DNA of 64,000 bases from Streptomyces sp. NBC_00461 (lineage in GTDB: Bacteria > Actinomycetota > Actinomycetes > Streptomycetales > Streptomycetaceae), in assembly GCF_036013935.1 (NCBI RefSeq), contig NZ_CP107902.1:8775001-8839000 (forward strand), written 5' to 3'. The notes beneath the pieces were generated by a model, which saw only the letters and a program-made list of their open reading frames with translations, ran no database searches and was not told the DNA's origin. Position 1 is the stretch's first letter, and each line of letters begins with the position of its first letter. Below are positions 1-64,000 of the stretch, in pieces. The translations under genes and the position numbers were made by a program.

Positions 1-523
1 GCTGCTCCACCACGCCCGGCGCGCCTCCCGGACCGCGCCCGACGGCAGCCTGGTGCCGCTGGCCGAGCAGGAACGCGGCCGATGGGACACCGAGTCGATC
101 GCCGAGGGCGTCGAGATCCTGCAGGCGGCCCTCGCCCGTGACCGGCTGGGTGAGTTCCAGGCCCAGGCCGCCATCGCGGCCCTGCACGCCGACGCACTCA
201 CCGCCGAGGAGACCGACTGGGTGCAGATCGTCGAGTGGTACGACGAACTCGCGCACCTGACCGACAGTCCCGTCGTGCGGCTCAACCGCGCGGTGGCCGT
301 CGGCGAGGCCGACGGACCCCGCGCCGGGCTGGCGGCACTCAAGGAGCTGGACGAGTCACTGCCCCGCCACACCGCGGTGGCGGCCCACCTCCACGAACGC
401 GAGGGTGACCTGGCCACGGCGGCGCGGCTGTACACCGAGGCGGCCCACAAGGCACCCAACCTCGCCGAACGCGACTACCTGACCCGTCAGGCCGCCCGGC
501 TCAACGCCCGCCGACGGCACTGA
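1..523 (+). CDS. ECF sigma factor, C-terminal part (5'-truncated by window)
   Basis: The reading frame is open from base 2 to the TGA at 521-523, so only about the last 173 residues are present. The visible part is an alpha-helical, TPR-like tail: SIAEGVEILQ, then a helix around EFQAQAAIAALHADA, then WVQIVEWYDELAHLTDSPVV and RLNRAVAVGEADGP. This pattern is typical of the C-terminal extension of the ECF42-type sigma factors (DUF6596 region), which regulate transcription together with a DGPF-domain partner protein. The sigma2 and sigma4 regions lie before the window, so the promoter-recognition part cannot be checked. It is convergent with the next gene, with about 40 bp between the stops. Confidence 0.82.
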   Translation, partial: LLHHARRASRTAPDGSLVPLAEQERGRWDTESIAEGVEILQAALARDRLGEFQAQAAIAALHADALTAEETDWVQIVEWYDELAHLTDSPVVRLNRAVAVGEADGPRAGLAALKELDESLPRHTAVAAHLHEREGDLATAARLYTEAAHKAPNLAERDYLTRQAARLNARRRH

Positions 524-563
524 CGGGCCGGGCCCGGCCTCGGGGCGCCGCCGCCGACGGTGA

Positions 564-1556
564 TCACCACAGCCGGGCAAGGCGCCGGTAGGAGTCCAGC
601 AGGGCCTCGCGGTCGTAGGTGCTGGTGGTGACCAGTACCTCCTGCGCCCCCGTCTCCTTCAGCACCGTCTCCAGTTCGTGCGCGACCTGCTCCTCGGTGC
701 CGGCCAGGTGGCCGGTGAGCCCGGCGTCGTAGAAGCCGCGTTCCCGTTCGGTCATCGTGAGGTGCTCGACGCGCTCGGCGGGCGGCAGGGGCGGAAAGGC
801 GCCGTGGGTGCGGGAGTGGGCCATCGACCAGGCCTCCGGGATCAGGAGCCGCCGCGCCTCCTCGGGGGTGGCGGCCACGACGATCGTGCCGGAGATGACG
901 ACGTACGGCTCGGGAGCCCAGGGCGAGGGGCGGAAGTGGGCCCGGTAGTGGTCGATGCCGCGCTGCATCCTCTCCCGGTTGCGGAGGTCGCCGATCACCA
1001 TCGGCAGGCCCGCGCGGGCGGCGATCTCGGCGCCCTCGCCCATGGCCAGCACGAACGGCGGCACCGTCAGGCCCTCGGCCGGCCGCGCATGCACCCCCGT
1101 CGGCGAGGTGCCGCGGAACCAGCCGAGCAGTTCCTGCAGCTGCCCTGCGAAGTCGTCGGCGTCGTCCTTGTCGCGCCCCAGCGCCCTGCGCACCCCGCCG
1201 GTGAAGCCGACGGACCGGCCGAGACCCATGTCGATACGGCCAGGGAACAGGGACTCCAGCACCCCGAACTGCTCGGCCACGACCAGCGGTTGGTGGTTGG
1301 GCAGCATCACACCGCCCGTGCCGACCCGGATCGTCCGCGTTGCGCCCGCGACGGCGGCGGCCAGCACGGTCGGCGCGGACCCGGCGACCCCGGGCACCCC
1401 GTGATGCTCGGAGACCCAGAACCGGTGGTAGCCGGCGTCCTCCAGCTCCTGTGCCAGCCGTACCGTGTCGCGCAGCGCCTCGGCGTCGGTGTGACCCTCG
1501 CGGGTGCGCGAGCGGTCGAGGACGGAGAAGCGTGTCGAGGCGATCGCGGAGCTCAT
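564..1556 (-). CDS. LLM-class flavin-dependent oxidoreductase
   Basis: A 330-residue protein of the bacterial-luciferase-like monooxygenase family (TIM barrel, uses reduced FMN). Family marks are the YHRFWVSEHH segment near residues 43-52, the IRVGTGGVMLPNH stretch near 75-88, and LGRSVGFTGG near 112-121. Length is normal for the family. The ATG at 1556 was chosen because the family begins with a short strand (FSVLDRSR) right after it. No clear Shine-Dalgarno sequence precedes it, so it may be translated from a short or absent leader. The substrate cannot be inferred, and the neighbours do not form an obvious pathway with it. Confidence 0.88.
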   Translation of the reverse strand: MSSAIASTRFSVLDRSRTREGHTDAEALRDTVRLAQELEDAGYHRFWVSEHHGVPGVAGSAPTVLAAAVAGATRTIRVGTGGVMLPNHQPLVVAEQFGVLESLFPGRIDMGLGRSVGFTGGVRRALGRDKDDADDFAGQLQELLGWFRGTSPTGVHARPAEGLTVPPFVLAMGEGAEIAARAGLPMVIGDLRNRERMQRGIDHYRAHFRPSPWAPEPYVVISGTIVVAATPEEARRLLIPEAWSMAHSRTHGAFPPLPPAERVEHLTMTERERGFYDAGLTGHLAGTEEQVAHELETVLKETGAQEVLVTTSTYDREALLDSYRRLARLW

Positions 1557-1649
1557 GGAAGGTTCAACACCTGCGAGCCCGCAGGATTCCTCACGGCCCG
1601 ATGTCGTGGTGAGGACCGAACGGATCCCCCTACGAGAATGGCGAGAGGT

Positions 1650-2090
1650 TCAGCGACGACTCCGCACGCGTGCGTCCCGCGGCGGCCGGATGAACTGCAG
1701 CTCAAGCGTCACCGGTGGCTCGGCGACACCCGGCCCGCCCGCCGCCGCCCAGCCCGCGATCTCCTCCGTGCAGTCGTCGTCCATGGCGAACCCGACCCAG
1801 GTGGCCCGGCCGCCCGCCCGGCGCCCGGCGGCCGAGGGCTGGACGACGATGACGTTCGCCTGGTCGCAGGGGCCCAGGCAGTCGGTCGTACGGACCTGGA
1901 AACCGTGCTCGGCCGCCAAGGCGCGCAGCCGGTCCAGCTGCCAGACGTGGTCGGTGCCCGGGTGCTTGCGTGGATCGCCGCAGCAGCAGCCCCGGCACAC
2001 GACGAGCGTGCAGGGGCGCTGCTGGGCCGCGCCGATCAGGGTGTGGCGGGGGGAGGGAAGAGCGGATGGCATGGCCCAAGCATGATCCAT
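1650..2090 (-). CDS. (2Fe-2S) ferredoxin-domain protein
   Basis: About 146 residues with a thioredoxin-like [2Fe-2S] ferredoxin pattern. A cysteine-rich CRGCCCG motif lies near residues 32-38 and a second CLGPC pair near 71-75, followed by ANVIVV, a typical strand after the cluster ligands. Such small proteins are common in Streptomyces and probably carry electrons, but no partner is visible here. Two in-frame ATGs are possible, at 2090 and 2072, and neither has a strong ribosome binding site. The stop is the TGA at 1652-1650. A long in-frame opening upstream overlaps the glycosyltransferase gene on the same strand and is not taken as coding. Confidence 0.75.
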   Translation of the reverse strand: MDHAWAMPSALPSPRHTLIGAAQQRPCTLVVCRGCCCGDPRKHPGTDHVWQLDRLRALAAEHGFQVRTTDCLGPCDQANVIVVQPSAAGRRAGGRATWVGFAMDDDCTEEIAGWAAAGGPGVAEPPVTLELQFIRPPRDARVRSRR

Positions 2091-2158
2091 ACGCCCGCTG
2101 CCCGATGCCACCGGGTGGAGCCCGCCGGACCTGTGGCCTCGTATGCCGTTCCAAGTGC

Positions 2159-2173
2159 CGCCCGGATCGGGCG
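2159..2173 (-). terminator. Short hairpin after glycosyltransferase gene
   Basis: CGCCCG, a 3-nt loop, then CGGGCG, placed 24 bases after the stop of the minus-strand glycosyltransferase gene. The stem is only 6 bp and no T run follows, so a terminator role is weakly supported. Confidence 0.25.
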
Positions 2174-2196
2174 AGTTGTCCGTCGGTGCCGGTGGT

Positions 2197-3432
2197 TCAC
2201 GCGGACACGGACGGTCCTTCTGCGCCGGCCGCCTCGAAGAGCATCTTCGCGGCCACCGACGTTCCGTCCGTGCGGATCGTGCCGGCCACCGCGTTCGCCC
2301 GTGCCCGGGTTCCGGAGGCCAGGGCGGTGGCGAGTACGGCCGACAGGGACTCGACGGTCGGCGTCGGGCCGTCGTGCGCCGCGCCGATGCCCAGCTCGGC
2401 CACCCTGGCGGCCCAGGACGGCTGGTCCGCGATCTGCGGAACCACCACCTGAGGCGCGCCGGCCCGGGCGGCCGCGGTCGTCGTGCCCGCGCCGCCGTGG
2501 TGCATGACGGCGGCCACCCGGGCGAACAATGCCTGATGGTTGACCTCGCCGACCACGAAGCAGTCGTCCCGGTCGTCCACCGGAGCCAGGCCGGCCCAGC
2601 CGCGGGCGAGCAGGACACGGCGGCCGTAGCCACGGACCGCCTCGATGGCCACCCGCGCGAGGTCCTTCGAGAGGTGCAGGGCCATGCTGCCGAAGCCCAC
2701 GTACACCGGCGGAGCACCGGCGTCCAGAAAAGCCTCCAGCTCCTGCGGGAGCGGGCGTTCGTCCGGCAGGAACCATGCCCCCATCTGCACGATGTCGAGA
2801 TGCGAGACGTCCTGCCAGGGGCCCAGGACCGGATCCGCCGCCAGCCACGGCCGGTCGGTGAAGGTGTGGTCCCGGACGCTCCGCACCGGTGGCAGGCCGA
2901 TCGCCGCCCGATGGGTGTTCTCCGCCTCGCCGTACAAGGCGTTCACACGCTGGTCGTCCTGCTCCCACAGCACCTTGAGGTCGCTCTCCTCCTGCGGCGA
3001 CGGAGTGCCCGGGCGCGCCCCCGGACGGAGGTGCGGCGACGGCAGCCCGAACGGATGGAAACACGCGTACACGTACGGGATCCCCAGCTTCTCGGCCACC
3101 GAGCGTGCGCCGGCCGGCATCAACCCGGTCGCCACCAGCACGTCACATCCCTCGGCCGCCGCGGTGAGCGTGTCGAACCGCGCGGCGACCAGCTCGGGCG
3201 CGAGCCGGAACGCGTCCGCCGCGGACGGCGGCCTGGTGCCGGTCACCACCGAGCGCACCGTCGGGCCGAGCGGCACCAGCGGCACACCGGCACGGTCCAG
3301 CAGCGCCACGAACTCCTCGTCCGGAGGTGCGCACACCCGGACCTCCGCGCCCAGTTCCCGCAGCCGCACGGCAAGCCCCGCCAGCGGTTCGACATCCCCG
3401 CGCGATCCCCACGTCGACAACAGCACACGCAT
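2197..3432 (-). CDS. UDP-glycosyltransferase, macrolide/MGT type (GT1)
   Basis: A 411-residue GT-B fold enzyme that would move a sugar from a nucleotide donor to a small lipophilic acceptor in the cytoplasm. The N-terminus MRVLLSTWGSRGDVEP is the acceptor-domain start typical of vancomycin/macrolide glycosyltransferases. The donor site motif HHGGAGTT is at residues 311-318, followed by VVVPQIADQPSWA, the usual nucleotide-sugar contact. The ATG at 3432 fits the conserved start and has GGGGGA seven bases upstream. An in-frame ATG at 3447 would add five residues. No polyketide or peptide cluster is adjacent, so the natural acceptor is unknown. It may be a resistance or detoxification enzyme of the MGT kind (inference). 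Confidence 0.88.
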   Translation of the reverse strand: MRVLLSTWGSRGDVEPLAGLAVRLRELGAEVRVCAPPDEEFVALLDRAGVPLVPLGPTVRSVVTGTRPPSAADAFRLAPELVAARFDTLTAAAEGCDVLVATGLMPAGARSVAEKLGIPYVYACFHPFGLPSPHLRPGARPGTPSPQEESDLKVLWEQDDQRVNALYGEAENTHRAAIGLPPVRSVRDHTFTDRPWLAADPVLGPWQDVSHLDIVQMGAWFLPDERPLPQELEAFLDAGAPPVYVGFGSMALHLSKDLARVAIEAVRGYGRRVLLARGWAGLAPVDDRDDCFVVGEVNHQALFARVAAVMHHGGAGTTTAAARAGAPQVVVPQIADQPSWAARVAELGIGAAHDGPTPTVESLSAVLATALASGTRARANAVAGTIRTDGTSVAAKMLFEAAGAEGPSVSA

Positions 3433-3496
3433 GGTTGAATCCCCCATTTCCGCAGGTCCTGGCTTCGGCCGCCCATCCTGCGGTACACCCCGGGCC

Positions 3497-3525
3497 TTGC
3501 CGCAAGCCCCCCGGTGCGCTATACG
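3497..3525 (+). promoter_or_regulatory. Candidate promoter for HAD leader transcript
   Basis: TTGCCG at 3497-3502 and TATACG at 3520-3525 with exactly 17 bp between them fit a housekeeping (HrdB-type) promoter. A start point near 3532 would place the 5' end just before the hairpin at 3534-3566. Confidence 0.5.
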
Positions 3526-3533
3526 TTGAAGAG

Positions 3534-3566
3534 GGCAAGGAGATGGATCCGATGGATCTCCTTGCC
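3534..3566 (+). promoter_or_regulatory. SD-sequestering hairpin
   Basis: A perfect 11-bp stem: GGCAAGGAGAT at 3534-3544 pairs with ATCTCCTTGCC at 3556-3566 across an 11-nt loop. The left arm contains the strong ribosome binding sequence AAGGAG and the right arm its full complement, so folding would hide the start signal of a small ORF that begins inside or just after the stem. It lies between two divergent genes, where a terminator would not be expected. Confidence 0.5.
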
Positions 3567-3620
3567 GTTTCCTTTGCCGCCTGGTCGTCGGCCATCTCGT
3601 GCAGGTACGCCGGTGTCTAG
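3552..3620 (+). CDS. Possible 22-residue leader peptide
   Basis: The ATG at 3552 (or 3543, giving 25 residues) follows AAGGAG and reads MDLLAVSFAAWSSAISCRYA and two more residues to a TAG at 3618-3620, nine bases before the GTG of the HAD gene. The peptide is hydrophobic. The position suggests translational coupling to the HAD gene, controlled by the hairpin that covers its ribosome binding site. No family is recognised and it may not be translated. Confidence 0.3.
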   Translation: MDLLAVSFAAWSSAISCRYAGV

Positions 3621-3629
3621 GGTGGGCGG

Positions 3630-4121
3630 GTGACCGACAGCAGCAAACGCCCGCTCGCCGTGTTCGATTTGGACAACACGCTCGCCGACACGGCGCACCG
3701 ACAGCGGTTCCTGGAGCGCAAGCCGCGCGACTGGGACGCTTTCTTCGCCGCCGCACCTCACGACCCGCCGATCCCGGAGGGCATCGCGCTGGTGCTGGAG
3801 AGCGCGAAGGAGTGCGAGGTCGTCTATCTCACCGGCAGGCCCGAGCGCTGCCGGCGTGACACGCTCGACTGGCTCACCGCACAGGGACTGCCCGACGGGC
3901 GCGTGTACATGCGGCGCAACGACGACCGCCGGCCGGCCCGCCGCACCAAGCTGGAGATCCTGCGCCGTCTCGCCCGTACCCGGGACATCCGTGTGCTCGT
4001 GGACGACGACGAGTTGGTGTGCGAGGACGCGCAACGGGCCGGCTTCACCGTCGTACGGGCACGCTGGACGGCCCCGTCCGCCGCGCTGGAGGCGGCGCAG
4101 GAAGGAGAGGGGCGGACCTGA
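3630..4121 (+). CDS. HAD-family phosphatase, polynucleotide-kinase 3'-phosphatase-like
   Basis: 163 residues with all HAD motifs: DLDNT at 13-17 (nucleophile Asp13, acid Asp15), a TGR segment at 68-70 (motif II), Lys107 in RRTKLE (motif III), and the acidic VDDDE at 124-128 (motif IV). The small size and the spacing of motif I to TGRP resemble the phosphatase half of phage and bacterial polynucleotide kinase, so a nucleic-acid or nucleotide 3'-phosphate is a plausible substrate (inference). The GTG at 3630 has only a weak G-rich sequence upstream, which agrees with coupling to the short upstream ORF. Confidence 0.8.
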   Translation: MTDSSKRPLAVFDLDNTLADTAHRQRFLERKPRDWDAFFAAAPHDPPIPEGIALVLESAKECEVVYLTGRPERCRRDTLDWLTAQGLPDGRVYMRRNDDRRPARRTKLEILRRLARTRDIRVLVDDDELVCEDAQRAGFTVVRARWTAPSAALEAAQEGEGRT

Positions 4122-4172
4122 AACGCCCGCTGGGGGACGGGCCCGTCAGGTCGGGGTTCTGCGGCCGGCCGG

Positions 4173-4388
4173 TCAGTCCGACTCGTCCAGTCGGAAGCCC
4201 ACCTTCAGGCCGACCTGCCAGTGCGCGATCTGCCCCTCCTCGATCTGGCCCCTGACCTGGGTCACCTCGAACCAGTCCAGGTTGCGCAGAGTCTGCGAGG
4301 CGCGGGTGACACCGTTACGGATGGCCTGGTCGACACTGTCGGGCGAGGTGCCGACGATCTCGGTGACCCGGTAGGTGTGGTTCGACAT
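4173..4388 (-). CDS. Dodecin family flavin-binding protein
   Basis: 71 residues matching dodecin: SNHTYRVTEIVGTSPDSVD at the start, the TRASQTLRNLDWFEVTQ helix-strand unit with the flavin-stacking Trp39, and a final GFRLD strand. Dodecins form hollow dodecamers that store or buffer flavins in the cytoplasm. Length is normal. The ATG at 4388 has GAGAGGAG eight bases upstream. The gene lies 38 bp downstream of the sensor gene stop and may be read through from it. Confidence 0.9.
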   Translation of the reverse strand: MSNHTYRVTEIVGTSPDSVDQAIRNGVTRASQTLRNLDWFEVTQVRGQIEEGQIAHWQVGLKVGFRLDESD

Positions 4389-4426
4389 GCGGGTGCTCCT
4401 CTCCGCCGTGACACCTGCGTCACGCG

Positions 4427-6757
4427 TCACTCCACCGTGCCCCAAGGCGCGGCCGAGCGCGACACGTCGGGGCCTTGCTCCTGCCCGCGTTTGCGCCGCG
4501 CGTGCCGTCGGGAGACGGGCCCCTTCGTCCGCGGCGGGCCACTGTCCTCGCCGTGGCCGGGCGGTGGGGTGGTTCCTCGCTGGGTCCAGGCTTCGTGACC
4601 GGCCCGCGCTTCCGGGGAATCCTGCCCGGGGAAGGGACCCGCGGCGGCGGCGGCGGTGCGTCGCGGCGACGGGGCGTCCCTGACGGCGGCCAGGGACAGC
4701 GTCTCGGCGTCGGGTTCGTCGCTGGGTGTCCGATACGTGATCGTGTCGGGCAGCATGACGAGGGCCGTCGTGCCGGACGGCTCACCTGCGGGGCGTGCGG
4801 GGCGCAGCTGGACGCGGATGCCGTGCCGGCCGGCCAGTCTGCCCACCACGTACAGGCCCATGTGCTGGGAGATGTCGGCGTCCACGGTGGGCGGGTTGGC
4901 GAGCCGGTGGTTGATCGACGCGACGTCGTCGGCCGGCAGGCCGATGCCGCTGTCGTGGATTTCGAGCATGATGCGCCCGTCGGGCGGGACATCGGCGGTC
5001 ACCCGGACCTGAGAGTGCGGGGAGGAGAACGAGGTGGCGTTCTCCAGCAACTCGGAGAGCAGGTGGACGAGGTCCGTCACGGCACGGCCGTGGATCTCGG
5101 CCTCCGGTATGCCACAGAAGGCGACGCGCTCGTACTGCTCGACCTCGGAGGCGGCCGCGCGGATGACGTCGACCAGGGGCAACGGCTGATCCCACTGGTG
5201 GGCGGGTTTCTCACCGCCGAGCACGAGGAGGTTCTCGCCGTTGCGGCGGACGCGCGTGGCGAGGTGGTCGAGGCTGAACAGGTTCGCCAGCTGGTCCGGG
5301 TCGGTCTCGTGGTCCTCCAGGTCGGTGATCAGGGCGAGTTGACGCTCGATCAGGGACTGGTTGCGGCGCGAGAGGTTGCTGAAGACCGTGTTGATTTCGC
5401 CGCGCAGCAGGGCCTGTTCGGTGGCGAGCCGTACGGCCTCGCGGTGGACGAGGTCGAAGGCGCGCGCCACCTCGCCGATCTCGTCGGTACTGGTGATCGC
5501 GATGGGCACGGCGAGCCGGGAGTCGACCTGGCCGGGGGCGGTTCGTGACAGCCGGGCGATCAGTGCCGGCAGCCGTTGCCCGGAGATCTCGATGGCGGCT
5601 GCGGTCAGATGGCGCATACGGCTGCTCATCGTGCGCGCCACCCAGGAGGCGAGGAGGAAGGCGATCAACAGGGACGCGAGGACGAGCGCCGCGTTGACGA
5701 CGGCGTCGCGGCGGGCGTCGTCGGCGATGCCGCGCGCGCCGGCGAGCGCTGTGTCGGTGAGATGGACCTCGACGCCCCGGTAGGCGTCGAAGCCGAGCGT
5801 GGAGGCGGCGAAGAACGACTCGGGGGTGATGCCCTCGGCGGCCAGCCGCGCGGGCGTCTTCCCGTCGGCGATCTCGCTGATCATCTTGTCCATGCCGGGT
5901 GGCGCGACGTAGGTCCGGCCCGCCGCCCTGGCGTTGGCGGCAGCATCGGCGCTCCGCTGTTCACCCCGGCTCCGCGCGTCGGCCAGCGCCTTGCGCAGCC
6001 GTGCCATGTCCTCGGCGGTGCCGGCGCCCGCGTACTCCTGGAGCGCCACGGGTTCGAGGTAGGCGTACGAGCGGAAGGACGCGAGCTGCGACTGGAGTTC
6101 ACCGGCGGCGAGGGCGCCGCGGTCCTCGACCAGCAGATGAGTGCCGATGGAGCGGGTCAGGGACTTGGCCGCCTGGGTCAGGGAGATGGCGTAGAGCGTC
6201 CGGCCGAAGCTGGCCTGGTTGGTGCTGCCGAAGCCCAGCTCGTTCGACATCTCCATCAAGGGGTGCTGGAGCAGGTGGTAGCTCTCCTCCGACCGCACTC
6301 CGGACAGGCGTGAGGTGAAGGCGTTCGAGCGTATCGTCGGCAGCTGCTTCTCGCCGGTGCGCACCAGTTGGACCCGCCGCAGGAGGCCGGCGGCCTTCGG
6401 CATGTGGCCGACCGCCCGGTCGAAGGCCTCGGCATCCGCGTCCGTGACCTTGCGGGCCCGCACGACCGCGGCGGCGTTTCTCTCGTCCTTCAGCAACGGA
6501 ACGACGGACACGTCCCGTTCGTTGATCGCGTCACCTGCGTACCTGTTCGCCGCCTGGACCAACTCGGCGACGCGGACCGCGTCGTCGGCGGCCCTCCAGG
6601 TGTCCACCGAATGCCTTACTCGTAAGCCTCCCAGGACGAGGGCGACGAGTACCGGGATCAACAGCACGGCTCTCAGGCGCCTGGCCACGGGCCAGTTGCC
6701 CGTCAGGGACCGTCGCCGGGCGGCGTCTGCGGTTGGCTGTAACGCGGAGTTCGGCAA
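4427..6757 (-). CDS. CvnA-like nitrate/nitrite-sensing-domain sensor histidine kinase
   Basis: 776 residues: a membrane segment near 27-46, a large NIT-type extracellular sensing region (about 50-345), a second membrane segment near 350-372, a HAMP-like linker, the helix LDHLATRVRRNGENLLVL, and a C-terminal HATPase domain with N-box ELLENATSF and G-box DSGIGLP. A long Pro/Ser/Arg-rich tail follows. This is the architecture of the conservon sensor CvnA. The usual CvnB-C-D partners (roadblock, DUF742, GTPase) are absent next to it. Two in-frame TTA codons (Leu6 at 6742-6740, Leu45 at 6625-6623) make translation potentially dependent on the bldA tRNA. The start used is TTG 6757 with GGGACG upstream; a GTG at residue 24 is an alternative. 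Confidence 0.85.
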   Translation of the reverse strand: MPNSALQPTADAARRRSLTGNWPVARRLRAVLLIPVLVALVLGGLRVRHSVDTWRAADDAVRVAELVQAANRYAGDAINERDVSVVPLLKDERNAAAVVRARKVTDADAEAFDRAVGHMPKAAGLLRRVQLVRTGEKQLPTIRSNAFTSRLSGVRSEESYHLLQHPLMEMSNELGFGSTNQASFGRTLYAISLTQAAKSLTRSIGTHLLVEDRGALAAGELQSQLASFRSYAYLEPVALQEYAGAGTAEDMARLRKALADARSRGEQRSADAAANARAAGRTYVAPPGMDKMISEIADGKTPARLAAEGITPESFFAASTLGFDAYRGVEVHLTDTALAGARGIADDARRDAVVNAALVLASLLIAFLLASWVARTMSSRMRHLTAAAIEISGQRLPALIARLSRTAPGQVDSRLAVPIAITSTDEIGEVARAFDLVHREAVRLATEQALLRGEINTVFSNLSRRNQSLIERQLALITDLEDHETDPDQLANLFSLDHLATRVRRNGENLLVLGGEKPAHQWDQPLPLVDVIRAAASEVEQYERVAFCGIPEAEIHGRAVTDLVHLLSELLENATSFSSPHSQVRVTADVPPDGRIMLEIHDSGIGLPADDVASINHRLANPPTVDADISQHMGLYVVGRLAGRHGIRVQLRPARPAGEPSGTTALVMLPDTITYRTPSDEPDAETLSLAAVRDAPSPRRTAAAAAGPFPGQDSPEARAGHEAWTQRGTTPPPGHGEDSGPPRTKGPVSRRHARRKRGQEQGPDVSRSAAPWGTVE

Positions 6758-6828
6758 GATCGTCCCATCGGTGCTGGATCGCCTCGCGTTCGACGCAGGC
6801 CGTGCACCCTCTTAACGTCCCGTGGCAG

Positions 6829-6871
6829 GGCCATCGTTCAGGCGGGCCTGTGACCTGCCTGAACGATGGCC
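6829..6871. repeat. 15-bp perfect inverted repeat in divergent promoter region
   Basis: GGCCATCGTTCAGGC at 6829-6843 and its exact complement GCCTGAACGATGGCC at 6857-6871, separated by 13 bp. No T run follows on either strand. Placed between two divergent starts, it could be an operator, a 5'-leader hairpin of the sensor mRNA, or a factor-independent stop that insulates the two promoters. Confidence 0.6.
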
Positions 6872-7088
6872 GCCGCGCGCGTCTCTTCGACTGCCCACCA
6901 TCCGCGGGGCGGGCGGCTTCGGCACAAACGGCTGATCCTGGTCGTCGACGCCGAGCGGACCGTACGGCGCCCGCGGGCAGTGCGGTGTGCGCGGTCCCGA
7001 ACGGAGCGGCGCCTGTGGTACGCGTCACCCCCGCGTGTCCCAACCTGGGCCGGAGTGCGAGATGTCCGGGGTGTCGCGAGGATGCCCC

Positions 7089-7118
7089 TTGACCTCCCGC
7101 ATTGGTCCATACCAAAAT
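7089..7118 (+). promoter_or_regulatory. Candidate promoter with DasR-like (dre) palindrome
   Basis: TTGACC at 7089-7094 and CAAAAT at 7113-7118 with an 18-bp spacer. The spacer contains TGGTCCATACCA (7103-7114), which matches 10 of 12 positions of the DasR site core TGGTCTAGACCA. DasR is the GntR-type regulator of chitin and N-acetylglucosamine use in Streptomyces. Its position over the promoter fits repression. Confidence 0.5.
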
Positions 7119-7199
7119 CCGGCACACCCGTACGAGCCGTGCGCTCGTCCCCCCACGTCGGGACCCTTCCCCTGTCCGCCAGGCAGAACAGGACCCCTC

Positions 7200-8453
7200 G
7201 TGAGACGTCGTCGCCTCCTCGCCCTCACCTCCGTCGGCCTCGTCAGCGCATGCGGACTCGAACCCGGCGGATCCGGCCGGCGCACCGTCACCGCCTGGCT
7301 GATGAAGGACAGTGCCTCGCAGAGCTTCCTGAGCCGTTTCACCGAGGCGTTCGAACGCGACCACCCGAACCTCCGGCTGGACATCCGCATCCAGCAGTGG
7401 ACGGGCATCGGCCAGAAGGTGCAGCACGCGCTGGACGCCGACTCCGGGAACGGTCCCGACGTCATCGAGGTGGGCAACACCCAGGTGCCGCAGTACGTCG
7501 AAGGCGGCCGACTGCTCGACCTGACACTGGAGTCGTCACTGCGCTGGGGGAGCGAGCGCTGGCTGCCCGGTCTCGCCGAGCCGGGACAGTTCCTGTCCCA
7601 CCAGTACGGCATTCCCTGGTACGCGGCCAACCGGGTCGTCATCTACCGCAAGGACCTGTTCGCGCAGGCCGGCATCAGGAAACTGCCCCGCACGCGTGCG
7701 GAGTGGCTCACCGTGACCGAGACCCTCAACTCCGGTGGCAACCAAGGCATTTACCTCGCCGGGCAGGACTGGTACACGCTCGCGGGCTTCATCTGGGACG
7801 AGGGTGGCGACCTGGCGGACGACGGTGACGGCGAGGGCTGGCGCGGCACACTGGACACCCAGGCCGCCCAGCGCGGCATGGACTTCTACCGCCGCCTGCA
7901 CGCTCTCGGCGACGGACCATCCCGCGCGGACGAGGAACACCCGCCCCAGGCAGGCGTCTTCGCCGCGGGAAAGGTGGCGCAGATCGTCGCGGTCCCGGGG
8001 CTCGCCCGCACCGTCGTCCAGCAGAACCCCGATCTGAAGGACACGTTGGGCTTCTTCCCCGTGCCCGGCCGGACCGCCGCCCACCCCGGAGCGGTGTTCA
8101 CCGGCGGCTCCGACCTCGTCGTACCGAACAACACCCGCGAACGGGACGGCGCCGTCGCCCTCGTCGGCGCACTCACCGGCGCCAAGTGGGACACGGAACT
8201 GGCCCGCACCATGAACTACGTCCCCAACAAGAGGTCCCTCGCCAGAGCGGTGGACGGCGAGGAGGGCGTCGCGGCCATGGCGGCCGGGGCCGCGCAGGGC
8301 CGGGCAACGCCCAGTACACCTCAGTGGGGTGCCGTCGAGGCGGACAACCCGATCAAGGACTACATGACACGGGTGCTCACCGGGGCCGACCCGGCGACGG
8401 AGGCCCGTAGGGCGTCCCGGCGCATCACCGAGGTTCTGAACAGGCTGAACTGA
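7200..8453 (+). CDS. Sugar ABC transporter substrate-binding lipoprotein (orphan)
   Basis: 417 residues. A short lipoprotein signal (RRRRLLALTSVGLVSAC) ends in the lipobox VSAC with Cys19. Family 1 extracellular solute-binding features follow: TVTAWLMKDSASQSF, the DVIEVGNTQVPQY segment, IPWYAANRVVIYRKDLF, and the late PNNTRERDGAVALVGAL helix. It would bind an oligosaccharide outside the membrane for a CUT1-type importer. No permease or ATPase gene is adjacent, so it must work with a transporter encoded elsewhere, possibly through the shared MsiK ATPase. The GTG at 7200 is preceded by AGGA and by the lipoprotein context; an upstream in-frame ATG would bury the signal peptide. The DasR-like site upstream hints at an aminosugar or chitin-derived ligand (inference). 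Confidence 0.88.
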   Translation: MRRRRLLALTSVGLVSACGLEPGGSGRRTVTAWLMKDSASQSFLSRFTEAFERDHPNLRLDIRIQQWTGIGQKVQHALDADSGNGPDVIEVGNTQVPQYVEGGRLLDLTLESSLRWGSERWLPGLAEPGQFLSHQYGIPWYAANRVVIYRKDLFAQAGIRKLPRTRAEWLTVTETLNSGGNQGIYLAGQDWYTLAGFIWDEGGDLADDGDGEGWRGTLDTQAAQRGMDFYRRLHALGDGPSRADEEHPPQAGVFAAGKVAQIVAVPGLARTVVQQNPDLKDTLGFFPVPGRTAAHPGAVFTGGSDLVVPNNTRERDGAVALVGALTGAKWDTELARTMNYVPNKRSLARAVDGEEGVAAMAAGAAQGRATPSTPQWGAVEADNPIKDYMTRVLTGADPATEARRASRRITEVLNRLN

Positions 8454-8454
8454 A

Positions 8455-8492
8455 CGCCTGGCGCGGCGGCCGGGAGGGTGCCGCGCCAGGCG
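8455..8492. terminator. Strong hairpin, 13-bp stem, convergent genes
   Basis: CGCCTGGCGCGGC at 8455-8467 pairs perfectly with GCCGCGCCAGGCG at 8480-8492 over a 12-nt loop. It starts one base after the stop of the binding-protein gene and faces the end of the deacetylase gene, so it can serve as a shared terminator. Confidence 0.7.
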
Positions 8493-8502
8493 CTGCTGCG
8501 GC

Positions 8503-8522
8503 CGGTCGGACGTGTCCGACCG
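8503..8522. terminator. Second convergent hairpin
   Basis: CGGTCGGAC and GTCCGACCG, a 9-bp stem with a 2-nt loop, next to the previous hairpin and 34 bp from the end of the deacetylase gene. Probably the terminator of the minus-strand xylanase/esterase operon. Confidence 0.5.
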
Positions 8523-8556
8523 CCTGCGCAGAGACGTTCCGTTCAGGACCCGCGGT

Positions 8557-9252
8557 TCACGCCCCCGTCGGGGCCACGGCACGGCCCGTCTGCGGGGAGA
8601 TCGGGCCGGCGCACAGATTGCGGGCGGTCAGCCCCTGCGCGATACGGGGGATCGCGGCGACCGTGTTGGCGGGCCAGTCGTGCATGAGGATGACCTGGCC
8701 GTTGGTGAGCCGGCCGGCCGCCGCCACGATCGCGTCGGTGGAGGCGCCGTTCCAGTCCTGCGAGTCCACGTTCCAGATGATCTCGGTGAGCCCGTACCTG
8801 GCCTCGACCGCTTTCACCGTCGCGTTGGTCTCGCCGTACGGCGGGCGGAACAGTTTCGGCGTACCGCCCCCGGCGCTCGCGATGGCCTGCTGGGTCCGGG
8901 AGATCTCCGAGTCGATCTGAGCCTGGCCGAGCTGGGTGAGATGCGGGTGGGTGTAGCTGTGGTTTCCGACCCACATGCCAGCGGCGACCTGGGCCTTCAC
9001 CTGGGCCGGGTAAGCGGTGGCGTACCGGCCCTCGTTGAACATGGTGGCCCGCAGCCCGTTCTGCTTCAGCGCGTTGAGCAGTGCGGGCGTGTTGCCGGAG
9101 GGACCGTCGTCGAAGGTGAGACCGACGTAGCCGCTGCAGGTGGCGGCCTGCGCCGGAGCGGCGTGCCCGACGAAGCTCCCCGCTGCGGCCAGCGCGACGA
9201 CGGTCAGTGCCGTCGACAGACGACGTAACGGGACACTCGACGCGGCACTCAT
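8557..9252 (-). CDS. Secreted CE4 polysaccharide deacetylase (acetyl xylan esterase-like)
   Basis: 231 residues: a Sec signal peptide ending near AAPAQA-A, then a NodB-homology domain. Metal and catalytic motifs are visible: LTFDDGPS (motif 1, catalytic Asp and metal Asp), NHSYTHPHL (motif 2, H-x3-H), RPPYGE (motif 3), and LMHDW (motif 5 His). CE4 enzymes remove acetyl groups from xylan or chito-oligosaccharides. Its ATG (9252) overlaps the TGA of the xylanase gene as ATGA, so the two are co-translated. The same xylanase/CE4 pairing is known for S. lividans xlnB-axeA, which favours acetyl xylan esterase over chitin deacetylase (inference). Confidence 0.88.
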
Positions 9253-9923
9253 CCGGCCACCGTGATGGTGGAGCTTCCGCTGCTCTGGTATCCCTCGGTC
9301 GCCATGATCATGTAGTACTTGAAGCTGCCGAGGTTCATGCCGGCGCGGGCCCATGCGTCGAAGTGGTTGCCGGTGGTGATGGTGCCGCCCGTCCGCTTCG
9401 ATTGCCGCACGCTCCAGTACTGGTTGAAGGTCCTGGTGCCTTCGACGGACGGGGCGTTGTACCGCGTCGTCTGGTAGATGTCGTACGTCCCGCCGTCGCT
9501 GCTGACGGCGCCCTTGTACGTTCCCGTGGGCCGGTAGGTGCCCCAATTGTCGACGATGTAGTACTCGACGAGCGGGTTCGACGTCCATCCGTACAGCGCC
9601 AGGTAGGCGTTCCCGGACGGGTTGAAGCTGCCCGAGTAGGACACGTTCCGGCGGGCGCCGTTGCTCCAGCCCTTGCCGGCGACGAAGTTCCCGGTGTTCC
9701 TCCAGTTGGTTCCGTAGTTGCCGCCGGAGTCCAGGGTCATGGAGACCGTCCCCTGCGCGTCCGTCCAGAACGAGTAGTAGAAGCCGTTGTTGGTGCCGGT
9801 CTGGTTCGTGGTGATGACCGTGGCGGCGCGAGCGGTGCCGGGGAGCGCCAGCGCCGACGCCGTCCCCAGCAGCAGGCCGCAGGCGGCCCGGCGGCTCATC
9901 GGGTGTGCGGGTGTGAGGTCCAT
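9249..9923 (-). CDS. xlnC: Secreted endo-1,4-beta-xylanase, GH11
   Basis: 224 residues: a signal with a twin arginine ([11 protein letters not shown]) and A-x-A cleavage near GTARA-A, then a single GH11 jelly roll without a carbohydrate-binding module. Catalytic residues are the nucleophile Glu in [12 protein letters not shown] and the acid/base Glu in [12 protein letters not shown]. Single-domain, Tat-like export and the mature start [10 protein letters not shown] closely resemble XlnC of S. lividans. The ATG at 9923 has GGAGGAAA upstream and gives the normal signal length; a longer in-frame opening to 10010 is rejected because it would place 29 residues before it. The gene leads a two-gene operon with the CE4 esterase. 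Confidence 0.92.
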
Positions 9924-10246
9924 GAGCGGGGTTTCCTCCTCGTGGTGCGAGGGCGGGTATTGGTCCGACAGTGTTGGCCTGTCCCCGTCAAGCGTCAATA
10001 GTTTCGGCATTGATCGCGAAACATTCGACTCCTTTTGGACGCCTGATGGGCACTCATTGTGCCGCTCTACCAGGAGAGTTGTTGGTTCTCGTCGAGGGCG
10101 ATGACTTATGACATTCGATTGAGATCATGAGCCGGTGAGAAAATCTCCGAATGTTTCGATGCCATTCCGGACGACGGGTTTTGGCCTCGCGCGGCCGGGG
10201 GCAGCCGATACGCTGGACAAAGGCCGTGAACCGGGGGCGGGGGGCC
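9924..10246. other. 323-bp divergent region between xylanase and kinase genes
   Basis: Contains the xylanase leader, the CGAAA-type inverted repeat at 10001-10022, and an AT-richer stretch (10010-10165) that probably holds the promoters of both genes. No small gene is seen in it. Confidence 0.5.
10001..10022 (-). promoter_or_regulatory. CGAAA-type inverted repeat upstream of xylanase
   Basis: GTTTCG at 10001-10006 and CGAAAC at 10017-10022, about 80-100 bp upstream of the xylanase start. Pentameric CGAAA elements are a known feature of Streptomyces xylanase promoters and bind a regulator there (established for xlnC-type genes). Two copies in inverted order are visible here. Confidence 0.5.
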
Positions 10247-11893
10247 ATGGATCCACGGATGCAGTTGCCGGTGGGCGGGTACGTCTGTGAGCGCGAGCTC
10301 GGCCGGGGCGGGCAGGGTGTGGTGTGGCTCGCCCGGGACCGGACGGGGCGGCAGGTCGTGGTGAAGTTCCTGCTGCCGGGCAAGGAGTACGACGAGGTCG
10401 CGCTGGCCCGCGTACGCCGGGAGTTCGGTGCGGCGAGCCGGGTCGGTGAGCTGGCCACGGCGCGGGTCCTGGACGCCGACCTGTCCGGACGGCACCCGTA
10501 CATCGTCAGCGAGTTCGTCCCCGGCCCCACGATCCACCAGCATGTGGCCGCAGGTGGGCCGTTGCCCTCGGGGCGGCTGCAGTCCCTGGCGCTGGCCGTC
10601 GCGCACGCGTTGGCGCAGGTGCACCGGGTGAGGGTCGTGCACCGGGACATCAAACCGTCCAACATCCTGCTCTCCGCGGACGGACCGCGGATCATCGACT
10701 TCGGTATCGCCCGCGACGACCGGCTGCTCGAGTCGGCGCTCACCACACCGGGCAGCGTGCTCGGCTCGCCCGCGTACATGTCGCCCGAGCAGGTCAAGTC
10801 GCTTCGGGTCACCGCCGCCTCCGACGTGTTCTCCCTCGGCGGCACGCTGTACTTCGCCGCCACGGGGCGGCATCCCTTCGAGGGGGAGAGCGACTACGAA
10901 GTGCTCGTCGCGGTGTGCGAGCGCGACGCGGATCTCACGGGGGTGCCGGAGCCGGTCCGTTCGGTCATCGCCGACTGCCTGCGCAAGGACCCGGCGGAGC
11001 GTCCCACCGCGGCCCAGCTCGTCGCCCGGCTCGCGGGGGCGGCCAAGGAGGCGCCGGAGGACGGGCAGACGCAGTCGGGGGTGGCGTCAGGCCCGCCGCA
11101 ACTGCCGGCGTCCGGGCACGGGAGCGGCGCCGCCGGCCCCCGCCCCCGTACGAGCGCCAAGCAGCTGCGGCTGTGGGGGTTCGCGGCAGGCAGCGCCGCG
11201 GTGGCCGTGCTGCTGGCCGTCGTGCTCAGCACCACCTCGGGGGGATCGCCGACGAAGGGTGGCGGCCCGCGGGTTCATGGCTCGGCCTCCCCGCCCGTCT
11301 CGTACACCGATGACCTGACCGACTCGGGCGACTGGTCGCACAAGGACCCGTCCCTCGGGAGGATCACGCACGACGGCGGGACCATGCTGGTGGATCCCAG
11401 GCCCGAACTGGAGGTGTGGCCGCAGGCACCCTTCGAGCCGTCCTCCTTCCAGGTGCGGCTGAGCACCCAGGCGGAGTGGTACGGGGGCGAGGGCGGGGTC
11501 GGCCTGTGGTGCAACGGCTCGGGGGACTACGAGAAGGGTTCCCGCTGGGCGACCTACCTGACTACCGATCAGGAGGCCCTGATCGTGCGCGAGTTCCGCT
11601 TCAAGGGGGCTTTCCAGCATGACCGGGTCGTCGAGGTCGACCTCGCGGACAAGGGTCTGAGAGTGGAGAGTCGGCAGCTGGTCGACATGTCGATGACCTG
11701 TTCCTCGGCCGGCCAGGGCCGGGTCAAGGTGGAGCTCGCCGTCGACGGCACCCGGGTCGCCTCGTACACCGGAGCCGCCTTCGACGAGCGGGGCTGCGGT
11801 GTGGCCGCCTTCCACTACAGCGCGACCGACCCGAAAGGCACGGCCTTCCACGCGGGCTTCGAGCGCTTCACCGCGTCCGAGCCGTCGGCGTGA
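10247..11893 (+). CDS. Membrane Ser/Thr protein kinase with extracellular domain
   Basis: 548 residues. The kinase domain covers about 8-265: glycine loop LGRGGQGVVW (18-27), catalytic Lys40, HRDIKPSN (132-139), DFG (151-153), and activation segment SPAYMSPEQ. A linker of about 40 residues and a single membrane helix (about 309-328) follow, then a 210-residue extracellular domain rich in beta strands (DSGDWSHKDPSLGR, VGLWCNGSGDYEKGSRWATY), which looks like a concanavalin-A/LamG-type fold (inference). There are no PASTA repeats. It probably senses an external ligand and phosphorylates cytoplasmic targets. The ATG at 10247 follows a G-rich stretch; an in-frame GTG at 10226 is an alternative start. 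Confidence 0.87.
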   Translation: MDPRMQLPVGGYVCERELGRGGQGVVWLARDRTGRQVVVKFLLPGKEYDEVALARVRREFGAASRVGELATARVLDADLSGRHPYIVSEFVPGPTIHQHVAAGGPLPSGRLQSLALAVAHALAQVHRVRVVHRDIKPSNILLSADGPRIIDFGIARDDRLLESALTTPGSVLGSPAYMSPEQVKSLRVTAASDVFSLGGTLYFAATGRHPFEGESDYEVLVAVCERDADLTGVPEPVRSVIADCLRKDPAERPTAAQLVARLAGAAKEAPEDGQTQSGVASGPPQLPASGHGSGAAGPRPRTSAKQLRLWGFAAGSAAVAVLLAVVLSTTSGGSPTKGGGPRVHGSASPPVSYTDDLTDSGDWSHKDPSLGRITHDGGTMLVDPRPELEVWPQAPFEPSSFQVRLSTQAEWYGGEGGVGLWCNGSGDYEKGSRWATYLTTDQEALIVREFRFKGAFQHDRVVEVDLADKGLRVESRQLVDMSMTCSSAGQGRVKVELAVDGTRVASYTGAAFDERGCGVAAFHYSATDPKGTAFHAGFERFTASEPSA

Positions 11894-12042
11894 TGACAGC
11901 ACACTGACTGCGCACTGACTACGCGCCGATTACTCACTGACTACGCACCGGCAGCGCGAGCAGCTCGCCCGGCTCCTCCGGCGGCGACGAAACGGAACCT
12001 GGCCCTCGGGGTATTGCGCGATCGGGGACGTGCAGCCATTAT

Positions 12043-12053
12043 CAGGAATCCTG
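12043..12053 (+). promoter_or_regulatory. Small palindrome in AT-rich patch before hydrolase gene
   Basis: CAGGA-A-TCCTG at 12043-12053 lies in an unusually AT-rich segment (12038-12075) just before the alpha/beta hydrolase gene. It may be an operator over the promoter. The region 11894-12086 otherwise shows three imperfect ACTGACT direct repeats near 11905-11945 and no gene. Confidence 0.3.
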
Positions 12054-12086
12054 TTACTTTAACCTTTAAGCGATAGGCGCCCTGCC

Positions 12087-12980
12087 ATGCCACTCAGCCC
12101 CCGGACCAAGGCCAGAGGGGTCCAACTCCTCCTCGGCCGCATGATGAGCCGCGTGCACAAGGATCTCCGCTTCACCGACATCTCGAAGCGAACCGAGACG
12201 CTGCGGGTGGAGACCGGAGCCGGGCCGGTTGCCTGTACGGTCTACCGCCCGCCGGTCACCGCAGCGACCCCCGCCCCCGTCTACATCAACTTCCACGGCG
12301 GCGGTTTCGTGGTGGCCCGCCCCGAGCAGGACGACCACATCTGCCGCTACATAGCCGCCACGGCCGGCTGCGTCGTCATCAACGTGGACTACGCCGTCGC
12401 CCCGCAGCAACCGTTCCCCGCGCCCGTCACCCAGGCGTACGACGTGACCGCGTGGGTCGCCGCGAACGGCGCAGCAGGCGACTGGGACGGTTCGCGCCTC
12501 GCCGTGGGCGGACACAGCGCCGGGGCCACCCTGACCGCCGCGGTCTGCCGGATGGCCCGAGAACGCGGCACGTTCACGCCCCGGCTGCAGATCATCGACT
12601 CGGCGCCGCTCGACCAGGTCGCCGATCCCGCGACCAAGCAGTCCCTCATCGCCAAGCCGCTGCTCACGCCTCAGCTCATGCGGATCTTCACCGCCGCCTA
12701 CGTGCCGGACCCTGCCGACCGCGCCGATCCCCTCGTCTCGCCCGGGCTGGCCGACGACCTCGCCGGACTCCCTCCGGCCCTGGTCATCACCGCGGAGAAC
12801 GACCGCCTGCGCGACGAGGGCGACGCCTACGCCAAGGCCCTGGAGGCGGCCGGCGTTCCGGTCACCCACCGTGTCTTCGAGGGCGTCGACCACTACTTCA
12901 CCCACACCGGCCCGGTGCCGACCGGGAAGGAGGCCATCGACCTGATGGCCACCGCTCTGCGCACCGCGCTGAGCGACTGA
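12087..12980 (+). CDS. Alpha/beta hydrolase, HSL-type esterase
   Basis: 297 residues of the hormone-sensitive-lipase family (alpha/beta hydrolase fold 3). The oxyanion motif HGGG is at residues 70-73, the nucleophile elbow GHSAG at 142-146 gives Ser144, and the acid and His of the triad are likely in ITAENDRLRDEG and VDHYFTH near the C-terminus. Such enzymes hydrolyse short-chain esters in the cytoplasm. No signal peptide is seen. It is monocistronic, followed by a strong hairpin. Confidence 0.88.
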   Translation: MPLSPRTKARGVQLLLGRMMSRVHKDLRFTDISKRTETLRVETGAGPVACTVYRPPVTAATPAPVYINFHGGGFVVARPEQDDHICRYIAATAGCVVINVDYAVAPQQPFPAPVTQAYDVTAWVAANGAAGDWDGSRLAVGGHSAGATLTAAVCRMARERGTFTPRLQIIDSAPLDQVADPATKQSLIAKPLLTPQLMRIFTAAYVPDPADRADPLVSPGLADDLAGLPPALVITAENDRLRDEGDAYAKALEAAGVPVTHRVFEGVDHYFTHTGPVPTGKEAIDLMATALRTALSD

Positions 12981-12995
12981 CACCCGGAACGCCGA

Positions 12996-13039
12996 GGACA
13001 TCGGGTGCCGGCGTCATCGCCCGCCGGCACCCGATGTCC
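12996..13039. terminator. Perfect 18-bp hairpin between convergent genes
   Basis: The left arm 12996-13013 starts GGACATCGGG and the right arm 13022-13039 is its exact complement, with an 8-nt loop. It separates the hydrolase gene from the end of the egt operon, and being symmetric it can stop transcription from both sides. Confidence 0.75.
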
Positions 13040-13086
13040 CGCGACGCCACCTGCCTGTCAGGGCTGGGTCAGCGCTGCCCCGACGG

Positions 13087-14049
13087 TCACCGCGCCACGC
13101 TCAGCGACAACGCGAATCGGCTCTCCCCATCCGTCCACCAGTGGGCCAACTCCAGCCCGGCCGAGGACAGTTCACTGCGTACGCGCTCCTTGCGGAACTT
13201 CGCCGAGATCTCCGTGCGCAGGTCCTCGCCCTCGGTGAAGTCGACGGCGAGGTCGAGTGCGGGAACCTTCACGGTCTGCGCGGTGCGGGACCGCAGGCGC
13301 ATCTCGATCCACTCGTTGTCGGCGTCCCAGAGGGCGACGTGGTCGAAGGCGTCGGCATCGAAGTCGGCGCCCAACTCGCGGTTGACGACGGTCAGGACGT
13401 TCTTGTTGAAGGCCGCCGTCACTCCGGCCGCGTCGTCGTACGCCCGGACCAGAACCTTCTCGTCCTTGACCAGGTCCGTGCCGAGGAGCAGCGCGTCGCC
13501 AGGGGAGAGAAGGGAGCGGACCGAGGCGAAGAACGCGGCCCGTTCGGACGGGAGCAGGTTGCCGATCGTGCCGCCGAGGAAGGCGATCAGCCGGGGACCC
13601 GGCGTCTCCGGCAGCGTCACGCTCGCAGTGAAGTCGGCGATCAGTGCGTGGACCTGGAGGCCCGGGCGCTCGGCGATCAGGGCGTGCCCGGCCTGGGTGA
13701 GCGCGCTGTCGCTGACGTCGACCGGGACGTAGGTGTGCAGGTCGGTCAGCGCGTCGAGCAGGTACCTGGTCTTCTCGGAGGAGCCCGAGCCGAGCTCGAT
13801 CAGGGTGCGCGCGTGGGTCGCCTCGGCGATCTCGGCGGAACGGGCGATGAGGATCTCCCGCTCCGCGCGCGTCGGGTAGTACTCGTCGAGTTCGGTGATC
13901 TGCTCGAACAGGTCGCTGCCGTGGGCGTCGTAGAACCATTTCGGAGGCAGTGTCTTGGGCGTGCCGGCGAGGCCGTGCCGGACGTCGGCGCGCAGCGCGG
14001 CCTCCGTGGCGTCCTCGGGCAGGGTGCGGGTGAGAAGGAACGGGCTCAC
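13087..14049 (-). CDS. egtD: L-histidine N-alpha-methyltransferase (ergothioneine)
   Basis: 320 residues of the EgtD family. It trimethylates the alpha-amino group of histidine with SAM to make hercynine, the first step of ergothioneine synthesis. The N-terminal PPKWFYDAHGSDLFEQIT and YYPTRAEREIL blocks and the SAM loop LIELGSGSSEKT are diagnostic. The tail DWWxD-type region is seen as ELAHWWTDGESRFALSLS. The start is GTG 14049, overlapping the egtC stop as GTGA, so translation is coupled. Last gene of the operon. Confidence 0.95.
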   Translation of the reverse strand: MSPFLLTRTLPEDATEAALRADVRHGLAGTPKTLPPKWFYDAHGSDLFEQITELDEYYPTRAEREILIARSAEIAEATHARTLIELGSGSSEKTRYLLDALTDLHTYVPVDVSDSALTQAGHALIAERPGLQVHALIADFTASVTLPETPGPRLIAFLGGTIGNLLPSERAAFFASVRSLLSPGDALLLGTDLVKDEKVLVRAYDDAAGVTAAFNKNVLTVVNRELGADFDADAFDHVALWDADNEWIEMRLRSRTAQTVKVPALDLAVDFTEGEDLRTEISAKFRKERVRSELSSAGLELAHWWTDGESRFALSLSVAR

Positions 14050-14849
14050 GTACGGGGCTCCTTCGGCAGTGCGGGTGCCAAGGCGTCGCTCGGCTCTTTG
14101 AGAGGCTCCTTGAGAGGGGTGAGCAGCACGTCCGTGCGGCTCGCCGCGAGCAGTGTGCGGTCGGGGACCTCCTGCCAGTGCGGGTCGTCGTCGTAGGGCT
14201 CGGAGGCGACGACGGTGCTGCGGCCGGGCCGGGACAGGTACCAGAGGGTGTCGCCCCAGGTGGTCGCGGTGATCGTCTCGCCGTTGGTGAGCAGCAGGTT
14301 GAGCCGGGAGCCGGGGGCCGCCTCGGCGACCTCCAGGACCGTGTCGGCCAGCGCCTGCCCCTCGTCGTCGCCGCGGCGCAGCCGCGCCAGGACCAGTGCC
14401 CACACGAGCGCCGAGTCGTTGCGGGCCTCCAGCGACAGCATGTCGACGGCGGGCAGAGTCGCCACGAGGGGGGCGAGCGAACCCGGCCATCCCTTCACGG
14501 CGCCGTTGTGGCTGAACAGCCAGGGCCCCGCGGCGTACGGTGCCGCCGCGGCCTCCGCGTCGGCGCCCGACAGGGTCGCGTCGCGTACGGCGGCGAGCAC
14601 GGCGCCCGAGCGCACGACGCGCGCCAGGTCGGCGAAGGACAGGTCCGCCCAGATGGGCCCGGCGCGGCGGTACCGCGCCGGCACCGGGTCACCCTCGGCG
14701 TACCAACCCACCCCGAAACCATCGGCGTTGACCGTCCCGTACCGCTGCCGCCGCGGTGCCCACGACTGCCGGTACAGGGCGTGCGCGGGCTCCACGAGGA
14801 GGCTGCCGAGCGGCTCCTCGGGCCCCAGGTACGCCAGATGACGGCACAT
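14046..14849 (-). CDS. egtC: Ergothioneine gamma-glutamyl hydrolase
   Basis: 267 residues, class-II glutamine amidotransferase fold. The catalytic Cys2 follows Met in MCRHLAYLGPE, and further family marks are NADGFGVGWY and FSHNGAVKGW. EgtC removes the gamma-glutamyl group from the hercynyl-cysteine sulfoxide intermediate. The ATG at 14849 overlaps the egtB stop as TGATG. The C-terminal tail contains a short repeat (LKEPLKEP). Confidence 0.95.
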   Translation of the reverse strand: MCRHLAYLGPEEPLGSLLVEPAHALYRQSWAPRRQRYGTVNADGFGVGWYAEGDPVPARYRRAGPIWADLSFADLARVVRSGAVLAAVRDATLSGADAEAAAAPYAAGPWLFSHNGAVKGWPGSLAPLVATLPAVDMLSLEARNDSALVWALVLARLRRGDDEGQALADTVLEVAEAAPGSRLNLLLTNGETITATTWGDTLWYLSRPGRSTVVASEPYDDDPHWQEVPDRTLLAASRTDVLLTPLKEPLKEPSDALAPALPKEPRT

Positions 14850-16228
14850 CAGATATCTCCCGCGGACCGGGCGGTGCGGAACCCGGAGAAGATCTGCCGC
14901 CGGATCGGGTAGTCCCAGTTGCGGAACGTTCCCCGGCAGGCCACCGCGTCCACGGCGAACGAACCGCCGCGCAGCACCTTGTACTCGGGCCCGAAGAACA
15001 CCTCCGAGTACTCCTTGTACGGGAAGGCCTGGAATCCCGGGTAGGGCTGGAGGTCGCTCGACGTCCATTCCCACACGTCGCCGATCAACTGCCGTACGCC
15101 GAGCGGTGATTCGCCCTCCGGGTAGCTGCCGGCCGGGGCCGGGCGCAGATGCCGCTGGCCGAGGTTGGCGTGCTCCGGCGCCGGGTCGGCGTCGCCCCAC
15201 GGGTAGCGCATCGAGCGCCCGCTCGCCGGGTCGTGGCGGGCAGCCTTCTCCCACTCGGCCTCGGTGGGCAGCCTGCGCCCGGCCCAGCGGGCGTACGCGT
15301 CGGCCTCGTACCAGCACACGTGCAGCACCGGCTCGTCGGACGGCACGACCTCCGTGACCCCGAAGCGGCGCCGCAGCCACTGCTTGCCGTCACGGCGCCA
15401 GAACAACGGGGCGTTGATGGAGTGCCGGCGGATGTGCGCCCAGCCCTCGGCCGTCCACCAGCGCTCGTTGTCGTAGCCGCCGTCGTCGATGAACGCCTGG
15501 TACGCGCCGTTCGTCACCGGCGTCGTGTCGATGTGGAAGGACGCCACCTCGCGCCGGTGTGCCGGGCGTTCGTTGTCCAGCGCCCACGGCTCGCTGGAGG
15601 TGCCCATGGTGAACGGGCCGCCGGGGACGAGGACTTCGGCCGGTCCGCCGGCCAGCGGTGCCGGTTCCGGGTCCGGGGCGGTGAGGGCCGGGGGGCCCTT
15701 GCGGAGCTGATGGGTGATCAGCATCGTCTCGTCGTGCTGCTGTTCGTGCTGAGCGATCATCCCGAAGGCGAAGCCCGCCTCCGTCAGCCGCGTGCCGTGG
15801 AAGTCGGCGCTCTCCAGCAGGTCCATCACCCGCCCGCGCACGTCCGCCGCATAGGTGCGGGCCTCGGCGGGCGGCAGCAGCGGCAGCGAGGGCCGTTCGG
15901 AACGCGGGTGCTCGAAGGCGTCGTAGAGGCCGTCGATCTCGGGCCGCATCGCCTCCCGGCCGGCGACCGCCCGCAGCAGCCACAGCTCCTCCTGGTTGCC
16001 GATGTGGGCCAGGTCCCACACCAGCGGGGACATCAGCGGCGAGTGCTGTGCGGTCAGGTCGGGCCCCTCGACACAGCTGGTCAGGAGGGTGGTGCGGGCG
16101 CGGGCGGTGGTGAGCGTCGTCAGCGCCCGCCGGCGGAGTGCTTCCGCGTCGATGAAGGTGCCCTCCATGACGGTGGCGTCCCTGACGGTGTCGTTCACGG
16201 AGGATTCGTCGATGGCGGGGTCGTTCAT
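14849..16228 (-). CDS. egtB: Ergothioneine sulfoxide synthase (non-haem iron)
   Basis: 459 residues in two domains. The N-terminal DinB-like domain carries the iron ligands (LAHIGNQEE and the HX3HXE pattern in QHEQQHDE). The C-terminal FGE-sulfatase domain starts near VPGGPFTMGT and ends with LRGGSFAVD and GFRTAR. EgtB joins hercynine and gamma-glutamyl-cysteine using O2. Length is normal for the actinobacterial form. The ATG at 16228 overlaps the egtA stop as ATGA. Confidence 0.95.
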   Translation of the reverse strand: MNDPAIDESSVNDTVRDATVMEGTFIDAEALRRRALTTLTTARARTTLLTSCVEGPDLTAQHSPLMSPLVWDLAHIGNQEELWLLRAVAGREAMRPEIDGLYDAFEHPRSERPSLPLLPPAEARTYAADVRGRVMDLLESADFHGTRLTEAGFAFGMIAQHEQQHDETMLITHQLRKGPPALTAPDPEPAPLAGGPAEVLVPGGPFTMGTSSEPWALDNERPAHRREVASFHIDTTPVTNGAYQAFIDDGGYDNERWWTAEGWAHIRRHSINAPLFWRRDGKQWLRRRFGVTEVVPSDEPVLHVCWYEADAYARWAGRRLPTEAEWEKAARHDPASGRSMRYPWGDADPAPEHANLGQRHLRPAPAGSYPEGESPLGVRQLIGDVWEWTSSDLQPYPGFQAFPYKEYSEVFFGPEYKVLRGGSFAVDAVACRGTFRNWDYPIRRQIFSGFRTARSAGDI

Positions 16229-17577
16229 GTGCGCAGGTCCTTCCCGTGCGGCTTGGGGGTCCCTCCGGTCGGGCGAAGCCGGGACTGGGGGAGGTCCGTG
16301 CCGCGCACCCGGTCCAGCAGGTCGTCGGCGGGGCATCGACCCTGGATGACATAGCGGTCCAGATACGCCGCCACGGCGTCCGCGACCGGTGTGGTGGCCC
16401 CGAGCCGCGGCAGGGCTTCGAGCGCCGCGGTGAAGCACACGACGGCTGCCTCCTGCAGCTCGGGGTCGGCCAGGCCGTACCGGGCCGCGTCGGTCCACAG
16501 CGGATTGTGCGGCGCCGGCAGCCCGAGCGCCCGCTCGGCCAGCGGCTTCACGGTGCGATACGCGGTCTCCGCGGCCTCCGGATCATCGAACAGCGCCGTC
16601 GCCACGGCGAGCGGGACGATCCAGCCGTCGTCGCCGGGCTGCGCGTCGATCATGCGCAGTTCCAGGAAACCGCGTGGTCTGACCGGCGGGAACAGCGTCG
16701 TGATGTGGTAGTCGAGGTCCTCGCGGGTGGGCGGCCTGGGCGACTGCGACCTGGTCCACTCCCGGAAGGTGAGCCCCTCCGGGACGTCCCAGGGCCCGTC
16801 GTCCCGTCGTACGCACATCACCGACGAGTCCATGACGTGCCGGGCCCAGGTGCGGCGCGGGTCGCCGTCCAGCGGGGGCGCGCCCGCCCGGTCGGCGCCT
16901 ATCTCCATCCACAGCAGCTGGCGGGTGGAGCGCCAGCCGGTGGGCTCACCTCCGGCCAGCGGTGAGTTGGCGAACGCGGCCACCAGGACCGCGCCCAGCT
17001 GGTGCGACAGCCACCAGCGCCGCCCGTGGCCGAGCGGCCCTGGCTCCTCGTATCCGGCGTCCAGGCAGACCTGGACGGAGGCCGAGGTGCACATCATGCG
17101 GCGACCGGCCGGACCGTTGCGGTCCAGACAGGCCTCCAGGGCGTCGTAGCGCGGTTCGTGCAGGAACCGGCGCGGCCGATGCCAGGGGTCGTGGCCGAAG
17201 CCGACGATGCCGAGACCGTGCTCGCGCAGCGCCGCGCGGACGGCGTCGAGGTCGGCGGAAACGGTACCGATGCACTCCATCAGGGAGGTGGCGGGCGACG
17301 AGCTCAGTTCCAGCTGGCCGCCGGGCTCAGTGGTGAGCGCCGACCTCAGGGGCACGGTCCGCAGCGAAGCGTAGGCCGCTTCGAGTCGTTCGGGTGTGAC
17401 GGGGAGCTGCGGTGTGCGCAGCTCGTGGACGAGCCATTCCACTTCGACCCCGACATTTCGGGGTGGGCCGGTCTTGAAACAGATGCCCCGGACCAGTGCC
17501 TCCACCTCGGGTGAGGTGAGGGGGGTGCGGGGCTCCGTACAGTCGCTCGCCGGAGCGATGCTCGGCGTATCGGACAT
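16225..17577 (-). CDS. egtA: Glutamate-cysteine ligase for ergothioneine
   Basis: 450 residues of the GCS2-type ligase family. It makes gamma-glutamyl-cysteine, the sulfur donor for EgtB. Family marks are GVEVEWLVHEL near 42-52, the LTTEPGGQLELSSSP substrate loop, and FGHDPWHRPRR. The ATG at 17577 has a perfect AGGAGG eight bases upstream. First gene of a tightly overlapping egtA-B-C-D operon. The fifth gene of the pathway, the PLP lyase egtE, is not in the window. Confidence 0.95.
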   Translation of the reverse strand: MSDTPSIAPASDCTEPRTPLTSPEVEALVRGICFKTGPPRNVGVEVEWLVHELRTPQLPVTPERLEAAYASLRTVPLRSALTTEPGGQLELSSSPATSLMECIGTVSADLDAVRAALREHGLGIVGFGHDPWHRPRRFLHEPRYDALEACLDRNGPAGRRMMCTSASVQVCLDAGYEEPGPLGHGRRWWLSHQLGAVLVAAFANSPLAGGEPTGWRSTRQLLWMEIGADRAGAPPLDGDPRRTWARHVMDSSVMCVRRDDGPWDVPEGLTFREWTRSQSPRPPTREDLDYHITTLFPPVRPRGFLELRMIDAQPGDDGWIVPLAVATALFDDPEAAETAYRTVKPLAERALGLPAPHNPLWTDAARYGLADPELQEAAVVCFTAALEALPRLGATTPVADAVAAYLDRYVIQGRCPADDLLDRVRGTDLPQSRLRPTGGTPKPHGKDLRT

Positions 17578-17865
17578 GGTGGGAACCTCCTGAGATTCGA
17601 CTGTGCCGCCGACCGGCCCGTCAGGTGCCCGGACGGCAGCACTCGTCCTACCCAAGACCCTCCCGCCGTATCGCACAAGGGTGCGTATCGGCACGTTCCG
17701 GCTCGGTAATCTCCTCGTTCCGAGCGTTTGCTGCGGATTTCCTGGGCGTTCGCGGACGCGGAAAACTCTGTTGCACCGCGTGTCCAGCATCGCCCAGGAT
17801 CGGTGCATGAGCACGACGGGGGAGCGCGCGGGGCGCGCGAGCATGGCGCACACGGGGGTGGCGCC

Positions 17866-18690
17866 ATGAGCGCGCGCCTGCGTGGCATCGCGCGGCAGAC
17901 GGAGCAGATCGTGGCGGCCGGGACCTATCGCGCGCCCGACGGGCGCGAGGTCTCGATCGCCACGGCGGTCGAGGCGGCCCGGGCCGGCACGCGCATGCAC
18001 GGGCCAGATCCGCTGCGGATACCGGCGACCGCCCTCGTCGACACGTTCTTCGAGGTCACGGGCGAGAGCAGCCTGGAGGCCGCGCACCGGCTCGGCGGCC
18101 GGACGGCGGTACTGAACTTCGCCTCGGCCCGCAATCCGGGCGGCGGGTTCATGAACGGCGCACAGGCCCAGGAGGAGGCCCTGTGCCGCGCCTCCGCCCT
18201 CTACCAGTGCCTTCTGCAGGCCCCGGAGTTCTACGACCACCACCGCGCACACCGTGGCCCGTTCTACACGGACCGTGTCATCCACTCACCCACGGTGCCC
18301 GTCTTCCGCGACGACCGCGGCCGCCTGCTCGACGAACCCTGCACGGCGGGCTTCCTGACCGCCGCCGCTCCGAACGCGGGAGTGATCAGACGTACGACGC
18401 CGGAGCGCACCGGTGAACTGCCGAAGGCCCTGGGCGTCCGCGCCGAGCGGGTGCTGGAGACGGCCGCGGCCCACGGCTACCCGAGGTTGGTGCTGGGCGC
18501 CTGGGGCTGCGGAGTCTTCCAGAACGAGCCGGAGCAGGTGGCGGGCGCCTTCCGCGCGCTGCTCGGTCCGGACGGTCGCTTCTCCCGCACCTTCGAGCAC
18601 GTGGTGTTCGGAATCCTGGACCGCACGCCGGGCAACACGGTCCGCGGGGCGTTCGTACGGGCGTTTCCTGAGCGTCAACTGCAGCCGTAG
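17866..18690 (+). CDS. Bacterial-type poly(ADP-ribose) glycohydrolase (TIGR02452)
   Basis: 274 residues of the TIGR02452/DUF2263 macrodomain family. The PARG signature is clear: NPGGGFMNGAQAQEEALC, where GGG begins the loop and the paired Glu of QEE are the catalytic residues. A second glycine segment, LGAWGCGVFQNEP, is the macrodomain phosphate loop. It should cleave ribose-ribose bonds in poly(ADP-ribose) in the cytoplasm. The ATG at 17866 matches the family start. Divergent from egtA across about 288 bp that show no other gene. Whether the organism has a PARP is not visible here. Confidence 0.88.
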   Translation: MSARLRGIARQTEQIVAAGTYRAPDGREVSIATAVEAARAGTRMHGPDPLRIPATALVDTFFEVTGESSLEAAHRLGGRTAVLNFASARNPGGGFMNGAQAQEEALCRASALYQCLLQAPEFYDHHRAHRGPFYTDRVIHSPTVPVFRDDRGRLLDEPCTAGFLTAAAPNAGVIRRTTPERTGELPKALGVRAERVLETAAAHGYPRLVLGAWGCGVFQNEPEQVAGAFRALLGPDGRFSRTFEHVVFGILDRTPGNTVRGAFVRAFPERQLQP

Positions 18691-18747
18691 GGCCGCGGCG
18701 TCGGCCTCCTGAGCGTGCCTGCATTCGCTCGGCTGCCGGGTGGAGAG

Positions 18748-18776
18748 GCCCCCGCGGACGGGGGGATGCCGCGGGG
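18748..18776. terminator. Hairpin between PARG and cupin genes
   Basis: CCCCCGCGG (18748-18756) and CCGCGGGGG (18768-18776) form a 9-bp perfect stem with an 11-nt loop between convergent genes. Confidence 0.55.
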
Positions 18777-18836
18777 GACTCTCGCACAGGAAGAGGGAGG
18801 AAAGACGGCCCGCGTTCCCGGCGAGGCGTTGTTCTT

Positions 18837-18866
18837 GCTTCGGCTTCGGCTTCGGCTTCGGCTTCA
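18837..18866. repeat. Hexanucleotide repeat (GCTTCG)5 at cupin stop
   Basis: Four exact copies of GCTTCG and one GCTTCA. The last unit contains the TGA of the cupin gene (minus strand), so the array begins right after the stop. Another frame across the array would encode Lys-Pro repeats. Confidence 0.7.
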
Positions 18867-19262
18867 GCGGGCGCGGCCGATCCGCATGCCGGGGCGGCGG
18901 CGGTGGACTGTCAGGTAGGCGAGGCCCTCGGCGCCCGCGGTGAGGCTGCGGGTGGAGCCGTGGGGGAGCCAGAGCAGGGTGCCCGTGGTGAGGGACTGCT
19001 CTTCGTCTCCCGGGGTGCCGCCGAGGACGCCGTCGCCCGAGACGACGAGCAGCAGCACGTCCAGGTGAGGTTCCGCGTGCGGGGCGACATGGCGGCCCGG
19101 TGCCAACCGGACGACATTGGCGTCGAGTTGGCGTCCGCTCTCGGTGAGCTTCCACAGCACGCCGACATCATCCCCGGCGGCGGTCACGGCGCCGGTGTCG
19201 CACAGGATGCGCGCGGTCGCCGCCTCCGGTTGCTCACCGGTGGGTGTCCCGGCCTCGGTCAT
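18864..19262 (-). CDS. Small cupin-domain protein
   Basis: 132 residues with a single cupin barrel: a metal-type motif in APGRHVAPHAEPHLD (His cluster, residues about 57-71), GDGVLGG, and LLWLPHGSTRSL. Function is unknown; such proteins may bind a small molecule or metal, or regulate a partner. The ATG at 19262 lies 19 bp after the PemK/MazF-like gene, so both probably share a message. Confidence 0.75.
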   Translation of the reverse strand: MTEAGTPTGEQPEAATARILCDTGAVTAAGDDVGVLWKLTESGRQLDANVVRLAPGRHVAPHAEPHLDVLLLVVSGDGVLGGTPGDEEQSLTTGTLLWLPHGSTRSLTAGAEGLAYLTVHRRRPGMRIGRAR

Positions 19263-19281
19263 CGGCTCACTTCCCGCGCCC

Positions 19282-19728
19282 TCAGTTCCAGCCGTAACGC
19301 TCGTGCAGCCGGTGCCGCACCAGGTTGAACCGTCCCCGGTCCAGGGCACAGGCCTCCCGGCGCATGCCGTCCTCGTGCAGCCGCAGGACCCGGTCCACGT
19401 CGACCCAGGAGTCACGCCCGGACCGGTCCCACGGGCCGCTGCCGATCGCCACCCACTCCCGGTCGTCGTCGTGCCGCTTGCTGGACAACTGGACGGCGAG
19501 CAGGGTGCCGGCCGCCTCGCGGGCGACGACGAGGACGGGACGGTCCTTGCCACGGCCGTCGTTCTCCTCGAAGGGCACCCACGTCCATACGATCTCGCCG
19601 GGATCCGGGTCGCCGTCGTGCGCGGGGGAGTACTCGGTGCGCACCGTTCCGACCTCGCGGGGGTGGGCCTCGGTGGTGGCGGTGGGCCCGAAACGGCCCG
19701 GGACGTTCTCATCGGTAAACGCAGTCAC
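19282..19728 (-). CDS. PemK/MazF-like protein
   Basis: 148 residues. From about residue 42 it follows the PemK/MazF pattern: GEIVWTWVPFEENDGRGKDRPVLVV, with the Arg-Pro strand and a later LLAVQLSSKRH. MazF-type proteins are mRNA interferases, but this actinobacterial subgroup has an acidic insert (EENDGRGK) and an N-terminal extension and has often no MazE partner. Start GTG at 19728, 21 bp downstream of the antitoxin-like gene. RNase activity is inferred from the fold only. Confidence 0.7.
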   Translation of the reverse strand: MTAFTDENVPGRFGPTATTEAHPREVGTVRTEYSPAHDGDPDPGEIVWTWVPFEENDGRGKDRPVLVVAREAAGTLLAVQLSSKRHDDDREWVAIGSGPWDRSGRDSWVDVDRVLRLHEDGMRREACALDRGRFNLVRHRLHERYGWN

Positions 19729-19749
19729 GCAGGCACCATAGAGGACCCG

Positions 19750-19959
19750 TCAGCCGGCGGAGTCCCTGCCCTCTTCGCCCAGGCGCTCGACCACGTCCTT
19801 GGCCTTCTCCACGCCGGTGTCGATCTGCTCGCTGTACTTGCCGTCCGTCTTGTCGTCGACGAGATCGCCCGCCTTCTCCAGCCCGTCGCCGATGGCCTCG
19901 CCGTGTTCCTCGGCGACGTCCTCCGCCTTGTCCTTGAGGTTCTTGAGGGACTCGAACAT
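19750..19959 (-). CDS. Rv0909/MT0933-like antitoxin family protein
   Basis: 69 residues, helical and highly charged: MFESLKNLKDKAEDVAEEHG, then GDGLEKAGDLVDDKTDGKYSE, DTGVEKAKDVVERL. This matches the small MT0933-type antitoxin family of actinobacteria, whose M. tuberculosis member is paired with an SRPBCC toxin rather than MazF. The ATG at 19959 has GGGAGG five bases upstream. It heads a run with the PemK/MazF-like and cupin genes. No DNA-binding domain is obvious. Confidence 0.75.
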   Translation of the reverse strand: MFESLKNLKDKAEDVAEEHGEAIGDGLEKAGDLVDDKTDGKYSEQIDTGVEKAKDVVERLGEEGRDSAG

Positions 19960-19981
19960 CAGGGCCTCCCTGCTCGGAGCC

Positions 19982-20014
19982 GCGCGCAATCGCGCGCCGT
20001 GCGCAATCGCGCAC
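19982..20014 (-). promoter_or_regulatory. Direct repeats, each palindromic, before antitoxin gene
   Basis: GCGCAATCGCGC occurs at 19984-19995 and 20001-20012, 17 bp apart. Flanking bases make each a small inverted repeat (GCGCG..CGCGC and GTGCG..CGCAC). They begin 23 bp upstream of the antitoxin-like start, where an autoregulatory operator or leader hairpins would lie. Confidence 0.45.
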
Positions 20015-20084
20015 AGAGGCGATGCTTCCCCTGCGGAACACCGCCGGGCAAGAGGGCGCGCGAAGCACACCGGGGCACACGGAC

Positions 20085-20116
20085 GCCGGGAACCCCCGAG
20101 ATCGAGGGCCCCCGGC
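20085..20116 (-). terminator. Terminator after flotillin gene
   Basis: An imperfect stem with outer pairs GCCGGG/CCCGGC and inner CCC..CGA/TCG..GGG around a short loop, about 40 bases after the flotillin stop. Confidence 0.45.
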
Positions 20117-20157
20117 ATGCCGTCCGGCTGTACGGCCTTCTCCTACACGTCCTTCTC

Positions 20158-21645
20158 CTACACGTCCTTCTCCACCGGCACCTTCTGCGACGGCGGCGCC
20201 GCGATCCCGTTCAGGGACGGCGAAGTCCCGTTCGGGGTCGGTGCGTTCTGGTTCATGGAGGCCAGCAGCTGGCGGGCCAGGCCGAGGCCGGTACCGCCCA
20301 TGGTGAGCGCCTTGGCGAGCATCTCGGCCATGCCGTCGGCGCCGTTGAGCACCACCATGTTGTCGACGCTGCCGAACGCGGACGCGCCGGCCTTGACGAT
20401 CTCCGGCCAGTTCTCCGCGAGTTGCTGGGCGACGACGGCCTCCTGGTTCTCGGCCAGGGCCGAGGCCCGTGCCTTGATGGCCTCCGCCTCGGCGAGGCCC
20501 TTGGCCTTGGTGGCCTCTGCGTCCGCCAGGCCCCTCGCCTGAGCCGCGGCCGCCTCGGCCTCACCGGTGGCCCGCGTGGCAGCCGCCATCGCGGAACCGC
20601 GCGACTTGGTCGCCTCGGCCTCGGCACCCGCGGCCGTCTTGACCCGGGTCGCCTCGGCCGCCGCCGCGAGCTCCGTCTCCTTCGCCTTGGCCTGCGCTGC
20701 CGAGATACGCGCGTCGCGCTCGCCCTCGGCCAGCGTGCGCTTCTCGTAGGCCTTGGCATCCGCGGGCTTGCGGACGTCCGCCTGGAGCTGCTGTTCGCGC
20801 CGGTGCGCCTCCAGTTCGGCGACCCGGGTCTCCTGGACCACGACCTCCTGCCGGGCCGCGGCGTCGGCGAGCGGACCGGCCTGGCGCGCCTTCGCGCCCG
20901 CCTTGTCGCGCTCGGCCTGGTAGCCGGCCTGGAGGATCTCGCTGTCCCGGGTGGCCTGGGCCATCCGCGCGAACGACTGCTGCTCGGCCTCGGTGGCGAG
21001 ACGGTTCGCCTCCGCCTGAGCGATCCGGGCGTCCCGCTGGACGGCCGCCGCGTGCGGCATCGCCAGATTCTGGATGTACCCGGTCGGGTCCTCGATCTCA
21101 TGGATCTGCAGGGAGTCGACGATGAGCCCCAGCTTCTCCATCTCCGTGCCGCAGGCGGCCCGGGTCTGCCCGGTGAGCTTCTCCCGGTCGCGGATCATGT
21201 CCTCGACCGTCAACCCGCCGACGATGGACCGCAGATGACCGGCGAAGACGTTGTGCACCCTCTCCGACATCATCTTCTGCTGGTCGAGGAAACGGCGCCC
21301 CGCGTTCGCGATCGACACGAAGTCGTCGCCCACCTTGAAGATGACCACGCCCCGCACCTTGAGCGGAATGCCCTGGTGGGTCACGCAGTCCACATGCAGT
21401 TCGGTCTCGTTCAGGTCGAGCGAGAGCTTGCGCACCGCCTGCACACCGGGCAGCACCAGCGTGCCCCGCCCGGTGACGATGCGGAATCCCATGCCCTCCT
21501 CCAAGCCCTCCGTGCGGTGCTTGGAGCCGGAGATGATCAGTGCCTCGTTGGGTTCCGCGACACGCCACATCATCTTGAACAGACCGATCAGAACGGCGAT
21601 GGCAACAACCGCCACCCCCGCAACGACGCCGACGATCATCGGCAT
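20158..21645 (-). CDS. Flotillin-like SPFH/band-7 membrane scaffold protein
   Basis: About 495 residues: an N-terminal membrane helix (about 4-22), an SPFH domain (about 30-200), then a long Ala/Glu-rich coiled coil (about 215-420) with many EAEA and EAT repeats, and a Pro/Asn-rich tail. Flotillins organise membrane microdomains. The ATG at 21645 is used, with AAGGGGGC upstream; ATGs at 21639 and 21660 are also in frame. A 15-bp unit (CTACACGTCCTTCTC) is duplicated at the 3' end, so the last codons and stop are repeated once after the real stop. A small NfeD-like gene lies upstream, as is common for flotillins. Confidence 0.88.
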   Translation of the reverse strand: MPMIVGVVAGVAVVAIAVLIGLFKMMWRVAEPNEALIISGSKHRTEGLEEGMGFRIVTGRGTLVLPGVQAVRKLSLDLNETELHVDCVTHQGIPLKVRGVVIFKVGDDFVSIANAGRRFLDQQKMMSERVHNVFAGHLRSIVGGLTVEDMIRDREKLTGQTRAACGTEMEKLGLIVDSLQIHEIEDPTGYIQNLAMPHAAAVQRDARIAQAEANRLATEAEQQSFARMAQATRDSEILQAGYQAERDKAGAKARQAGPLADAAARQEVVVQETRVAELEAHRREQQLQADVRKPADAKAYEKRTLAEGERDARISAAQAKAKETELAAAAEATRVKTAAGAEAEATKSRGSAMAAATRATGEAEAAAAQARGLADAEATKAKGLAEAEAIKARASALAENQEAVVAQQLAENWPEIVKAGASAFGSVDNMVVLNGADGMAEMLAKALTMGGTGLGLARQLLASMNQNAPTPNGTSPSLNGIAAPPSQKVPVEKDV

Positions 21646-21777
21646 ACGCCCCCTTTGCATGGTGCCCTTTCGGCACCGAACGAAGGGAGTGTGCTCCTGC
21701 CCGAGGCCCGGGTGAAGACGCTGGCCAATCCTTGTCACGTTCTTGACGCAAGCGCTCTCACCTGGGGCTGAGCACGC

Positions 21778-21996
21778 TCAACTGTCGTACGCGGCCGTGA
21801 CGTAGACCGTCCTCGGTGGCAGGTACTCCACCACCATCACCACCGTGCCCCGCTCGATCCGGACCGTCCCGGTGGCCGGATAGGCGAGGAAGTGCTCCGC
21901 CCCGCCCCGCACCCGGACGATCACCTCGCCGACGAGCCCGGGCCCGACCGTTCCGGTGACCCGCCCCATGAGCCCGACCATCGACGCATCGTCCAT
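21778..21996 (-). CDS. Small NfeD-like C-terminal OB-fold protein
   Basis: 72 residues with a compact beta-barrel pattern: GRVTGTVGPGLVGEVIVRVRGG, AEHFLAYPATG, and RGTVVMVVEYLPPRTVYV. This is the OB-fold of NfeD proteins, the usual partners of flotillin/SPFH proteins, but without the membrane part. The ATG at 21996 is preceded by an in-frame GTG two codons upstream that could also start it. Same strand as and 132 bp upstream of the flotillin gene. Confidence 0.7.
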   Translation of the reverse strand: MDDASMVGLMGRVTGTVGPGLVGEVIVRVRGGAEHFLAYPATGTVRIERGTVVMVVEYLPPRTVYVTAAYDS

Positions 21997-22022
21997 GGCC
22001 ACAGGGTAAGTGCCGAACCGGC

Positions 22023-23447
22023 CTAGGCCGCCGGGAAGTCGGTGGCGATCTGCTGCGCCGGCCACGCCTCGTGCCAGCGCAGTTGCGCCTCCAGCTGCGC
22101 GGCCAGTGAGATCAACAGCGGTTCGCTGCCGTCCGGTCCGAGCAGTTGCGCCCCGACGGGCAGCCCGCCGTCGACGAATCCGGCCGGGACGTTCACGCCG
22201 GGCCAGCCCAGCACGTTCCACGGCCAGGCGTACGGGCAGGCGGCGATCATCGCGCGGTCCGTGGCGAAGCCGCTCAGCTGCAGCATCGAGCCGATGCGCG
22301 GCGGGGGCGCGGCCGTCGTCGGCGCGAGGACCACGTCGTACGACGCGAAGAAGCCGCCGATACGACGGTGCAGCACCGCCTCCGCCCGCCGTGCCGCCCT
22401 GAGCGGCGCCCCGCCGAGCAGCCGGCCCAGCCGGGCGGCGCCGTGGGTGCGCCGGTCGAGCAGCGCGGGGAAGGGCGCCTCGCGGACCCGTTCGGCGAGG
22501 CCGACGGTGGCACGGGGGACGAAGGTGAGCCCGATCCGGCCGTACGGCGGGTCGGCCTCCTCCACGACGTGCCCCAACCCGCTGAGTTTCTCGGCGAGTT
22601 GGAGTACCTGGGTGCGTACCTGCGGCTGGAGGCGCGCGGGCAGGGCGGTGAACGGCGGCTTGAGGGCGAGCGCGATGCGCAGTCGGCCGGGCTCACGGCC
22701 GGCCGCCTCGGAGGCGTTGATGGCGGGGGGCCGGTGCGGGTCGTGCTCGTGGTTGCCACTCGCCGCGTCGAGGAGCAGTGCCGCGTCCGCGACCGTACGG
22801 GCCAGGGTGCCGTTGACGGTGATGCCCTGGAAGGACTCGCCGCGCGGCCAGGTGGAGATGCGGCCGCGCTGCGGCTTGATGCCGATGAGATGGGTCCAGG
22901 AGGCGGGGATGCGCACGGATCCGGCGCCGTCCGAACCGAGGGCGGCCGGCACGAGACCGGCGGCGACGGCGGCGGCCGACCCGCCGGACGAGCCGCCCGG
23001 GGTGTGTTCCGGGCTCCAGGGATTGCGGGTCGCGCCGAACGCGGGTCCCTCGGTGAATGGCCACTGCCCGAACTCGCAGGTGTTGGTCTTGCCGACGATC
23101 ACGGCGCCGGCCGCCCGCAACCGCCGTACGGCCTCACTGTCCTCGGCGACCGGCGGGAACTGCCCGTCGCAGCCGAAGGCGGTCGGCTCACCGGCCACGT
23201 CCGTGTCGTCCTTGACCGCCACCGGGACGCCGAGCAGCGGCCTGCGCACCCCGGCCGCCAGTTCCTTGTCCGCCGCCTCGGCCTCGGCGAGGGCGGCCTC
23301 GGCCCGCACGAGCCGGAAGGCGTTGAGGGACGTCTGCGTCGCCTCGATCCGCGCCAGCGTCCGCTCGACGAGCGCCTGGGAGGTGACAGTGCCGTCGGCC
23401 AGCGCACGGGCGGTCTCCAGCAAGCCTGCGGAACGGTCGGGCGTCAT
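22023..23447 (-). CDS. Amidase, amidase-signature family
   Basis: 474 residues with the Ser-cisSer-Lys triad of amidase-signature enzymes: Lys79 in VAVKDDTD, Ser154 in GGSSGGSAAA, and the nucleophile Ser177 in GSDGAGSVRIPAS. The usual GSDTGGS is GSDGAGS here, a mild variant. It hydrolyses a C-N amide bond in the cytoplasm; the substrate is unknown. Start ATG 23447 with GGAGG eight bases upstream. A much longer in-frame opening upstream runs across the next two genes and is not coding. Confidence 0.9.
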   Translation of the reverse strand: MTPDRSAGLLETARALADGTVTSQALVERTLARIEATQTSLNAFRLVRAEAALAEAEAADKELAAGVRRPLLGVPVAVKDDTDVAGEPTAFGCDGQFPPVAEDSEAVRRLRAAGAVIVGKTNTCEFGQWPFTEGPAFGATRNPWSPEHTPGGSSGGSAAAVAAGLVPAALGSDGAGSVRIPASWTHLIGIKPQRGRISTWPRGESFQGITVNGTLARTVADAALLLDAASGNHEHDPHRPPAINASEAAGREPGRLRIALALKPPFTALPARLQPQVRTQVLQLAEKLSGLGHVVEEADPPYGRIGLTFVPRATVGLAERVREAPFPALLDRRTHGAARLGRLLGGAPLRAARRAEAVLHRRIGGFFASYDVVLAPTTAAPPPRIGSMLQLSGFATDRAMIAACPYAWPWNVLGWPGVNVPAGFVDGGLPVGAQLLGPDGSEPLLISLAAQLEAQLRWHEAWPAQQIATDFPAA

Positions 23448-23542
23448 GCGGCACACCTCCGGGACGGCATCGTCTACCGAACGGTAACGTCCGAAAGCGC
23501 TTCGCCGGAACGCCGTGCGGGCGCCTGCAGCCGGATGGGTGT

Positions 23543-24565
23543 CTACAACGGCGCCGGTGAAGAAGCACCGGCGATGAGCAGACGGGGCGTGCCTGTTCCG
23601 TCCGCGCGCACGCTCCACAGGTCGCTGCGGCCGACCTTGCCTTCCGTCGGCAGGGCGTAGGCGACGGTGTGGTTGTCGAGCCAGGTGGCCTGGTCGTCGA
23701 CGCTGTGGCGTTCGGCCAGCGCCGTCTCCTTGAGGGTCCTCAGGTCGAGGACGTACTCGTGCCAGAGGTCGGTCCGGGACAGGATCCGTTTCTTGAAGGC
23801 GACGCGGGTCCCGTCGGGGGACAGGGAGGGACACTCCACGTTCTCGGCCAGGGTCGTCACCGTGCGCCGGGAGAGCGAACCCCGCACCAGGAAGGTCTTG
23901 TTGGCGGTGTTGAGGGTGGCGTAGAACGTGTCGTCGTCGGAGGCGAAGGTGACGCCCCAGAAGTTGATGTCCGAAGCGTGGTAGGGCTTGCCGTCCCGGA
24001 CGACGGTGAAGGTCTCCAGGCTGGGAGTCAGCCGCATGGTGCGGGTGTCCAGGATCGAGGTGCGGGTGGAGAAGAAGGCCGAGGAATAGGACTCGCCGGA
24101 GACGAACACGGTCCAGGCGACGAGGCGGCCGCTGGGTGAGACCCGGGCTCGGCTGGGGGTGCCCGCGAGCGGGAAGGTGCGCCGGGTGCGGAGGTTCGCG
24201 TCCACGAGCAGGGCTCGGTTGCTCTGCTTGAGGACGCCGGTGGTGGACTGGAGGCAGACGCCCGTGCCGGCGGCCGCGTAGAAGCGCGCGCACTTCAGGT
24301 CCGAGGCGATGCGCCTGCCGTCGGGGGCGGCGGAGGGAACCGAGGCGACCGCTGTGCGGTGCGGACCGGCAGCCCCATTGACAAAGACCAGGCGGCTCTT
24401 CTGATCGAGCGTCAACGTGCCCGCGCCGACCGCGGGTCCGCCCGCCTGTGGCCGGTTGGCGCGGTCCGCGCGGGCGGCGGCGTGCAGGACGACGCCGGTT
24501 CCCACGCCCGCGAGCACCAGGACCGCCGCGACGAGTATGAGCAGGCGGCGGCGCGTGGATGTCAT
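23543..24565 (-). CDS. Membrane-anchored TolB-like beta-propeller protein
   Basis: 340 residues: positively charged start STRRRLLILVAAVLVLAG forming a signal anchor (about 4-26), then repeated beta-propeller blades (KSRLVFVNGAAG, APDGRRIASD, SPSGRLVAWTVF, SPDGTRVAFKKR, DNHTVAYALPTEG). Probably an extracellular sensor or scaffold; no enzyme motif is seen. ATG 24565 has AAGGA upstream. An ATG at 24601 overlaps the stop of the MFS gene (ATGA) and would add 12 residues, so coupling to the transporter is possible. Confidence 0.8.
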   Translation of the reverse strand: MTSTRRRLLILVAAVLVLAGVGTGVVLHAAARADRANRPQAGGPAVGAGTLTLDQKSRLVFVNGAAGPHRTAVASVPSAAPDGRRIASDLKCARFYAAAGTGVCLQSTTGVLKQSNRALLVDANLRTRRTFPLAGTPSRARVSPSGRLVAWTVFVSGESYSSAFFSTRTSILDTRTMRLTPSLETFTVVRDGKPYHASDINFWGVTFASDDDTFYATLNTANKTFLVRGSLSRRTVTTLAENVECPSLSPDGTRVAFKKRILSRTDLWHEYVLDLRTLKETALAERHSVDDQATWLDNHTVAYALPTEGKVGRSDLWSVRADGTGTPRLLIAGASSPAPL

Positions 24566-24597
24566 CTGGATCCTTGTGGTTCTTGTCGTTGAGGTGG

Positions 24598-25905
24598 TCA
24601 TCGGCTTGATTCGGCCGGTCGCAGCACGATGCTCGCGACGCCCGCGCAGCACAGCAGGCCGATCGCCGAGCCGGCCAGGGCCGGGCCGTCTCCCCACACC
24701 GTCCAGGCGGCGCCGAAGGCAAGCGAGCAGCAGAACCGGGCCAGCGCCTGGCTGGTGCCGACGAGGGCCAGGCCGCTGGCGCGCAGACGGTCGGGCACGA
24801 CGGCGGCGAGGGCGGCAGGGAGCACGCCGTCCGTGGCCGCGTAGAACGTGCCGTGCAGGGCGAGTACGGCAACGGGCAGGGCCGGCGTGGCCGGGGCCCA
24901 CAGAAGGAGGGCGTAGCCGGTGAGCAGAACCGCGTGCCCGGTGAGGAACACGGTGCGGCGCCCGACCCGGTCGGCCAGGGCGCCGACGGGCACGGCCAGC
25001 AGCAGGAAGACGGCGGCGGTGCCCAGCGGCAGCAGCGGGAACCACTCCTCACCGATGCCCGCGCGCCGCTGCAGAAGCAGGTAGACGAACGCGTCGCTCA
25101 CGGTGGTCAGGCCGAGGAGCGCGGCGCACCCGGCGAGCGCCCGGAGTTGGGGCAGGCGCAGCAGTGCCAGCGCTTCGCGTACGCGGACGGGCTGCCTGCC
25201 GTCCGCCACAACTGCTTCGTCAGCCGCGTCGTCAGCCGCGTCACCAACTGCTTCGTCCGTCTTCGGGCCGTGGCGTCTGCCCGGCACGAACAGCACCAGC
25301 ACGAGCACACCGACGGCGGCGACGCACGCGCTCACGCCGAACACGGCGTCGTAGCCGTCCACCGCCGCGCGCAGGATGAGGAAGGCCGCGAGCGGGCCGA
25401 GCATCGCGCCGGTGGTGTCCATCGCGCGGTGCACGCCGAAGGCCCGGCCCTGCCGCGCGGCCGGAGTGGACAGGGAGATCATCGCGTCGCGCGGGGCGGT
25501 GCGCAGGCCCTTGCCGGTGCGGTCCAGGGCGAGGACCGTGCCGAGTGCGCCGATGCTGCCCGCGAGCAGGAGCAGAGGCTTGCACAGCGCGGACAGGCCG
25601 TAGCCGAGCCCCGCCATCAGCTTGTGGTTGCGCACCCGGTCGGCGAGGTGGCCGCCGGTCAGCTGGACCAGTGCGCTGACGCCGTTGTAGACGCCGTCGA
25701 GGGTGCCGAATCCCAGCGGGCTGAAGCCGAGCGTGGTGACGAGGTACAGCGGCAGGACGGCGGTGACCATTTCCGAGGATATGTCGGTGATCAGGCTGAC
25801 CGTGCCCAGCACGAGGACGACCGGGGCGACCGTGCGCCCCGGTCCGCGTCTTCGGGGCCGGTCGGTGCCCGCCTTCACAGGCGCGGAACGGTCGGTGAGG
25901 TACAA
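24598..25905 (-). CDS. MFS transporter
   Basis: 435 residues with about 12 membrane helices in two halves and a charged central loop (PGRRHGPKTDEAVGDAADD, with AADDAADEAVV). The N-terminal half carries VSLITDISSEMVTAVLPLY and the MFS loop motif GGHLADRVRNHK; the C-terminal half repeats it as GALADRVGRR. It is probably a proton-driven exporter of a small molecule. Start TTG 25905, supported by AGGAG eight bases upstream. Coupled with the propeller protein gene downstream. Confidence 0.88.
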   Translation of the reverse strand: MYLTDRSAPVKAGTDRPRRRGPGRTVAPVVLVLGTVSLITDISSEMVTAVLPLYLVTTLGFSPLGFGTLDGVYNGVSALVQLTGGHLADRVRNHKLMAGLGYGLSALCKPLLLLAGSIGALGTVLALDRTGKGLRTAPRDAMISLSTPAARQGRAFGVHRAMDTTGAMLGPLAAFLILRAAVDGYDAVFGVSACVAAVGVLVLVLFVPGRRHGPKTDEAVGDAADDAADEAVVADGRQPVRVREALALLRLPQLRALAGCAALLGLTTVSDAFVYLLLQRRAGIGEEWFPLLPLGTAAVFLLLAVPVGALADRVGRRTVFLTGHAVLLTGYALLLWAPATPALPVAVLALHGTFYAATDGVLPAALAAVVPDRLRASGLALVGTSQALARFCCSLAFGAAWTVWGDGPALAGSAIGLLCCAGVASIVLRPAESSR

Positions 25906-25929
25906 GAGGTGGCTCCTGGTGCGGTGGGA

Positions 25930-26865
25930 TCAGTTCTGCCGGCTGCTCTCGTCCCGTAGCCAGGTGCCGAAGTCCTGTGCCCGGATGGCCTTTCTGGCTC
26001 CCCGCCGGGCGGCGACCGCTGCCGCGAGGAAGACCACGACGCTCGCGAACAGTTTCGGTTCGCCGCGGACCAGGGCCACGAGATCCGCCTTGCTCGTGCG
26101 CGTCGGGACTTCTTCCGGTTCTTGGTGCGGATCGACGGGTTCCTGACGTGGATTGGCCGGTTCCTGATGCCGCTCGACCGGTGTCTGATGCTGTTCGACC
26201 GGTGTCTGATGCTGTTCGATCTGGGCGGTGGACACCGCCGCCCGGATCCGTCGCTTGATCAAGTCCCGCCAGGTGCGCGGCGGTTGGATCACGACACGGG
26301 CCTCGGCGACCACGAGCCGCTCCTTCGGGGCGAACGCCAGGGAGGCGGCCAGGTCGTCCGCCATCAGCGGCGGCAGCGCCGCGATCCGGGTGTGCCCGGC
26401 CTTGGAGACCGCGATGACGCCCCGGCCGAACAGCCCCTCGCGTACGGCGGGGAGACGCCGCCACGCCTGGTAGTAGGCGCGTACCCGCCATGCGCAGGCG
26501 GCGAGCGGAATCTCTCGTTCGGGGGCGGTGGCGAGGATGCCCGAGGCCTCGTCCCGCAGCGGCTCGGCCAGCACCCGCACCCCGGCGCCCGTGATCACGA
26601 CGTCCGCGTCCACGTAGATGCGGGGAAAGCCGCGCGCGTGGTCGTCACCCGCCCGCAGAGCGGCGTGCTTGGACGGGACGGGGATCTCCAGCACCCGCAC
26701 GCGCGGCCCACGGGAAGCCGCGATCCGCGCGGTGCCGTCCGTGCAGCCATTGCATACGACAAGGATGTCGGTGTCGTCCTCAGGGGCGGAATCGGCCAAC
26801 AGTGAATCGAGGAGTCTGCCGATGACAGGCGCCTCATTGTGGGCCGGGATCACGATGCTGGTCAC
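25930..26865 (-). CDS. Family-2 glycosyltransferase with heptad-repeat linker
   Basis: 311 residues. GT-A fold: SIVIPAHNEAPVIGRLL at the start and the metal-binding DADVVI at about 86-91. No membrane-spanning block is clear except a hydrophobic stretch near the C-terminus (FASVVVFLAAAVAA). A Gln/Pro-rich segment of about 40 residues (EQHQTPV twice, then ERHQEPA and NPRQEPV) divides the catalytic part from the tail. It may transfer a sugar in the adjacent polysaccharide locus, but it is divergent from it. Start GTG 26865. Confidence 0.8.
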   Translation of the reverse strand: MTSIVIPAHNEAPVIGRLLDSLLADSAPEDDTDILVVCNGCTDGTARIAASRGPRVRVLEIPVPSKHAALRAGDDHARGFPRIYVDADVVITGAGVRVLAEPLRDEASGILATAPEREIPLAACAWRVRAYYQAWRRLPAVREGLFGRGVIAVSKAGHTRIAALPPLMADDLAASLAFAPKERLVVAEARVVIQPPRTWRDLIKRRIRAAVSTAQIEQHQTPVEQHQTPVERHQEPANPRQEPVDPHQEPEEVPTRTSKADLVALVRGEPKLFASVVVFLAAAVAARRGARKAIRAQDFGTWLRDESSRQN

Positions 26866-26886
26866 GCGGGCAGTATGCCGTCGGTG

Positions 26887-26914
26887 TCACTAATGCGACA
26901 TGTGTTTCGTCCAA
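26887..26914 (-). promoter_or_regulatory. Candidate promoter of the GT2 gene
   Basis: On the minus strand TTGGAC (26914-26909) and TAGTGA (26892-26887) with 16 bp between them, about 22 bp before the GTG start. The rest of the 284-bp divergent region shows no gene. Confidence 0.4.
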
Positions 26915-27149
26915 CTGTTCCCGAGACCGCGCCCCGTGGTCTAGATTGACGATCGCCGGACCGGTTTGGGTGGGGAACAGGTTCTTGATGGCATCTCACG
27001 GTACGGCTTTGTGAATGGATTTGATCAGACAGGCCAGCATGCTGGAAGCCTGAGGCGGTTGGGGAACTGCCGAAGCTTCCATCACTTTCCAGTGCCGCTT
27101 CGTCGAGGGCGCTTCGGTCAGGGGTAGCCGCGCATGTGGTGGGGGGCGC

Positions 27150-28589
27150 ATGACCATTGAGGTCACGCATGAGCAAGTGGTTGTGGAACACAGGCGTCCA
27201 CAAGGTCGCCGAAGACGTTGGGAACGGAAGTATCGGATCGTTCTGCTGGTCGCGGACGGCTTGGCAGCCGCTGCCGCGGCCTTCCTGATCCACGCTGCCT
27301 ACGGCCGCTGGGCGGTGGCCCTGGTACTGCCGCCGACCTGGATCCTGGCCATGCTGGCCCACCGCTCCTACGACCGCAGCACGCTGGGTCTGGGCACCGA
27401 GGAGTACCGACGGGTGCTGCGAGGCGCCGTCGCACTGCCGGCGCTGGCCGCGGTCGCGCACTGGCTGTTCACCCATGACTCGGGCCTCCTTCATGACATG
27501 ACCATGGCCGCGATCCCGGTGGCCGCGATCGCCCTGCCGGTCCGGTACCTGCTGCGCCGCCGGCTGCACAGACGGTGGGCGAGGGGCCGGGACCGCAGCG
27601 CGACGCTCCTGATCGGGCCGGCGAACGGCATCGTGGAGCTGGTCCGAGTGCTGCGGCGCGGCGGCACGCACGAACTGCAGGCCGTCGGCGTGTGTCTGAG
27701 CGACCCGGAAAACGCCGCGGAGGTACGCAAGTTGGGCCTCCCCGTCCTCGGCGGCTTCGGCGACATGAACGACGTCGTCCACGCCCTCGGCGTCAGCACC
27801 GTGGTGGCGCTGCCGGTTCCCGACTCCGATTTCTCCGCCCTGCGCCGGATGTCCTGGGCGGCGGCCGCACAGGGCGTCGACTTCCTGCTCGCCCCCGTAC
27901 TGGCCGACGTGTCCACCTCACGCCTGGCGGTACGGCCCACCAACGGGGTGCCGCTGGTGCGGATCAAGGCCCCCGACCTCTCGCGGACCTCCCGGGTGCC
28001 CAAGGAACTGCTGGACCGTTCCTTCGCGGGGGCGCTCCTGCTGCTCCTCGCGCTGCCCATGCTGCTGATCGCCCTGATCGTCCGGCTGGACAGTTCCGGG
28101 GCGGCACTCTTCCGGCAGCAGCGGGTGGGCCGGTACGGCGACCACTTCACCATGCTGAAGTTCCGCACGATGCGGCCGGACTCGGAGGCCCTGAGGGCAG
28201 AGCTGGAGCACCTCAACCAGAACAGCGACGGCCTGTTGTTCAAGGTGAGGAAGGACCCGCGGATCACCCGGGTCGGCTCGTTCCTCCGCCGCAGCTCGCT
28301 CGACGAACTGCCCCAGCTCATCAACGTCGCCCGGGGCCACATGTCGCTCGTCGGCCCCCGCCCGCCGCTGCCCGAGGAGGTCGAGGAGTACACGCCGGAC
28401 GTCAAGCGCCGGCTGCTCGTCAAGCCAGGGCTCACCGGACTGTGGCAGGTCAGCGGTCGTTCCGACCTGCCCTGGGACGAGGCGGTCCGGCTCGATCTCG
28501 GATACGTGGACAACTGGTCGATGGGCCTGGACCTGTCGATCCTGGCGCGCACCGGGTCCGCGGTGGTGCGAGGAACGGGGGCCTACTGA
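27150..28589 (+). CDS. Polyprenyl-phosphate sugar-1-phosphate transferase (polysaccharide initiation)
   Basis: 479 residues of the WcaJ/CpsE-type polyisoprenyl-phosphate hexose-1-phosphate transferase family. The N-terminal part has several membrane helices (VLLVADGLAAAAAAFLI, then around 50-130), then a CoA-binding-like domain. The C-terminal catalytic domain shows KELLDRSFAGALLLLL, RQQRVGRYGDHFTMLKFRTM, RRSSLDELPQLINVARG, SLVGPRPPLP, and VKPGLTGLWQVSGRS. It starts glycan assembly on the lipid carrier at the inner membrane face. First gene of a rightward operon; the ATG at 27150 follows a G-rich ribosome binding site. Confidence 0.9.
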   Translation: MTIEVTHEQVVVEHRRPQGRRRRWERKYRIVLLVADGLAAAAAAFLIHAAYGRWAVALVLPPTWILAMLAHRSYDRSTLGLGTEEYRRVLRGAVALPALAAVAHWLFTHDSGLLHDMTMAAIPVAAIALPVRYLLRRRLHRRWARGRDRSATLLIGPANGIVELVRVLRRGGTHELQAVGVCLSDPENAAEVRKLGLPVLGGFGDMNDVVHALGVSTVVALPVPDSDFSALRRMSWAAAAQGVDFLLAPVLADVSTSRLAVRPTNGVPLVRIKAPDLSRTSRVPKELLDRSFAGALLLLLALPMLLIALIVRLDSSGAALFRQQRVGRYGDHFTMLKFRTMRPDSEALRAELEHLNQNSDGLLFKVRKDPRITRVGSFLRRSSLDELPQLINVARGHMSLVGPRPPLPEEVEEYTPDVKRRLLVKPGLTGLWQVSGRSDLPWDEAVRLDLGYVDNWSMGLDLSILARTGSAVVRGTGAY

Positions 28590-29671
28590 TGGACCGAGAG
28601 AAGAAGAGGAACCAAGTGACTGAGACCACGCAGCCGTTGGGGGTCGCGGTCGTCGGGGCCGGCTACTGGGGCCCCAACCTCGTACGCAACTTCCAGGCCA
28701 GCGACCGGTTCCGGCTGCGCTGGCTGTGCGACCTCGACGTGGACCGGGCCCAGCGGGTCCTCGGCGGCTACTCGACGGTCCAGGCCACCGCCGACTACGC
28801 GGCCGTCCTCGCCGACCCCGACGTGGCAGCCGTCGCCGTGGCCACGCCCGCCGGCACCCACCTCGACATCGCCCTGGCCGCCCTGCGCGCCGGCAAGCAC
28901 GTCCTCGTGGAGAAGCCGCTGGCGGCGACCTACGCCGACGGGATGCGCCTGGTGGCCGAGGCGGAGGAGCGCGGCCTCACCCTGATGTGCGACCACACCT
29001 ACTGCTACACGCCCGCCGTGGGCCGCATCCGGGAACTGGTCCGCTCCGGCGAACTCGGCGAGATCCACTTCGTCGACTCGGTCCGCATCAACCTCGGGCT
29101 CGTCCAGAAGGACATCGACGTGATGTGGGACCTGGCCCCGCACGACCTGTCGATCCTGGACTTCATCCTCCCCGACAACGTCGAGCCCGTCGCCGTGGCC
29201 GCCCACGGGGCCGACCCGATCGGCGCCGGCCAGGCCTGCGTGGCCTACCTGACGCTCCAGCTCAACACCGGGGCCATCGCCCACGTGCACGTCAACTGGC
29301 TGTCGCCGACCAAGGTGCGCACCACCATGGTGGGCGGCTCCAAGCGCACCCTTGTCTGGGACGACCTCAACCCCGCCCAGCGCGTGGCCATCTTCGACCG
29401 GGGGGTGGACCTGGCCTCGCCGCAGGAGATCGGCGCGGACGAGCGCCGGGACATGCTCATCTCGTACCGCTCCGGCGACATGGTCGCGCCCGCCATCGGC
29501 GAGAAGGAAGCGCTGCGCAGCATGGTCGACGAGTTCGGCGACGCCATCAGAGCGGGCCGGGCGCCGCTGACCGACGGGCGGGCGGGCCTCAGGGTGCTGG
29601 ACATCCTTGAGGCGGCGTCCCGGAGTCTCGAATTCAAGGGCGCGGTCGTCGGCCTGCGCGCCGGGCGTTGA
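28589..29671 (+). CDS. Gfo/Idh/MocA sugar oxidoreductase
   Basis: About 360 residues: Rossmann motif VVGAGYWGPNLVRNF near 18-32 and the EKPLA motif of the family (VLVEKPLAATYADG), then the alpha/beta dimerisation domain. In amino-sugar pathways such enzymes (WbpB/WlbA type) oxidise the 3-OH of a UDP-sugar acid before an aminotransferase acts. The ATG at 28589 overlaps the previous stop as TGATG; a GTG at 28616 with AAGAGGA upstream is an alternative start nine codons in. Confidence 0.85.
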   Translation: MDREKKRNQVTETTQPLGVAVVGAGYWGPNLVRNFQASDRFRLRWLCDLDVDRAQRVLGGYSTVQATADYAAVLADPDVAAVAVATPAGTHLDIALAALRAGKHVLVEKPLAATYADGMRLVAEAEERGLTLMCDHTYCYTPAVGRIRELVRSGELGEIHFVDSVRINLGLVQKDIDVMWDLAPHDLSILDFILPDNVEPVAVAAHGADPIGAGQACVAYLTLQLNTGAIAHVHVNWLSPTKVRTTMVGGSKRTLVWDDLNPAQRVAIFDRGVDLASPQEIGADERRDMLISYRSGDMVAPAIGEKEALRSMVDEFGDAIRAGRAPLTDGRAGLRVLDILEAASRSLEFKGAVVGLRAGR

Positions 29672-29695
29672 CCGATCCGAACAGCTGAGAGGTAA

Positions 29696-30676
29696 GTGCA
29701 GTTGAGCAGCGTACGAGGCAAGAAGATCCTGGTCACCGGGGGAGCGGGCACCATCGGCTCCAACCTCGTCGACCTCCTGGCCGAGGGCGGCGCCCGCGAG
29801 ATCGTCGTACTCGACAACTTCGTGCGCGGACGGCGGGCCAACCTCGCGCGGGCCCTGCCCAGCGGCGTCGTGGAGGTCGTCGAGGGCGACGTCCGGGACG
29901 CCGAGACCGTTCGGAAGGTCACCGAGGGCGCCGACCTGGTGTTCCACCTCGCCGCCATCCGCATCACCCAGTGCGCGGAGGAGCCGCGGCTGGCCAACGA
30001 GGTCCTGGTCAACGGCACCTTCAACGTCCTGGAAGCGGCCGCGGAGGCCGGGGTCGCCAAGGTGATCGCCTCCTCCTCGGCGTCCGTCTACGGCATGGCC
30101 GAGACCTTCCCGACGACCGAGCGCCACCACCCGTACAACAACGACACCTTCTACGGCGCCGCCAAGGCCTTCAACGAGGGCATGCTGCGCAGCTTCCACG
30201 CCATGTACGGCCTGGACTACGTGGCGCTGCGCTACTTCAACGTCTACGGCCCCCGCATGGACATCCACGGCCTCTACACCGAGGTGCTCATCCGCTGGAT
30301 GGAACGCATCGAGGCGGGCGAGCCGCCGCTGATCCTCGGCGACGGCACACAGACCATGGACTTCGTCGACGTCCGCGACATCGCCAGAGCCAACGTGCTG
30401 GCCGCCGAGTCGGACCTCACCGACGAGGTGTTCAACATCGCCAGCGGCACGGAGACCTCGCTGAAGGAACTCGCCGAGGGGCTGCTGGAGGCGATGGGGG
30501 CCCAGGGCCTGGAGCCGGAGCACGGGCCCGCCCGCGCGGTGAACGGCGTGACCCGCCGCCTCGCGGACACCTCGCACGCCGCCGAACGCCTCGGCTTCAC
30601 CGCGCAGATCGACCTGCGCACCGGGCTGCGCGATCTGGTCGAGTGGTGGCGCGCGGAGCGGGAGGCGGCCAAGTGA
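29696..30676 (+). CDS. NAD-dependent epimerase/dehydratase (UDP-sugar epimerase-like)
   Basis: About 326 residues of the extended SDR family: ILVTGGAGTIGSNLVDLL NAD motif, FHLAAIRITQC, and the YGAAK active-site Tyr/Lys followed by RYFNVYGPRMDIHGLY. Closest in pattern to UDP-GlcNAc/UDP-glucose 4-epimerases of polysaccharide clusters. The GTG at 29696 has its ribosome binding site (GAGAGG) only three bases away, so TTG 29702, nine bases after it, is the likelier true start. Confidence 0.85.
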   Translation: MQLSSVRGKKILVTGGAGTIGSNLVDLLAEGGAREIVVLDNFVRGRRANLARALPSGVVEVVEGDVRDAETVRKVTEGADLVFHLAAIRITQCAEEPRLANEVLVNGTFNVLEAAAEAGVAKVIASSSASVYGMAETFPTTERHHPYNNDTFYGAAKAFNEGMLRSFHAMYGLDYVALRYFNVYGPRMDIHGLYTEVLIRWMERIEAGEPPLILGDGTQTMDFVDVRDIARANVLAAESDLTDEVFNIASGTETSLKELAEGLLEAMGAQGLEPEHGPARAVNGVTRRLADTSHAAERLGFTAQIDLRTGLRDLVEWWRAEREAAK

Positions 30677-31812
30677 GCACCGACCGCATCCCGGTGATGA
30701 TCCCCTGGCTCGGCGAGGAGGAGGCCGCCGCCGTCTCCGAAGCCGTCCTGTCCGGATGGGTCGCCCAGGGGCCGAGGGTCGCCGCCTTCGAGAAGGCCTT
30801 CGCCGAACGGGTGGGAGCCGAGCACGGCATCGCCGTCAGCTCCTGCACCACCGCCCTGCACCTGTCGCTCGTCGCACTCGGCCTCGGGCCCGGCGACGAG
30901 GTCGTGGTGCCCTCGCTGTCGTTCATCGCCACCGCCAACGCCGTCCGATACGTCGGCGCCGAGCCGGTGTTCGCCGACGTCGAGCCGGCCACCGGCAACC
31001 TGACTCCGGCCACCGTGGACGCGGTGCGCACCCCGCGTACCAAGGCCGTCCTCGCCGTCCACCAGGGCGGTGTACCGGCCGACGTGCACGCCCTGCGCGC
31101 CGCCTGCGCCGACTGGGACCTGCGCCTGGTCGAGGACGCGGCCTGCGCCATCGGCTCGACGGTGGGCGGCAAGCCCGTCGGCCACGGGGCGCTGCTCGCC
31201 GCCTGGTCCTTCCACCCGCGAAAGCTCGTCACCACGGGCGAGGGCGGAATGATCACCACGGACGACGCCGAGTGGGCGGCCCGCCTGCGCAGGCTGCGTG
31301 AGCACGGCATGAACGCCTCCGCGGCGGACCGCCACGCGAGCAACAAGCCGGTCCTGGAAAGCTACCTGGAAGTCGGCTTCAACTACCGGATGACCGACGT
31401 CCAGGCCGCGATCGGCCTGGTCCAGCTGGGCAGACTCGACGCGATGATCGCGCGCCGCCGCGAACTGGCGGCCCGCTACGACGACTTGCTGCACGACGTC
31501 CCCGGCCTCACCCCCGTACGCGATCCCGAGCACGGGCAGTCCAACTTCCAGTCCTACTGGGTGCTGCTGGACGAGGACTTCCCCGTCGGCCGGGACGACC
31601 TGCTCGCCGCGCTCGCCGAGGCCGGCGTCTCCGCCCGCCGCGGGATCATGGCCGCGCACCTCGAACCCGCCTACGCGGACCACCCGAGCGCACCGCTGCC
31701 GGTCACCGAACGGATCACCCGCCGCTCGCTGATTCTGCCCCTGTTCCACACCATGACCGAGGCCCAGCAGGACCGCGTCGTGACCGCACTGCGCGAACAG
31801 GCCCGAAGATGA
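30673..31812 (+). CDS. DegT/DnrJ/EryC1/StrS aminotransferase (first)
   Basis: 379 residues, PLP-dependent sugar aminotransferase. GVPADVHALRAACADWDLRLVEDAACAIG carries the PLP-ring Asp, and the Schiff-base Lys is in SFHPRKLVTTGEGGM. It converts a keto sugar nucleotide to an amino sugar, probably the product of the oxidoreductase or epimerase upstream. Start GTG 30673 overlaps the previous stop (GTGA). Confidence 0.9.
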   Translation: MSTDRIPVMIPWLGEEEAAAVSEAVLSGWVAQGPRVAAFEKAFAERVGAEHGIAVSSCTTALHLSLVALGLGPGDEVVVPSLSFIATANAVRYVGAEPVFADVEPATGNLTPATVDAVRTPRTKAVLAVHQGGVPADVHALRAACADWDLRLVEDAACAIGSTVGGKPVGHGALLAAWSFHPRKLVTTGEGGMITTDDAEWAARLRRLREHGMNASAADRHASNKPVLESYLEVGFNYRMTDVQAAIGLVQLGRLDAMIARRRELAARYDDLLHDVPGLTPVRDPEHGQSNFQSYWVLLDEDFPVGRDDLLAALAEAGVSARRGIMAAHLEPAYADHPSAPLPVTERITRRSLILPLFHTMTEAQQDRVVTALREQARR

Positions 31813-32528
31813 ACGAACTTGTCATCGTCGGCGCGGGCGGCTTCGCCCGGGAGACCGCACAGGCCGCCGCGGACGCGGGCGAGTACAAACTGCTCGGGCA
31901 CCTCGACGACAACCCCGCCCTGCACGGCACCGAGGTGGACGGCGTGCCCGTCCTCGGCGGCTGCGGCCTGGTCCACGACCTGCCCGAGGCCCGGGTGGTG
32001 ATCTGTGTGGGCAACCCCGGGGACTACGCGGCCCGCGCCCGCCTGGTCCGCAGGCTCGCTCTGCCCACGGACCGCTGGGCCACCGTGATCCATCCGACGG
32101 CGTCGGTGTCCGCGACGTCCGAAGTCGGCCCCGGCTCGGTGCTGCTCGCGCACTGCGCCCTGACCGCCGCCGTGCGGGTGGGCGCACATGTCGCCGTGAT
32201 GCCCCATGTCGTCCTCACCCATGACGACGTGGTCGAGGACTACGCCACGCTCGCCTCCGGCGTCCGCCTGGGCGGGGGAGCGCGGCTGGAACAGGGCGCC
32301 TATGCGGGCTCCGGAGCCCTGGTCAGGGAGGGTACGACGATCGGCGCCTGGTCGCTGGTCGGGATGGGGAGCGCAGTTCTCGGCGATGTACCGCCGGGCG
32401 AGGTCTGGGTGGGGAGCCCGGCCCGACGGCTGCGCGCCGCGCCCGCGCCCGCGCTGGACGAACTTGCGGCTGAACAGGACATGCGACGCGAACAGGACTC
32501 GCGACGCGAACAGTGGGGGGACCGCTGA
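31809..32528 (+). CDS. PglD/NeuD-like sugar acyltransferase
   Basis: 239 residues: N-terminal Rossmann-like part (LVIVGAGGFARETAQAAADAG) and a left-handed beta-helix of hexapeptide repeats in the second half (VGPGSVLLAHCALTAAVRVG, VEDYATLASGVRLGG). This is the PglD/NeuD architecture of N- or O-acetyltransferases that act on the amino sugar made by the preceding aminotransferase. Start overlaps its stop (ATGA). The C-terminal tail has a near-repeat QDMRREQDSRREQ. Confidence 0.87.
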   Translation: MNELVIVGAGGFARETAQAAADAGEYKLLGHLDDNPALHGTEVDGVPVLGGCGLVHDLPEARVVICVGNPGDYAARARLVRRLALPTDRWATVIHPTASVSATSEVGPGSVLLAHCALTAAVRVGAHVAVMPHVVLTHDDVVEDYATLASGVRLGGGARLEQGAYAGSGALVREGTTIGAWSLVGMGSAVLGDVPPGEVWVGSPARRLRAAPAPALDELAAEQDMRREQDSRREQWGDR

Positions 32529-32529
32529 C

Positions 32530-33648
32530 ATGAACCACATTCCGCTCGTGGACCTCAAGGCGGCCCACGAGGAGGTCGCCGACGAGGTACGCGCCGGATT
32601 CGAACGAATCCTGGCCAACACCGCGTTCGTAGGCGGCGACGAGGTCCGCCTCTTCGAGCGCGAATACGCCGACTTCGGCCGCGTCGGACACTGCGTGGGC
32701 GTCGCCAACGGCACCGACGCCGTCGAACTCGCCCTGCGCGCAAGCGGGGTCGGCCCCGGCGACGAGGTCGTGGTGCCCGCCAACACCTTCATCGCCACCG
32801 CGGGCGCGGTGGCGAGAATCGGTGCGCGACCGGTCCTGGTGGACTGCCTGCCCGACACCTTCCTGCTCGATCCGCAGGCCGCACTGGACGCGGTCGGACC
32901 CGCCACCCGCGCGGTCGTCCCCGTCCACCTCTACGGGCAGATGGCCGACGTGACGACGCTGACCGCCCAACTGCCCGGCCACGTACGGATCGTCGAGGAC
33001 GCGGCCCAGAGCCAGGGCGCGGCCCGGGACGGCCGGACGCCGGGCAGCGGCGGCATAGCGGCCACCAGCTTCTACCCGGGCAAGAACCTGGGCGCTTACG
33101 GCGACGCGGGCGCCGTGCTCACCGACGAAGAGGAACGCGCCGGCCTGGTACGCGCGATCGCCAACCACGGCGGAGTCGCCAAGTACCGCCACGACGTGCC
33201 CGGTTTCAACAGCCGCCTGGACGGACTGCAGGCCGTCGTCCTGCGCGCGAAGCTGGCCCGGCTGGCGGACGGCAACGCGGCCCGGCGGGCGGCCGCGGCC
33301 CGCTACGACGAGCTGCTCGCCGGCCTCGCGGCCACCGGCCGGATCGTGCTCCCGGCCACGGCACCCGGCAACCTCCACGTCTGGCACCTGTACGTCGTCC
33401 AGATCGCCGACGCCGACCGCGACGACGTCGTCGGCAAGCTCAACGCCGAGGGCATCGGCGCCGGCGTGCACTACCCCGCCCCGGTCCACCTCACCCCGGC
33501 GTACCGCCAACTCGACTACTCCCGCGGTGACTTCCCGAACGCCGAGAAGGCGGCGGACCGGATCCTGTCGCTGCCGCTGTACCCGCAGATCACCCATGAC
33601 CAGCAGCAACGCGTCGTGGAGTCGTTCACCGCCGCGCTCGGAAGCTGA
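32530..33648 (+). CDS. DegT/DnrJ/EryC1/StrS aminotransferase (second)
   Basis: 372 residues. PLP-binding features VEDAAQSQGA and the Lys in SFYPGKNLGAYGDAG, plus the family end HVWHLYVVQI and GIGAGVHYPAPVHL. It is clearly a different subgroup from the other aminotransferase of the operon (FYPGKNLGAYGD is the 3-amino sugar type, as in WbpE/FdtB/QdtB; the other has FHPRKLVTTGEGG). One base separates it from the previous stop. Confidence 0.9.
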   Translation: MNHIPLVDLKAAHEEVADEVRAGFERILANTAFVGGDEVRLFEREYADFGRVGHCVGVANGTDAVELALRASGVGPGDEVVVPANTFIATAGAVARIGARPVLVDCLPDTFLLDPQAALDAVGPATRAVVPVHLYGQMADVTTLTAQLPGHVRIVEDAAQSQGAARDGRTPGSGGIAATSFYPGKNLGAYGDAGAVLTDEEERAGLVRAIANHGGVAKYRHDVPGFNSRLDGLQAVVLRAKLARLADGNAARRAAAARYDELLAGLAATGRIVLPATAPGNLHVWHLYVVQIADADRDDVVGKLNAEGIGAGVHYPAPVHLTPAYRQLDYSRGDFPNAEKAADRILSLPLYPQITHDQQQRVVESFTAALGS

Positions 33649-33721
33649 CCGGTCCCCGGCGTTCCACGCACCATCCCCGGCTCCACGGGCCGGTCCAGCA
33701 CAGCACCGCTGAGAGGTACAC

Positions 33722-36700
33722 ATGAAAAGTTGGGGCAGACGGATCCGGGGCGGGCGCCTCGCCGTCGTAGCAGGACTGATATTGGCGGTGCTCCCGCTGG
33801 CCGGGTCGGCGCAGGCGGCGTCCGATCCGTGCGGGTCGGGCTCGAACCCCGTCGTCTGTGAGAACTCCAAGCCGGGCACCCCGAAGACCGACTGGTTCTC
33901 GCCCAACGCCTACGGTGACATCAAGGGCTTCTCCACCAAAGAGAGCGTCCAGGCGGGTGACACCGTCCAGTTCAAGGTCCAGTCGAAGACCTCGTACCAC
34001 GTCGAGATCTACCGTCTGGGCTGGTACGGCGGCGACGGCGCGCGCGAGATGTCGACCGCGGCCCAGGCGGCCGTGACCTACCCGGCCAACTACACGACCA
34101 AGCCCGCCAGTTGCACCACCAAGAGCGGTACCGGCCTGGTCGACTGCGGCAACTGGCCCGTGACCGTCAACTGGACCGTGCCCAGCGACGCCGTGTCCGG
34201 TCTCTACATCGCGAATCTGACACAGACCGACGGCGACGGCCTGATGCCGTACCCGTTCGTGGTCCGCAAGGACTCCAGCACCTCCGACGTCGTCGTGCAG
34301 ACCAGCGACGAGACCTGGCAGGCCTACAACGACTACGGCGGTCAGGACCTCTACGGCGGCACCGGGCCCGCCCCTGACGGCCGCGCCTACGAGGTCAGCT
34401 ACAACCGGCCGCTGGACATCGGCGGCGACAACGGCATCTACGGCTCCGAGTACATGATGCTGTCCTGGCTGGAGCGCAACGGCTACGACGTCAGCTACAC
34501 CTCCGGGGTGGACGTGTCGTCGTCGAGCGGCGCCACCCTGCTGAAGAAGCACAAGGTGTACCTGTCCTCCGGCCACGACGAGTACTGGACGCAGAGCCAG
34601 TACTCCAACGTCCTGGCGGCCCGCAAGGCAGGCGTCCGGCAGGGCTACTTCAGCGGCAACGAGGTCTTCTGGAAGACCCGGCTCACCCCCAGCATCGACG
34701 GCACGAACACGGCCGACCGCACCCTGGTCTGCTACAAGATGACCAAGATGGCGCAGAACAACGGCATCGCCGACCCCAGCGGCATCTGGACCGGCACCTG
34801 GATGGACCCGGCCAGTACCGGCTACGGGCAGGACTACCAGCCGCCGAACATCCTCACCGGCTCCATGTTCACGGTGAACGGCTACCGCAGCGACGCCATC
34901 ACCGTCCCCGGTTCCTACGGCAAGAACCGGATCTGGCGCAACACCTCCATCGCGAACCTGACGTCGAGCCAGACCGCCACCTTCCCGACGGGCACGCTCG
35001 GCTACGAGTGGGACAGCGACATCGACAACAGCACCCGGCCCGCCGGGGCGATCGACGTGTCCTCCACGACGGTGGACATCAACGACGCCAAGCTCCGCAT
35101 GGACTGGGGCAACGTCTACGGCAACGGCACGGCGACGCACAACCTCGTCGAGTTCCGCGACCAGGACTCCGGCGCCCTGGTGTTCGGGTCGGGGACCGTG
35201 CAGTGGTCGTGGGGCCTGACCAACGTCCCGACCTACAACCCCGACGACACGGTGGTCACCGAGGACTCCCGGATGCAGCAGGCCACGCTGAACGTCCTCG
35301 CCGACATGGGCGTCCAGCCGCTGACCCGGCAGAGCAACCTCGTCGCCGCGACGGCCTCCACCGACACCACCGGCCCGTCCGTCACCGTGACGAGCCCGGC
35401 CTCCGGGGTCACCGTCCCGGCGCTGAAGCCGGTCACCATCAAGGGCACCGCCTCCGACTCCGGCGGTGCGGTGGCCCGCGTGGAGGTGTCCACGGACGGC
35501 GGATCAACCTGGAAGGCCGCCACCGGCCTCACCTCCTGGAGCTTCAGCTGGACCCCGACGACGCCGGGACCGGCGTCGGTCAAGGTCCGCGCGGTCGACG
35601 ACAGCGTCAACATCGGCTCCGTCACCACCGTCCCGCTGGCCGTCGGCCCCCAGGCCTGCCCCTGCACCGTCTGGCCGGCCTCGGCCGTGCCCGGCACCGT
35701 CAACGCGGGTGACGGCAGCTCCCTGGAACTCGGCGTCAAGTTCCGCACCACCGTGGCCGGTTCCATCACCGGTGTCCGCTTCTACAAGTCGCCCGCCAAC
35801 ACCGGCACTCACACCGGCAGCCTGTGGACCGCCTCCGGCACCCGCCTGGCCACCGGCACCTTCAGCGGCGAGACGGCCTCGGGCTGGCAGCAGCTGAACT
35901 TCGCCACCCCGGTCACCGTCAAGGCCAACACCACTTACGTCGCCTCCTACTTCGCCCCCAACGGCGGATACTCCTACGACGGCGGCTACTTCAACGACGG
36001 CGCCGCGGGCCTGGCCCCGCTCACCGCACTCAAAACCGGCACCGACGGCGGCAACGGCGTCTTCCACTACGGCTCGACCAGCGCCTTCCCGTCCTCGCAG
36101 TCCTCGGGCAGCAACTACTGGGTCGACGTGGTGCTGGACACCTCGACGGCCAGTACGACCCCGCCCACCGTCAGCTCGACCTCCCCGACGTCCGGGGCGA
36201 CGGGCACATCGATCACGGCACCGGTCTCGGCCACCTTCAGTTCGGCGGTCGACCCCGACAGTGTGACGTTCACCGTGAAGGACCCGGACGGCGCCACCGT
36301 GCCGGGGGCGGCCACGCTGCCCGCGTCGAACAAGGTGACCTTCACTCCGTCGACGGAGCTGGAGCTGCACACCACGTACACCGCCTCCATCCAGGCCTCC
36401 GACGTGTGGGGCAACGCCATGGCGGACCCGGTGACCTGGTCCTTCACGACCAGTTCCACCCCGCCCGCGGTCACCTGCCCCTGCACGCTGTGGAGTTCGT
36501 CCGCCGTGCCGGCCACACCCGACACGACCGGTGACACCAACTCCCTGGAGCTGGGCACTCGCTTCACGTCCTCGGCGGACGGCTGGATCACCGGCGTCAC
36601 GTTCTACAAGGGCACCGGCAACACGGGCACCCACACCGGCAGCCTGTGGACCGACGGCGGCACGCTGCTGGCCGGCGGCACCTTCACCAACGAGACGGCC

Positions 36701-37324
36701 TCCGGCTGGCAGACGCTGACCTTCGCCACCCCGGTGGCCGTCACCGCCGACACGCCGTACGTCGTCTCCTACCACGCGCCCCACGGCAACTACGCGGTGG
36801 ACGGCGGCTACTTCGCGGCAGCCCACCAGTCGTATCCGCTCACGGCCACGGCCGACACCACCGCGCACCACAACGGGCTCTACCGCTACGGCAGCGACTC
36901 GGCCTTCCCCAACGGTTCCTACGGATCCGCGAACTACTGGGTGGGCCCCGTCTTCACCGCCGAGAACCCGAGCGCCTCCCTGGCGTCGGCCACCGCCTCG
37001 GAGGTGACCGCGGCCTCGGTGGCGCACACCGCCGACGCGGCGAACGCCCTGGTCATGACCGTGGACAAGAACGCCGCGGTGTCGTTGGTGAAGGCGACCG
37101 TGACCATTGTGAAGGGGTCCAAGGCCGCCAGGAAGCTCCACGTGACGGCCGTCGTCTCCTACAACCGGGCGACCCACAAGGCGACCGTCGCTCTGTCCGC
37201 CCCGTTGCCGGACGGCACCCGGTTCAAGATCACGGTCAAGGCCGAGGACAAGCACCACCACACGGTGAAGTCCGACAGCTGGACCCTGACGAGCAGGACC
37301 GTCTTCAAGAAGACAAAGAACTGA
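33722..37324 (+). CDS. Large secreted DMFase-like/DUF4082 protein
   Basis: 1200 residues: a signal peptide (about 1-33), an N-terminal domain of about 500 residues resembling the large subunit of N,N-dimethylformamidase (VEIYRLGWYGGDGAREM, YSSGHDEYW-type LSSGHDEYWTQSQYSN, RQGYFSGNEVFWKTRL), an Ig-like domain (about 545-640), a DUF4082 domain (about 645-805), a second Ig-like domain with Big_5 features (about 808-915), a second DUF4082 domain (about 919-1075), and a basic C-terminus. The two DUF4082 copies share TGVxFYK and NTGTHTGSLW. It is exported next to polysaccharide genes and may act on or bind the surface polymer (inference). Followed by a strong terminator. Confidence 0.85.
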   Translation: MKSWGRRIRGGRLAVVAGLILAVLPLAGSAQAASDPCGSGSNPVVCENSKPGTPKTDWFSPNAYGDIKGFSTKESVQAGDTVQFKVQSKTSYHVEIYRLGWYGGDGAREMSTAAQAAVTYPANYTTKPASCTTKSGTGLVDCGNWPVTVNWTVPSDAVSGLYIANLTQTDGDGLMPYPFVVRKDSSTSDVVVQTSDETWQAYNDYGGQDLYGGTGPAPDGRAYEVSYNRPLDIGGDNGIYGSEYMMLSWLERNGYDVSYTSGVDVSSSSGATLLKKHKVYLSSGHDEYWTQSQYSNVLAARKAGVRQGYFSGNEVFWKTRLTPSIDGTNTADRTLVCYKMTKMAQNNGIADPSGIWTGTWMDPASTGYGQDYQPPNILTGSMFTVNGYRSDAITVPGSYGKNRIWRNTSIANLTSSQTATFPTGTLGYEWDSDIDNSTRPAGAIDVSSTTVDINDAKLRMDWGNVYGNGTATHNLVEFRDQDSGALVFGSGTVQWSWGLTNVPTYNPDDTVVTEDSRMQQATLNVLADMGVQPLTRQSNLVAATASTDTTGPSVTVTSPASGVTVPALKPVTIKGTASDSGGAVARVEVSTDGGSTWKAATGLTSWSFSWTPTTPGPASVKVRAVDDSVNIGSVTTVPLAVGPQACPCTVWPASAVPGTVNAGDGSSLELGVKFRTTVAGSITGVRFYKSPANTGTHTGSLWTASGTRLATGTFSGETASGWQQLNFATPVTVKANTTYVASYFAPNGGYSYDGGYFNDGAAGLAPLTALKTGTDGGNGVFHYGSTSAFPSSQSSGSNYWVDVVLDTSTASTTPPTVSSTSPTSGATGTSITAPVSATFSSAVDPDSVTFTVKDPDGATVPGAATLPASNKVTFTPSTELELHTTYTASIQASDVWGNAMADPVTWSFTTSSTPPAVTCPCTLWSSSAVPATPDTTGDTNSLELGTRFTSSADGWITGVTFYKGTGNTGTHTGSLWTDGGTLLAGGTFTNETASGWQTLTFATPVAVTADTPYVVSYHAPHGNYAVDGGYFAAAHQSYPLTATADTTAHHNGLYRYGSDSAFPNGSYGSANYWVGPVFTAENPSASLASATASEVTAASVAHTADAANALVMTVDKNAAVSLVKATVTIVKGSKAARKLHVTAVVSYNRATHKATVALSAPLPDGTRFKITVKAEDKHHHTVKSDSWTLTSRTVFKKTKN

Positions 37325-37338
37325 CCCGTCCGACCGCA

Positions 37339-37380
37339 CCGTCGGTGGTCCGCGCCCAGCCGGGCACGGACCACCGACGG
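37339..37380 (+). terminator. Strong terminator, 14-bp stem
   Basis: CCGTCGGTGGTCCG (37339-37352) pairs perfectly with CGGACCACCGACGG (37367-37380) over a 14-nt loop, 14 bases after the stop of the large secreted protein gene. Confidence 0.75.
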
Positions 37381-37397
37381 GGATTGGCTTCCCACCG

Positions 37398-38444
37398 ATG
37401 AGCAGCGTCAGTGTTGTGATCCCCTGCTACAAGTACGGCCACTTCCTCGCCGACTGCGTGAGCAGCGCCCTGGACGAGCAGGACGGCGTTGACGTCCGCG
37501 TGCTCATCATCGACGACGCCTCGCCCGACGACTCGGCCGAGGTCGCGCTCAAGCTCGCCGCCTCCGACCCGCGCATCGAGGTCCTCGTCCACGAAACCAA
37601 CAAGGGCCACATCGCCACGTACAACGAAGGCCTCATGGAATGGGCCGACGGCGACTACGTGGCCCTCCTGTCCGCCGACGACCGGCTGGTGCCGGGCGCG
37701 CTGGTCCGGGCCGCCCGGCTCCTGGACGCCCACCCCGAGGCGGGATTCGCCTACGGGCGCCCCCTGCGCTTCCAGCACGGCGGGCCACTGCCCAAGGCCC
37801 GCACCCAGAGCACCGGTTCGGTCGTCTACCCCGGGCAGTGGTGGCTGGAGCGGCGCTTTCGCGAGGGCACCGGCTGCATCACCTCGCCGGAGGTTGTCGT
37901 CCGCACCGAACTCCAGCGGAAGGTCGGCGGCTACGACCCCGCCCTTCCCCACGCCGGCGACATCGAGATGTGGATGCGGCTCGCCGCCCACGCCGACGTC
38001 GGCTACATCCGCGGCGCCGACCAGGCCTTCTACCGCGTCCACGGCAAGAACATGTCCACCACCGACTTCGGCGGCCAGCTGGACGACCTGCGCCAGCGCC
38101 TGGTGGCCTTCGACTCGGTGCTCGCCAAGTGCGGCGACGGGCTGCCCCACGCCGACCGCCTGGCCGACCAGGTCCACACCCGCCTCGCCCGCTTCGCGCT
38201 GCGCCGGGCCTACCGGGCCTACGACCGCGGCCGCACCGGCGTCGTACCGGTCGACGCGTGCGTGGAATTCGCCGAGCAGTGCCTGCCGGGATACGCGGCA
38301 CTACCCGAGTACCGCGCGCTGCGGCTGCGCAGACGCATCGGGCCGCAGGCCATGCCGTATCTGCAGCCGCTGGTGTGGTCGGCCGTGGCCGAGCGAGGGC
38401 GGGAGTGGCTGTGGTGGGAGTCCTGGAAGCGCCGCGGCATCTGA
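37398..38444 (+). CDS. Family-2 glycosyltransferase
   Basis: 348 residues, GT-A fold. VSVVIPCYKYGHFLADCV at the start, donor-site DDASPDDS, and the DXD-like LSADDRLVPG near 93-102, with GCITSPEVVVRTEL and GDIEMWMRLAAHA as the acceptor-side catalytic region. Adds one sugar to the lipid-linked unit at the cytoplasmic face. It starts just after the terminator hairpin, so it probably has its own promoter or is reached by read-through. Confidence 0.87.
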   Translation: MSSVSVVIPCYKYGHFLADCVSSALDEQDGVDVRVLIIDDASPDDSAEVALKLAASDPRIEVLVHETNKGHIATYNEGLMEWADGDYVALLSADDRLVPGALVRAARLLDAHPEAGFAYGRPLRFQHGGPLPKARTQSTGSVVYPGQWWLERRFREGTGCITSPEVVVRTELQRKVGGYDPALPHAGDIEMWMRLAAHADVGYIRGADQAFYRVHGKNMSTTDFGGQLDDLRQRLVAFDSVLAKCGDGLPHADRLADQVHTRLARFALRRAYRAYDRGRTGVVPVDACVEFAEQCLPGYAALPEYRALRLRRRIGPQAMPYLQPLVWSAVAERGREWLWWESWKRRGI

Positions 38445-38461
38445 TGCGGGATCAGTCCGAC

Positions 38462-39124
38462 TCAGTTGGCCACGGGGACCGCACCGGTCTGCCTGCGGCG
38501 GCCCGCAGGGGTCTGCCGGCGGCTCATCGCGTACCGGTCGAGCCACAGCGCGCCGACCACTCCGCCGGCCAGACCCAGCAGAGCCGTGCCCGCAAGGCCC
38601 CGGCTCTTGGCGCCCTGCACCTCGGCGACGCTCGGGGAGGTGAGGACGGAGGCGGTGATCCGCCCCGCGGCCGGCACCTGCTGGGCGGTCTGCATCTGCT
38701 CGACGTGCCGGGTGTAGACGTCGATGACGCGGCGCACCGCCGTCACCGCCGCCTCGGGGCCGGAGGCCTGCGACTGCACCTGCAGGGAGGGGATCAGATA
38801 GCGGGGCGTCGCGCTGGTGCCGCTGTTGCGGGGCACGAGATGGTAGGCCCCGTGAACGCCCGCCGCCCGCAACTCCTTTGCCCCGGTGGGGGATTGCAGC
38901 TGCTGGACGACCGCGTACGAGACCACGGCGAGCGGCGGCTGCAGATTGGTCAGCTGGTTGGGCTGGTTCTGCGTCACCGGCGGCTTGAGGACGACGACCG
39001 CGGAGCCGACGTACTGCGGGGTGGGCCGGACCACGTAGTACGCCCCGGCCACCGTCAGCAGAAACGCGACCACCACGACGTACCAGCGGCGGAGCAGCGC
39101 GTCGGCGACGTTCCCAGGCGACAT
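38462..39124 (-). CDS. Wzz-like chain-length protein (short form)
   Basis: 220 residues with two membrane helices (RRWYVVVVAFLLTVAGAYYVV near 17-37 and GLAGTALLGLAGGVVGALWL near the C-terminus) around a periplasmic-facing coiled region. The LLRRWYVVVV start is shared with the two other Wzz-like proteins of the locus. These proteins set polymer length in Wzy systems. No Tyr-kinase domain. ATG 39124 with GGAAGG upstream. Divergent from the fused Wzz-Wzy gene. Confidence 0.8.
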   Translation of the reverse strand: MSPGNVADALLRRWYVVVVAFLLTVAGAYYVVRPTPQYVGSAVVVLKPPVTQNQPNQLTNLQPPLAVVSYAVVQQLQSPTGAKELRAAGVHGAYHLVPRNSGTSATPRYLIPSLQVQSQASGPEAAVTAVRRVIDVYTRHVEQMQTAQQVPAAGRITASVLTSPSVAEVQGAKSRGLAGTALLGLAGGVVGALWLDRYAMSRRQTPAGRRRQTGAVPVAN

Positions 39125-39195
39125 ACGAGTTCCTTCCGTCACTCCCGATACTGGCAGGACGCGCGGTGGGATGCCACCGAAAGGAGGGACGCATC

Positions 39196-41211
39196 ATGAG
39201 TCTTGGTGAGATATGGGCAATTCTGCGCCGACGGTGGTACTTCATGGTGCCCTTCACCGTGCTCAGCCTGATCGGCGGCGGATACCTGTACGTGACCGTC
39301 CCCGTCTCCTACCAGTCGCAGAGCTCGGTCGCGCTGCTGGACTCCTCGGCCGTGGCCCGGCTGGCCCCCACCTTCGGCAACCCCATCTCGAACGCGGGCG
39401 GTTCACTCATCGTGACGGCCGACGTGCTGATCAGGACGCTCGAATCGGCCGACGCCGCGAAGGAGTTGCACAACCGGGGCGTCACGGACCCCTACACCGC
39501 CGGCTTCGCGCCGGCCAGCGACAGCCCCCTGCTCGTGCTCGGTGTCACCGGCACCGACCGTCAGAAGGTGCTCAAGGAGACCAACACCCTGACGGCCTTC
39601 GCAGGTGAGCAGCTCAATGCCCTGCAGGCCGCCGCCAAGGTTCCGCCCGCGTACGCCGTGCAGACCGCTCCCGTCGTCCTGCCGCAGACCCCGGTGGCGA
39701 AGTCCAAGAGCCGTTACCAGGGCGTCGCGGCCGTCATCATCCTCGGCGTCGTCAGCGCGTTCCTGCTGTCCATCCTGATGGAGGGCGTCTCGGTGGTCCG
39801 CCGCCGGCACCGGGTGGCCCCGCGACGCAAGCAGGCCCGCACGCCGAAACGGGTCCGCGCGGGCATGCTCAGCCGGAGGCTCGACGCCACCGCGGTCCTC
39901 ACCGTCTACCTGGTGCTGGCCTTCTTCATCCCGTCGAACCTGGCCCTGCCCGCGCTCGGCGGCGTGGGCACCCCCGCCAACGTCTTCGCCCTGCTCGGCC
40001 TGATGTGGTACCTGGCGACCTGGCTCGGCGGCCGCATCCTGCCCGCGCCCGGCACCCGGCTGGTGCGGGTCACGCTGTGTCTGCTCGGGGTGGCCGTCCT
40101 CGCGGCCTACGTCGCCGACGCGATGCGCGAGAGCTCGCACGAGGAGGTCCTCGGTGCCGACCGAGGGCTCATCGGGTTCCTGGTGTGGGTGTCGCTGGTC
40201 GTTCTGACATCGGCGGCCGTGCAGGAGCGCGGCCGGCTGGACGTGCTGATGCGCCGGGTGGTCGTCCTGGCGTCCGTCGTCGCCGCGATCGGCTTCTACG
40301 ACTTCTTCGCGGCGACCAACATCGCCGACTCCATCCACATACCCGGCCTGCAGACCAGCGTGGCCCAGGTCAGTGTCATGGACCGCGGCGCCTTCACCCG
40401 GCCCCGCGCCACCACGGCCCAGCCGCTGGAGTTCGCCGGCATGCTGGCGATCCTGCTGCCCTTCGCGATCCAGCAGGCCGCCGACCCGGTACGCCGCCAC
40501 CTGCACGTACTGCGCCGCTGGGGCCCCGTGGTCCTCATGGCCGGCGCGCTGCCCCTGTCGGTGTCGCGGACCTCGATCATCGGCGTGCTGCTGGTGGCCG
40601 TGGTGATGGTGCCGCGCTGGAAGCCGGCCCGGCGCTGGGCCGCGATCGGTGTGATGACGGCCTCCGTGGCCGTGTTCAAGGTGCTCGTCCCGGGGCTGAT
40701 CGGCACGATCACGGGCCTGTTCGCGTCGTTCCTGTCCAACTCCGACAGCAGCACCCAGGCCCGTACCGTCAAGTACAGCGCGATCGTGCCCTATCTGAAG
40801 GAACACCCGCTGTTCGGACGGGGCTTCGGCACGTTCACCCCGGACCTGTACTTCTTCACGGACAACCAGTACATGCTGGGCCTTGCCGAGATGGGAGTGC
40901 TCGGGCTCGTCGCCCTGCTCGCCCTGTTCATCACCGGCATCCACCAGGGCGGTGCGATCCGGCGGCTGGCCCGTACCGAGGCCGACCGCGAACTCGGGCA
41001 GGCGTTCTTCGCCTCGGCGCTGGTCGCCCTGGTCATCAGCGCCACCTTCGACTCACTCAGCTTCCCGATGTTCGCCGGCATGTTCTTCCTCATGCTGGGG
41101 GCGGGCGGCAGCTATCTGGGCTTCGTCCGGCGCGAGGCGGCTGCCGCCGCCGTCCCCGGCCCCCGTACGACACCGGAAGTCCGCCTTCCCCAACTCGTGG
41201 AGTCCCGATGA
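39196..41211 (+). CDS. Fusion of Wzz-like domain and Wzy/O-antigen ligase-type polymerase
   Basis: 671 residues. The first about 200 form a Wzz unit (AILRRRWYFMVPFTVLSLIGGG, then a periplasmic part with VTGTDRQKVLKETN, then a second helix VAAVIILGVVSAFLLSIL). The rest has about 11 membrane helices and the Wzy_C/WaaL features PLSVSRTSIIGVLL and HPLFGRGFGTFTPDLYFF. So the length regulator and the polymerase or ligase are one polypeptide. ATG 39196 has AAGGAGG upstream. I see no frameshift; the junction near residues 195-235 is an ordinary basic linker (RRRHRVAPRRKQART). Confidence 0.85.
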   Translation: MSLGEIWAILRRRWYFMVPFTVLSLIGGGYLYVTVPVSYQSQSSVALLDSSAVARLAPTFGNPISNAGGSLIVTADVLIRTLESADAAKELHNRGVTDPYTAGFAPASDSPLLVLGVTGTDRQKVLKETNTLTAFAGEQLNALQAAAKVPPAYAVQTAPVVLPQTPVAKSKSRYQGVAAVIILGVVSAFLLSILMEGVSVVRRRHRVAPRRKQARTPKRVRAGMLSRRLDATAVLTVYLVLAFFIPSNLALPALGGVGTPANVFALLGLMWYLATWLGGRILPAPGTRLVRVTLCLLGVAVLAAYVADAMRESSHEEVLGADRGLIGFLVWVSLVVLTSAAVQERGRLDVLMRRVVVLASVVAAIGFYDFFAATNIADSIHIPGLQTSVAQVSVMDRGAFTRPRATTAQPLEFAGMLAILLPFAIQQAADPVRRHLHVLRRWGPVVLMAGALPLSVSRTSIIGVLLVAVVMVPRWKPARRWAAIGVMTASVAVFKVLVPGLIGTITGLFASFLSNSDSSTQARTVKYSAIVPYLKEHPLFGRGFGTFTPDLYFFTDNQYMLGLAEMGVLGLVALLALFITGIHQGGAIRRLARTEADRELGQAFFASALVALVISATFDSLSFPMFAGMFFLMLGAGGSYLGFVRREAAAAAVPGPRTTPEVRLPQLVESR

Positions 41212-42107
41212 GTCCCGTCGCCGTCATCGTCGTCACCTGGAACAGCGCCTCGGTGCTCCCCGGGTTCCTCGCCGCGCTCGACGACGGCATGGCCGGCCTC
41301 GACTGGCGGCTCGTGGTCGCCGACAACGACTCCGCCGACGACACCGTCCAGGTCCTCAAGAAGCTGGCCCCCGACGCCACGGTCGTCCAGACCGGCCGCA
41401 ACGCCGGATACGCCGCCGGCGTCAACGCCGCGCTGGGTGCCGCCGGTGACGTCGGGGCCGCGCTCATCTGCAATCCCGACATCCGTATGCGGCAGGGCTG
41501 CGCCAAGCGTCTCCTCGACAGCCTCGGCGACGGCGTGGGCATCGCCGTACCCCTTTTGTACGAAGAAGGGCGGGACACGCCGCACCACTCGCTGCGCCGC
41601 GAGTCGAGCGTGCTGCGGGCCCTCGGAGAGGCGGTCATCGGCAACCGGCGGGCCGGGCGCTTCCCGCTCCTGAGCGAGCTGGTGACCGACCCCGCCGTGT
41701 ACCGGCGGCCCACGCGCGCGGACTGGGCCACCGGCGCGCTGATGGCCCTCTCGGCCGACTGCCTGGCCGCCTGCGGTGCGTGGGACGAATCCTTCTTCCT
41801 CTATTCGGAGGAGACCGAGTACTGCCTGCGGGCGCGGGACCACGGGTACGCAACCCAGCTGGAGCCGACGGCCGAGGCCGTGCATCTGGGTGGCGACTCC
41901 CAGGTCTCGCCCCGGCTGTGGACCCTGCTCACGCTCAACCGCGTGCGGTTGTACGGGCGGCGCCACGGCGCCGTCGCCACCGCCTGCTTCCGGGGCGCCG
42001 TGTTCCTGCGCGAGGCGTCACGGGCCGCCCTCGGCAGGAAGGCCAGCCGCGCGGCCGCGGCCGCCCTGCTCCGGCCGGGCGCGCTGCGGGCCACACCCGA
42101 ACCGTGA
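41208..42107 (+). CDS. Family-2 glycosyltransferase (rhamnosyltransferase-like)
   Basis: 299 residues. VAVIVVTWNSASVLPGFL start, VADNDSADDT donor site, and the catalytic ATGALMALSADCLAACGAWDESFFLYSEETEYCLRARD-type block, whose FLYSEETEYC is typical of the WbbL/rhamnosyltransferase group. The ATG at 41208 overlaps the preceding stop as ATGA, so it is translated with the polymerase. Three bases separate its stop from the next gene on the opposite strand. Confidence 0.88.
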   Translation: MSPVAVIVVTWNSASVLPGFLAALDDGMAGLDWRLVVADNDSADDTVQVLKKLAPDATVVQTGRNAGYAAGVNAALGAAGDVGAALICNPDIRMRQGCAKRLLDSLGDGVGIAVPLLYEEGRDTPHHSLRRESSVLRALGEAVIGNRRAGRFPLLSELVTDPAVYRRPTRADWATGALMALSADCLAACGAWDESFFLYSEETEYCLRARDHGYATQLEPTAEAVHLGGDSQVSPRLWTLLTLNRVRLYGRRHGAVATACFRGAVFLREASRAALGRKASRAAAAALLRPGALRATPEP

Positions 42108-42110
42108 CCC

Positions 42111-42902
42111 TCAGCCGGACCAAGTGGTGTAGAAACTCTCGGGGTTGACCAGGTACCGCACCGTCGGGTGCGGCACATGGCGCACGCGGTGGCCGCGGCT
42201 GTAGCGGTACACGAGCTCCCAGTCCTCGCGCGGAAGCACGTCCGGTGTCCGGCGCAGACGGCTGAAGTGCAAAGCCCCGTTGCGCCGCGCGACGAACGCG
42301 TTGGTGTCCAGGAAGGACTCGCGCGCGGCCCGGCGCCGGTCGAACGGCACGGACAGGATGTCGTGTTCGGTCCCGTCCGGCAGCAGGCGGCGCAGCGCCG
42401 TGTAGACGCCGTCGGGACCGCTGGGGGACTCCAGGACCGCCAACGCCCGTTCCAGATGGTCGGGTTCCCACAGGTTGTCGTCGTCCAGGAAGGCCACGTA
42501 CCGGGAGCGGGTGAGGCGGATGCCCACGTTGCGCACGACGCCCGCCACACCGGTGTTGCGCGCCAGCGAGACGACGAACAGCCTTGGATCGTCCGGGAGT
42601 TCGGGCAGTCCGGCGCCGTCGTCGACGACGATGACGACCTGGTCGCGAACGGTCTGGGCCAGGGCCGAGCCGACGGCCGCCCGCAGTGCGTCGGGGCGGC
42701 GGTGGGTGGCGATGACCGTGGCGACGAGGGCGTCGGGCACAGGGCCGGCGGCAGCCGCGAGCCGGCGGGTCTCGGCGGTCTCCAGGCGGCGCAGCCGCAG
42801 TGCGGAGGGAGCGAGGAGGACCTTGTTGCGGAGCTCGAAGAGGACGATCCAGCCGAAGGCGCGCTTGAGAAGCTCCCAGGGGGCGCGGGCGATGCGGTGC
42901 AT
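42111..42902 (-). CDS. Family-2 glycosyltransferase
   Basis: 263 residues. VATVIATHRRPDALRAAVGSA, IVVDDGAGLPEL, and the metal-binding FLDDDNLWEPDHL (DDD near 149-151) place it in GT2. A long basic N-terminal helix precedes the domain. It lies 11 bp downstream of the beta-helix lipoprotein gene on the same strand. Confidence 0.87.
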   Translation of the reverse strand: MHRIARAPWELLKRAFGWIVLFELRNKVLLAPSALRLRRLETAETRRLAAAAGPVPDALVATVIATHRRPDALRAAVGSALAQTVRDQVVIVVDDGAGLPELPDDPRLFVVSLARNTGVAGVVRNVGIRLTRSRYVAFLDDDNLWEPDHLERALAVLESPSGPDGVYTALRRLLPDGTEHDILSVPFDRRRAARESFLDTNAFVARRNGALHFSRLRRTPDVLPREDWELVYRYSRGHRVRHVPHPTVRYLVNPESFYTTWSG

Positions 42903-42913
42903 GATCCTCTTCC

Positions 42914-43972
42914 TCAGCCGGCCGGCTCGGGGGTGACCGGGGTGCCGTCGGCGAACCGGTTGCCGCGCCAGACGTTGCCGGAGCCGGCTGTGTTCCAGGC
43001 GGTGACGGCTCCGTAGTTACCGGAGTTGGAGTGGTAGCGGGTGGAGAAGACGTTGTCCGTGACCGTGATCCCGGTGGCCCCGTCGCCGCCGCCGTAGAGC
43101 GCGTAGGCGCCGCCGGCCAGCAGGTTCTTGTCGATGACGGTGTTGGATACATGGCCGGTGTCGGCGAACAGGCCGATGCTCGCGGACGCTCCCCGGTCGA
43201 CGGCGACCGGGTTGAGTAAGGTGTTGTGACGGATGATCAGTTCGCCCGTGTTGCCGCCGCCGCTGATCACCGCGTCGGTGTGCTGCCACTCGCCGCCGGC
43301 GTTGCGGAACGGGACCAGGTCGTGGACGTAGTTGTCGTGGATGTGCCCCTGGCCCATGGAGAGGGCGTTGCCGAACACGGAGACGTCGCACCAGCCGACC
43401 TCGACGGAGCTCGTGCCCATGTTGGACACGGCGTAGTCCACGCCGCCGTTGTCGGGGCCCTTGCCGGGGACGGCGGTGATGGTGGTGTGCAGGACGCGCA
43501 GTCCGCTGTGACCCGGGCGCAGGTTGACCCCCCACCAGTTGGTGGAGGTGATCCTGGAGTCGATGACGGTCACGTTGTTCGCGTAGATGTCGAGCGAGCC
43601 GGTGATGTCCCAGCCCTTGATGACCATGCCGTCGGTCCTGATGCTCAGGTTCCCCGTGGCGTGCGGGGTGAGGCGGATACGGGGGCCGGTGGTGCGGGCG
43701 TTCGGGAAGTCGGCTTCCCGGGGTGCCGTGGTGGTGGCGCGAGGCGAGTTGTGGGGGCGGGGACTGCCAGGACTGCCGGAACCGCTGGGACTGCCCGGAT
43801 CGCTGGGGCTGACGGTGGCCTGGGCCGAGGTGCGGGTGCTGGAGGGTTCGGCGGCCGGGGACGACTCATGAGTGCGGGGAGCAGGGGCGGCCGGGGACGA
43901 GCCGGCGGCCCCGGAGCAGCCGGCGGTCAGTACCAGGGCCAGGCAGGCGAGCAGACGGCGCAGCCGTGTCAT
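42914..43972 (-). CDS. Parallel beta-helix lipoprotein
   Basis: 352 residues: lipoprotein signal MTRLRRLLACLALVLTAGC (lipobox LTAGC), a Ser/Pro/Thr-rich linker (about 25-85), then a right-handed beta-helix with regular NVTVIDSRITS, SGLRVLHTTITAV, ELIIRHNTLLNPV, SNTVIDKNLLAGG, and ITVTDNVFSTRY turns. This fold occurs in polysaccharide lyases and uronate C5-epimerases, so it may modify the exported polymer (inference). A TTA codon (Leu252 at 43219-43217) suggests bldA-dependent expression. Its ATG overlaps the flippase stop as ATGA. Confidence 0.82.
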   Translation of the reverse strand: MTRLRRLLACLALVLTAGCSGAAGSSPAAPAPRTHESSPAAEPSSTRTSAQATVSPSDPGSPSGSGSPGSPRPHNSPRATTTAPREADFPNARTTGPRIRLTPHATGNLSIRTDGMVIKGWDITGSLDIYANNVTVIDSRITSTNWWGVNLRPGHSGLRVLHTTITAVPGKGPDNGGVDYAVSNMGTSSVEVGWCDVSVFGNALSMGQGHIHDNYVHDLVPFRNAGGEWQHTDAVISGGGNTGELIIRHNTLLNPVAVDRGASASIGLFADTGHVSNTVIDKNLLAGGAYALYGGGDGATGITVTDNVFSTRYHSNSGNYGAVTAWNTAGSGNVWRGNRFADGTPVTPEPAG

Positions 43973-45492
43973 ACGGCCTCCGGTGTGCGGGAGCCGAGCA
44001 GGAAGCGGCGACTGGGCAGCACGCACACCACGTAACTGGCCAGCGCGGCGGTGCCGATGACGAACAGGGCGAGGGCGCCGTCGCCGACGAGCCACTTCGC
44101 GGCGAGGATCACCAGGGTCATCACGGCTCCCCCGAGGAAGGGCCAGGCGCAGGCTCTGGCGATGTGGGCGAGGCTGATCCCGGCCCGGCCGAGTGCGTGG
44201 AGGAACACCGGCACGACCAGCACCGTGGCGACCAGGACATGGCCCTGGGAGACGCCGACGATGCCGCCCAGGCGGGCGCCGACGATCAGGGCCGGGACGA
44301 GGGCGACCACCCACAGCCCCTGGACGAGGATGAGGGAGCGGCGCCGGCCGACGGCGACGAGGCAGTCGTAGGCGAGTTCGCAGCCGATGCGGATCAGTCC
44401 CAGCGCCATCAGCCAGGGCAGGGCGTTCGCGGCGGGCAGCCACTTGCTCCCGTACACGAGCTGGACGACGGGGCCGGCGAGTCCGCCGAGCAGGACACAG
44501 AGGGGGACGGTGCCGGTGACCAGCACCCCCAGGGCGCGGCTGAAGCCCTGGGCGAGGGCCTGGGGGGAGTCGGCGAGGCGCGAGAAGCCGGCGAAGGAGA
44601 CGCGTCTGGCCGCCTCGGAGATGACCCGGACCGGCCAGCCGGACATGTTGAACGCCAGGACGTAGAAGCCGAGGGCGACTCCGCCGAGCGTCGATCCGAC
44701 GACCATGGTGTCCACATTGACGACCGCGAGGGCGAGCAGGCTCGCGCCGGCCAGCGGGAGCCCGAACTTCAGCAGCGCGCGGGCCTGTTCGGGGTCCCAG
44801 CCGAATCGCAGGGTGCCCGGCGCGGCCAGGGCGGAGCCGACGAGGGCGGCGATGTTGCCCGCGACCGCACCCCAGGCGAAGCTCATCGCCCCCCAGCCGG
44901 CGAAGGCCAGCACCAGCGTCACCGCGGTGCTCAGAACGAAGTTGAGCGCGTCGATGACCATCCGCCTGCCCTGCGCGAACTCCCGGGTCAGGAACCCGGC
45001 GGGCACCTGGGCCACCCCGTCGATCAGCAGACACAGGCACATCACCCGCAGCACGCCCGAGGCATGGGGCGAGTCGAGCAGCCCGGCGACCGTCGGTGCC
45101 GAGACGAACAGGGCGACGTACAGCAGGCCGCTGGACGCGGTGGACAGGGTCAGCACGGTCGGCGCGAAACGGCGGGGATCGCCGTCCCAGCGGACCAGGG
45201 CCAGGCTGACGCCCAGCTCGTTCGCCGAGAGCAGCACCAGCAGCACGGTCTGGGCGATGCCGTAGACGCCCCACTCCGCCGGCCCCAGCGCGAAACGCGC
45301 CAGCAGGATGCCCGTGGCGAAGTTGCCCAGGCGCATGACCACGGTGTTGATCAGGCTCCAGCGGGCTGCCGAACGGACTTTCCGGCTGAGGGAGTCGGGA
45401 GCGACCGCGTCGCTCGTCCCGGCGCTGTCGGGCGCCTCGGATCTCTCGCCCGGCTCGGCTCTCTCACTGTCCGGTGTGCGAACGCTGTCCAT
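43969..45492 (-). CDS. Wzx-type oligosaccharide flippase
   Basis: 507 residues with about 13 membrane helices after an acidic 35-residue N-terminus. The MATE/MVIN-type pattern shows in WSLINTVVMRLGNFATGILLA, ALVRWDGDPRR, and GFYVLAFNMSGWPVRVIS. It should turn the lipid-linked repeat unit across the membrane for Wzy. ATG 45492 with AGAGGA upstream; it overlaps the Wzz gene end by 29 bp. Confidence 0.87.
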   Translation of the reverse strand: MDSVRTPDSERAEPGERSEAPDSAGTSDAVAPDSLSRKVRSAARWSLINTVVMRLGNFATGILLARFALGPAEWGVYGIAQTVLLVLLSANELGVSLALVRWDGDPRRFAPTVLTLSTASSGLLYVALFVSAPTVAGLLDSPHASGVLRVMCLCLLIDGVAQVPAGFLTREFAQGRRMVIDALNFVLSTAVTLVLAFAGWGAMSFAWGAVAGNIAALVGSALAAPGTLRFGWDPEQARALLKFGLPLAGASLLALAVVNVDTMVVGSTLGGVALGFYVLAFNMSGWPVRVISEAARRVSFAGFSRLADSPQALAQGFSRALGVLVTGTVPLCVLLGGLAGPVVQLVYGSKWLPAANALPWLMALGLIRIGCELAYDCLVAVGRRRSLILVQGLWVVALVPALIVGARLGGIVGVSQGHVLVATVLVVPVFLHALGRAGISLAHIARACAWPFLGGAVMTLVILAAKWLVGDGALALFVIGTAALASYVVCVLPSRRFLLGSRTPEAV

Positions 45493-46318
45493 GAGTCGAT
45501 TCCTCTTCCAGCGGCTCGGTGGCGGGTGCCACGGCCGTGGCGGACCGCCCCGTCCTCGGCTGTGCGGCACGTCCGTTCCCGTTCGACCGCGACCAGGCGG
45601 GAGGCCGCCGCAGGGCGATCGTCTGTTCCGCGACCGACTCCCCGGCCGGCGGCTCGGCGGCGGTGACCGGCTGCGCGGTTTCGTCGCGCTGCGCGGGCTC
45701 CTCCGGCTCCGCCGGCGTACGCGGCCGCCGGCGCGCCTCCACGTAGAAGACGGCGAGCAGGCTCAGCACCAGGCCCAGGGCCCCGGCCATGACCATGTAC
45801 TCGATCCGCGTCTTCGTCTGCGCCACCGGGTTCTGCGGGGGCACGATCGTCGTCATGCGGATCATGGCCTTCGGCACCACCGACTGCTGCTTCTGGAACT
45901 GATCAAGCCGGTCCTTGGCATACGCGGTCAGGATCTTGTTCGAGGACAGGACGGCGGCCTTGTCGGTTCCGGTGACCGTGAGCCACATCAGCGGCCCCTG
46001 TGCGTTGTCGGCGAGCTTGGCCTCGAACGTTCCGGTGGCGCCGCGGGACTTGAGCTCCCGGAGCGAGACATCGGAGTTGAGGTTGCGGGCCAGGCTGTCG
46101 GCCATGCCGGTGAGCGAGGTCTGGGTGCTCAGGAAGGGATTGCCGTCGTAAGCGACCGTGGCCTTCTGGGAGTTCAGAAGAACCACCGTGCTCTGCGACT
46201 GGTAGCCGATCGGCACCAGCAGCACCACGCCGACGATCAGGCCGGCGGTCAGCAGCAGGCCCGGCAACAGGACGTACCAGCGCCTGCGCATGACCCGGAA
46301 GATCTCAGCGAGATCCAT
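45464..46318 (-). CDS. Wzz-like chain-length protein (long form)
   Basis: 284 residues: FRVMRRRWYVLLPGLLLTAGLIVGVVLL first helix, extracytoplasmic part with VTGTDKAAVLSSNKILTAY, second helix MVMAGALGLVLSLLAVFYVE, and a 90-residue cytoplasmic tail rich in Pro, Glu and Arg. Motifs RRRWY, GYQSQSTVVLL, and VTGTD are shared with the fused Wzz-Wzy protein, showing common origin. The tail has no kinase motif and no Tyr cluster. Confidence 0.83.
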   Translation of the reverse strand: MDLAEIFRVMRRRWYVLLPGLLLTAGLIVGVVLLVPIGYQSQSTVVLLNSQKATVAYDGNPFLSTQTSLTGMADSLARNLNSDVSLRELKSRGATGTFEAKLADNAQGPLMWLTVTGTDKAAVLSSNKILTAYAKDRLDQFQKQQSVVPKAMIRMTTIVPPQNPVAQTKTRIEYMVMAGALGLVLSLLAVFYVEARRRPRTPAEPEEPAQRDETAQPVTAAEPPAGESVAEQTIALRRPPAWSRSNGNGRAAQPRTGRSATAVAPATEPLEEESTHGQRSHTGQ

Positions 46319-46369
46319 GGTGGTCCCCCCTAGCGACCAGACGTTCGACGAGCATATGTTGCGAGCGGA

Positions 46370-47539
46370 TCATATGGGGAACGTTCGTTTCGTGGGTCTC
46401 GGCTGTTCGATGGTGCTCGGTCGGATGCCGGTGCTCGGCCGGTCGGTCGGTCTCGGCCGGGTGGTCGCGGTGCCTCCCTCCAGCAGCACGTCGGCGATGC
46501 GGTCGCTCGCGCGGCCGTCCCACAGGTCGGGCCGGCGCGGCGCGGGCGGCACGTCCAGCACCGCGTTCACGGTGGCCACGATCCGTGCTGGATCCCGGCC
46601 GGCCAGCACGTTGGTGCCCTGCTCGACGGTGATGGGGCGCTCGGTGTTGTCCCGCAGGGTCACGCACGGCACGCCCAGCGCGGTGGTCTCCTCCTGCACA
46701 CCACCGGAGTCGGTCAGCACCACGCGAGCGGAGTCCTGCAGGGCGATGAAGTCCAGATACCCGGCGGGCGGCACGAGGCGGACGCCCCCGGGCACACCGA
46801 TCTCGGCCAGCCTTCCGGCCGCGCGCGGGTGCACGGGCAGCAGGAGCGGGCAGCGGCCTGCGATCTCGCCCAGGGCCTTCAGGAGCCCGGCGAGCACCTC
46901 CGGATCGTCCACGTTGGCGGGCCGGTGCAGCGTGACCAGGCCGAACTCGCCCCTGGACAGGCCGTATCGATGGAGGATGTCCGAGGCGCGGGCCCGTTCC
47001 AGGTTGGCCAGCAGCGTGTCGATCATGACGTTGCCGACCAGATGGATCTGGTCCTCCCGGTACCCCTCCGCGCGCAGGTTCACGGCGGCGTCGGGGGAGG
47101 GGGCCAGCAGGTAGTCGCTGACCCGGTCGGTGGCGACCCGGTTGACCTCCTCCGGCATGCCCCAGTCGCGGCTGCGCAGACCGGCCTCGACATGGGCCAG
47201 CAGCGGCCCTGCCTTGGCGGTCACCAGGGCGCAGGCCAGCGTGGAGTTGATGTCACCGACCACCACCACGATGTCCGGCGACAACTCCTCCAGGAGCGGC
47301 TCGAACGCGGTCATCACCCGCCCGGTCTGCTCGGCGTGGGAGCCGGAGCCGACCCCGAGGAAACGGTCGGGCGGGCGGATGCCGAGGTCGGTGAAGAACA
47401 CGTCGTTCATGGCCGGGTCGTAGTGCTGGCCGGTATGGACGAGGAACACCTCGGCGCCCCGGCGTTCCAGGGCGTCCATCACCGGTTTGATCTTCATGTA
47501 GTTCGGTCGCGCCCCGGCGACGCACACGATGCGCGGCAT
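46370..47539 (-). CDS. wecB: UDP-N-acetylglucosamine 2-epimerase (non-hydrolysing)
   Basis: 389 residues. VAGARPNYMKIKPVMDAL start, HTGQHYDPAMND, HVEAGLRSRDW, TDSGGVQEETTALGVPC, and RDNTERPITVEQGTN are all characteristic. It interconverts UDP-GlcNAc and UDP-ManNAc. It lies three bases after the dehydrogenase gene stop, in the order WecG-WecC-WecB on one message. The last 30 residues (GTATTRPRPTDRP and on) are a low-complexity extension. Confidence 0.92.
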   Translation of the reverse strand: MPRIVCVAGARPNYMKIKPVMDALERRGAEVFLVHTGQHYDPAMNDVFFTDLGIRPPDRFLGVGSGSHAEQTGRVMTAFEPLLEELSPDIVVVVGDINSTLACALVTAKAGPLLAHVEAGLRSRDWGMPEEVNRVATDRVSDYLLAPSPDAAVNLRAEGYREDQIHLVGNVMIDTLLANLERARASDILHRYGLSRGEFGLVTLHRPANVDDPEVLAGLLKALGEIAGRCPLLLPVHPRAAGRLAEIGVPGGVRLVPPAGYLDFIALQDSARVVLTDSGGVQEETTALGVPCVTLRDNTERPITVEQGTNVLAGRDPARIVATVNAVLDVPPAPRRPDLWDGRASDRIADVLLEGGTATTRPRPTDRPSTGIRPSTIEQPRPTKRTFPI

Positions 47540-47542
47540 GGC

Positions 47543-48802
47543 TCAGAGCACCTCGATCGTGGGTCCGGACGGCAGCCGTCTGCGGCAGTCGAGAACGAAG
47601 GGGGCGTGCTCGGCGATGAGTTCGTAGTCGAAGCTGTCGTGGTCGGTGAGCAGGACCACCACGTCGGCGGCCGCCAGCTCCTTGGGTGTCGGTTCGACCC
47701 GGACCAGCCGGTTGTCCACCGGCAGGCCCTCGACGACATGCGGGTCCGCGGCCCTGACCTGGGCCCCCATGTCGAGCAGCAGCCGGGAGATGCGCAGGGC
47801 GGGCGACTCGCGGGCGTCGCCAGTGTTCTTCTTGTACGCCAGACCGAGCAGCAGGATCCGCGAGCCGTTCACGGAACGGCGCCGGTCGTTGAAGAGGTCG
47901 CCGATCCGGCGCGCCACGTACTCGGGCATGTGGTTGTTGATGTCGTTGGCCAGCTCCACGAAGCGGAAGCTCTGGCCGAGTTCGCGCTGCACGCGCCAGG
48001 AGAGGTAGGAGGGGTCGATCGGCAGGCAGTGGCCGCCGACACCCGGTCCGGGCGTGAACTTCATGAACCCGAACGGCTTGGTGGAGGCCGCGTCGATGGC
48101 CTGCCAGACGTCGATGTCCAGGTGGTGGGCGAACATCGCGATCTCGTTGACCAGCGCGATGTTCACATGCCGGAAGGTGTTCTCCAGCAGCTTGGCGAGT
48201 TCGGCCTCCTTGGGCGAACCCACTGGCACGACGGTGTCGACGAGTTGCCCGTAGAAGTCCTGAACGGCCTTGAGGGACGTCTCGTTGACACCGGAGACGA
48301 CCTTCGGGGTCTGCTGGAAACCCCACACGGCGTTCCCGGGATCGATCCGCTCCGGGCTGTAGCCGAGGTGGAAGTCGCTGCCCGCGACCAGGCCCGAGCC
48401 CTCCTCCAGGATCGGCGCGAACAGCTCCTGGGTGGTGCCCGGGTAGGTCGTCGACTCCAGGACGACCGTCGCTCCGGGGCGCAGGTAGCGGGCGAGGGTG
48501 ACCGCCGACTCCCTGATGTACCGCAGGTCCGGCGTGCCCTCGTGCAGCGGGGTCGGCACGGTCACGACGGCGATGTCGAAACCGCCGCAGTCGCGCGCCG
48601 ATTCGCTCGGGCGGTAGCTGCCGTTGTCCAGTGCCGCCCGGATCCGCTCGGACGACACGTCCTCGACGAAGGACTCACCGGCGGCAAGGCTCTTGATCCG
48701 CCGGGCGTCGACGTCGTAGCCGATCACCTCGTGTCCGACCTCGGCTGCCCGAACGGCCAGGGGCAGGCCGACGTATCCCTGTCCGACCACGACGACACGC
48801 AT
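47543..48802 (-). CDS. wecC: UDP-N-acetyl-mannosamine/glucosamine 6-dehydrogenase
   Basis: 419 residues of the UDP-glucose/GDP-mannose dehydrogenase family. VVVVGQGYVGLPLA NAD motif, STTYPGTTQ, the lysine/Asn block AKLLENTFRHVNIALVNE, the catalytic Cys in GPGVGGHCLPIDP, and LLGLAYKKNTGDARESPA. It oxidises C6 twice to give a UDP-uronic acid, most likely UDP-ManNAcA given the neighbour WecB. A WbpA-like role on UDP-GlcNAc cannot be excluded. TGATG overlap with the upstream glycosyltransferase gene. Confidence 0.9.
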   Translation of the reverse strand: MRVVVVGQGYVGLPLAVRAAEVGHEVIGYDVDARRIKSLAAGESFVEDVSSERIRAALDNGSYRPSESARDCGGFDIAVVTVPTPLHEGTPDLRYIRESAVTLARYLRPGATVVLESTTYPGTTQELFAPILEEGSGLVAGSDFHLGYSPERIDPGNAVWGFQQTPKVVSGVNETSLKAVQDFYGQLVDTVVPVGSPKEAELAKLLENTFRHVNIALVNEIAMFAHHLDIDVWQAIDAASTKPFGFMKFTPGPGVGGHCLPIDPSYLSWRVQRELGQSFRFVELANDINNHMPEYVARRIGDLFNDRRRSVNGSRILLLGLAYKKNTGDARESPALRISRLLLDMGAQVRAADPHVVEGLPVDNRLVRVEPTPKELAAADVVVLLTDHDSFDYELIAEHAPFVLDCRRRLPSGPTIEVL

Positions 48803-49572
48803 CAGTGACTCCTGTTCGCGGGGGCGGCCGACGGGGTGGGCCGGATCAGCTCGCGCGCCGTCATGAGGAGGAAGGAGAGATTGGTGGTGAGGTAGCGCCG
48901 GCCCAGGCGGCGCGGCTCCTGCAGCGCGCGGTAGAGCCACTCAAGGCCCCACCGCTGCCAGGAGACCGGAGCCCGCTTGGTGACCCCGGCCAGGATGTCG
49001 AAGGAGCCGCCGACCCCGTGCACCACGCGGGCGCCCGTGCGGGCGCCGTGGGCGGCGGTGAAGATCTCCTTCTTCGGCGAGGTCATGCCAAGGAACAGCA
49101 TGTGGGCGCCGCTTCGCGCGATGCCGTCCGCGATCGGCTCCTGCTCCAGGTCGTCGAAGTAGCCGTTGCGGCTGCCGGCCACCTTCAGGCCGGGGAAGCG
49201 GTCGGCCACCTGGAGGAGCATCTGCTCCAGCACGTCCTGCTTGGCGCCGAGGAAGTACACGGGGATGCCCGACGTCTCCGCCTCGGCCAGCAGCCGCAGG
49301 AACAGGTCGATTCCGGCCACCCGCTCCGGCAGGGGCGCACGCAGCACCCGGCCGGCCCACACCACGGCCTGTCCGTCGGCGAGGACGAGATCACAACCCG
49401 CCACGGCCTTGGCGAGCCGGTCGTTGCGCCGCATGTTCACCAGCTTCGCGGCGTTGACCACCCCGATCTCCAGCTGCCGGCCGTCCCGCACCGCCGCCAG
49501 GCAGCGCTGCACGGTCTCGTCCATGGTCAGCGGGTCCAGCTCGACCCCGAACAGCGTCCGACGCCCGCTCAT
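48802..49572 (-). CDS. wecG: WecG/TagA/CpsF glycosyltransferase (ManNAcA transferase-like)
   Basis: 256 residues, GT26 family. VVNAAKLVNMRRNDRL, the catalytic VLADGQAVVWAGRVL (residues about 63-77), FLGAKQDVLEQM, RNGYFDD, FLGMTSPKKE, and VGGSFDILAG define it. In enteric bacteria WecG adds ManNAcA to GlcNAc-PP-undecaprenol; TagA adds ManNAc in teichoic acid. With WecB and WecC directly downstream, ManNAcA transfer is the best guess. ATG 49572 overlaps the previous stop as ATGA. Confidence 0.88.
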   Translation of the reverse strand: MSGRRTLFGVELDPLTMDETVQRCLAAVRDGRQLEIGVVNAAKLVNMRRNDRLAKAVAGCDLVLADGQAVVWAGRVLRAPLPERVAGIDLFLRLLAEAETSGIPVYFLGAKQDVLEQMLLQVADRFPGLKVAGSRNGYFDDLEQEPIADGIARSGAHMLFLGMTSPKKEIFTAAHGARTGARVVHGVGGSFDILAGVTKRAPVSWQRWGLEWLYRALQEPRRLGRRYLTTNLSFLLMTARELIRPTPSAAPANRSH

Positions 49573-50732
49573 ATTCGGCCCCCCTGCCAGGCGTAGAGCA
49601 TCCAGCCGAACTCGTACGGCCGGCATTCGCGATCCACGGACAGCGGGCGGTACACCCGGTCCAGGGACTTCAGCCGCAGGCCCGGAGCGACCCGGGTGGA
49701 CAGACCCCGGGCGGCGCGTACGGCCTTCTTCGGGTCGCCCCGGTAGACCTTGCGCCAGGTGGCACCGAGCTCGTCGAGGATCATGGGCTCCCGGTGCTGC
49801 GAGCCGGCCAGTTCGGGTACGTCCGTCATCCAGCGCAGGCCCTTGCGGATCGCCGCGCCGAAGTCGGTGCCGCCGGCGTCGGCGAGGTCGAACAGCGCGG
49901 TCGGCGCCATCGCGTGCTGGTGGACGCTGTAGACCGGGTAGCCCTCCACGACACCGCCGGTGCGCGCGTCGTAGTGCCACCACCACTGGCCGCCTTCGCC
50001 CTGCAGCTCGCAGATGCGCGCCGCGCACGCCTCGGACGCGGCCAGCGCCTCCGGGTCGCCGTCCCCGCTGGCGTGGGCGCGGGCCAGGGCCTGCAGCGGA
50101 TAGGTCTGGTCGGCGAAGCAGCTCACATGCGCCCGGTACCAGGGCACCAGACCGGGTGCGGTGGCGTGCGGGAACAGCGGACTGTTTCCGATCCGGGCTC
50201 GCAGCAGACGGTCCCGGGCCGCGGTGAAACGTCTCTCCACGTCGACCGTGTCACGAGCCGCCGCGAGGGCGGACAGCACCCACGCCGCCTCGACGGTGTA
50301 CTGGGGCTGGCCCGCCACGTTCAGTGCCTCGACCCGGTCGAGGGCGTCGGACAGTTTGGGATGTTCGGTCTCGGCGGCGGCCCAGGCGATGAGCGCCGCG
50401 TCGCCGAGGTTGGTCACCGCGGGCAGCGACTCGACGAGCAGACCCGCGAACTCCTCGGCCGTACGCCCGCCGAGCACCGCGCGCTGGCGGTCCTCGGGGA
50501 GGTACCGGGCACCCAGGACGGTGATGGCGGCGTAGCGGGTGCTGGTGCCACGCCGTTCCAGGGTCCAGGAGCCATCGGGGGCTTGCCGCCCGGCCATGGT
50601 GTGGACGAAGGCCTCCCCGCCGGGGAGCAGCATGGACGGCAGCCCCGACTCGGCGACTGCGAGCAGCCGTTGGGCGAGTGCGAGCAGCGGCGGGTCCTCG
50701 TCACCGAGTGCCGCGAGACGTGTGTTGGTCAT
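49569..50732 (-). CDS. Alpha/alpha-toroid protein of unknown function
   Basis: 387 residues, no signal peptide and no membrane helix. Repeated helical pairs with Trp- and His-rich turns (APDGSWTLERRGTSTRYAA, GEGGQWWWHYDARTGGVVEGYPVYS, QHAMAPTALFDL) suggest an (alpha/alpha)6 toroid like those of glycoside hydrolases, lyases or terpene cyclases. I do not recognise a catalytic motif or family. It is translationally coupled (ATGA) to the WecG-like gene and is first in the wecG-C-B run, so it likely serves the same polymer. Upstream, 50733-50985 (253 bp) carries no gene and probably its promoter. Confidence 0.7.
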   Translation of the reverse strand: MTNTRLAALGDEDPPLLALAQRLLAVAESGLPSMLLPGGEAFVHTMAGRQAPDGSWTLERRGTSTRYAAITVLGARYLPEDRQRAVLGGRTAEEFAGLLVESLPAVTNLGDAALIAWAAAETEHPKLSDALDRVEALNVAGQPQYTVEAAWVLSALAAARDTVDVERRFTAARDRLLRARIGNSPLFPHATAPGLVPWYRAHVSCFADQTYPLQALARAHASGDGDPEALAASEACAARICELQGEGGQWWWHYDARTGGVVEGYPVYSVHQHAMAPTALFDLADAGGTDFGAAIRKGLRWMTDVPELAGSQHREPMILDELGATWRKVYRGDPKKAVRAARGLSTRVAPGLRLKSLDRVYRPLSVDRECRPYEFGWMLYAWQGGRI

Positions 50733-50985
50733 CGGTTGGACACACCAACCCCCTGATTTCGCGCAGAGTTGTGAGCGCCGCGACACGGACGGCCGGGCGG
50801 TGGAGGCAAGGCGGACGTCAGGCCTCGGAGCGGATGCCGCTCCTCGTTTCAGACACAGGTGTTCCCACCCGGTAACCCCCCCTGGGCACTACTGGTTCGT
50901 GTGCCCATTGTGCTTGGGCTGCACAGTTCGTACACATGTTATGCCGGTGAATGTTCGAAGATTTGCGATTTGGCGGAAACCTGAG

Positions 50986-51585
50986 TCATGCGCGTTCGAC
51001 GAGTTCGCCGTCCTTCTCGTCGTGCAGCGCGCCCGTCTCGGGGCACTCCCACGTACCCGGTTCGCCGTCCCGCTCGACCAGTCGTACGCCGGCCCGGCCG
51101 ACCCAGCCGATCCGGCGCGCCGGAACCCCGGCCACCAGGGCGAAGTCCGGCACGTCCCGGGTGACCACGGCACCTGCCGCGACCATCGCCCAACGGCCGA
51201 CACGCACCGGCGCGACACACACCGAGCGGGCCCCCAGCGAGGCTCCCTCGGCCACCGTCACCGCCACGGCCTCCCAGTCGTCACCGCGCTTCAACCTGCC
51301 CTGCGGGTCCACGGAACGGGGGAAGTAGTCGTTGGTGAGGACGGCCGCCGGGCCGACGAACACCCCGTCACCGAGGACCGCGGGTTCGTATACCAACGCG
51401 TAGTTCTGGAGCTTCACGTGATCGCCGATCCGGACACCGGGGCCGACATACGCCCCGCGGCCCACGATGCACCCGCTGCCCAGCCGTGCGTCCTCCCGGA
51501 TCTGGGCCAGATCCCAGACCGTCGTTCCGTCGCCGACCGTGGCACTGTCGTCGACCTGGGCGGTCGGCTGCATCTTGAAGCTCAC
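50986..51585 (-). CDS. WbpD/FdtC-type hexapeptide N-acetyltransferase
   Basis: 199 residues of left-handed beta-helix: QPTAQVDDSATVGDGTTVWD, GRGAYVGPGVRIGDHVKLQNYA, FVGPAAVLTNDYFPRS, and AVVTRDVPDFALVAGVPARR. This is the family of UDP-3-amino-GlcNAcA N-acetyltransferase (WbpD) and dTDP-3-amino sugar acyltransferases (FdtC/QdtC). A C-terminal 40-residue extension carries two Cys/His-poor strands. Start GTG 51585 overlaps the stop of the truncated rml ORF (GTGA). Confidence 0.85.
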   Translation of the reverse strand: MSFKMQPTAQVDDSATVGDGTTVWDLAQIREDARLGSGCIVGRGAYVGPGVRIGDHVKLQNYALVYEPAVLGDGVFVGPAAVLTNDYFPRSVDPQGRLKRGDDWEAVAVTVAEGASLGARSVCVAPVRVGRWAMVAAGAVVTRDVPDFALVAGVPARRIGWVGRAGVRLVERDGEPGTWECPETGALHDEKDGELVERA

Positions 51586-51959
51586 CGGGCTGAACCTTTC
51601 TTCTCGTCGAGCAGAACCGGAGACGCCGCCGCGGGCGCCTCGCGCAAGGGGCGGATGCGGTCGATTCCTGCCAAGCGCAGGTGCTCGTGCCGCACGTGCG
51701 ACTCGGCGGCGAAGTGGACGACCTGGTCGTGTTCGGCCGTCAGTTTTCCGGCCAGTTGGGGGTCGCAGATGTCGCCCTGGACGAACGCGAAGCCGGGGTG
51801 GTCGCGTACCTGGTCGAGGTTGGCCGGGTTGCCGGCGTAGGTGAGCTTGTCCAGGACGGTGATCGCCACATCCCCCGGGCCCTGCGGGCCGAGCAGGGTG
51901 CGGACGTAGTGGGAGCCGATGAAACCGGCACCGCCGGTCACCAGGATTCTGGTTGTCAT
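51582..51959 (-). pseudogene. rmlB: Truncated RmlB (dTDP-glucose 4,6-dehydratase) with foreign tail
   Basis: 125 residues against about 325 in intact RmlB. The first about 90 are normal (ILVTGGAGFIGSHYVRTLL, TVLDKLTYAGNPANL, VHFAAESHV), then the sequence leaves the family right where DRS should follow, and lacks the YxxxK active site. The tail LRLAGIDRIRPLREAPAAAS resembles the C-terminus of RmlD (dTDP-4-keto-rhamnose reductase), so an internal deletion joining rmlB to the end of rmlD is likely (inference). It cannot be active as a dehydratase. It overlaps rmlA at 51956-51959 and the acetyltransferase downstream. Confidence 0.75.
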
Positions 51960-53023
51960 GAGGAGATCTGCACCTTGCTGTGATCGCCGAGGACGAAACG
52001 GTGGGCGGCCGGCCTGCGAGGCGCGGGAGTCACCTCGACGTTGCGGCCGATGAGCGAGGCCTCCACCCGTCGGACGCCGCTGACCGAGGAATCACGCAGC
52101 ATGATCGAGTACTCGATCTCGCTGTCCTGGATCCGGCAGTCGTCGGCGATCGAGGTGAAGGGGCCGACATAGGAGTCGGTGATCACGGTGTTCGCGCCGA
52201 CGACAGCCGGGCCCACGATCCGGCTGCCCGTCACCTTCGCCCCGGCTTCCACGCGCACCCGGCCGATGAGTTCGCTGTGATCGTCCACCGTTCCGTCGAC
52301 CCTGCGCTCCAGGGTCTCCAGGACGGAGCGGTTGACCTCCAGCATGTCGCTGACGTTCCCGGTGTCCTTCCAGTACCCGGAGATCATCGTGGAACGCACA
52401 TCACGTCCGGCGTCGATCATCCACTGCAGGGCGTCAGTGATCTCCAGCTCGCCGCGCCCGGACGGCTTGATCGAGCGCACGGCCTCATGCACGGCCGGGG
52501 TGAAGAGATAGACGCCCACCAATGCCAGGTCGCTCTTGGGGTGCCTGGGTTTCTCCTCCAGGCCGACCACCCGGCCGGCCGCGTCCAGCTCGGCCACCCC
52601 GAACGCGGTCGGGTTCGCCACCTTCGTCAACAGGATCTGCGCTTGAGGCCGCTCGGTGCGGAAGCCGTCCACCAGATCCGTGATGCCACCGACGACGAAG
52701 TTGTCACCGAGGTACATCACGAAGTCGTCCTCGCCCAGGAACTCACGGGCGATCAGCACCGCATGGGCCAGCCCCAGGGGCGCGGTCTGCGGGATGTAGG
52801 TGGCGTCGAGGCCGAACGCGGAACCGTCGCCGACCGCCTCCCGGATCTCCTCGGCCGTGTCCCCGACGATGATCCCGACCTCCGTGATGCCCGCCTCTGC
52901 GATCGCCTCCAGACCGTAGAAAAGCACCGGTTTGTTGGCGACCGGTACGAGTTGTTTCGCCGACGTATGAGTGATGGGGCGCAAACGGGTACCTGAGCCA
53001 CCGGACAACAGGAGTGCCTTCAC
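51956..53023 (-). CDS. rmlA: Glucose-1-phosphate thymidylyltransferase (long, StrD-type)
   Basis: 355 residues: the nucleotidyl-transferase motif GGSGTRLRPIT (8-18), KQLVPVANKPVLFYGLE, YLGDNFVVGG, and FGVAELDAAGRVVGLEEKP, then a C-terminal beta-helix with hexapeptide-like repeats (about 245-355). The extended form, like StrD/GraD, differs from the short RmlA. It makes dTDP-glucose. Start GTG 53023. The promoter spacing suggests a leaderless message. Its normal next partner rmlB is broken in this locus. Confidence 0.9.
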   Translation of the reverse strand: MKALLLSGGSGTRLRPITHTSAKQLVPVANKPVLFYGLEAIAEAGITEVGIIVGDTAEEIREAVGDGSAFGLDATYIPQTAPLGLAHAVLIAREFLGEDDFVMYLGDNFVVGGITDLVDGFRTERPQAQILLTKVANPTAFGVAELDAAGRVVGLEEKPRHPKSDLALVGVYLFTPAVHEAVRSIKPSGRGELEITDALQWMIDAGRDVRSTMISGYWKDTGNVSDMLEVNRSVLETLERRVDGTVDDHSELIGRVRVEAGAKVTGSRIVGPAVVGANTVITDSYVGPFTSIADDCRIQDSEIEYSIMLRDSSVSGVRRVEASLIGRNVEVTPAPRRPAAHRFVLGDHSKVQISS

Positions 53024-53029
53024 GAGATC

Positions 53030-53059
53030 ACCATACTTTCGACGAACTCGCCGAAGGAA
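53030..53059 (-). promoter_or_regulatory. Candidate leaderless promoter of rmlA
   Basis: On the minus strand TATGGT (53035-53030) with TTCCTT 18 bp upstream (53059-53054). The predicted start point falls on the GTG of rmlA itself. The remaining region up to 53298 (about 240 bp) has no gene. Confidence 0.4.
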
Positions 53060-53298
53060 GCATTCCGTTTGTGGGCGGCTTGAACGGGCGCCCGACCACG
53101 CCTTCTTCCCCCGGGCCGACGACACCGCTGACCCCGTCATCCCCAGCGCGCCGTCCATCGCCCCGCAGTTATCAGGTCAAGCGTCCCGGACTCTTGACTC
53201 GTAAGGCGCCCGCCGCGATTCTCTCCATGCATTGCGCGGGTCATGACAACCTCATGGGTCGGTCTACCCGCCATCCCGCCGACCGAGGGACGTGGGCC

Positions 53299-55359
53299 GT
53301 GACGCTGACTCGACGCTGGTACCGCAGACGCAAGAACGTCACCGTGCTGTCGCTGCTCCTGCTGGTGCTGGCCATGGCCCTCGGCCCCACACCGAGTTCG
53401 GCTGCCGCCGGTGACTGGTGGATCCCGACCGCACGCCCCAACCCGGACTCCCGGATCGACGTCACCGGCGAACCGTTCACCGGCACCGACTCCGCGGGCA
53501 AGGTCCGCGGGTTCGTCGACGCGCACAACCACCTGTTCTCGAACGAGGCCTTCGGCGGGCGGCTGATCTGCGGCAAGGTGTTCTCCGAGGCGGGGGTCGC
53601 CGACGCCCTCAAGGACTGTCCCGAGCACTACCCCGACGGCACACTCGCGATCTTCGACTACATCACCCACGGCGGCGACGGAAAGCACGACCCGGTCGGC
53701 TGGCCCACCTTCAAGGACTGGCCGGCGTACGACTCGATGACGCATCAGGCGGACTACTACGCCTGGGTGGAGCGGGCCTGGAGAGGCGGGCAGCGAGTCC
53801 TCGTCAACGACCTCGTCACCAACGGCGTGATCTGCTCCGTCTACCCCTTCAAGGACCGCAGCTGCGACGAGATGACGTCGATCCGGCTGCAGGCGAAGCT
53901 GACCTACGACCTCCAGGCCTACATCGACAAGATGTACGGCGGCACGGGCAAGGGCTGGTTCCGGATCGTCACCGACAGCGCGCAGGCCCGTGAGGTCATC
54001 AAGCAGGGCAAGCTGGCCGTCATCCTGGGAGTCGAGACCTCCGAGCCGTTCGGCTGCAAGCAGATCCTGGACATCCCGCAGTGCAGCAAGGCCGACATCG
54101 ACAAGGGACTCGACGAGCTGTACGCGCTGGGCGTGCGCTCGATGTTCCTGTGCCACAAGTTCGACAACGCGCTCTGCGGTGTCCGCTTCGACTCCGGCGG
54201 CCTCGGAACGGCCATCAACGTCGGGCAGTTCCTGTCGACCGGAACCTTCTGGCAGACCGAGAAGTGCACCGGCCCGCAGCACGACAACCCCATCGGCAAC
54301 GCGTCCTCCTCCGCCGAGAAGGACCTGCCGGCGGGCGTGGACGTCCCCTCGTACGGCGGCGACGCCCAGTGCAACAAACGCGGGCTCACCGATCTCGGCG
54401 AGTACGCCGTGCGCGGCATGATGCAGCGCAAGATGATGCTGGAGATCGACCACATGAGCGTCAAGGCGGTCGGCCGGGCGCTCGACATGTTCGAGGCCGC
54501 CTCCTACCCCGGCGTGATCTCCTCGCACAGCTGGATGGACCTGAACTGGACCGAGCGGGTCTACTCCCTCGGCGGCTTCGCCGCCCAGTACATGCACGGC
54601 TCGGAGGGGTTCGTCGCCGAAGCGAAGCGCACGGAGGCGCTGCGCGACAAGTACCACGTGGGCTACGGCTTCGGCACCGACTTCAACGGCGTCGGCGACC
54701 ATCCCGCCCCGCGCGGCGCGGACGCCGCGAACAAGGTGACGTACCCCTTCAAGAGCGTCGACGGCGGCTCGGTCGTCGACAAGCTGACGACCGGTGAGCG
54801 CACCTTCGACATCAACACCGACGGTGGCGCCCACGTCGGCATGATCCCGGACTGGATCGAGGACATCCGGCGAGTCGGCGGACAGGACGTGGTTGACGAC
54901 CTCTTCCGTGGCGCCGAGTCCTACCTGGACACCTGGGGGGCGACCGAGCAGCACCAGGGGTCGGTCGACCTCGCCAAGGGACGGACGGCGACGGCCAGTT
55001 CGTCCGAATGGAATCCGTTCACCAGCTACCGGCCGGGGCGGGCGGTCGACGGTGACGGCGGCTCCCGGTGGGCCAGTGACTGGAGCGACGACCAGTGGTG
55101 GCAGGTCGACCTGGGCGCCACGAACCTGGTCGGCCGCGTCACGCTGGACTGGGAGCGGGCGTACGGGAAGGCGTACCGCATCGAGCTGTCCACCGACGGC
55201 ACGAACTGGCAGACCGTCTGGTCCACCACCTCAGGAGACGGCGGCCTGGACACCGCCAGGTTCACCGGCACCCCGGCCCGCTATGTTCGGGTCCACGGCC
55301 TCGACCGCGGTACCGACTGGGGATACTCGCTGTATGACGTGGGCGTTCACAGCGCCTGA
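53299..55359 (+). CDS. Secreted M19-like metallohydrolase with F5/8C domain
   Basis: 686 residues: signal peptide (RRRKNVTVLSLLLLVLAMALG), a catalytic domain with the dipeptidase M19-like metal sites (DAHNHLF near 70-76, ILGVETSEPFG, LEIDHMSVKA, ISSHSWMDLN, GFGTDFNGVG), and a C-terminal F5/8 type C (discoidin) domain of about 140 residues. Such a protein would bind surface sugars and cleave a peptide or amide outside the cell. Start GTG 53299 with GAGGGA eight bases upstream; an in-frame ATG at 53254 would add 15 residues before the signal. Probably co-transcribed with the TetR gene 27 bp downstream. Confidence 0.82.
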   Translation: MTLTRRWYRRRKNVTVLSLLLLVLAMALGPTPSSAAAGDWWIPTARPNPDSRIDVTGEPFTGTDSAGKVRGFVDAHNHLFSNEAFGGRLICGKVFSEAGVADALKDCPEHYPDGTLAIFDYITHGGDGKHDPVGWPTFKDWPAYDSMTHQADYYAWVERAWRGGQRVLVNDLVTNGVICSVYPFKDRSCDEMTSIRLQAKLTYDLQAYIDKMYGGTGKGWFRIVTDSAQAREVIKQGKLAVILGVETSEPFGCKQILDIPQCSKADIDKGLDELYALGVRSMFLCHKFDNALCGVRFDSGGLGTAINVGQFLSTGTFWQTEKCTGPQHDNPIGNASSSAEKDLPAGVDVPSYGGDAQCNKRGLTDLGEYAVRGMMQRKMMLEIDHMSVKAVGRALDMFEAASYPGVISSHSWMDLNWTERVYSLGGFAAQYMHGSEGFVAEAKRTEALRDKYHVGYGFGTDFNGVGDHPAPRGADAANKVTYPFKSVDGGSVVDKLTTGERTFDINTDGGAHVGMIPDWIEDIRRVGGQDVVDDLFRGAESYLDTWGATEQHQGSVDLAKGRTATASSSEWNPFTSYRPGRAVDGDGGSRWASDWSDDQWWQVDLGATNLVGRVTLDWERAYGKAYRIELSTDGTNWQTVWSTTSGDGGLDTARFTGTPARYVRVHGLDRGTDWGYSLYDVGVHSA

Positions 55360-55386
55360 CCGAGGTCGCGACACCCGAGGACACAC

Positions 55387-55992
55387 ATGGCACGCATGCC
55401 GTCGGCTCAGCGGCGCAGGCAGCTGACGGAAGCGGCGATCAGGGCGATGGCCCGGGACGGCGTCGCCAAGACGACGACCCGGTCCATCGCCGCCGAAGCG
55501 GGCGTGTCCCTGAGCGTCTTCCACTACTGCTTCGACTCCAAGCAGGCCCTCGTCGAGGCTGTCATCACCGCCCTCACCGACCACTCCGTGACCGTGGTCA
55601 AGCAGGCCCTGCGGCCCAGGACCACACTCGTGGAGACCGTCCGGGCAGGCTTCGAGGCGTACTGGGACCATGTCCGCGCCCATCCCGACGAACACATGCT
55701 GACGTACGAACTGACGCAATACGCCCTGCGCGAGCCGGGGTTCGAGCACCTGGCCCGACGGCAGTACGAGCTGTACGGCGACGCCTACACCGAACTGATC
55801 GGCCGGCTGCGCGGCAGCATGGACCTCCGACTCCGAGTGCCAGTCGCCACGTTGGCCCGCTATCTGGCCGCCATGACCGACGGCCTGACCCTCAACTACC
55901 TCGTTCTCGGCGACGAGTCAGCCTGGACGGACATCCTCGACACCGTCATCGACCACATCGCCGGGCTCGTCCGGGACGACGCCGAGGGGTGA
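55387..55992 (+). CDS. TetR family transcriptional regulator
   Basis: 201 residues. N-terminal helix-turn-helix about 9-55 (RRRQLTEAAIRAMARDGVAK, TRSIAAEAGVSLSVFHYCFDSKQALVEAV), followed by an all-helical ligand domain. The FHYCFDSKQAL recognition end is classical TetR. Start ATG 55387. As it follows the secreted hydrolase by 27 bp on the same strand, it may control that gene or a target elsewhere; no clear operator was identified. Confidence 0.87.
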   Translation: MARMPSAQRRRQLTEAAIRAMARDGVAKTTTRSIAAEAGVSLSVFHYCFDSKQALVEAVITALTDHSVTVVKQALRPRTTLVETVRAGFEAYWDHVRAHPDEHMLTYELTQYALREPGFEHLARRQYELYGDAYTELIGRLRGSMDLRLRVPVATLARYLAAMTDGLTLNYLVLGDESAWTDILDTVIDHIAGLVRDDAEG

Positions 55993-56032
55993 CCGTCTCA
56001 CCGCGAACACGAGGCGCGGCGGACGAGGGCAG

Positions 56033-57403
56033 TCACTGGCCGGTGGCGGCGGGAGGGTGGTCTCGGTCCCACTGCCATCTCCACATCGCGGAGAGGCGGT
56101 GGTCGTGCTCGAAGCCGGGGCGGGAGAAGGAACCGACCCGCTCGATCGCCTGCCCCGTGCGCGGGTCGTCCCGCCTCAGGAGGCCGTAGGCGGCATTGAG
56201 CCGCGTACTGAAGTCGTCCTCGTCGAGCAGGGGCACGAGCGCGTCGGCGAGAGCCGCTGTACGGTCCCGGCCCTCCGCGACGGCCTCCGCGACGCCGGCC
56301 CGCACCCCGGCCACCGGATCCCGGAGCAGCCCGACGACGGCCTCCGTCACCTCCGGGCTGGAGTCGTGTGCCGCACTGAGCGCCCGGCCGGCCGCGACCC
56401 GCACACCCCAGTCCTCGTCGCCGGCCTGCACCAGCAGTGCGGCACGGGCCGTCGCGCTGAAGGAAGCCCGGGAGGAGGCGTCCCAACCGACGAGGAGGCC
56501 GGGAACCCGGGCGCGGACGCCGGGGTCCGGGTGAGTGGCGTGCCGGAGTCCGACGGCCTCCGCCTCCCGGTACTCCGTTTCGCTCAGGACATGGAGCACC
56601 TCGGCGAGGATCTCGGGGTCCTCCTCGCCTTCCGCGGCCCAGGCGGCGAGCAGTTCGGCCGCTTCCGTCTCGTAGGAGTTCCGCCAACTGCCCTGGGACA
56701 GCAGGTAGGAGAAGAGGACGTCGAGGACGAAGCGACGGTGTTCCGGATCCGGGCTGTGCCGGTACGCCATGACGGCCGACCACGTCTGTCTGCTGCGGCG
56801 TTCGCTGAGCACCCATCGGGCGGACGCCCATGCGACATGGTCCCGATCGTGCTGCTCCACGGCCCTGGCCACCAGCTCCTCCACCGGCGTCAGGATGCGG
56901 AAGGCCCACTCCAGGTCCGTGAGGATCGCGCTGTGCCCGGTGCGCACGGTGCGGTCGCCGAGCGTCAGCTGGGACACCTGGTTGTACTCGTCGTCCATGA
57001 CCCGGGTCCGATGGGCGGGGCCCGACTCGCCCGTCCTGCGCCGAAGTTCGTCCTCGGCGCCTGGCTCGAGCCACTGCCGGGCCACGGCCAGCAGCCGCTC
57101 CCGTTCGGCCTCGGGCAGGCGAAGCCGCGGCTCCCGGCCCAGCACGGCCTGCGTCACCGCTGGTGAGCCGCCCTCTACAGCCCGTACCAGCGGGGTGGTT
57201 CCGTCCGGCAGCACTCGGTCGGGATCCGCCCCGCCCTCGACCAACTCATCTGCGACGGCGGCGTCATAGGCGGCGACAGCGAGACACAGCACGGGCAGGC
57301 CGTCGGCCGTGACCGTGTCCGGGGCGGCTCCCGCCTCCAGCAGCGCGCTCACGGCCTCTGCGTCTCCCCGCCGGACCGCCGCGACGAGCTGTGCACCGTC
57401 CAC
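56033..57403 (-). CDS. Ankyrin and HEAT-repeat protein
   Basis: 456 residues. The first about 90 form two or three ankyrin repeats (GDAEAVSALLEAGAAPDTVTADG, VADELVEGGADPDRVLPDG-TTPLVRAVEGG). A middle helical part contains several Trp pairs (HVAWASARWVLSERRSRQTWSAV). The last about 150 are HEAT-like (DPGVRARVPGLLVG, GVRVAAGRALSAAHDSSPEV, AGVRAGVAEAVAEGRD). A protein-protein interaction scaffold; no enzyme motif. Its partner is unknown. The 270 bp upstream (57404-57673) may hold a gene remnant. Confidence 0.78.
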   Translation of the reverse strand: MDGAQLVAAVRRGDAEAVSALLEAGAAPDTVTADGLPVLCLAVAAYDAAVADELVEGGADPDRVLPDGTTPLVRAVEGGSPAVTQAVLGREPRLRLPEAERERLLAVARQWLEPGAEDELRRRTGESGPAHRTRVMDDEYNQVSQLTLGDRTVRTGHSAILTDLEWAFRILTPVEELVARAVEQHDRDHVAWASARWVLSERRSRQTWSAVMAYRHSPDPEHRRFVLDVLFSYLLSQGSWRNSYETEAAELLAAWAAEGEEDPEILAEVLHVLSETEYREAEAVGLRHATHPDPGVRARVPGLLVGWDASSRASFSATARAALLVQAGDEDWGVRVAAGRALSAAHDSSPEVTEAVVGLLRDPVAGVRAGVAEAVAEGRDRTAALADALVPLLDEDDFSTRLNAAYGLLRRDDPRTGQAIERVGSFSRPGFEHDHRLSAMWRWQWDRDHPPAATGQ

Positions 57404-57648
57404 GCTTCGCTGTCTCCCCGTCTCGTACCGGATGCGCCGGGCGGCAGACGAACAGGTGGTGCCGGCTCAGATGAGGGTAGTTCGGCGGGTCCCTTGTCGC
57501 GACCGGATAACACCGACTCCGACTGACTCACAGCCACGGCAGGGGCCGGGCGGTCGGGCTTGGCGCCGGGCCTGCCGCTGGTGACGACGATCGAGGCCGG
57601 CTCGCCGGTCGCGGCGCGGCCCAGCCGGACGACGCCGCCTGACTCCAC
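57349..57648 (-). pseudogene. Possible decayed coding fragment
   Basis: From a GTG at 57648 a frame runs 99 codons to 57349, overlapping the ankyrin gene start. Codons over 57648-57535 have the strong GC bias at position three expected of Streptomyces genes (GGVVRLGRAATGEPASIVV), then the bias is lost and a TTA appears. No family is recognised. It may be a remnant of an older gene or simply non-coding. Confidence 0.22.
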
Positions 57649-57673
57649 TGACAACCGCTCACGCCCGGCTGCG

Positions 57674-57904
57674 TCACTTGTTGAGGTCCTGGTCGACGTC
57701 ACGCTCCAGGACGCGGCGGGCCGCCTCCGCCTCCGCGGCCGGTGGCGACAGTTCGTCGAGGGTGTCGAGGTCGTCGTCCGTGTCCAGTTCCTGCTCCCAG
57801 GCCGCCGCCAGGCGTTCCTGCTCCTCGCGTGGCCTGGCACTGACAGCCTCCCGGTGCTCCGGGTCCAGGGCTGTCAGGAATCGTCCGACCGGGTTCGTCG
57901 ACAT
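57674..57904 (-). CDS. Small acidic protein, unknown function
   Basis: 76 residues, very acidic and helical: MSTNPVGRFLTALDPEHREA, then REEQERLAAAWEQELDTDDDL, and AEAEAARRVLERDVDQDLNK. No recognised domain; similar small proteins are common in Streptomyces. ATG 57904 has AAGGAGA six bases upstream, which supports it as real. Confidence 0.7.
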   Translation of the reverse strand: MSTNPVGRFLTALDPEHREAVSARPREEQERLAAAWEQELDTDDDLDTLDELSPPAAEAEAARRVLERDVDQDLNK

Positions 57905-58281
57905 GCTGGTCTCCTTGTCATGGAAGGAATGTGCCGTTCTGTCCCAGCATGGCTGAATGCGTTGAAGTCGGACACCAGGAGTGCCCCCACCGAGACGATC
58001 AACGCCTCCGGCTGCCGCCACTGTCCGTGGTCGGAGCCGATGCGGCCCGTCCCGGTCCTGGCCGAGCTGCACCACCACGCTTCCCGCGGGACCTGCGGGG
58101 GATGCCCGGGTGTCCGGCTCACGCAACGGATGTCACCGGTGCGTCACAGCCCGCTCGGGCCCCACAACTTGAACCGGGCCCCTCGTGTCGAACCCTGCGT
58201 TGGCACCGAGACCAGTGCTTTCCGATACCAGCGCCTTCCGAATAACTGACGCATCATCAACATCCAACGGGGGAACCAGAC
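57905..58281. other. 377-bp divergent region
   Basis: Between the small acidic protein gene (minus) and the FG-GAP gene (plus). I see a duplicated GGGCCCC element near 58157 and 58174, and an AT-richer stretch at 58240-58275 just before the FG-GAP gene. No gene or structured RNA is recognised. Confidence 0.4.
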
Positions 58282-59796
58282 ATGACCATCGCCGCGCGCA
58301 CCACTCGTCGTACCGCAGGCTCCGCCGCCGTCGCAGCGGCCTCGTTCCTGCTGCTGGCGGGAGCCGGCATCCTGGCCGCGCCGACCGCCTTCGCGGGCGT
58401 CCCCGGCGGTACCTCCGCCGTCGACCGCAACAGCGACTTCGACGGCGACGGCTACGACGACGTCCTCACCGGAGCCTCGGAGGGCACCGTCGACGGGAAG
58501 GAGGGCGCCGGGTACGTGACCGTCCAGTACGGCGCCCCCAACGGCATCGGAACCAACACCACCGTGCCCAAGGGCGAAGTCCAGGTCATCAGCCAGTCGA
58601 CCAAGGGCGTGCCCGGAACCTCCGAGACCGGGGACCGCTTCGGACAGGCCGTCGCCACCGGAGACCTTGACGGTGACGGCTACGACGACGCCGTCATCGG
58701 CGCGCCCGGCGAGGACGAGGGCACCGTGGAGGACGCGGGCCGGGTGACCGTCCTGTACGGGTCCAAGGCGGGCCTCGGCGCCGAGCGCACATCGAGCATC
58801 ACTGCCGCCCAGCCCACCGAGGGCGCCCGGTTCGGCCTCGCGGTGGCCGCCGCCCGGTTCTCCGGGGACATCGACGGCGACCAGCTCGTCGTCCTCGACC
58901 AGAAGGCGGGCCTGCACGTCTTCACCTACCACGCGGGCGTCCTGCGACAGGTCGGCACCCCGAAGTCCACCGGGCACACCCTCCAGGGGGCCTACCTGAC
59001 CACGGGTGACTACGACCGCGACGGCTTCGCCGACCTGGTCGTCTCCGGCTACAGCCCCGACGACGACTACGTCATGGGCTGGTCCGCCTACTACGCGGGC
59101 GGCGCCGAGGGCCTGAGCTACGGGCGCGACCTGCACGGCGGCCTGGGCACGGCCTCCGGTGACATCAACGGCGACGGCTACGACGACCTCGTCGTCGGCC
59201 AGCTCAGCGCCGTGGACGAGGCCACCGGTGACGCGGACGCGCCCGGCGGCCTGGTCGGCGTCTACTACGGCGGCGAGGACGGGCCTGCCGGCACCCAGGG
59301 CCCCGGCACCGCCCCGCAGTGGTGGTCGCAGAACTCCCCGGGCGTACCCGGTGCGGCGGAGCAGGGCGACGCCTGGGGCAACGACCTGTCCGTCGCCGAC
59401 GTCGACGGTGACGGCAAGGCCGACGTGGCCGTCGGCGCACCCGGCGAGGACGCGGACGGCGAAGCCGGTGCGGGCGCGGTGTGGCTGCTGCGCGGTTCCG
59501 CCAAGGGCCTGACCGGTACCCACGCCCAGTACTTCGACCAGAACACACCCGGTGTCCCCGGCACCGCCGAGGCCGGCGACGGATGGGGCGCGCAGGTGCG
59601 GCTCGTGGACACCGACGGCGACGGGCGGGCCGAGCTCGTGGCGGCCGCGCCCGACGAGAACGCCGGCGACGGCGCGGTGTGGCTGCTGCCCGCGAGCGGC
59701 AACGGGCTGCTCGCGGAAGGCTCCCGGTCGTACGGCGCCGCCGCCCTCGGCGGCAACGCCCACGGCGCCCACTTCGGCGCGGTGATCGACGAGTAA
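58282..59796 (+). CDS. Secreted FG-GAP (integrin-type) beta-propeller protein
   Basis: 504 residues: signal peptide (about 1-38), then about seven FG-GAP blades with calcium loops of the DxDGDGxDD type (DFDGDGYDDVLTGA, DLDGDGYDDAVIGAPGE, DINGDGYDDLVVG, DVDGDGKADVAVGAPGEDA, DTDGDGRAELVAAAPDE). Extracellular and calcium-stabilised, probably for adhesion or carbohydrate contact; no catalytic residues are evident. ATG 58282 with GGGGGAACC upstream. Ends before a strong hairpin. Confidence 0.85.
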   Translation: MTIAARTTRRTAGSAAVAAASFLLLAGAGILAAPTAFAGVPGGTSAVDRNSDFDGDGYDDVLTGASEGTVDGKEGAGYVTVQYGAPNGIGTNTTVPKGEVQVISQSTKGVPGTSETGDRFGQAVATGDLDGDGYDDAVIGAPGEDEGTVEDAGRVTVLYGSKAGLGAERTSSITAAQPTEGARFGLAVAAARFSGDIDGDQLVVLDQKAGLHVFTYHAGVLRQVGTPKSTGHTLQGAYLTTGDYDRDGFADLVVSGYSPDDDYVMGWSAYYAGGAEGLSYGRDLHGGLGTASGDINGDGYDDLVVGQLSAVDEATGDADAPGGLVGVYYGGEDGPAGTQGPGTAPQWWSQNSPGVPGAAEQGDAWGNDLSVADVDGDGKADVAVGAPGEDADGEAGAGAVWLLRGSAKGLTGTHAQYFDQNTPGVPGTAEAGDGWGAQVRLVDTDGDGRAELVAAAPDENAGDGAVWLLPASGNGLLAEGSRSYGAAALGGNAHGAHFGAVIDE

Positions 59797-59826
59797 CCCT
59801 TCGCGACCTCTGGACGCGCGAACACG

Positions 59827-59857
59827 GGCTGCCCGCCACGGGACCGGGCGGGCAGCC
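59827..59857. terminator. Hairpin, 11-bp stem, convergent genes
   Basis: GGCTGCCCGCC (59827-59837) pairs with GGCGGGCAGCC (59847-59857) over a 9-nt loop, between the FG-GAP gene and the end of the ABC transporter operon. Confidence 0.65.
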
Positions 59858-59905
59858 TGAGCACACCCGATGCGCCCCGCACCGCCACCCGTCCGGCCGT
59901 GCTCG

Positions 59906-61021
59906 TCAGGTGCCGGACGCGGAGGCCTCCGAACCCTGGGTGGCCCTGGCCGCGCGGCGCCGGGTCAGGCGGGTCCGCAGGCCCAGCCGTCCGCCGGTCA
60001 CCACGAGGGCGATGATCAGGACGATGCCGGTGAACAGGCTGGGGGCCCACTGAGCGGAGGTCGCCAGGCCGAGGCCCACCGTTCCGGTGCCGAGCAGCAG
60101 CACGGCGATGACCGTGCCCCATGAGTTGAAGCGGCCCGCACGCAGCTGGGTGGCACCGACGAAGGCGGCGGCGTAGGACGAGAGAAGGTACGGCGTGCCG
60201 GCCTCCGGGGAGCCCGAGCCGATCTGGGACGCGAAGACGACGCCCGCGAACCCCGCGATCGCCGAGGACGCCACGAGCGTGAGGAAACGCAGACGGTCGG
60301 TGGGCACCCCCTGCAGGCGTGCCGCGTCCGCATTGAAGCCCGTCGCGTACAGGCGTCGTCCGGTGGCGGTGTGCTCCAGGACGAACCACAGCGCGGTGGC
60401 CACCAGCAGGAGGTAGAGCACCGGGACGGTGAAGCCGCCGGCGCCCTTCTGCGCGATGCCGGCGAAGGATTCGCGCAGGAGTTTCACGCCCGTGATCGAC
60501 GTTCCGTCGGTGAACATCGTGATGAACGCCTGGATGAGCGACCCGGTCGCCAGGGTCGCGATGAACGAGTCCACCCGCAGCGTCACCACGACGAGTCCGT
60601 TGATCACGCCGATCACCAACGCGGTGCCCATGGCGAGGGCGATCGCCCCGCCGGCTCCGATGTCGGTCGACACGATCACCTTGGCGGTGATGACTCCGCT
60701 CAGCGACATGGTGTAGGCCAGCGACAGGTCGAAGACGCGCGCCGCCAGCGGCGGCACCACGCTGAGCGCGACCAGTCCGGTCACCGCGTTGCTGTTCAGC
60801 ACCTGCTGGAAGGTCGACCAGGTGGGAAACGTGTCCGGCGCCCAGAACGAGAACACGACGATGATCGCGATCCATACGTAGACCGCGCCGATGTTCGTGA
60901 ACGACAGGGACGTCAGCGCGCGCCGGCCCGTCGAGGGGCGGGCCGGCGGGAGGGGCGGCTCGCCCGCGGGTTCGCCGAGGTCCGGGCCGGTGCCGGTGGG
61001 GCCGGTGGTGGCGGTGCTCAT
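59906..61021 (-). CDS. Sugar ABC transporter permease (CUT2/RbsC type)
   Basis: 371 residues with about 9-10 membrane helices after a Pro/Gly-rich N-terminus. Family marks are GLVALSVVPPLAARVFDLSLAY, GVINGLVVVTLRVDSFIATLATGS, and AGVVFASQIGSGSPEAGTPYLL. Forms the channel of the importer. Start ATG 61021 overlaps the ATPase stop as ATGA. Confidence 0.88.
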   Translation of the reverse strand: MSTATTGPTGTGPDLGEPAGEPPLPPARPSTGRRALTSLSFTNIGAVYVWIAIIVVFSFWAPDTFPTWSTFQQVLNSNAVTGLVALSVVPPLAARVFDLSLAYTMSLSGVITAKVIVSTDIGAGGAIALAMGTALVIGVINGLVVVTLRVDSFIATLATGSLIQAFITMFTDGTSITGVKLLRESFAGIAQKGAGGFTVPVLYLLLVATALWFVLEHTATGRRLYATGFNADAARLQGVPTDRLRFLTLVASSAIAGFAGVVFASQIGSGSPEAGTPYLLSSYAAAFVGATQLRAGRFNSWGTVIAVLLLGTGTVGLGLATSAQWAPSLFTGIVLIIALVVTGGRLGLRTRLTRRRAARATQGSEASASGT

Positions 61022-62586
61022 GTTTCGGTTCCTTCCATGGCATGGACCAGCGTCGGCTCGGTGATGGCGTCCCCGGCGATCTCCCGGACGACCCGGCCGT
61101 CGCGCAGGACGAGGACACGGGTGCACAGCGCGAGCAGATCGCCCACGTCCGACGAGGAGACGATGACGCCCAGTCCCTGGGCCGCCTGCTGCTTGATCAG
61201 GTCGTAGAGCTGGAGCCGGGTGGCGATGTCGACACCGGCGGTCGGCTCGCACAGCACCAGCACCTCGGGTTCGAGGGCCAGGCAGCGGGCCATCACGACT
61301 TTCTGCTGGTTGCCCCCGCTGAGCGTGGTGATCGGGGCGTCACGGCCGGCCGTACGGATGCCGACCCGCTCCACCCAGCCGTCGACGAGCGCGTCCTCCT
61401 GACGGGCGTCGAGCGGACGCCGGCCCGAGCGCAGCCGGGACAGCAGCGGCAGCGTGAGGTTCTCGGCCACGCTGAACTCGCCGACGACACCTTGTCCGGC
61501 CCGGTCGGCAGGCACGAGCGGGATGCCGAGCCGGGCCGCACGGGAGACGTCGGTCCACTCGTCGGAGCGGGCGGGGCACCGCAGTTGGCCGTGCACCTCA
61601 CCGGTCCAGGCGCCGGTGACCACGTACGGCAGCATGTCGTGCCCGGAACCGGCGAGCCCGGCGATGCCGAGCAACTCGCCGCGGGCGAGCGTGAAATCGA
61701 GGCCCCGCAGCGGGCCGGCCGTCAACTCCCGCGCCTCCAGCGCCATTTCACTATGGAAGGAAGCGGTCGCTGCAGTCTTCGGGCGAGGGGTGGCCGCCGG
61801 TCCCGTGTCCTCGCCTGCCATCAGCGACGCGAGAGTCTGGGGTGTCAGGGCGCCGACCGGGCGAGTCGCGATCCGCCCGCCGCCGCGGATGACGGTCACC
61901 CGGTCCGCGATCTGGAAGACCTCGTCCAGCCGGTGCGACACGTACAGCACGCTCGCCCCGCCCCGCCGTACTTCGCGCACGATGTCCAGCAGCTTGGCCA
62001 CCTCGGTCGGGGGCAGCACGGCCGTGGGCTCGTCCAGCACGAGCAGGCCCTGGCCGCCGTCCCATCCCTGCAGTGCCGCGGCGATGGCCACGACCGTGCG
62101 CTGCACGGGGGTGGCGTCGACGAGCGGGCGGCGTACGTCGATGTCCAGGCCGAAGCGGTGGACGAGTTCGACCGTACGGCGCTCCTGCTCGCCCCACCGG
62201 ATGTTGCCGAAGCGGCTCCGGGCGAAGCCCCGGCTCAGGGCCAGGTTGTCCATCGCGCTCAACTCGCCGACCAGACCCAGCTCCTGGTGGACGAAGCGCA
62301 GCCGGTCGTGCTCCGCGCCGAGTTCGAACGGCTCTCCGTCCAGCCGCGCCTCGGCTCCGGGATCGGCCTGGTGGTAGCCGGCGAGAATCTTGATGAGGGT
62401 CGACTTCCCCGACCCGTTGGGGCCGATCAGGGCGTGGATCTCGCCAGGGGCGATCTCCAGGTCGACGTCCTGCAGTGCCTGGGTTCCGCCGAAGCGCTTG
62501 GACAGGCCGGTGATGCCGAGCACCGGCCGGGCCGGCGCGGTGACCGGTTCCCCGACCGGCGCGGAGCCTGTCTCGGGGCCGGTCAT
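61018..62586 (-). CDS. Sugar ABC transporter double ATPase (RbsA type)
   Basis: 522 residues with two ABC domains. The first has Walker A GPNGSGKST (55-63) and Walker B LLVLDEPTAV, but its signature is unusual (VQRTVVAIAAAL without LSGGQ). The second has a degenerate Walker A (GLAGSGHDM) and a good signature LSGGNQQKVVMARCL. The asymmetry resembles RbsA/MglA proteins, in which one site is degenerate. Start ATG 62586. Coupled to the permease. Confidence 0.87.
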   Translation of the reverse strand: MTGPETGSAPVGEPVTAPARPVLGITGLSKRFGGTQALQDVDLEIAPGEIHALIGPNGSGKSTLIKILAGYHQADPGAEARLDGEPFELGAEHDRLRFVHQELGLVGELSAMDNLALSRGFARSRFGNIRWGEQERRTVELVHRFGLDIDVRRPLVDATPVQRTVVAIAAALQGWDGGQGLLVLDEPTAVLPPTEVAKLLDIVREVRRGGASVLYVSHRLDEVFQIADRVTVIRGGGRIATRPVGALTPQTLASLMAGEDTGPAATPRPKTAATASFHSEMALEARELTAGPLRGLDFTLARGELLGIAGLAGSGHDMLPYVVTGAWTGEVHGQLRCPARSDEWTDVSRAARLGIPLVPADRAGQGVVGEFSVAENLTLPLLSRLRSGRRPLDARQEDALVDGWVERVGIRTAGRDAPITTLSGGNQQKVVMARCLALEPEVLVLCEPTAGVDIATRLQLYDLIKQQAAQGLGVIVSSSDVGDLLALCTRVLVLRDGRVVREIAGDAITEPTLVHAMEGTET

Positions 62587-62707
62587 GATCCGCTCCGTAC
62601 GGCCATGCCGCCTTCGGGGTGGAGGTAAAGCGTGGGATCGGTCAGCTGGACGGACATGTGCGGATTCCCATCTGCGCCTCGTCGCGCTTGCGGGTCGATA
62701 ACCAAGC

Positions 62708-62722
62708 TGAAATGACTTCAGT
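62708..62722. promoter_or_regulatory. Operator-like palindrome CTGAA-N5-TTCAG
   Basis: CTGAA at 62708-62712 and TTCAG at 62718-62722, in the gap between the binding-protein and ATPase genes, about 120 bp before the ATPase start. Similar in style to the palindrome at 63971-63989. Confidence 0.35.
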
Positions 62723-62732
62723 TATTGCGGTG

Positions 62733-62764
62733 GTGGGTGCCGAGGCGTGCCGCGGCACCCACCG
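62733..62764 (-). terminator. Hairpin after binding-protein gene inside operon
   Basis: GGTGGGTGCCG (62733-62743) pairs perfectly with CGGCACCCACC (62754-62764) over a 10-nt loop, seven bases after the binding-protein stop. It probably stops or slows part of the transcripts so that more binding protein than ATPase is made; stem-loops in this position are common in such operons. Confidence 0.6.
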
Positions 62765-62770
62765 TGACCG

Positions 62771-63916
62771 TCAGCTCTTGCCCCAGAGCTTCTTGAACTG
62801 GGCCTGGTAGTCCTCGACGAGCGGGAACTGCGTCTTGGTCGAGATCAGGTTGTCCTTGGTGATGACCATGAACGGCAGCTTCGCGTCCTGCGTGACCTTC
62901 ATCGACTGGCCGGTGAAGTGCCGCGCCAGCCCGTCGGCCTGTGCCCACGCGTTCTCGATGTGGTTGAACGCGATGGCGGCCTGCGTCTGGCCGGAGTGGA
63001 TGTACTCGTAGTTGGTGGCCTCGCCGACGTTGACGACCGTGTGCACCTTGTTCTGCAGCCCGGCGGCCCGCAGTGCGGCCGGCACGCCCACGTTCATCAG
63101 AGCCAGCGAGAAGGCGACGTGGGTGACCTTGGGGTGCGAGCGGAGGTAGGACACGACGCGGTCGGGCATGTCCTTGCCGATGGAGCTGATCGGCACGTCG
63201 ACCTTGTCGTACCCGCAGCCGGAGCACCATTTCTCGTACTCGCTGCGGAAGGTGGAGGCGACGGGCTTGAGGATGCCGTACGTCGGCAGGTCGAAGTAGA
63301 CGGTGTCCGCCTGGCCGTTGCTGTCGGAGGTCACCCAGGAGGCCATCAGCTTCCCCTCGATGGCCACCACGTCGGGTCCGTCGATCAGCATGCTGATGCC
63401 GTCGCCGGCCGTGTCGTCCGTGGAGGACTCGACGACGGGGATGTTCATGTCCATGAGCTGCCCCAGCTGCTTGGCGAAGACGCTCCGCGGGAAGCCGGAG
63501 GCGATCACCGCGTCGGGCTTGTCACGCACCGCCTGCGTCCAGGCGGCCTGGACCGACTGCGGGGTGCCCTGGGTGGGGATCTTGTTGACGGTCCAGCCCA
63601 GCACCTTGGCGGCCTGGCTGAAGTAGTTCGCCAGATCCTGGCAGGACTGCACGCCGCACAGGATGAAGTCGATCTTCCTGTCGGTCGGGATCGGCTTCCC
63701 GACGGGCTGGGTGATGCCGATCTGCGTGGGCCGCTTCGAGTACTGGGCGAGCACCTTCCGGGCCGCGTCGACACCGGCTGACCCGCCGCCCGCGGCCTTC
63801 GCGGAACTGTCGGCACCGGCGCTGCCGCCGCACGCGGCCAGGGCGAGCAGCCCGGCGGCGGTGAGCAGAGCGGTGGCGACCCGGGTGCGGCTCGCGGGGG
63901 TGGTTGTGCGACTCAT
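62771..63916 (-). CDS. Sugar ABC transporter substrate-binding lipoprotein (type-1 fold)
   Basis: 381 residues: lipoprotein signal with lipobox LAAC (ALLTAAGLLALAACGG), Gly/Ser linker, then a periplasmic-binding-protein type 1 fold (IDFILCGVQSCQDLANYF, VIASGFPRSVFAKQL, and HVAFSLALMNVGVPAAL). Two Cys pairs (CGVQSC and CSGCG) are unusual for the family and could make disulfides outside the cell. ATG 63916 has AGGAGA upstream. First gene of the operon that continues with the ATPase and permease. Confidence 0.87.
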   Translation of the reverse strand: MSRTTTPASRTRVATALLTAAGLLALAACGGSAGADSSAKAAGGGSAGVDAARKVLAQYSKRPTQIGITQPVGKPIPTDRKIDFILCGVQSCQDLANYFSQAAKVLGWTVNKIPTQGTPQSVQAAWTQAVRDKPDAVIASGFPRSVFAKQLGQLMDMNIPVVESSTDDTAGDGISMLIDGPDVVAIEGKLMASWVTSDSNGQADTVYFDLPTYGILKPVASTFRSEYEKWCSGCGYDKVDVPISSIGKDMPDRVVSYLRSHPKVTHVAFSLALMNVGVPAALRAAGLQNKVHTVVNVGEATNYEYIHSGQTQAAIAFNHIENAWAQADGLARHFTGQSMKVTQDAKLPFMVITKDNLISTKTQFPLVEDYQAQFKKLWGKS

Positions 63917-63970
63917 GGCACTTCTCCTGTCGACCGGGCGGCGGCTTGAGCCGCGCCTCCATGCCGTGCA

Positions 63971-63989
63971 ACCTGAGTTCAATTCAGGT
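63971..63989. promoter_or_regulatory. Operator-like palindrome upstream of ABC operon
   Basis: ACCTGA at 63971-63976 and TCAGGT at 63984-63989 with a 7-bp centre, about 55 bp upstream of the binding-protein gene. The sequence TTGAAC on the minus strand inside it could be a -35 box, so a repressor here would block the promoter. Confidence 0.4.
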
Positions 63990-64000
63990 GAATGTAAGCG

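Follow-up and report, generated by a model that had tools for sequence, protein, structure and literature searches.

The polysaccharide locus at positions 27150-53023 of a 64,000-nucleotide stretch of Streptomyces sp. NBC_00461 (the window) raises the question of which polymer it builds, and whether this resembles the enterobacterial common antigen (ECA), as the first-pass annotation proposed. Our observations of gene content, synteny, co-occurrence and the residue class of one epimerase point to a Wzx/Wzy-dependent acidic heteropolysaccharide locus, whose donors would include UDP-ManNAcA (or UDP-ManNAc) and a 3-acetamido sugar. We give this reading a probability of roughly 0.6.

Profile searches recovered all the families that had been named at 27150-53023, and the locus probably extends leftward to a GT2 glycosyltransferase on the minus strand (25930-26865; PF00535, 57.6 bits). 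The plus-strand genes begin with an initiating polyprenyl-phosphate hexose-1-phosphate transferase (EPS_sugtrans; 27150-28589; PF02397, 211 bits; TIGR03025, 372 bits, cut-off 296). This is followed by a Gfo/Idh/MocA dehydrogenase, probably acting at a sugar C3 (28589-29671; PF01408, 93.7 bits), an extended SDR, probably a UDP-sugar 4-epimerase (29696-30676; PF01370, 189 bits), a C4-type DegT aminotransferase (AT4; 30673-31812; PF01041, 393 bits), a PglD/NeuD-type sugar N-acyltransferase (31809-32528; TIGR03570, 188 bits, cut-off 161), a C3-type DegT aminotransferase (AT3; 32530-33648), a large secreted protein with DMFA2_C, Ig-like and two DUF4082 domains in Pfam (33722-37324) and a GT2 glycosyltransferase (37398-38444; PF00535, 94 bits). 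Beyond a minus-strand gene for a Wzz-like chain-length protein (38462-39142), the plus strand codes for the Wzy-type polymerase (39166-41211; Wzy_C, PF04932, 57.8 bits) and a further GT2 (41208-42107; PF00535, 51 bits). The remaining genes lie on the minus strand, with a long-form RmlA glucose-1-phosphate thymidylyltransferase at the edge (51956-53023; TIGR01208, 462 bits, cut-off 320). Next to it are an rmlB remnant (51582-51959), whose match at 51690-51950 covers positions 1-87 of 321 (two RmlB genes above cut-off lie elsewhere in the genome), a WbpD/WlbB-type N-acetyltransferase (50986-51585; PDB 3mqg, 140 bits) and an unnamed (α/α)6-toroid protein (49569-50786). These precede a WecG/TagA/CpsF glycosyltransferase (48802-49572; TIGR00696, 149 bits, cut-off 69), a UDP-HexNAc 6-dehydrogenase of the WecC family (47543-48802; TIGR03026, 405 bits, cut-off 190) and a non-hydrolysing UDP-GlcNAc-type 2-epimerase of the WecB family (46370-47539; TIGR00236, 296 bits, cut-off 210). 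The run continues with a second Wzz-like protein (45464-46318), the Wzx flippase (43969-45492; PF13440, 182 bits) and a lipoprotein with a right-handed parallel β-helix (42914-43972; LTAGC lipobox, read by eye), possibly a polysaccharide lyase or epimerase, and ends in a GT2 (42111-42902; PF00535, 58 bits). The initiator, Wzx and Wzy are thus present together, as are two DegT aminotransferases and two hexapeptide acyltransferases. The toroid gene and wecG share 4 bases, wecG and wecC share 1, and 3 bases separate wecC from wecB, which confirms the proposed coupled message. The two Wzz candidates match PF02706 at 22.2 and 20.4 bits, both under the cut-off of 25.5, and hence are weak. The earlier gene list was otherwise correct, but it had omitted the Gfo and SDR enzymes, all four GT2s, the β-helix lipoprotein, the DMFA2_C/DUF4082 protein, the toroid protein and the rmlB remnant.

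These families keep company more than chance would allow, since tblastn recovers the core from the SDR to the WbpD gene in 19/20 fetched Streptomyces relatives. WecB, WecC, WecG, the toroid protein, WbpD and the first Wzz occur in all 20; 19 have the SDR, AT4, PglD, AT3, the DUF4082 protein, the GT2s at 37398, 41208 and 42111, the second Wzz, Wzy, the β-helix protein, Wzx and Gfo (the last cut by the fetched stretch in 2 of the 19). RmlA was recovered in only 5/20 and is therefore not core. The leftmost GT2 has a match in 6/20, the fetched stretch ending before it in most others; its homolog adjoins that of the 41208 GT2 in four Actinoplanes loci (L186, L188, L190 and L191). For the initiator, whose position lay beyond the fetched stretch in 9/20 relatives, tblastn found a copy in six loci (two cut) and none in the interval from the flanking GT2 to Gfo in G083, G074, G134 and G054. 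With four of ten judgeable loci lacking it, initiation is not always local; none was found near the copy of the locus in G012 either. The order toroid-WecG-WecC-WecB holds in 77/80 named loci, as far as the Micromonosporaceae, and the toroid protein, probably an enzyme, adjoins wecG in 80/80 kept loci. The cassette is found in 35 of 392 sampled Streptomyces genomes (~9%) and also in Micromonosporaceae. A set of about 20 genes is conserved in some Streptomyces and related soil bacteria.

The 2-epimerase (Ile17/Val94/Arg301) bears on the identity of the sugar. A published residue test, as given in the available part of PMC10622841, separates 2-epimerase substrates by Arg versus Trp, and Arg301 is the mark of UDP-GlcNAc enzymes. 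The Arg recurs in 88/88 close rows (some of them one genome reached twice) and 9/9 distant ones, 97/97 together. The group-3 epimerases, mostly from loci like the Streptomyces griseus teichuronic acid (Utr) locus, have the Trp of UDP-GlcNAc3NAcA enzymes in 19/21 rows, including every one of the 17 with a WbpD gene visible in the locus; the window enzyme does not bear this signature. Because the retained Arg marks enzymes whose sugar substrate has its C3 hydroxyl free, the ManNAc/ManNAcA step of the first-pass annotation is supported. The closest PDB chain to WecC is 4r16 (240 bits), deposited as a hypothetical UDP-ManNAcA dehydrogenase. The best equivalog model for both the window and the Utr-like WecC is the ManNAc-dehydrogenase, with scores below its cut-off, and the WecC tree (support 90/88) is not decisive on substrate.

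A second set of enzymes, overlooked in the first-pass annotation, points to another, diamino sugar, namely Gfo, AT3 and the WbpD-type acetyltransferase. C3 aminotransferases need a 3-keto sugar, the logic of the WbpB/E and GnnA/B pairs, and Pfam scans of the locus found the Gfo dehydrogenase and no member of the 3,4-ketoisomerase family. The best NCBIfam model for Gfo is the archaeal UDP-GlcNAc 3-dehydrogenase (146 bits, below the cut-off of 450). The PDB chains nearest to AT3 are DesV (302 bits), QdtB (290) and WbpE (256), whose presumed amination positions underlie its C3-type label. Gfo orthologs (E 1e-100) occur in exactly the same 35/392 Streptomyces genomes as the group-1 epimerase (kinship not corrected), and G012 has both although they lie 3.3 Mb apart. 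Among 17 genomes whose loci are distant or rearranged, AT3 has an ortholog in all (62-80% identity), Gfo in 15 (67-89%; no match in G785, 42% at best in G782) and WbpD in 15 (at least 65%, one split in two pieces; no match in G786, 52% at best in G778). A WbpD-type gene lies no more than 20 kb from the epimerase in 35/35 group-1, 0/25 group-2 and 32/43 group-3 hits. The window acetyltransferase is 74-81% identical to the protein at the UtrJ position of 17 fetched Utr-like loci; a UtrJ-type acetyltransferase was found in 17/21 fetched group-3 loci and not seen in the fetched stretch of L094, L104, L105 and L112. Given this identity and the exact co-occurrence of Gfo and epimerase, a 3-acetamido sugar is probably made alongside the ManNAc step. 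However, identity to the Utr-like counterparts is only 28-30% for Gfo and 33-42% for the aminotransferases (taking the better of the two in the window), so their substrate may differ.

All donors and linkages, and what becomes of the polymer, we infer from these genes. The PF02397 enzyme would begin by loading a polyprenyl carrier with a sugar phosphate, and WecG with up to four GT2s would lengthen the chain into a repeat of no more than about six sugars, which Wzx would flip and Wzy then polymerize; the β-helix lipoprotein may trim the product. The WecB- and WecC-like enzymes would supply UDP-ManNAcA (or UDP-ManNAc), probably transferred by WecG, while Gfo, AT3 and the WbpD-type enzyme would supply a 3-acetamido donor, most likely GlcNAc3NAcA or ManNAc3NAcA. 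AT4, whose nearest PDB chains are ArnB, TlmJ and perosamine synthase, and the PglD-like enzyme probably supply a 4-acetamido sugar. The SDR probably supplies a C4-epimerized sugar: its nearest PDB chains are mostly 4-epimerases, and its motif SSSASVYG, without the dehydratase acid, is kept in 21/21 orthologs above 70% identity. If the SDR is an epimerase, the locus holds no source of the 4-keto substrate of AT4. The polymer is probably acidic and either displayed at the cell surface or secreted, in keeping with the amino-uronic acid polysaccharide of the Wzx/Wzy type initially proposed.

Regarding the order of steps, we give a fairly low probability to a fork at UDP-GlcNAcA, the product of WecC in this scheme: the Val94/Arg301 epimerase would convert it to UDP-ManNAcA, whereas the set of Gfo, AT3 and the UtrJ-like acetyltransferase would convert it to UDP-GlcNAc3NAcA; two different amino-uronic acids would then enter one polymer, with the toroid protein as a new sugar-active enzyme of the route. 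Somewhat unlikely is amination after epimerization, whereby WecB and WecC produce UDP-ManNAcA and Gfo, AT3 and WbpD turn it into UDP-ManNAc3NAcA, a known sugar reached by another order of steps: this agrees with the Arg of the epimerase and with the all-or-none co-occurrence, but the UtrJ-position enzyme that WbpD closely resembles should take a substrate that is gluco at C2. Doubtful, too, is that WecB and WecG serve ManNAc transfer in the manner of TagA/TarA while WecC, Gfo, AT3 and WbpD make UDP-GlcNAc3NAcA, with no ManNAcA. The closest solved relative of WecG is indeed the ManNAc transferase 7mpk (151 bits), and the S. griseus polymer has GlcNAc3NAcA at its reducing end (available text of PMC13274773); however, WecB, WecC and WecG stay together in 77/80 loci, and, of two models on which WecG stays below cut-off, that of E. 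coli WecG (140 bits) gives it a slightly higher score than that of TarA (128). Less probable still is the linear WbpA-B-E-D-I route of Pseudomonas, also proposed for Utr, in which UDP-GlcNAc is oxidized, 3-aminated, acetylated and finally 2-epimerized to UDP-ManNAc3NAcA. All five enzyme families are present, Gfo and epimerase co-occur obligately, WbpD resembles the UtrJ-position protein, and by overall score the epimerase matches the UDP-GlcNAc3NAcA enzyme 8sxy (271 bits) as well as it does the Methanocaldococcus jannaschii UDP-GlcNAc enzyme (278 bits), with E. coli WecB far lower (134 bits), but Arg301 stands where the enzyme for a 3-acetamido substrate has Trp.

Among known systems, the Utr locus, with its ManNAc3NAcA polymer (Zhao et al. 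2025, PMC13274773), is likewise from Streptomyces and shares five enzyme families with the window: aminotransferase, Gfo oxidase, UDP-sugar dehydrogenase, 2-epimerase and N-acetyltransferase. Apart from the acetyltransferase and the Arg/Trp difference, the other four enzymes are ~28-46% alike. The utrA-E/utrF-J order beside L21 and L27 genes, seen in group-3 loci such as L086, is not that of the window. In the available text of the same paper, genes A-J are described without initiator, Wzx or Wzy, the word Wzx is absent, and ribitol phosphate is the proposed base for growth of the polymer. The ManNAc3NAcA pathway of Pseudomonas and Bordetella (WbpA-B-E-D-I, WlbA-D) draws on the same five families, and 3mqg is the closest solved structure to the window WbpD; the enzyme of that activity used for comparison was the Thermus thermophilus one, from which the window epimerase differs in residue class. 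The wps-1 locus of Actinoplanes missouriensis, again from an actinomycete, likewise combines the Wzx/Wzy scheme with a transferase of the WecG family, but the accessible part of PMC13390465 describes two sulfotransferase genes, among other differences, and its authors suggest galactofuranose and glucose. By description, the teichuronic acid of Micrococcus luteus, a two-sugar wall polymer of ManNAcA-Glc repeats (PMC3005890, in the part available), is a further actinobacterial amino-uronic polymer. Polymers with ManNAcA and with ManNAc3NAcA are therefore already known in actinobacteria on these accounts, and the claim of novelty for Gram-positives was too strong.

With ECA (E. coli K-12, NC_000913) the window has the Wzx/Wzy scheme and homologs of WecB (33% identity), WecC (31%) and WecG (35%) in common, WecB above its equivalog cut-off and the other two below. 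As a system, the resemblance claimed earlier is not supported: blastp (E 0.01) with 12 ECA proteins from E. coli as queries and 31 proteins of the window as targets gave no match for WecA, RffC/WecD, WzxE, WzyE or WzzE and an unconvincing one of 90 residues for WecF. The ECA initiator is WecA (PF00953), that of the window PF02397; the three PF00953 genes of the genome lie outside the window (8.78-8.84 Mb), at 2.61, 5.35 and 6.70 Mb. The aminotransferases are 31-33% identical to WecE in blastp, and AT4 scores 169 bits on ECA_wecE (cut-off 435). With no RffC/WecD or convincing WecF match, only a remnant of RmlB, and RmlA outside the core, the locus does not carry a complete set for the dTDP-Fuc4NAc branch (RmlA, RmlB, WecE, WecD) and WecF. 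The polymerase, other transferases and gene order differ as well, and the window adds the 3-amino set. Hence, by its sequence the locus is not ECA but a different system with one sugar-making step in common, and ECA proper, with GlcNAc-ManNAcA-Fuc4NAc repeats, is very improbable despite the WecB, WecC, WecG and RmlA homologs, the WecE-like aminotransferases and an acyltransferase.

The cassette poses a clean enzymological question, the order of epimerization, oxidation and amination, and ties an unnamed toroid protein to a known glycosyltransferase family, that of WecG. Streptomyces surface glycans have recently drawn interest as receptors of umbrella toxins, and there are sensitive species without a recognizable teichuronic acid locus (Zhao et al., PMC13274773, available text). 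Only 1/35 cassette genomes shows a second WbpD/UtrJ-like gene, whereas 81 of the other 357 have such a gene (hypergeometric P 0.002, kinship ignored), which makes the product of the cassette a candidate receptor glycan in such species.

The window spans positions 8,775,001-8,839,000 of a single 10.37-Mb contig; the named sequences closest to it come from Streptomyces, to which the host is accordingly assigned. With genes called by codon-position GC and named through Pfam, NCBIfam and PDB, all the families listed for this polysaccharide locus in the first-pass annotation are indeed present, both Wzz proteins weakly. A minus-strand run from 50786 to 42111 codes, in order, for a toroid protein (49569-50786), WecG, the dehydrogenase WecC (47543-48802), the epimerase WecB (46370-47539), a Wzz-like protein, Wzx, a β-helix lipoprotein and a GT2 glycosyltransferase, with successive intergenic distances of -4, -1, 3, 51, -29, -4 and 11 bases. 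On the plus strand, a block at 27150-33648 specifies the initiating transferase (27150-28589), a Gfo/Idh protein (Gfo, 28589-29671), an SDR (29696-30676), a C4-type DegT aminotransferase (AT4, 30673-31812), a PglD-type acyltransferase and a C3-type DegT aminotransferase (AT3, 32530-33648). Genes for a secreted DMFA2_C/DUF4082 protein, for GT2s, for Wzy and for another weak Wzz are found between the two; a further acetyltransferase, WbpD, occupies 50986-51585. One initiator, WecG and four GT2s would give a repeat unit of about six sugars at most. No LytR-CpsA-Psr gene occurs within the window, and ten are found elsewhere in the genome, so the polymer may or may not be attached to the wall.

A search of 392 Streptomyces genomes with the epimerase returned three identity tiers: group 1, which includes the window (35 genomes, 82-95% identical), group 2 (25 genomes, 48-53%) and group 3 (43 matches in 42 genomes, 40-47%). 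We took a 40-kb stretch around the epimerase gene from 20 of the 35 group 1 genomes, excluding the window's own, and compared these by tblastn. All 20 relatives have WecB, WecC, WecG, WbpD, the toroid protein and the first Wzz; 19 have the SDR, AT4, PglD, AT3, Wzx, Wzy, the second Wzz, three GT2s, the β-helix protein and the DUF4082 protein, the sole gap being the surroundings of the copy in genome G012. Gfo is seen in 19, two of these clipped by the end of the fetched stretch, and RmlA in five. The initiator is present in six (two cut), and nine stretches end before reaching its place. It is truly absent from four (G083, G074, G134 and G054; loci L049, L050, L052 and L055), where the flanking GT2 and Gfo are both read; none lies near the G012 copy either. 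The Gfo orthologue occurs in 35 of the 392 genomes, a set identical to the 35 with a group 1 epimerase, with kinship uncorrected.

Beyond these genomes, relatives of the toroid protein are encoded in 306 contig stretches. The best 80 of the 306 come from Streptomyces, Streptacidiphilus, Actinacidiphila, Actinoplanes, Virgisporangium, Planosporangium, Spirilliplanes, Allorhizocola, an Actinoallomurus MAG and others; in these best 80, wecG adjoins the toroid gene in every case and the toroid-wecG-wecC-wecB order is unbroken in 77. A phylum-wide genome search with the toroid protein gave a match in only two of 396 genomes, although Micromonosporaceae hold named loci, so this count is no guide to its distribution. 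In distant loci, the Gfo-to-AT3 block is sometimes sited elsewhere in the genome. Where the locus is distant or rearranged (17 genomes), Gfo is found at 67-89% identity in 15, AT3 at 62-80% in all 17 and WbpD at 65% or above in 15; in seven of the 17 (G779, G781, G783, G784, G787, G788 and G789), WbpD and Gfo are no more than about 3 kb apart. We take Gfo, AT3 and WbpD to serve the same product rather than to be accidental neighbors, the counts being uncorrected for kinship.

The window rmlB is truncated to positions 1-87 of 321, and the genome has two RmlB above the cut-off elsewhere. In L121, L122, L174 and other loci, the acetyltransferase has RmlA, an SDR resembling RmlB and a third protein of about 285-343 residues beside it; what the window shows is the decayed remains of this set. 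Next to RmlA, the protein at 53014-55359 combines a weak membrane-dipeptidase (M19) match with a discoidin-like domain, and has no match among the genes called in the 20 fetched relatives. The stretch 23543-25905 encodes an MFS transporter and a PD40 β-propeller protein; since several loci (L150, L152, L153, L174, L186, L188 and L190) have their homologs next to the toroid gene or close to it, they may be members of the system. A second WecG/TagA-family gene (G000:C1:10111496-10112005, at 10.11 Mb; L002, L003) lies towards the contig end, in a putative second polysaccharide region where the gene calls resemble polysaccharide genes.

UDP-GlcNAc epimerases bind the C3 hydroxyl with an arginine, which in the UDP-GlcNAc3NAcA epimerase of Thermus thermophilus is replaced by Trp307, accompanied by Ala18 and Tyr96 (PMC10622841). 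At these three places Escherichia coli WecB reads M-H-R and the window enzyme I-V-R, its Val94 sitting where His or Gln stands in others, which is compatible with a substrate oxidized at C6 or not. The third-place Arg is found in 88 of 88 group 1 rows (some being one genome reached twice) and in nine of nine distant relatives. Because the Arg is retained in the window epimerase and its relatives, the substrate should be a sugar with a free C3 hydroxyl, which supports the ManNAc or ManNAcA step proposed in the first-pass annotation. In overall score the window enzyme is about equally near the T. thermophilus (271 bits) and Methanocaldococcus jannaschii (278 bits) enzymes. Group 2 epimerases have A-Y-R in 14 of 14 cases, and WbpD lies within 20 kb of the epimerase in none of 25; together with the dehydrogenase, this suggests that they may act on UDP-GlcNAcA. 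In group 2 loci such as L077, the WecB/WecC pair has as neighbors large proteins whose family matches are weak or absent.

One alternative is the order of steps seen in Pseudomonas and proposed for Utr, the teichuronic-acid locus of Streptomyces griseus, which makes a GalNAc-ManNAc3NAcA polymer that carries GlcNAc3NAcA at its reducing end (PMC13274773). Most fetched group 3 loci have the gene order utrA-E with divergent utrF-J, or a variant; the label "Utr-like" rests on this order. Several adjoin genes of about 106, 84 and 478 residues resembling L21, L27 and Obg, and Zhao et al. give L21 and L27 as anchors of the Utr locus (PMC13274773). L094, L104 and L105 are exceptions without Gfo and WbpD in the fetched stretch, and L112 is a short contig. 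The window acetyltransferase is 74-81% identical to those of the 17 group 3 loci showing one, whereas Gfo (28-30%), the aminotransferase (33-42%, taking the closer of the two in the window), the dehydrogenase (32-35%) and the epimerase (40-46%) are remote. The full WbpA-B-E-D-I route to UDP-ManNAc3NAcA at first seemed likely and was largely rejected on the residue test: group 3 epimerases have Tyr-Trp in 19 of 21, including all 17 with WbpD in the locus (L094 and L104 have L-Q-R), and the Arg of the window enzyme, in place of Trp, speaks against this order of steps. The dehydrogenase models do not separate ManNAc from GlcNAc, as the ManNAc model gives the top score for the Utr-like enzyme too, for which UDP-GlcNAc is expected; the WecC tree places the window with group 2, not Utr, at 90/88, and is not decisive.

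Nor is the locus enterobacterial common antigen (ECA) proper. E. coli WecB, WecC and WecG are 33, 31 and 35% identical to their window counterparts, WecE matches its aminotransferases and RffH its RmlA, both common families, and RffG is 29% identical to the SDR. The likeness fails at the level of the system: the initiating transferase belongs to a different family from that of ECA; WecA, RffC, WzxE, WzyE and WzzE have no match among the window proteins at E 0.01; and the sole match of WecF is 90 residues, to WecC.

As for the remaining sugars, the nearest matches of AT4 are ArnB, TlmJ and perosamine synthase, which makes a 4-acetamido sugar a likely product; RmlB copies elsewhere in the genome could provide the 4-keto donor. 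The SDR motif SSSASVYG, kept in 21 of 21 orthologs over 70% identity, is what we take to be a 4-epimerase rather than a dehydratase pattern. The AT3 stretches NSRLD and HYP are common to DesV, QdtB and WbpE, leaving UDP- and dTDP-sugar types unseparated.

In an alignment of 79 sequences, the toroid protein shows near-invariant (at least 98.5%) His, Asp, Glu and Trp positions; it has a moderate-confidence model (residues 247-271 and 304-386 with pLDDT below 50) of an (α/α)6 fold, and is therefore likely to be an enzyme. GH76 and 2-epimerases are nearest, with GH88/105 and terpene cyclases closely spaced in score. The lipoprotein is modeled as a right-handed β-helix with an alginate lyase on top and an adhesin nearly level, lyases, epimerases, adhesins and tailspikes being almost tied; this is compatible with a uronic acid polymer but is no proof of one. 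With Foldseek, neither model had a match at an E value of 0.001 or lower. The 1200-residue secreted protein at 33722-37324, found in 19 of 20 relatives, contains DMFA2_C, Ig-like and two DUF4082 domains, and has homologs at 45-48% identity in two Micromonosporaceae loci (L184 and L185).

ManNAcA has already been reported from Micrococcus luteus (PMC3005890) and ManNAc3NAcA from Streptomyces (PMC13274773), and Wzx/Wzy loci are under study in Actinoplanes (PMC13390465). We found no description of this cassette among the open-licence PMC papers that our searches listed, and it poses a sharp enzymological question.
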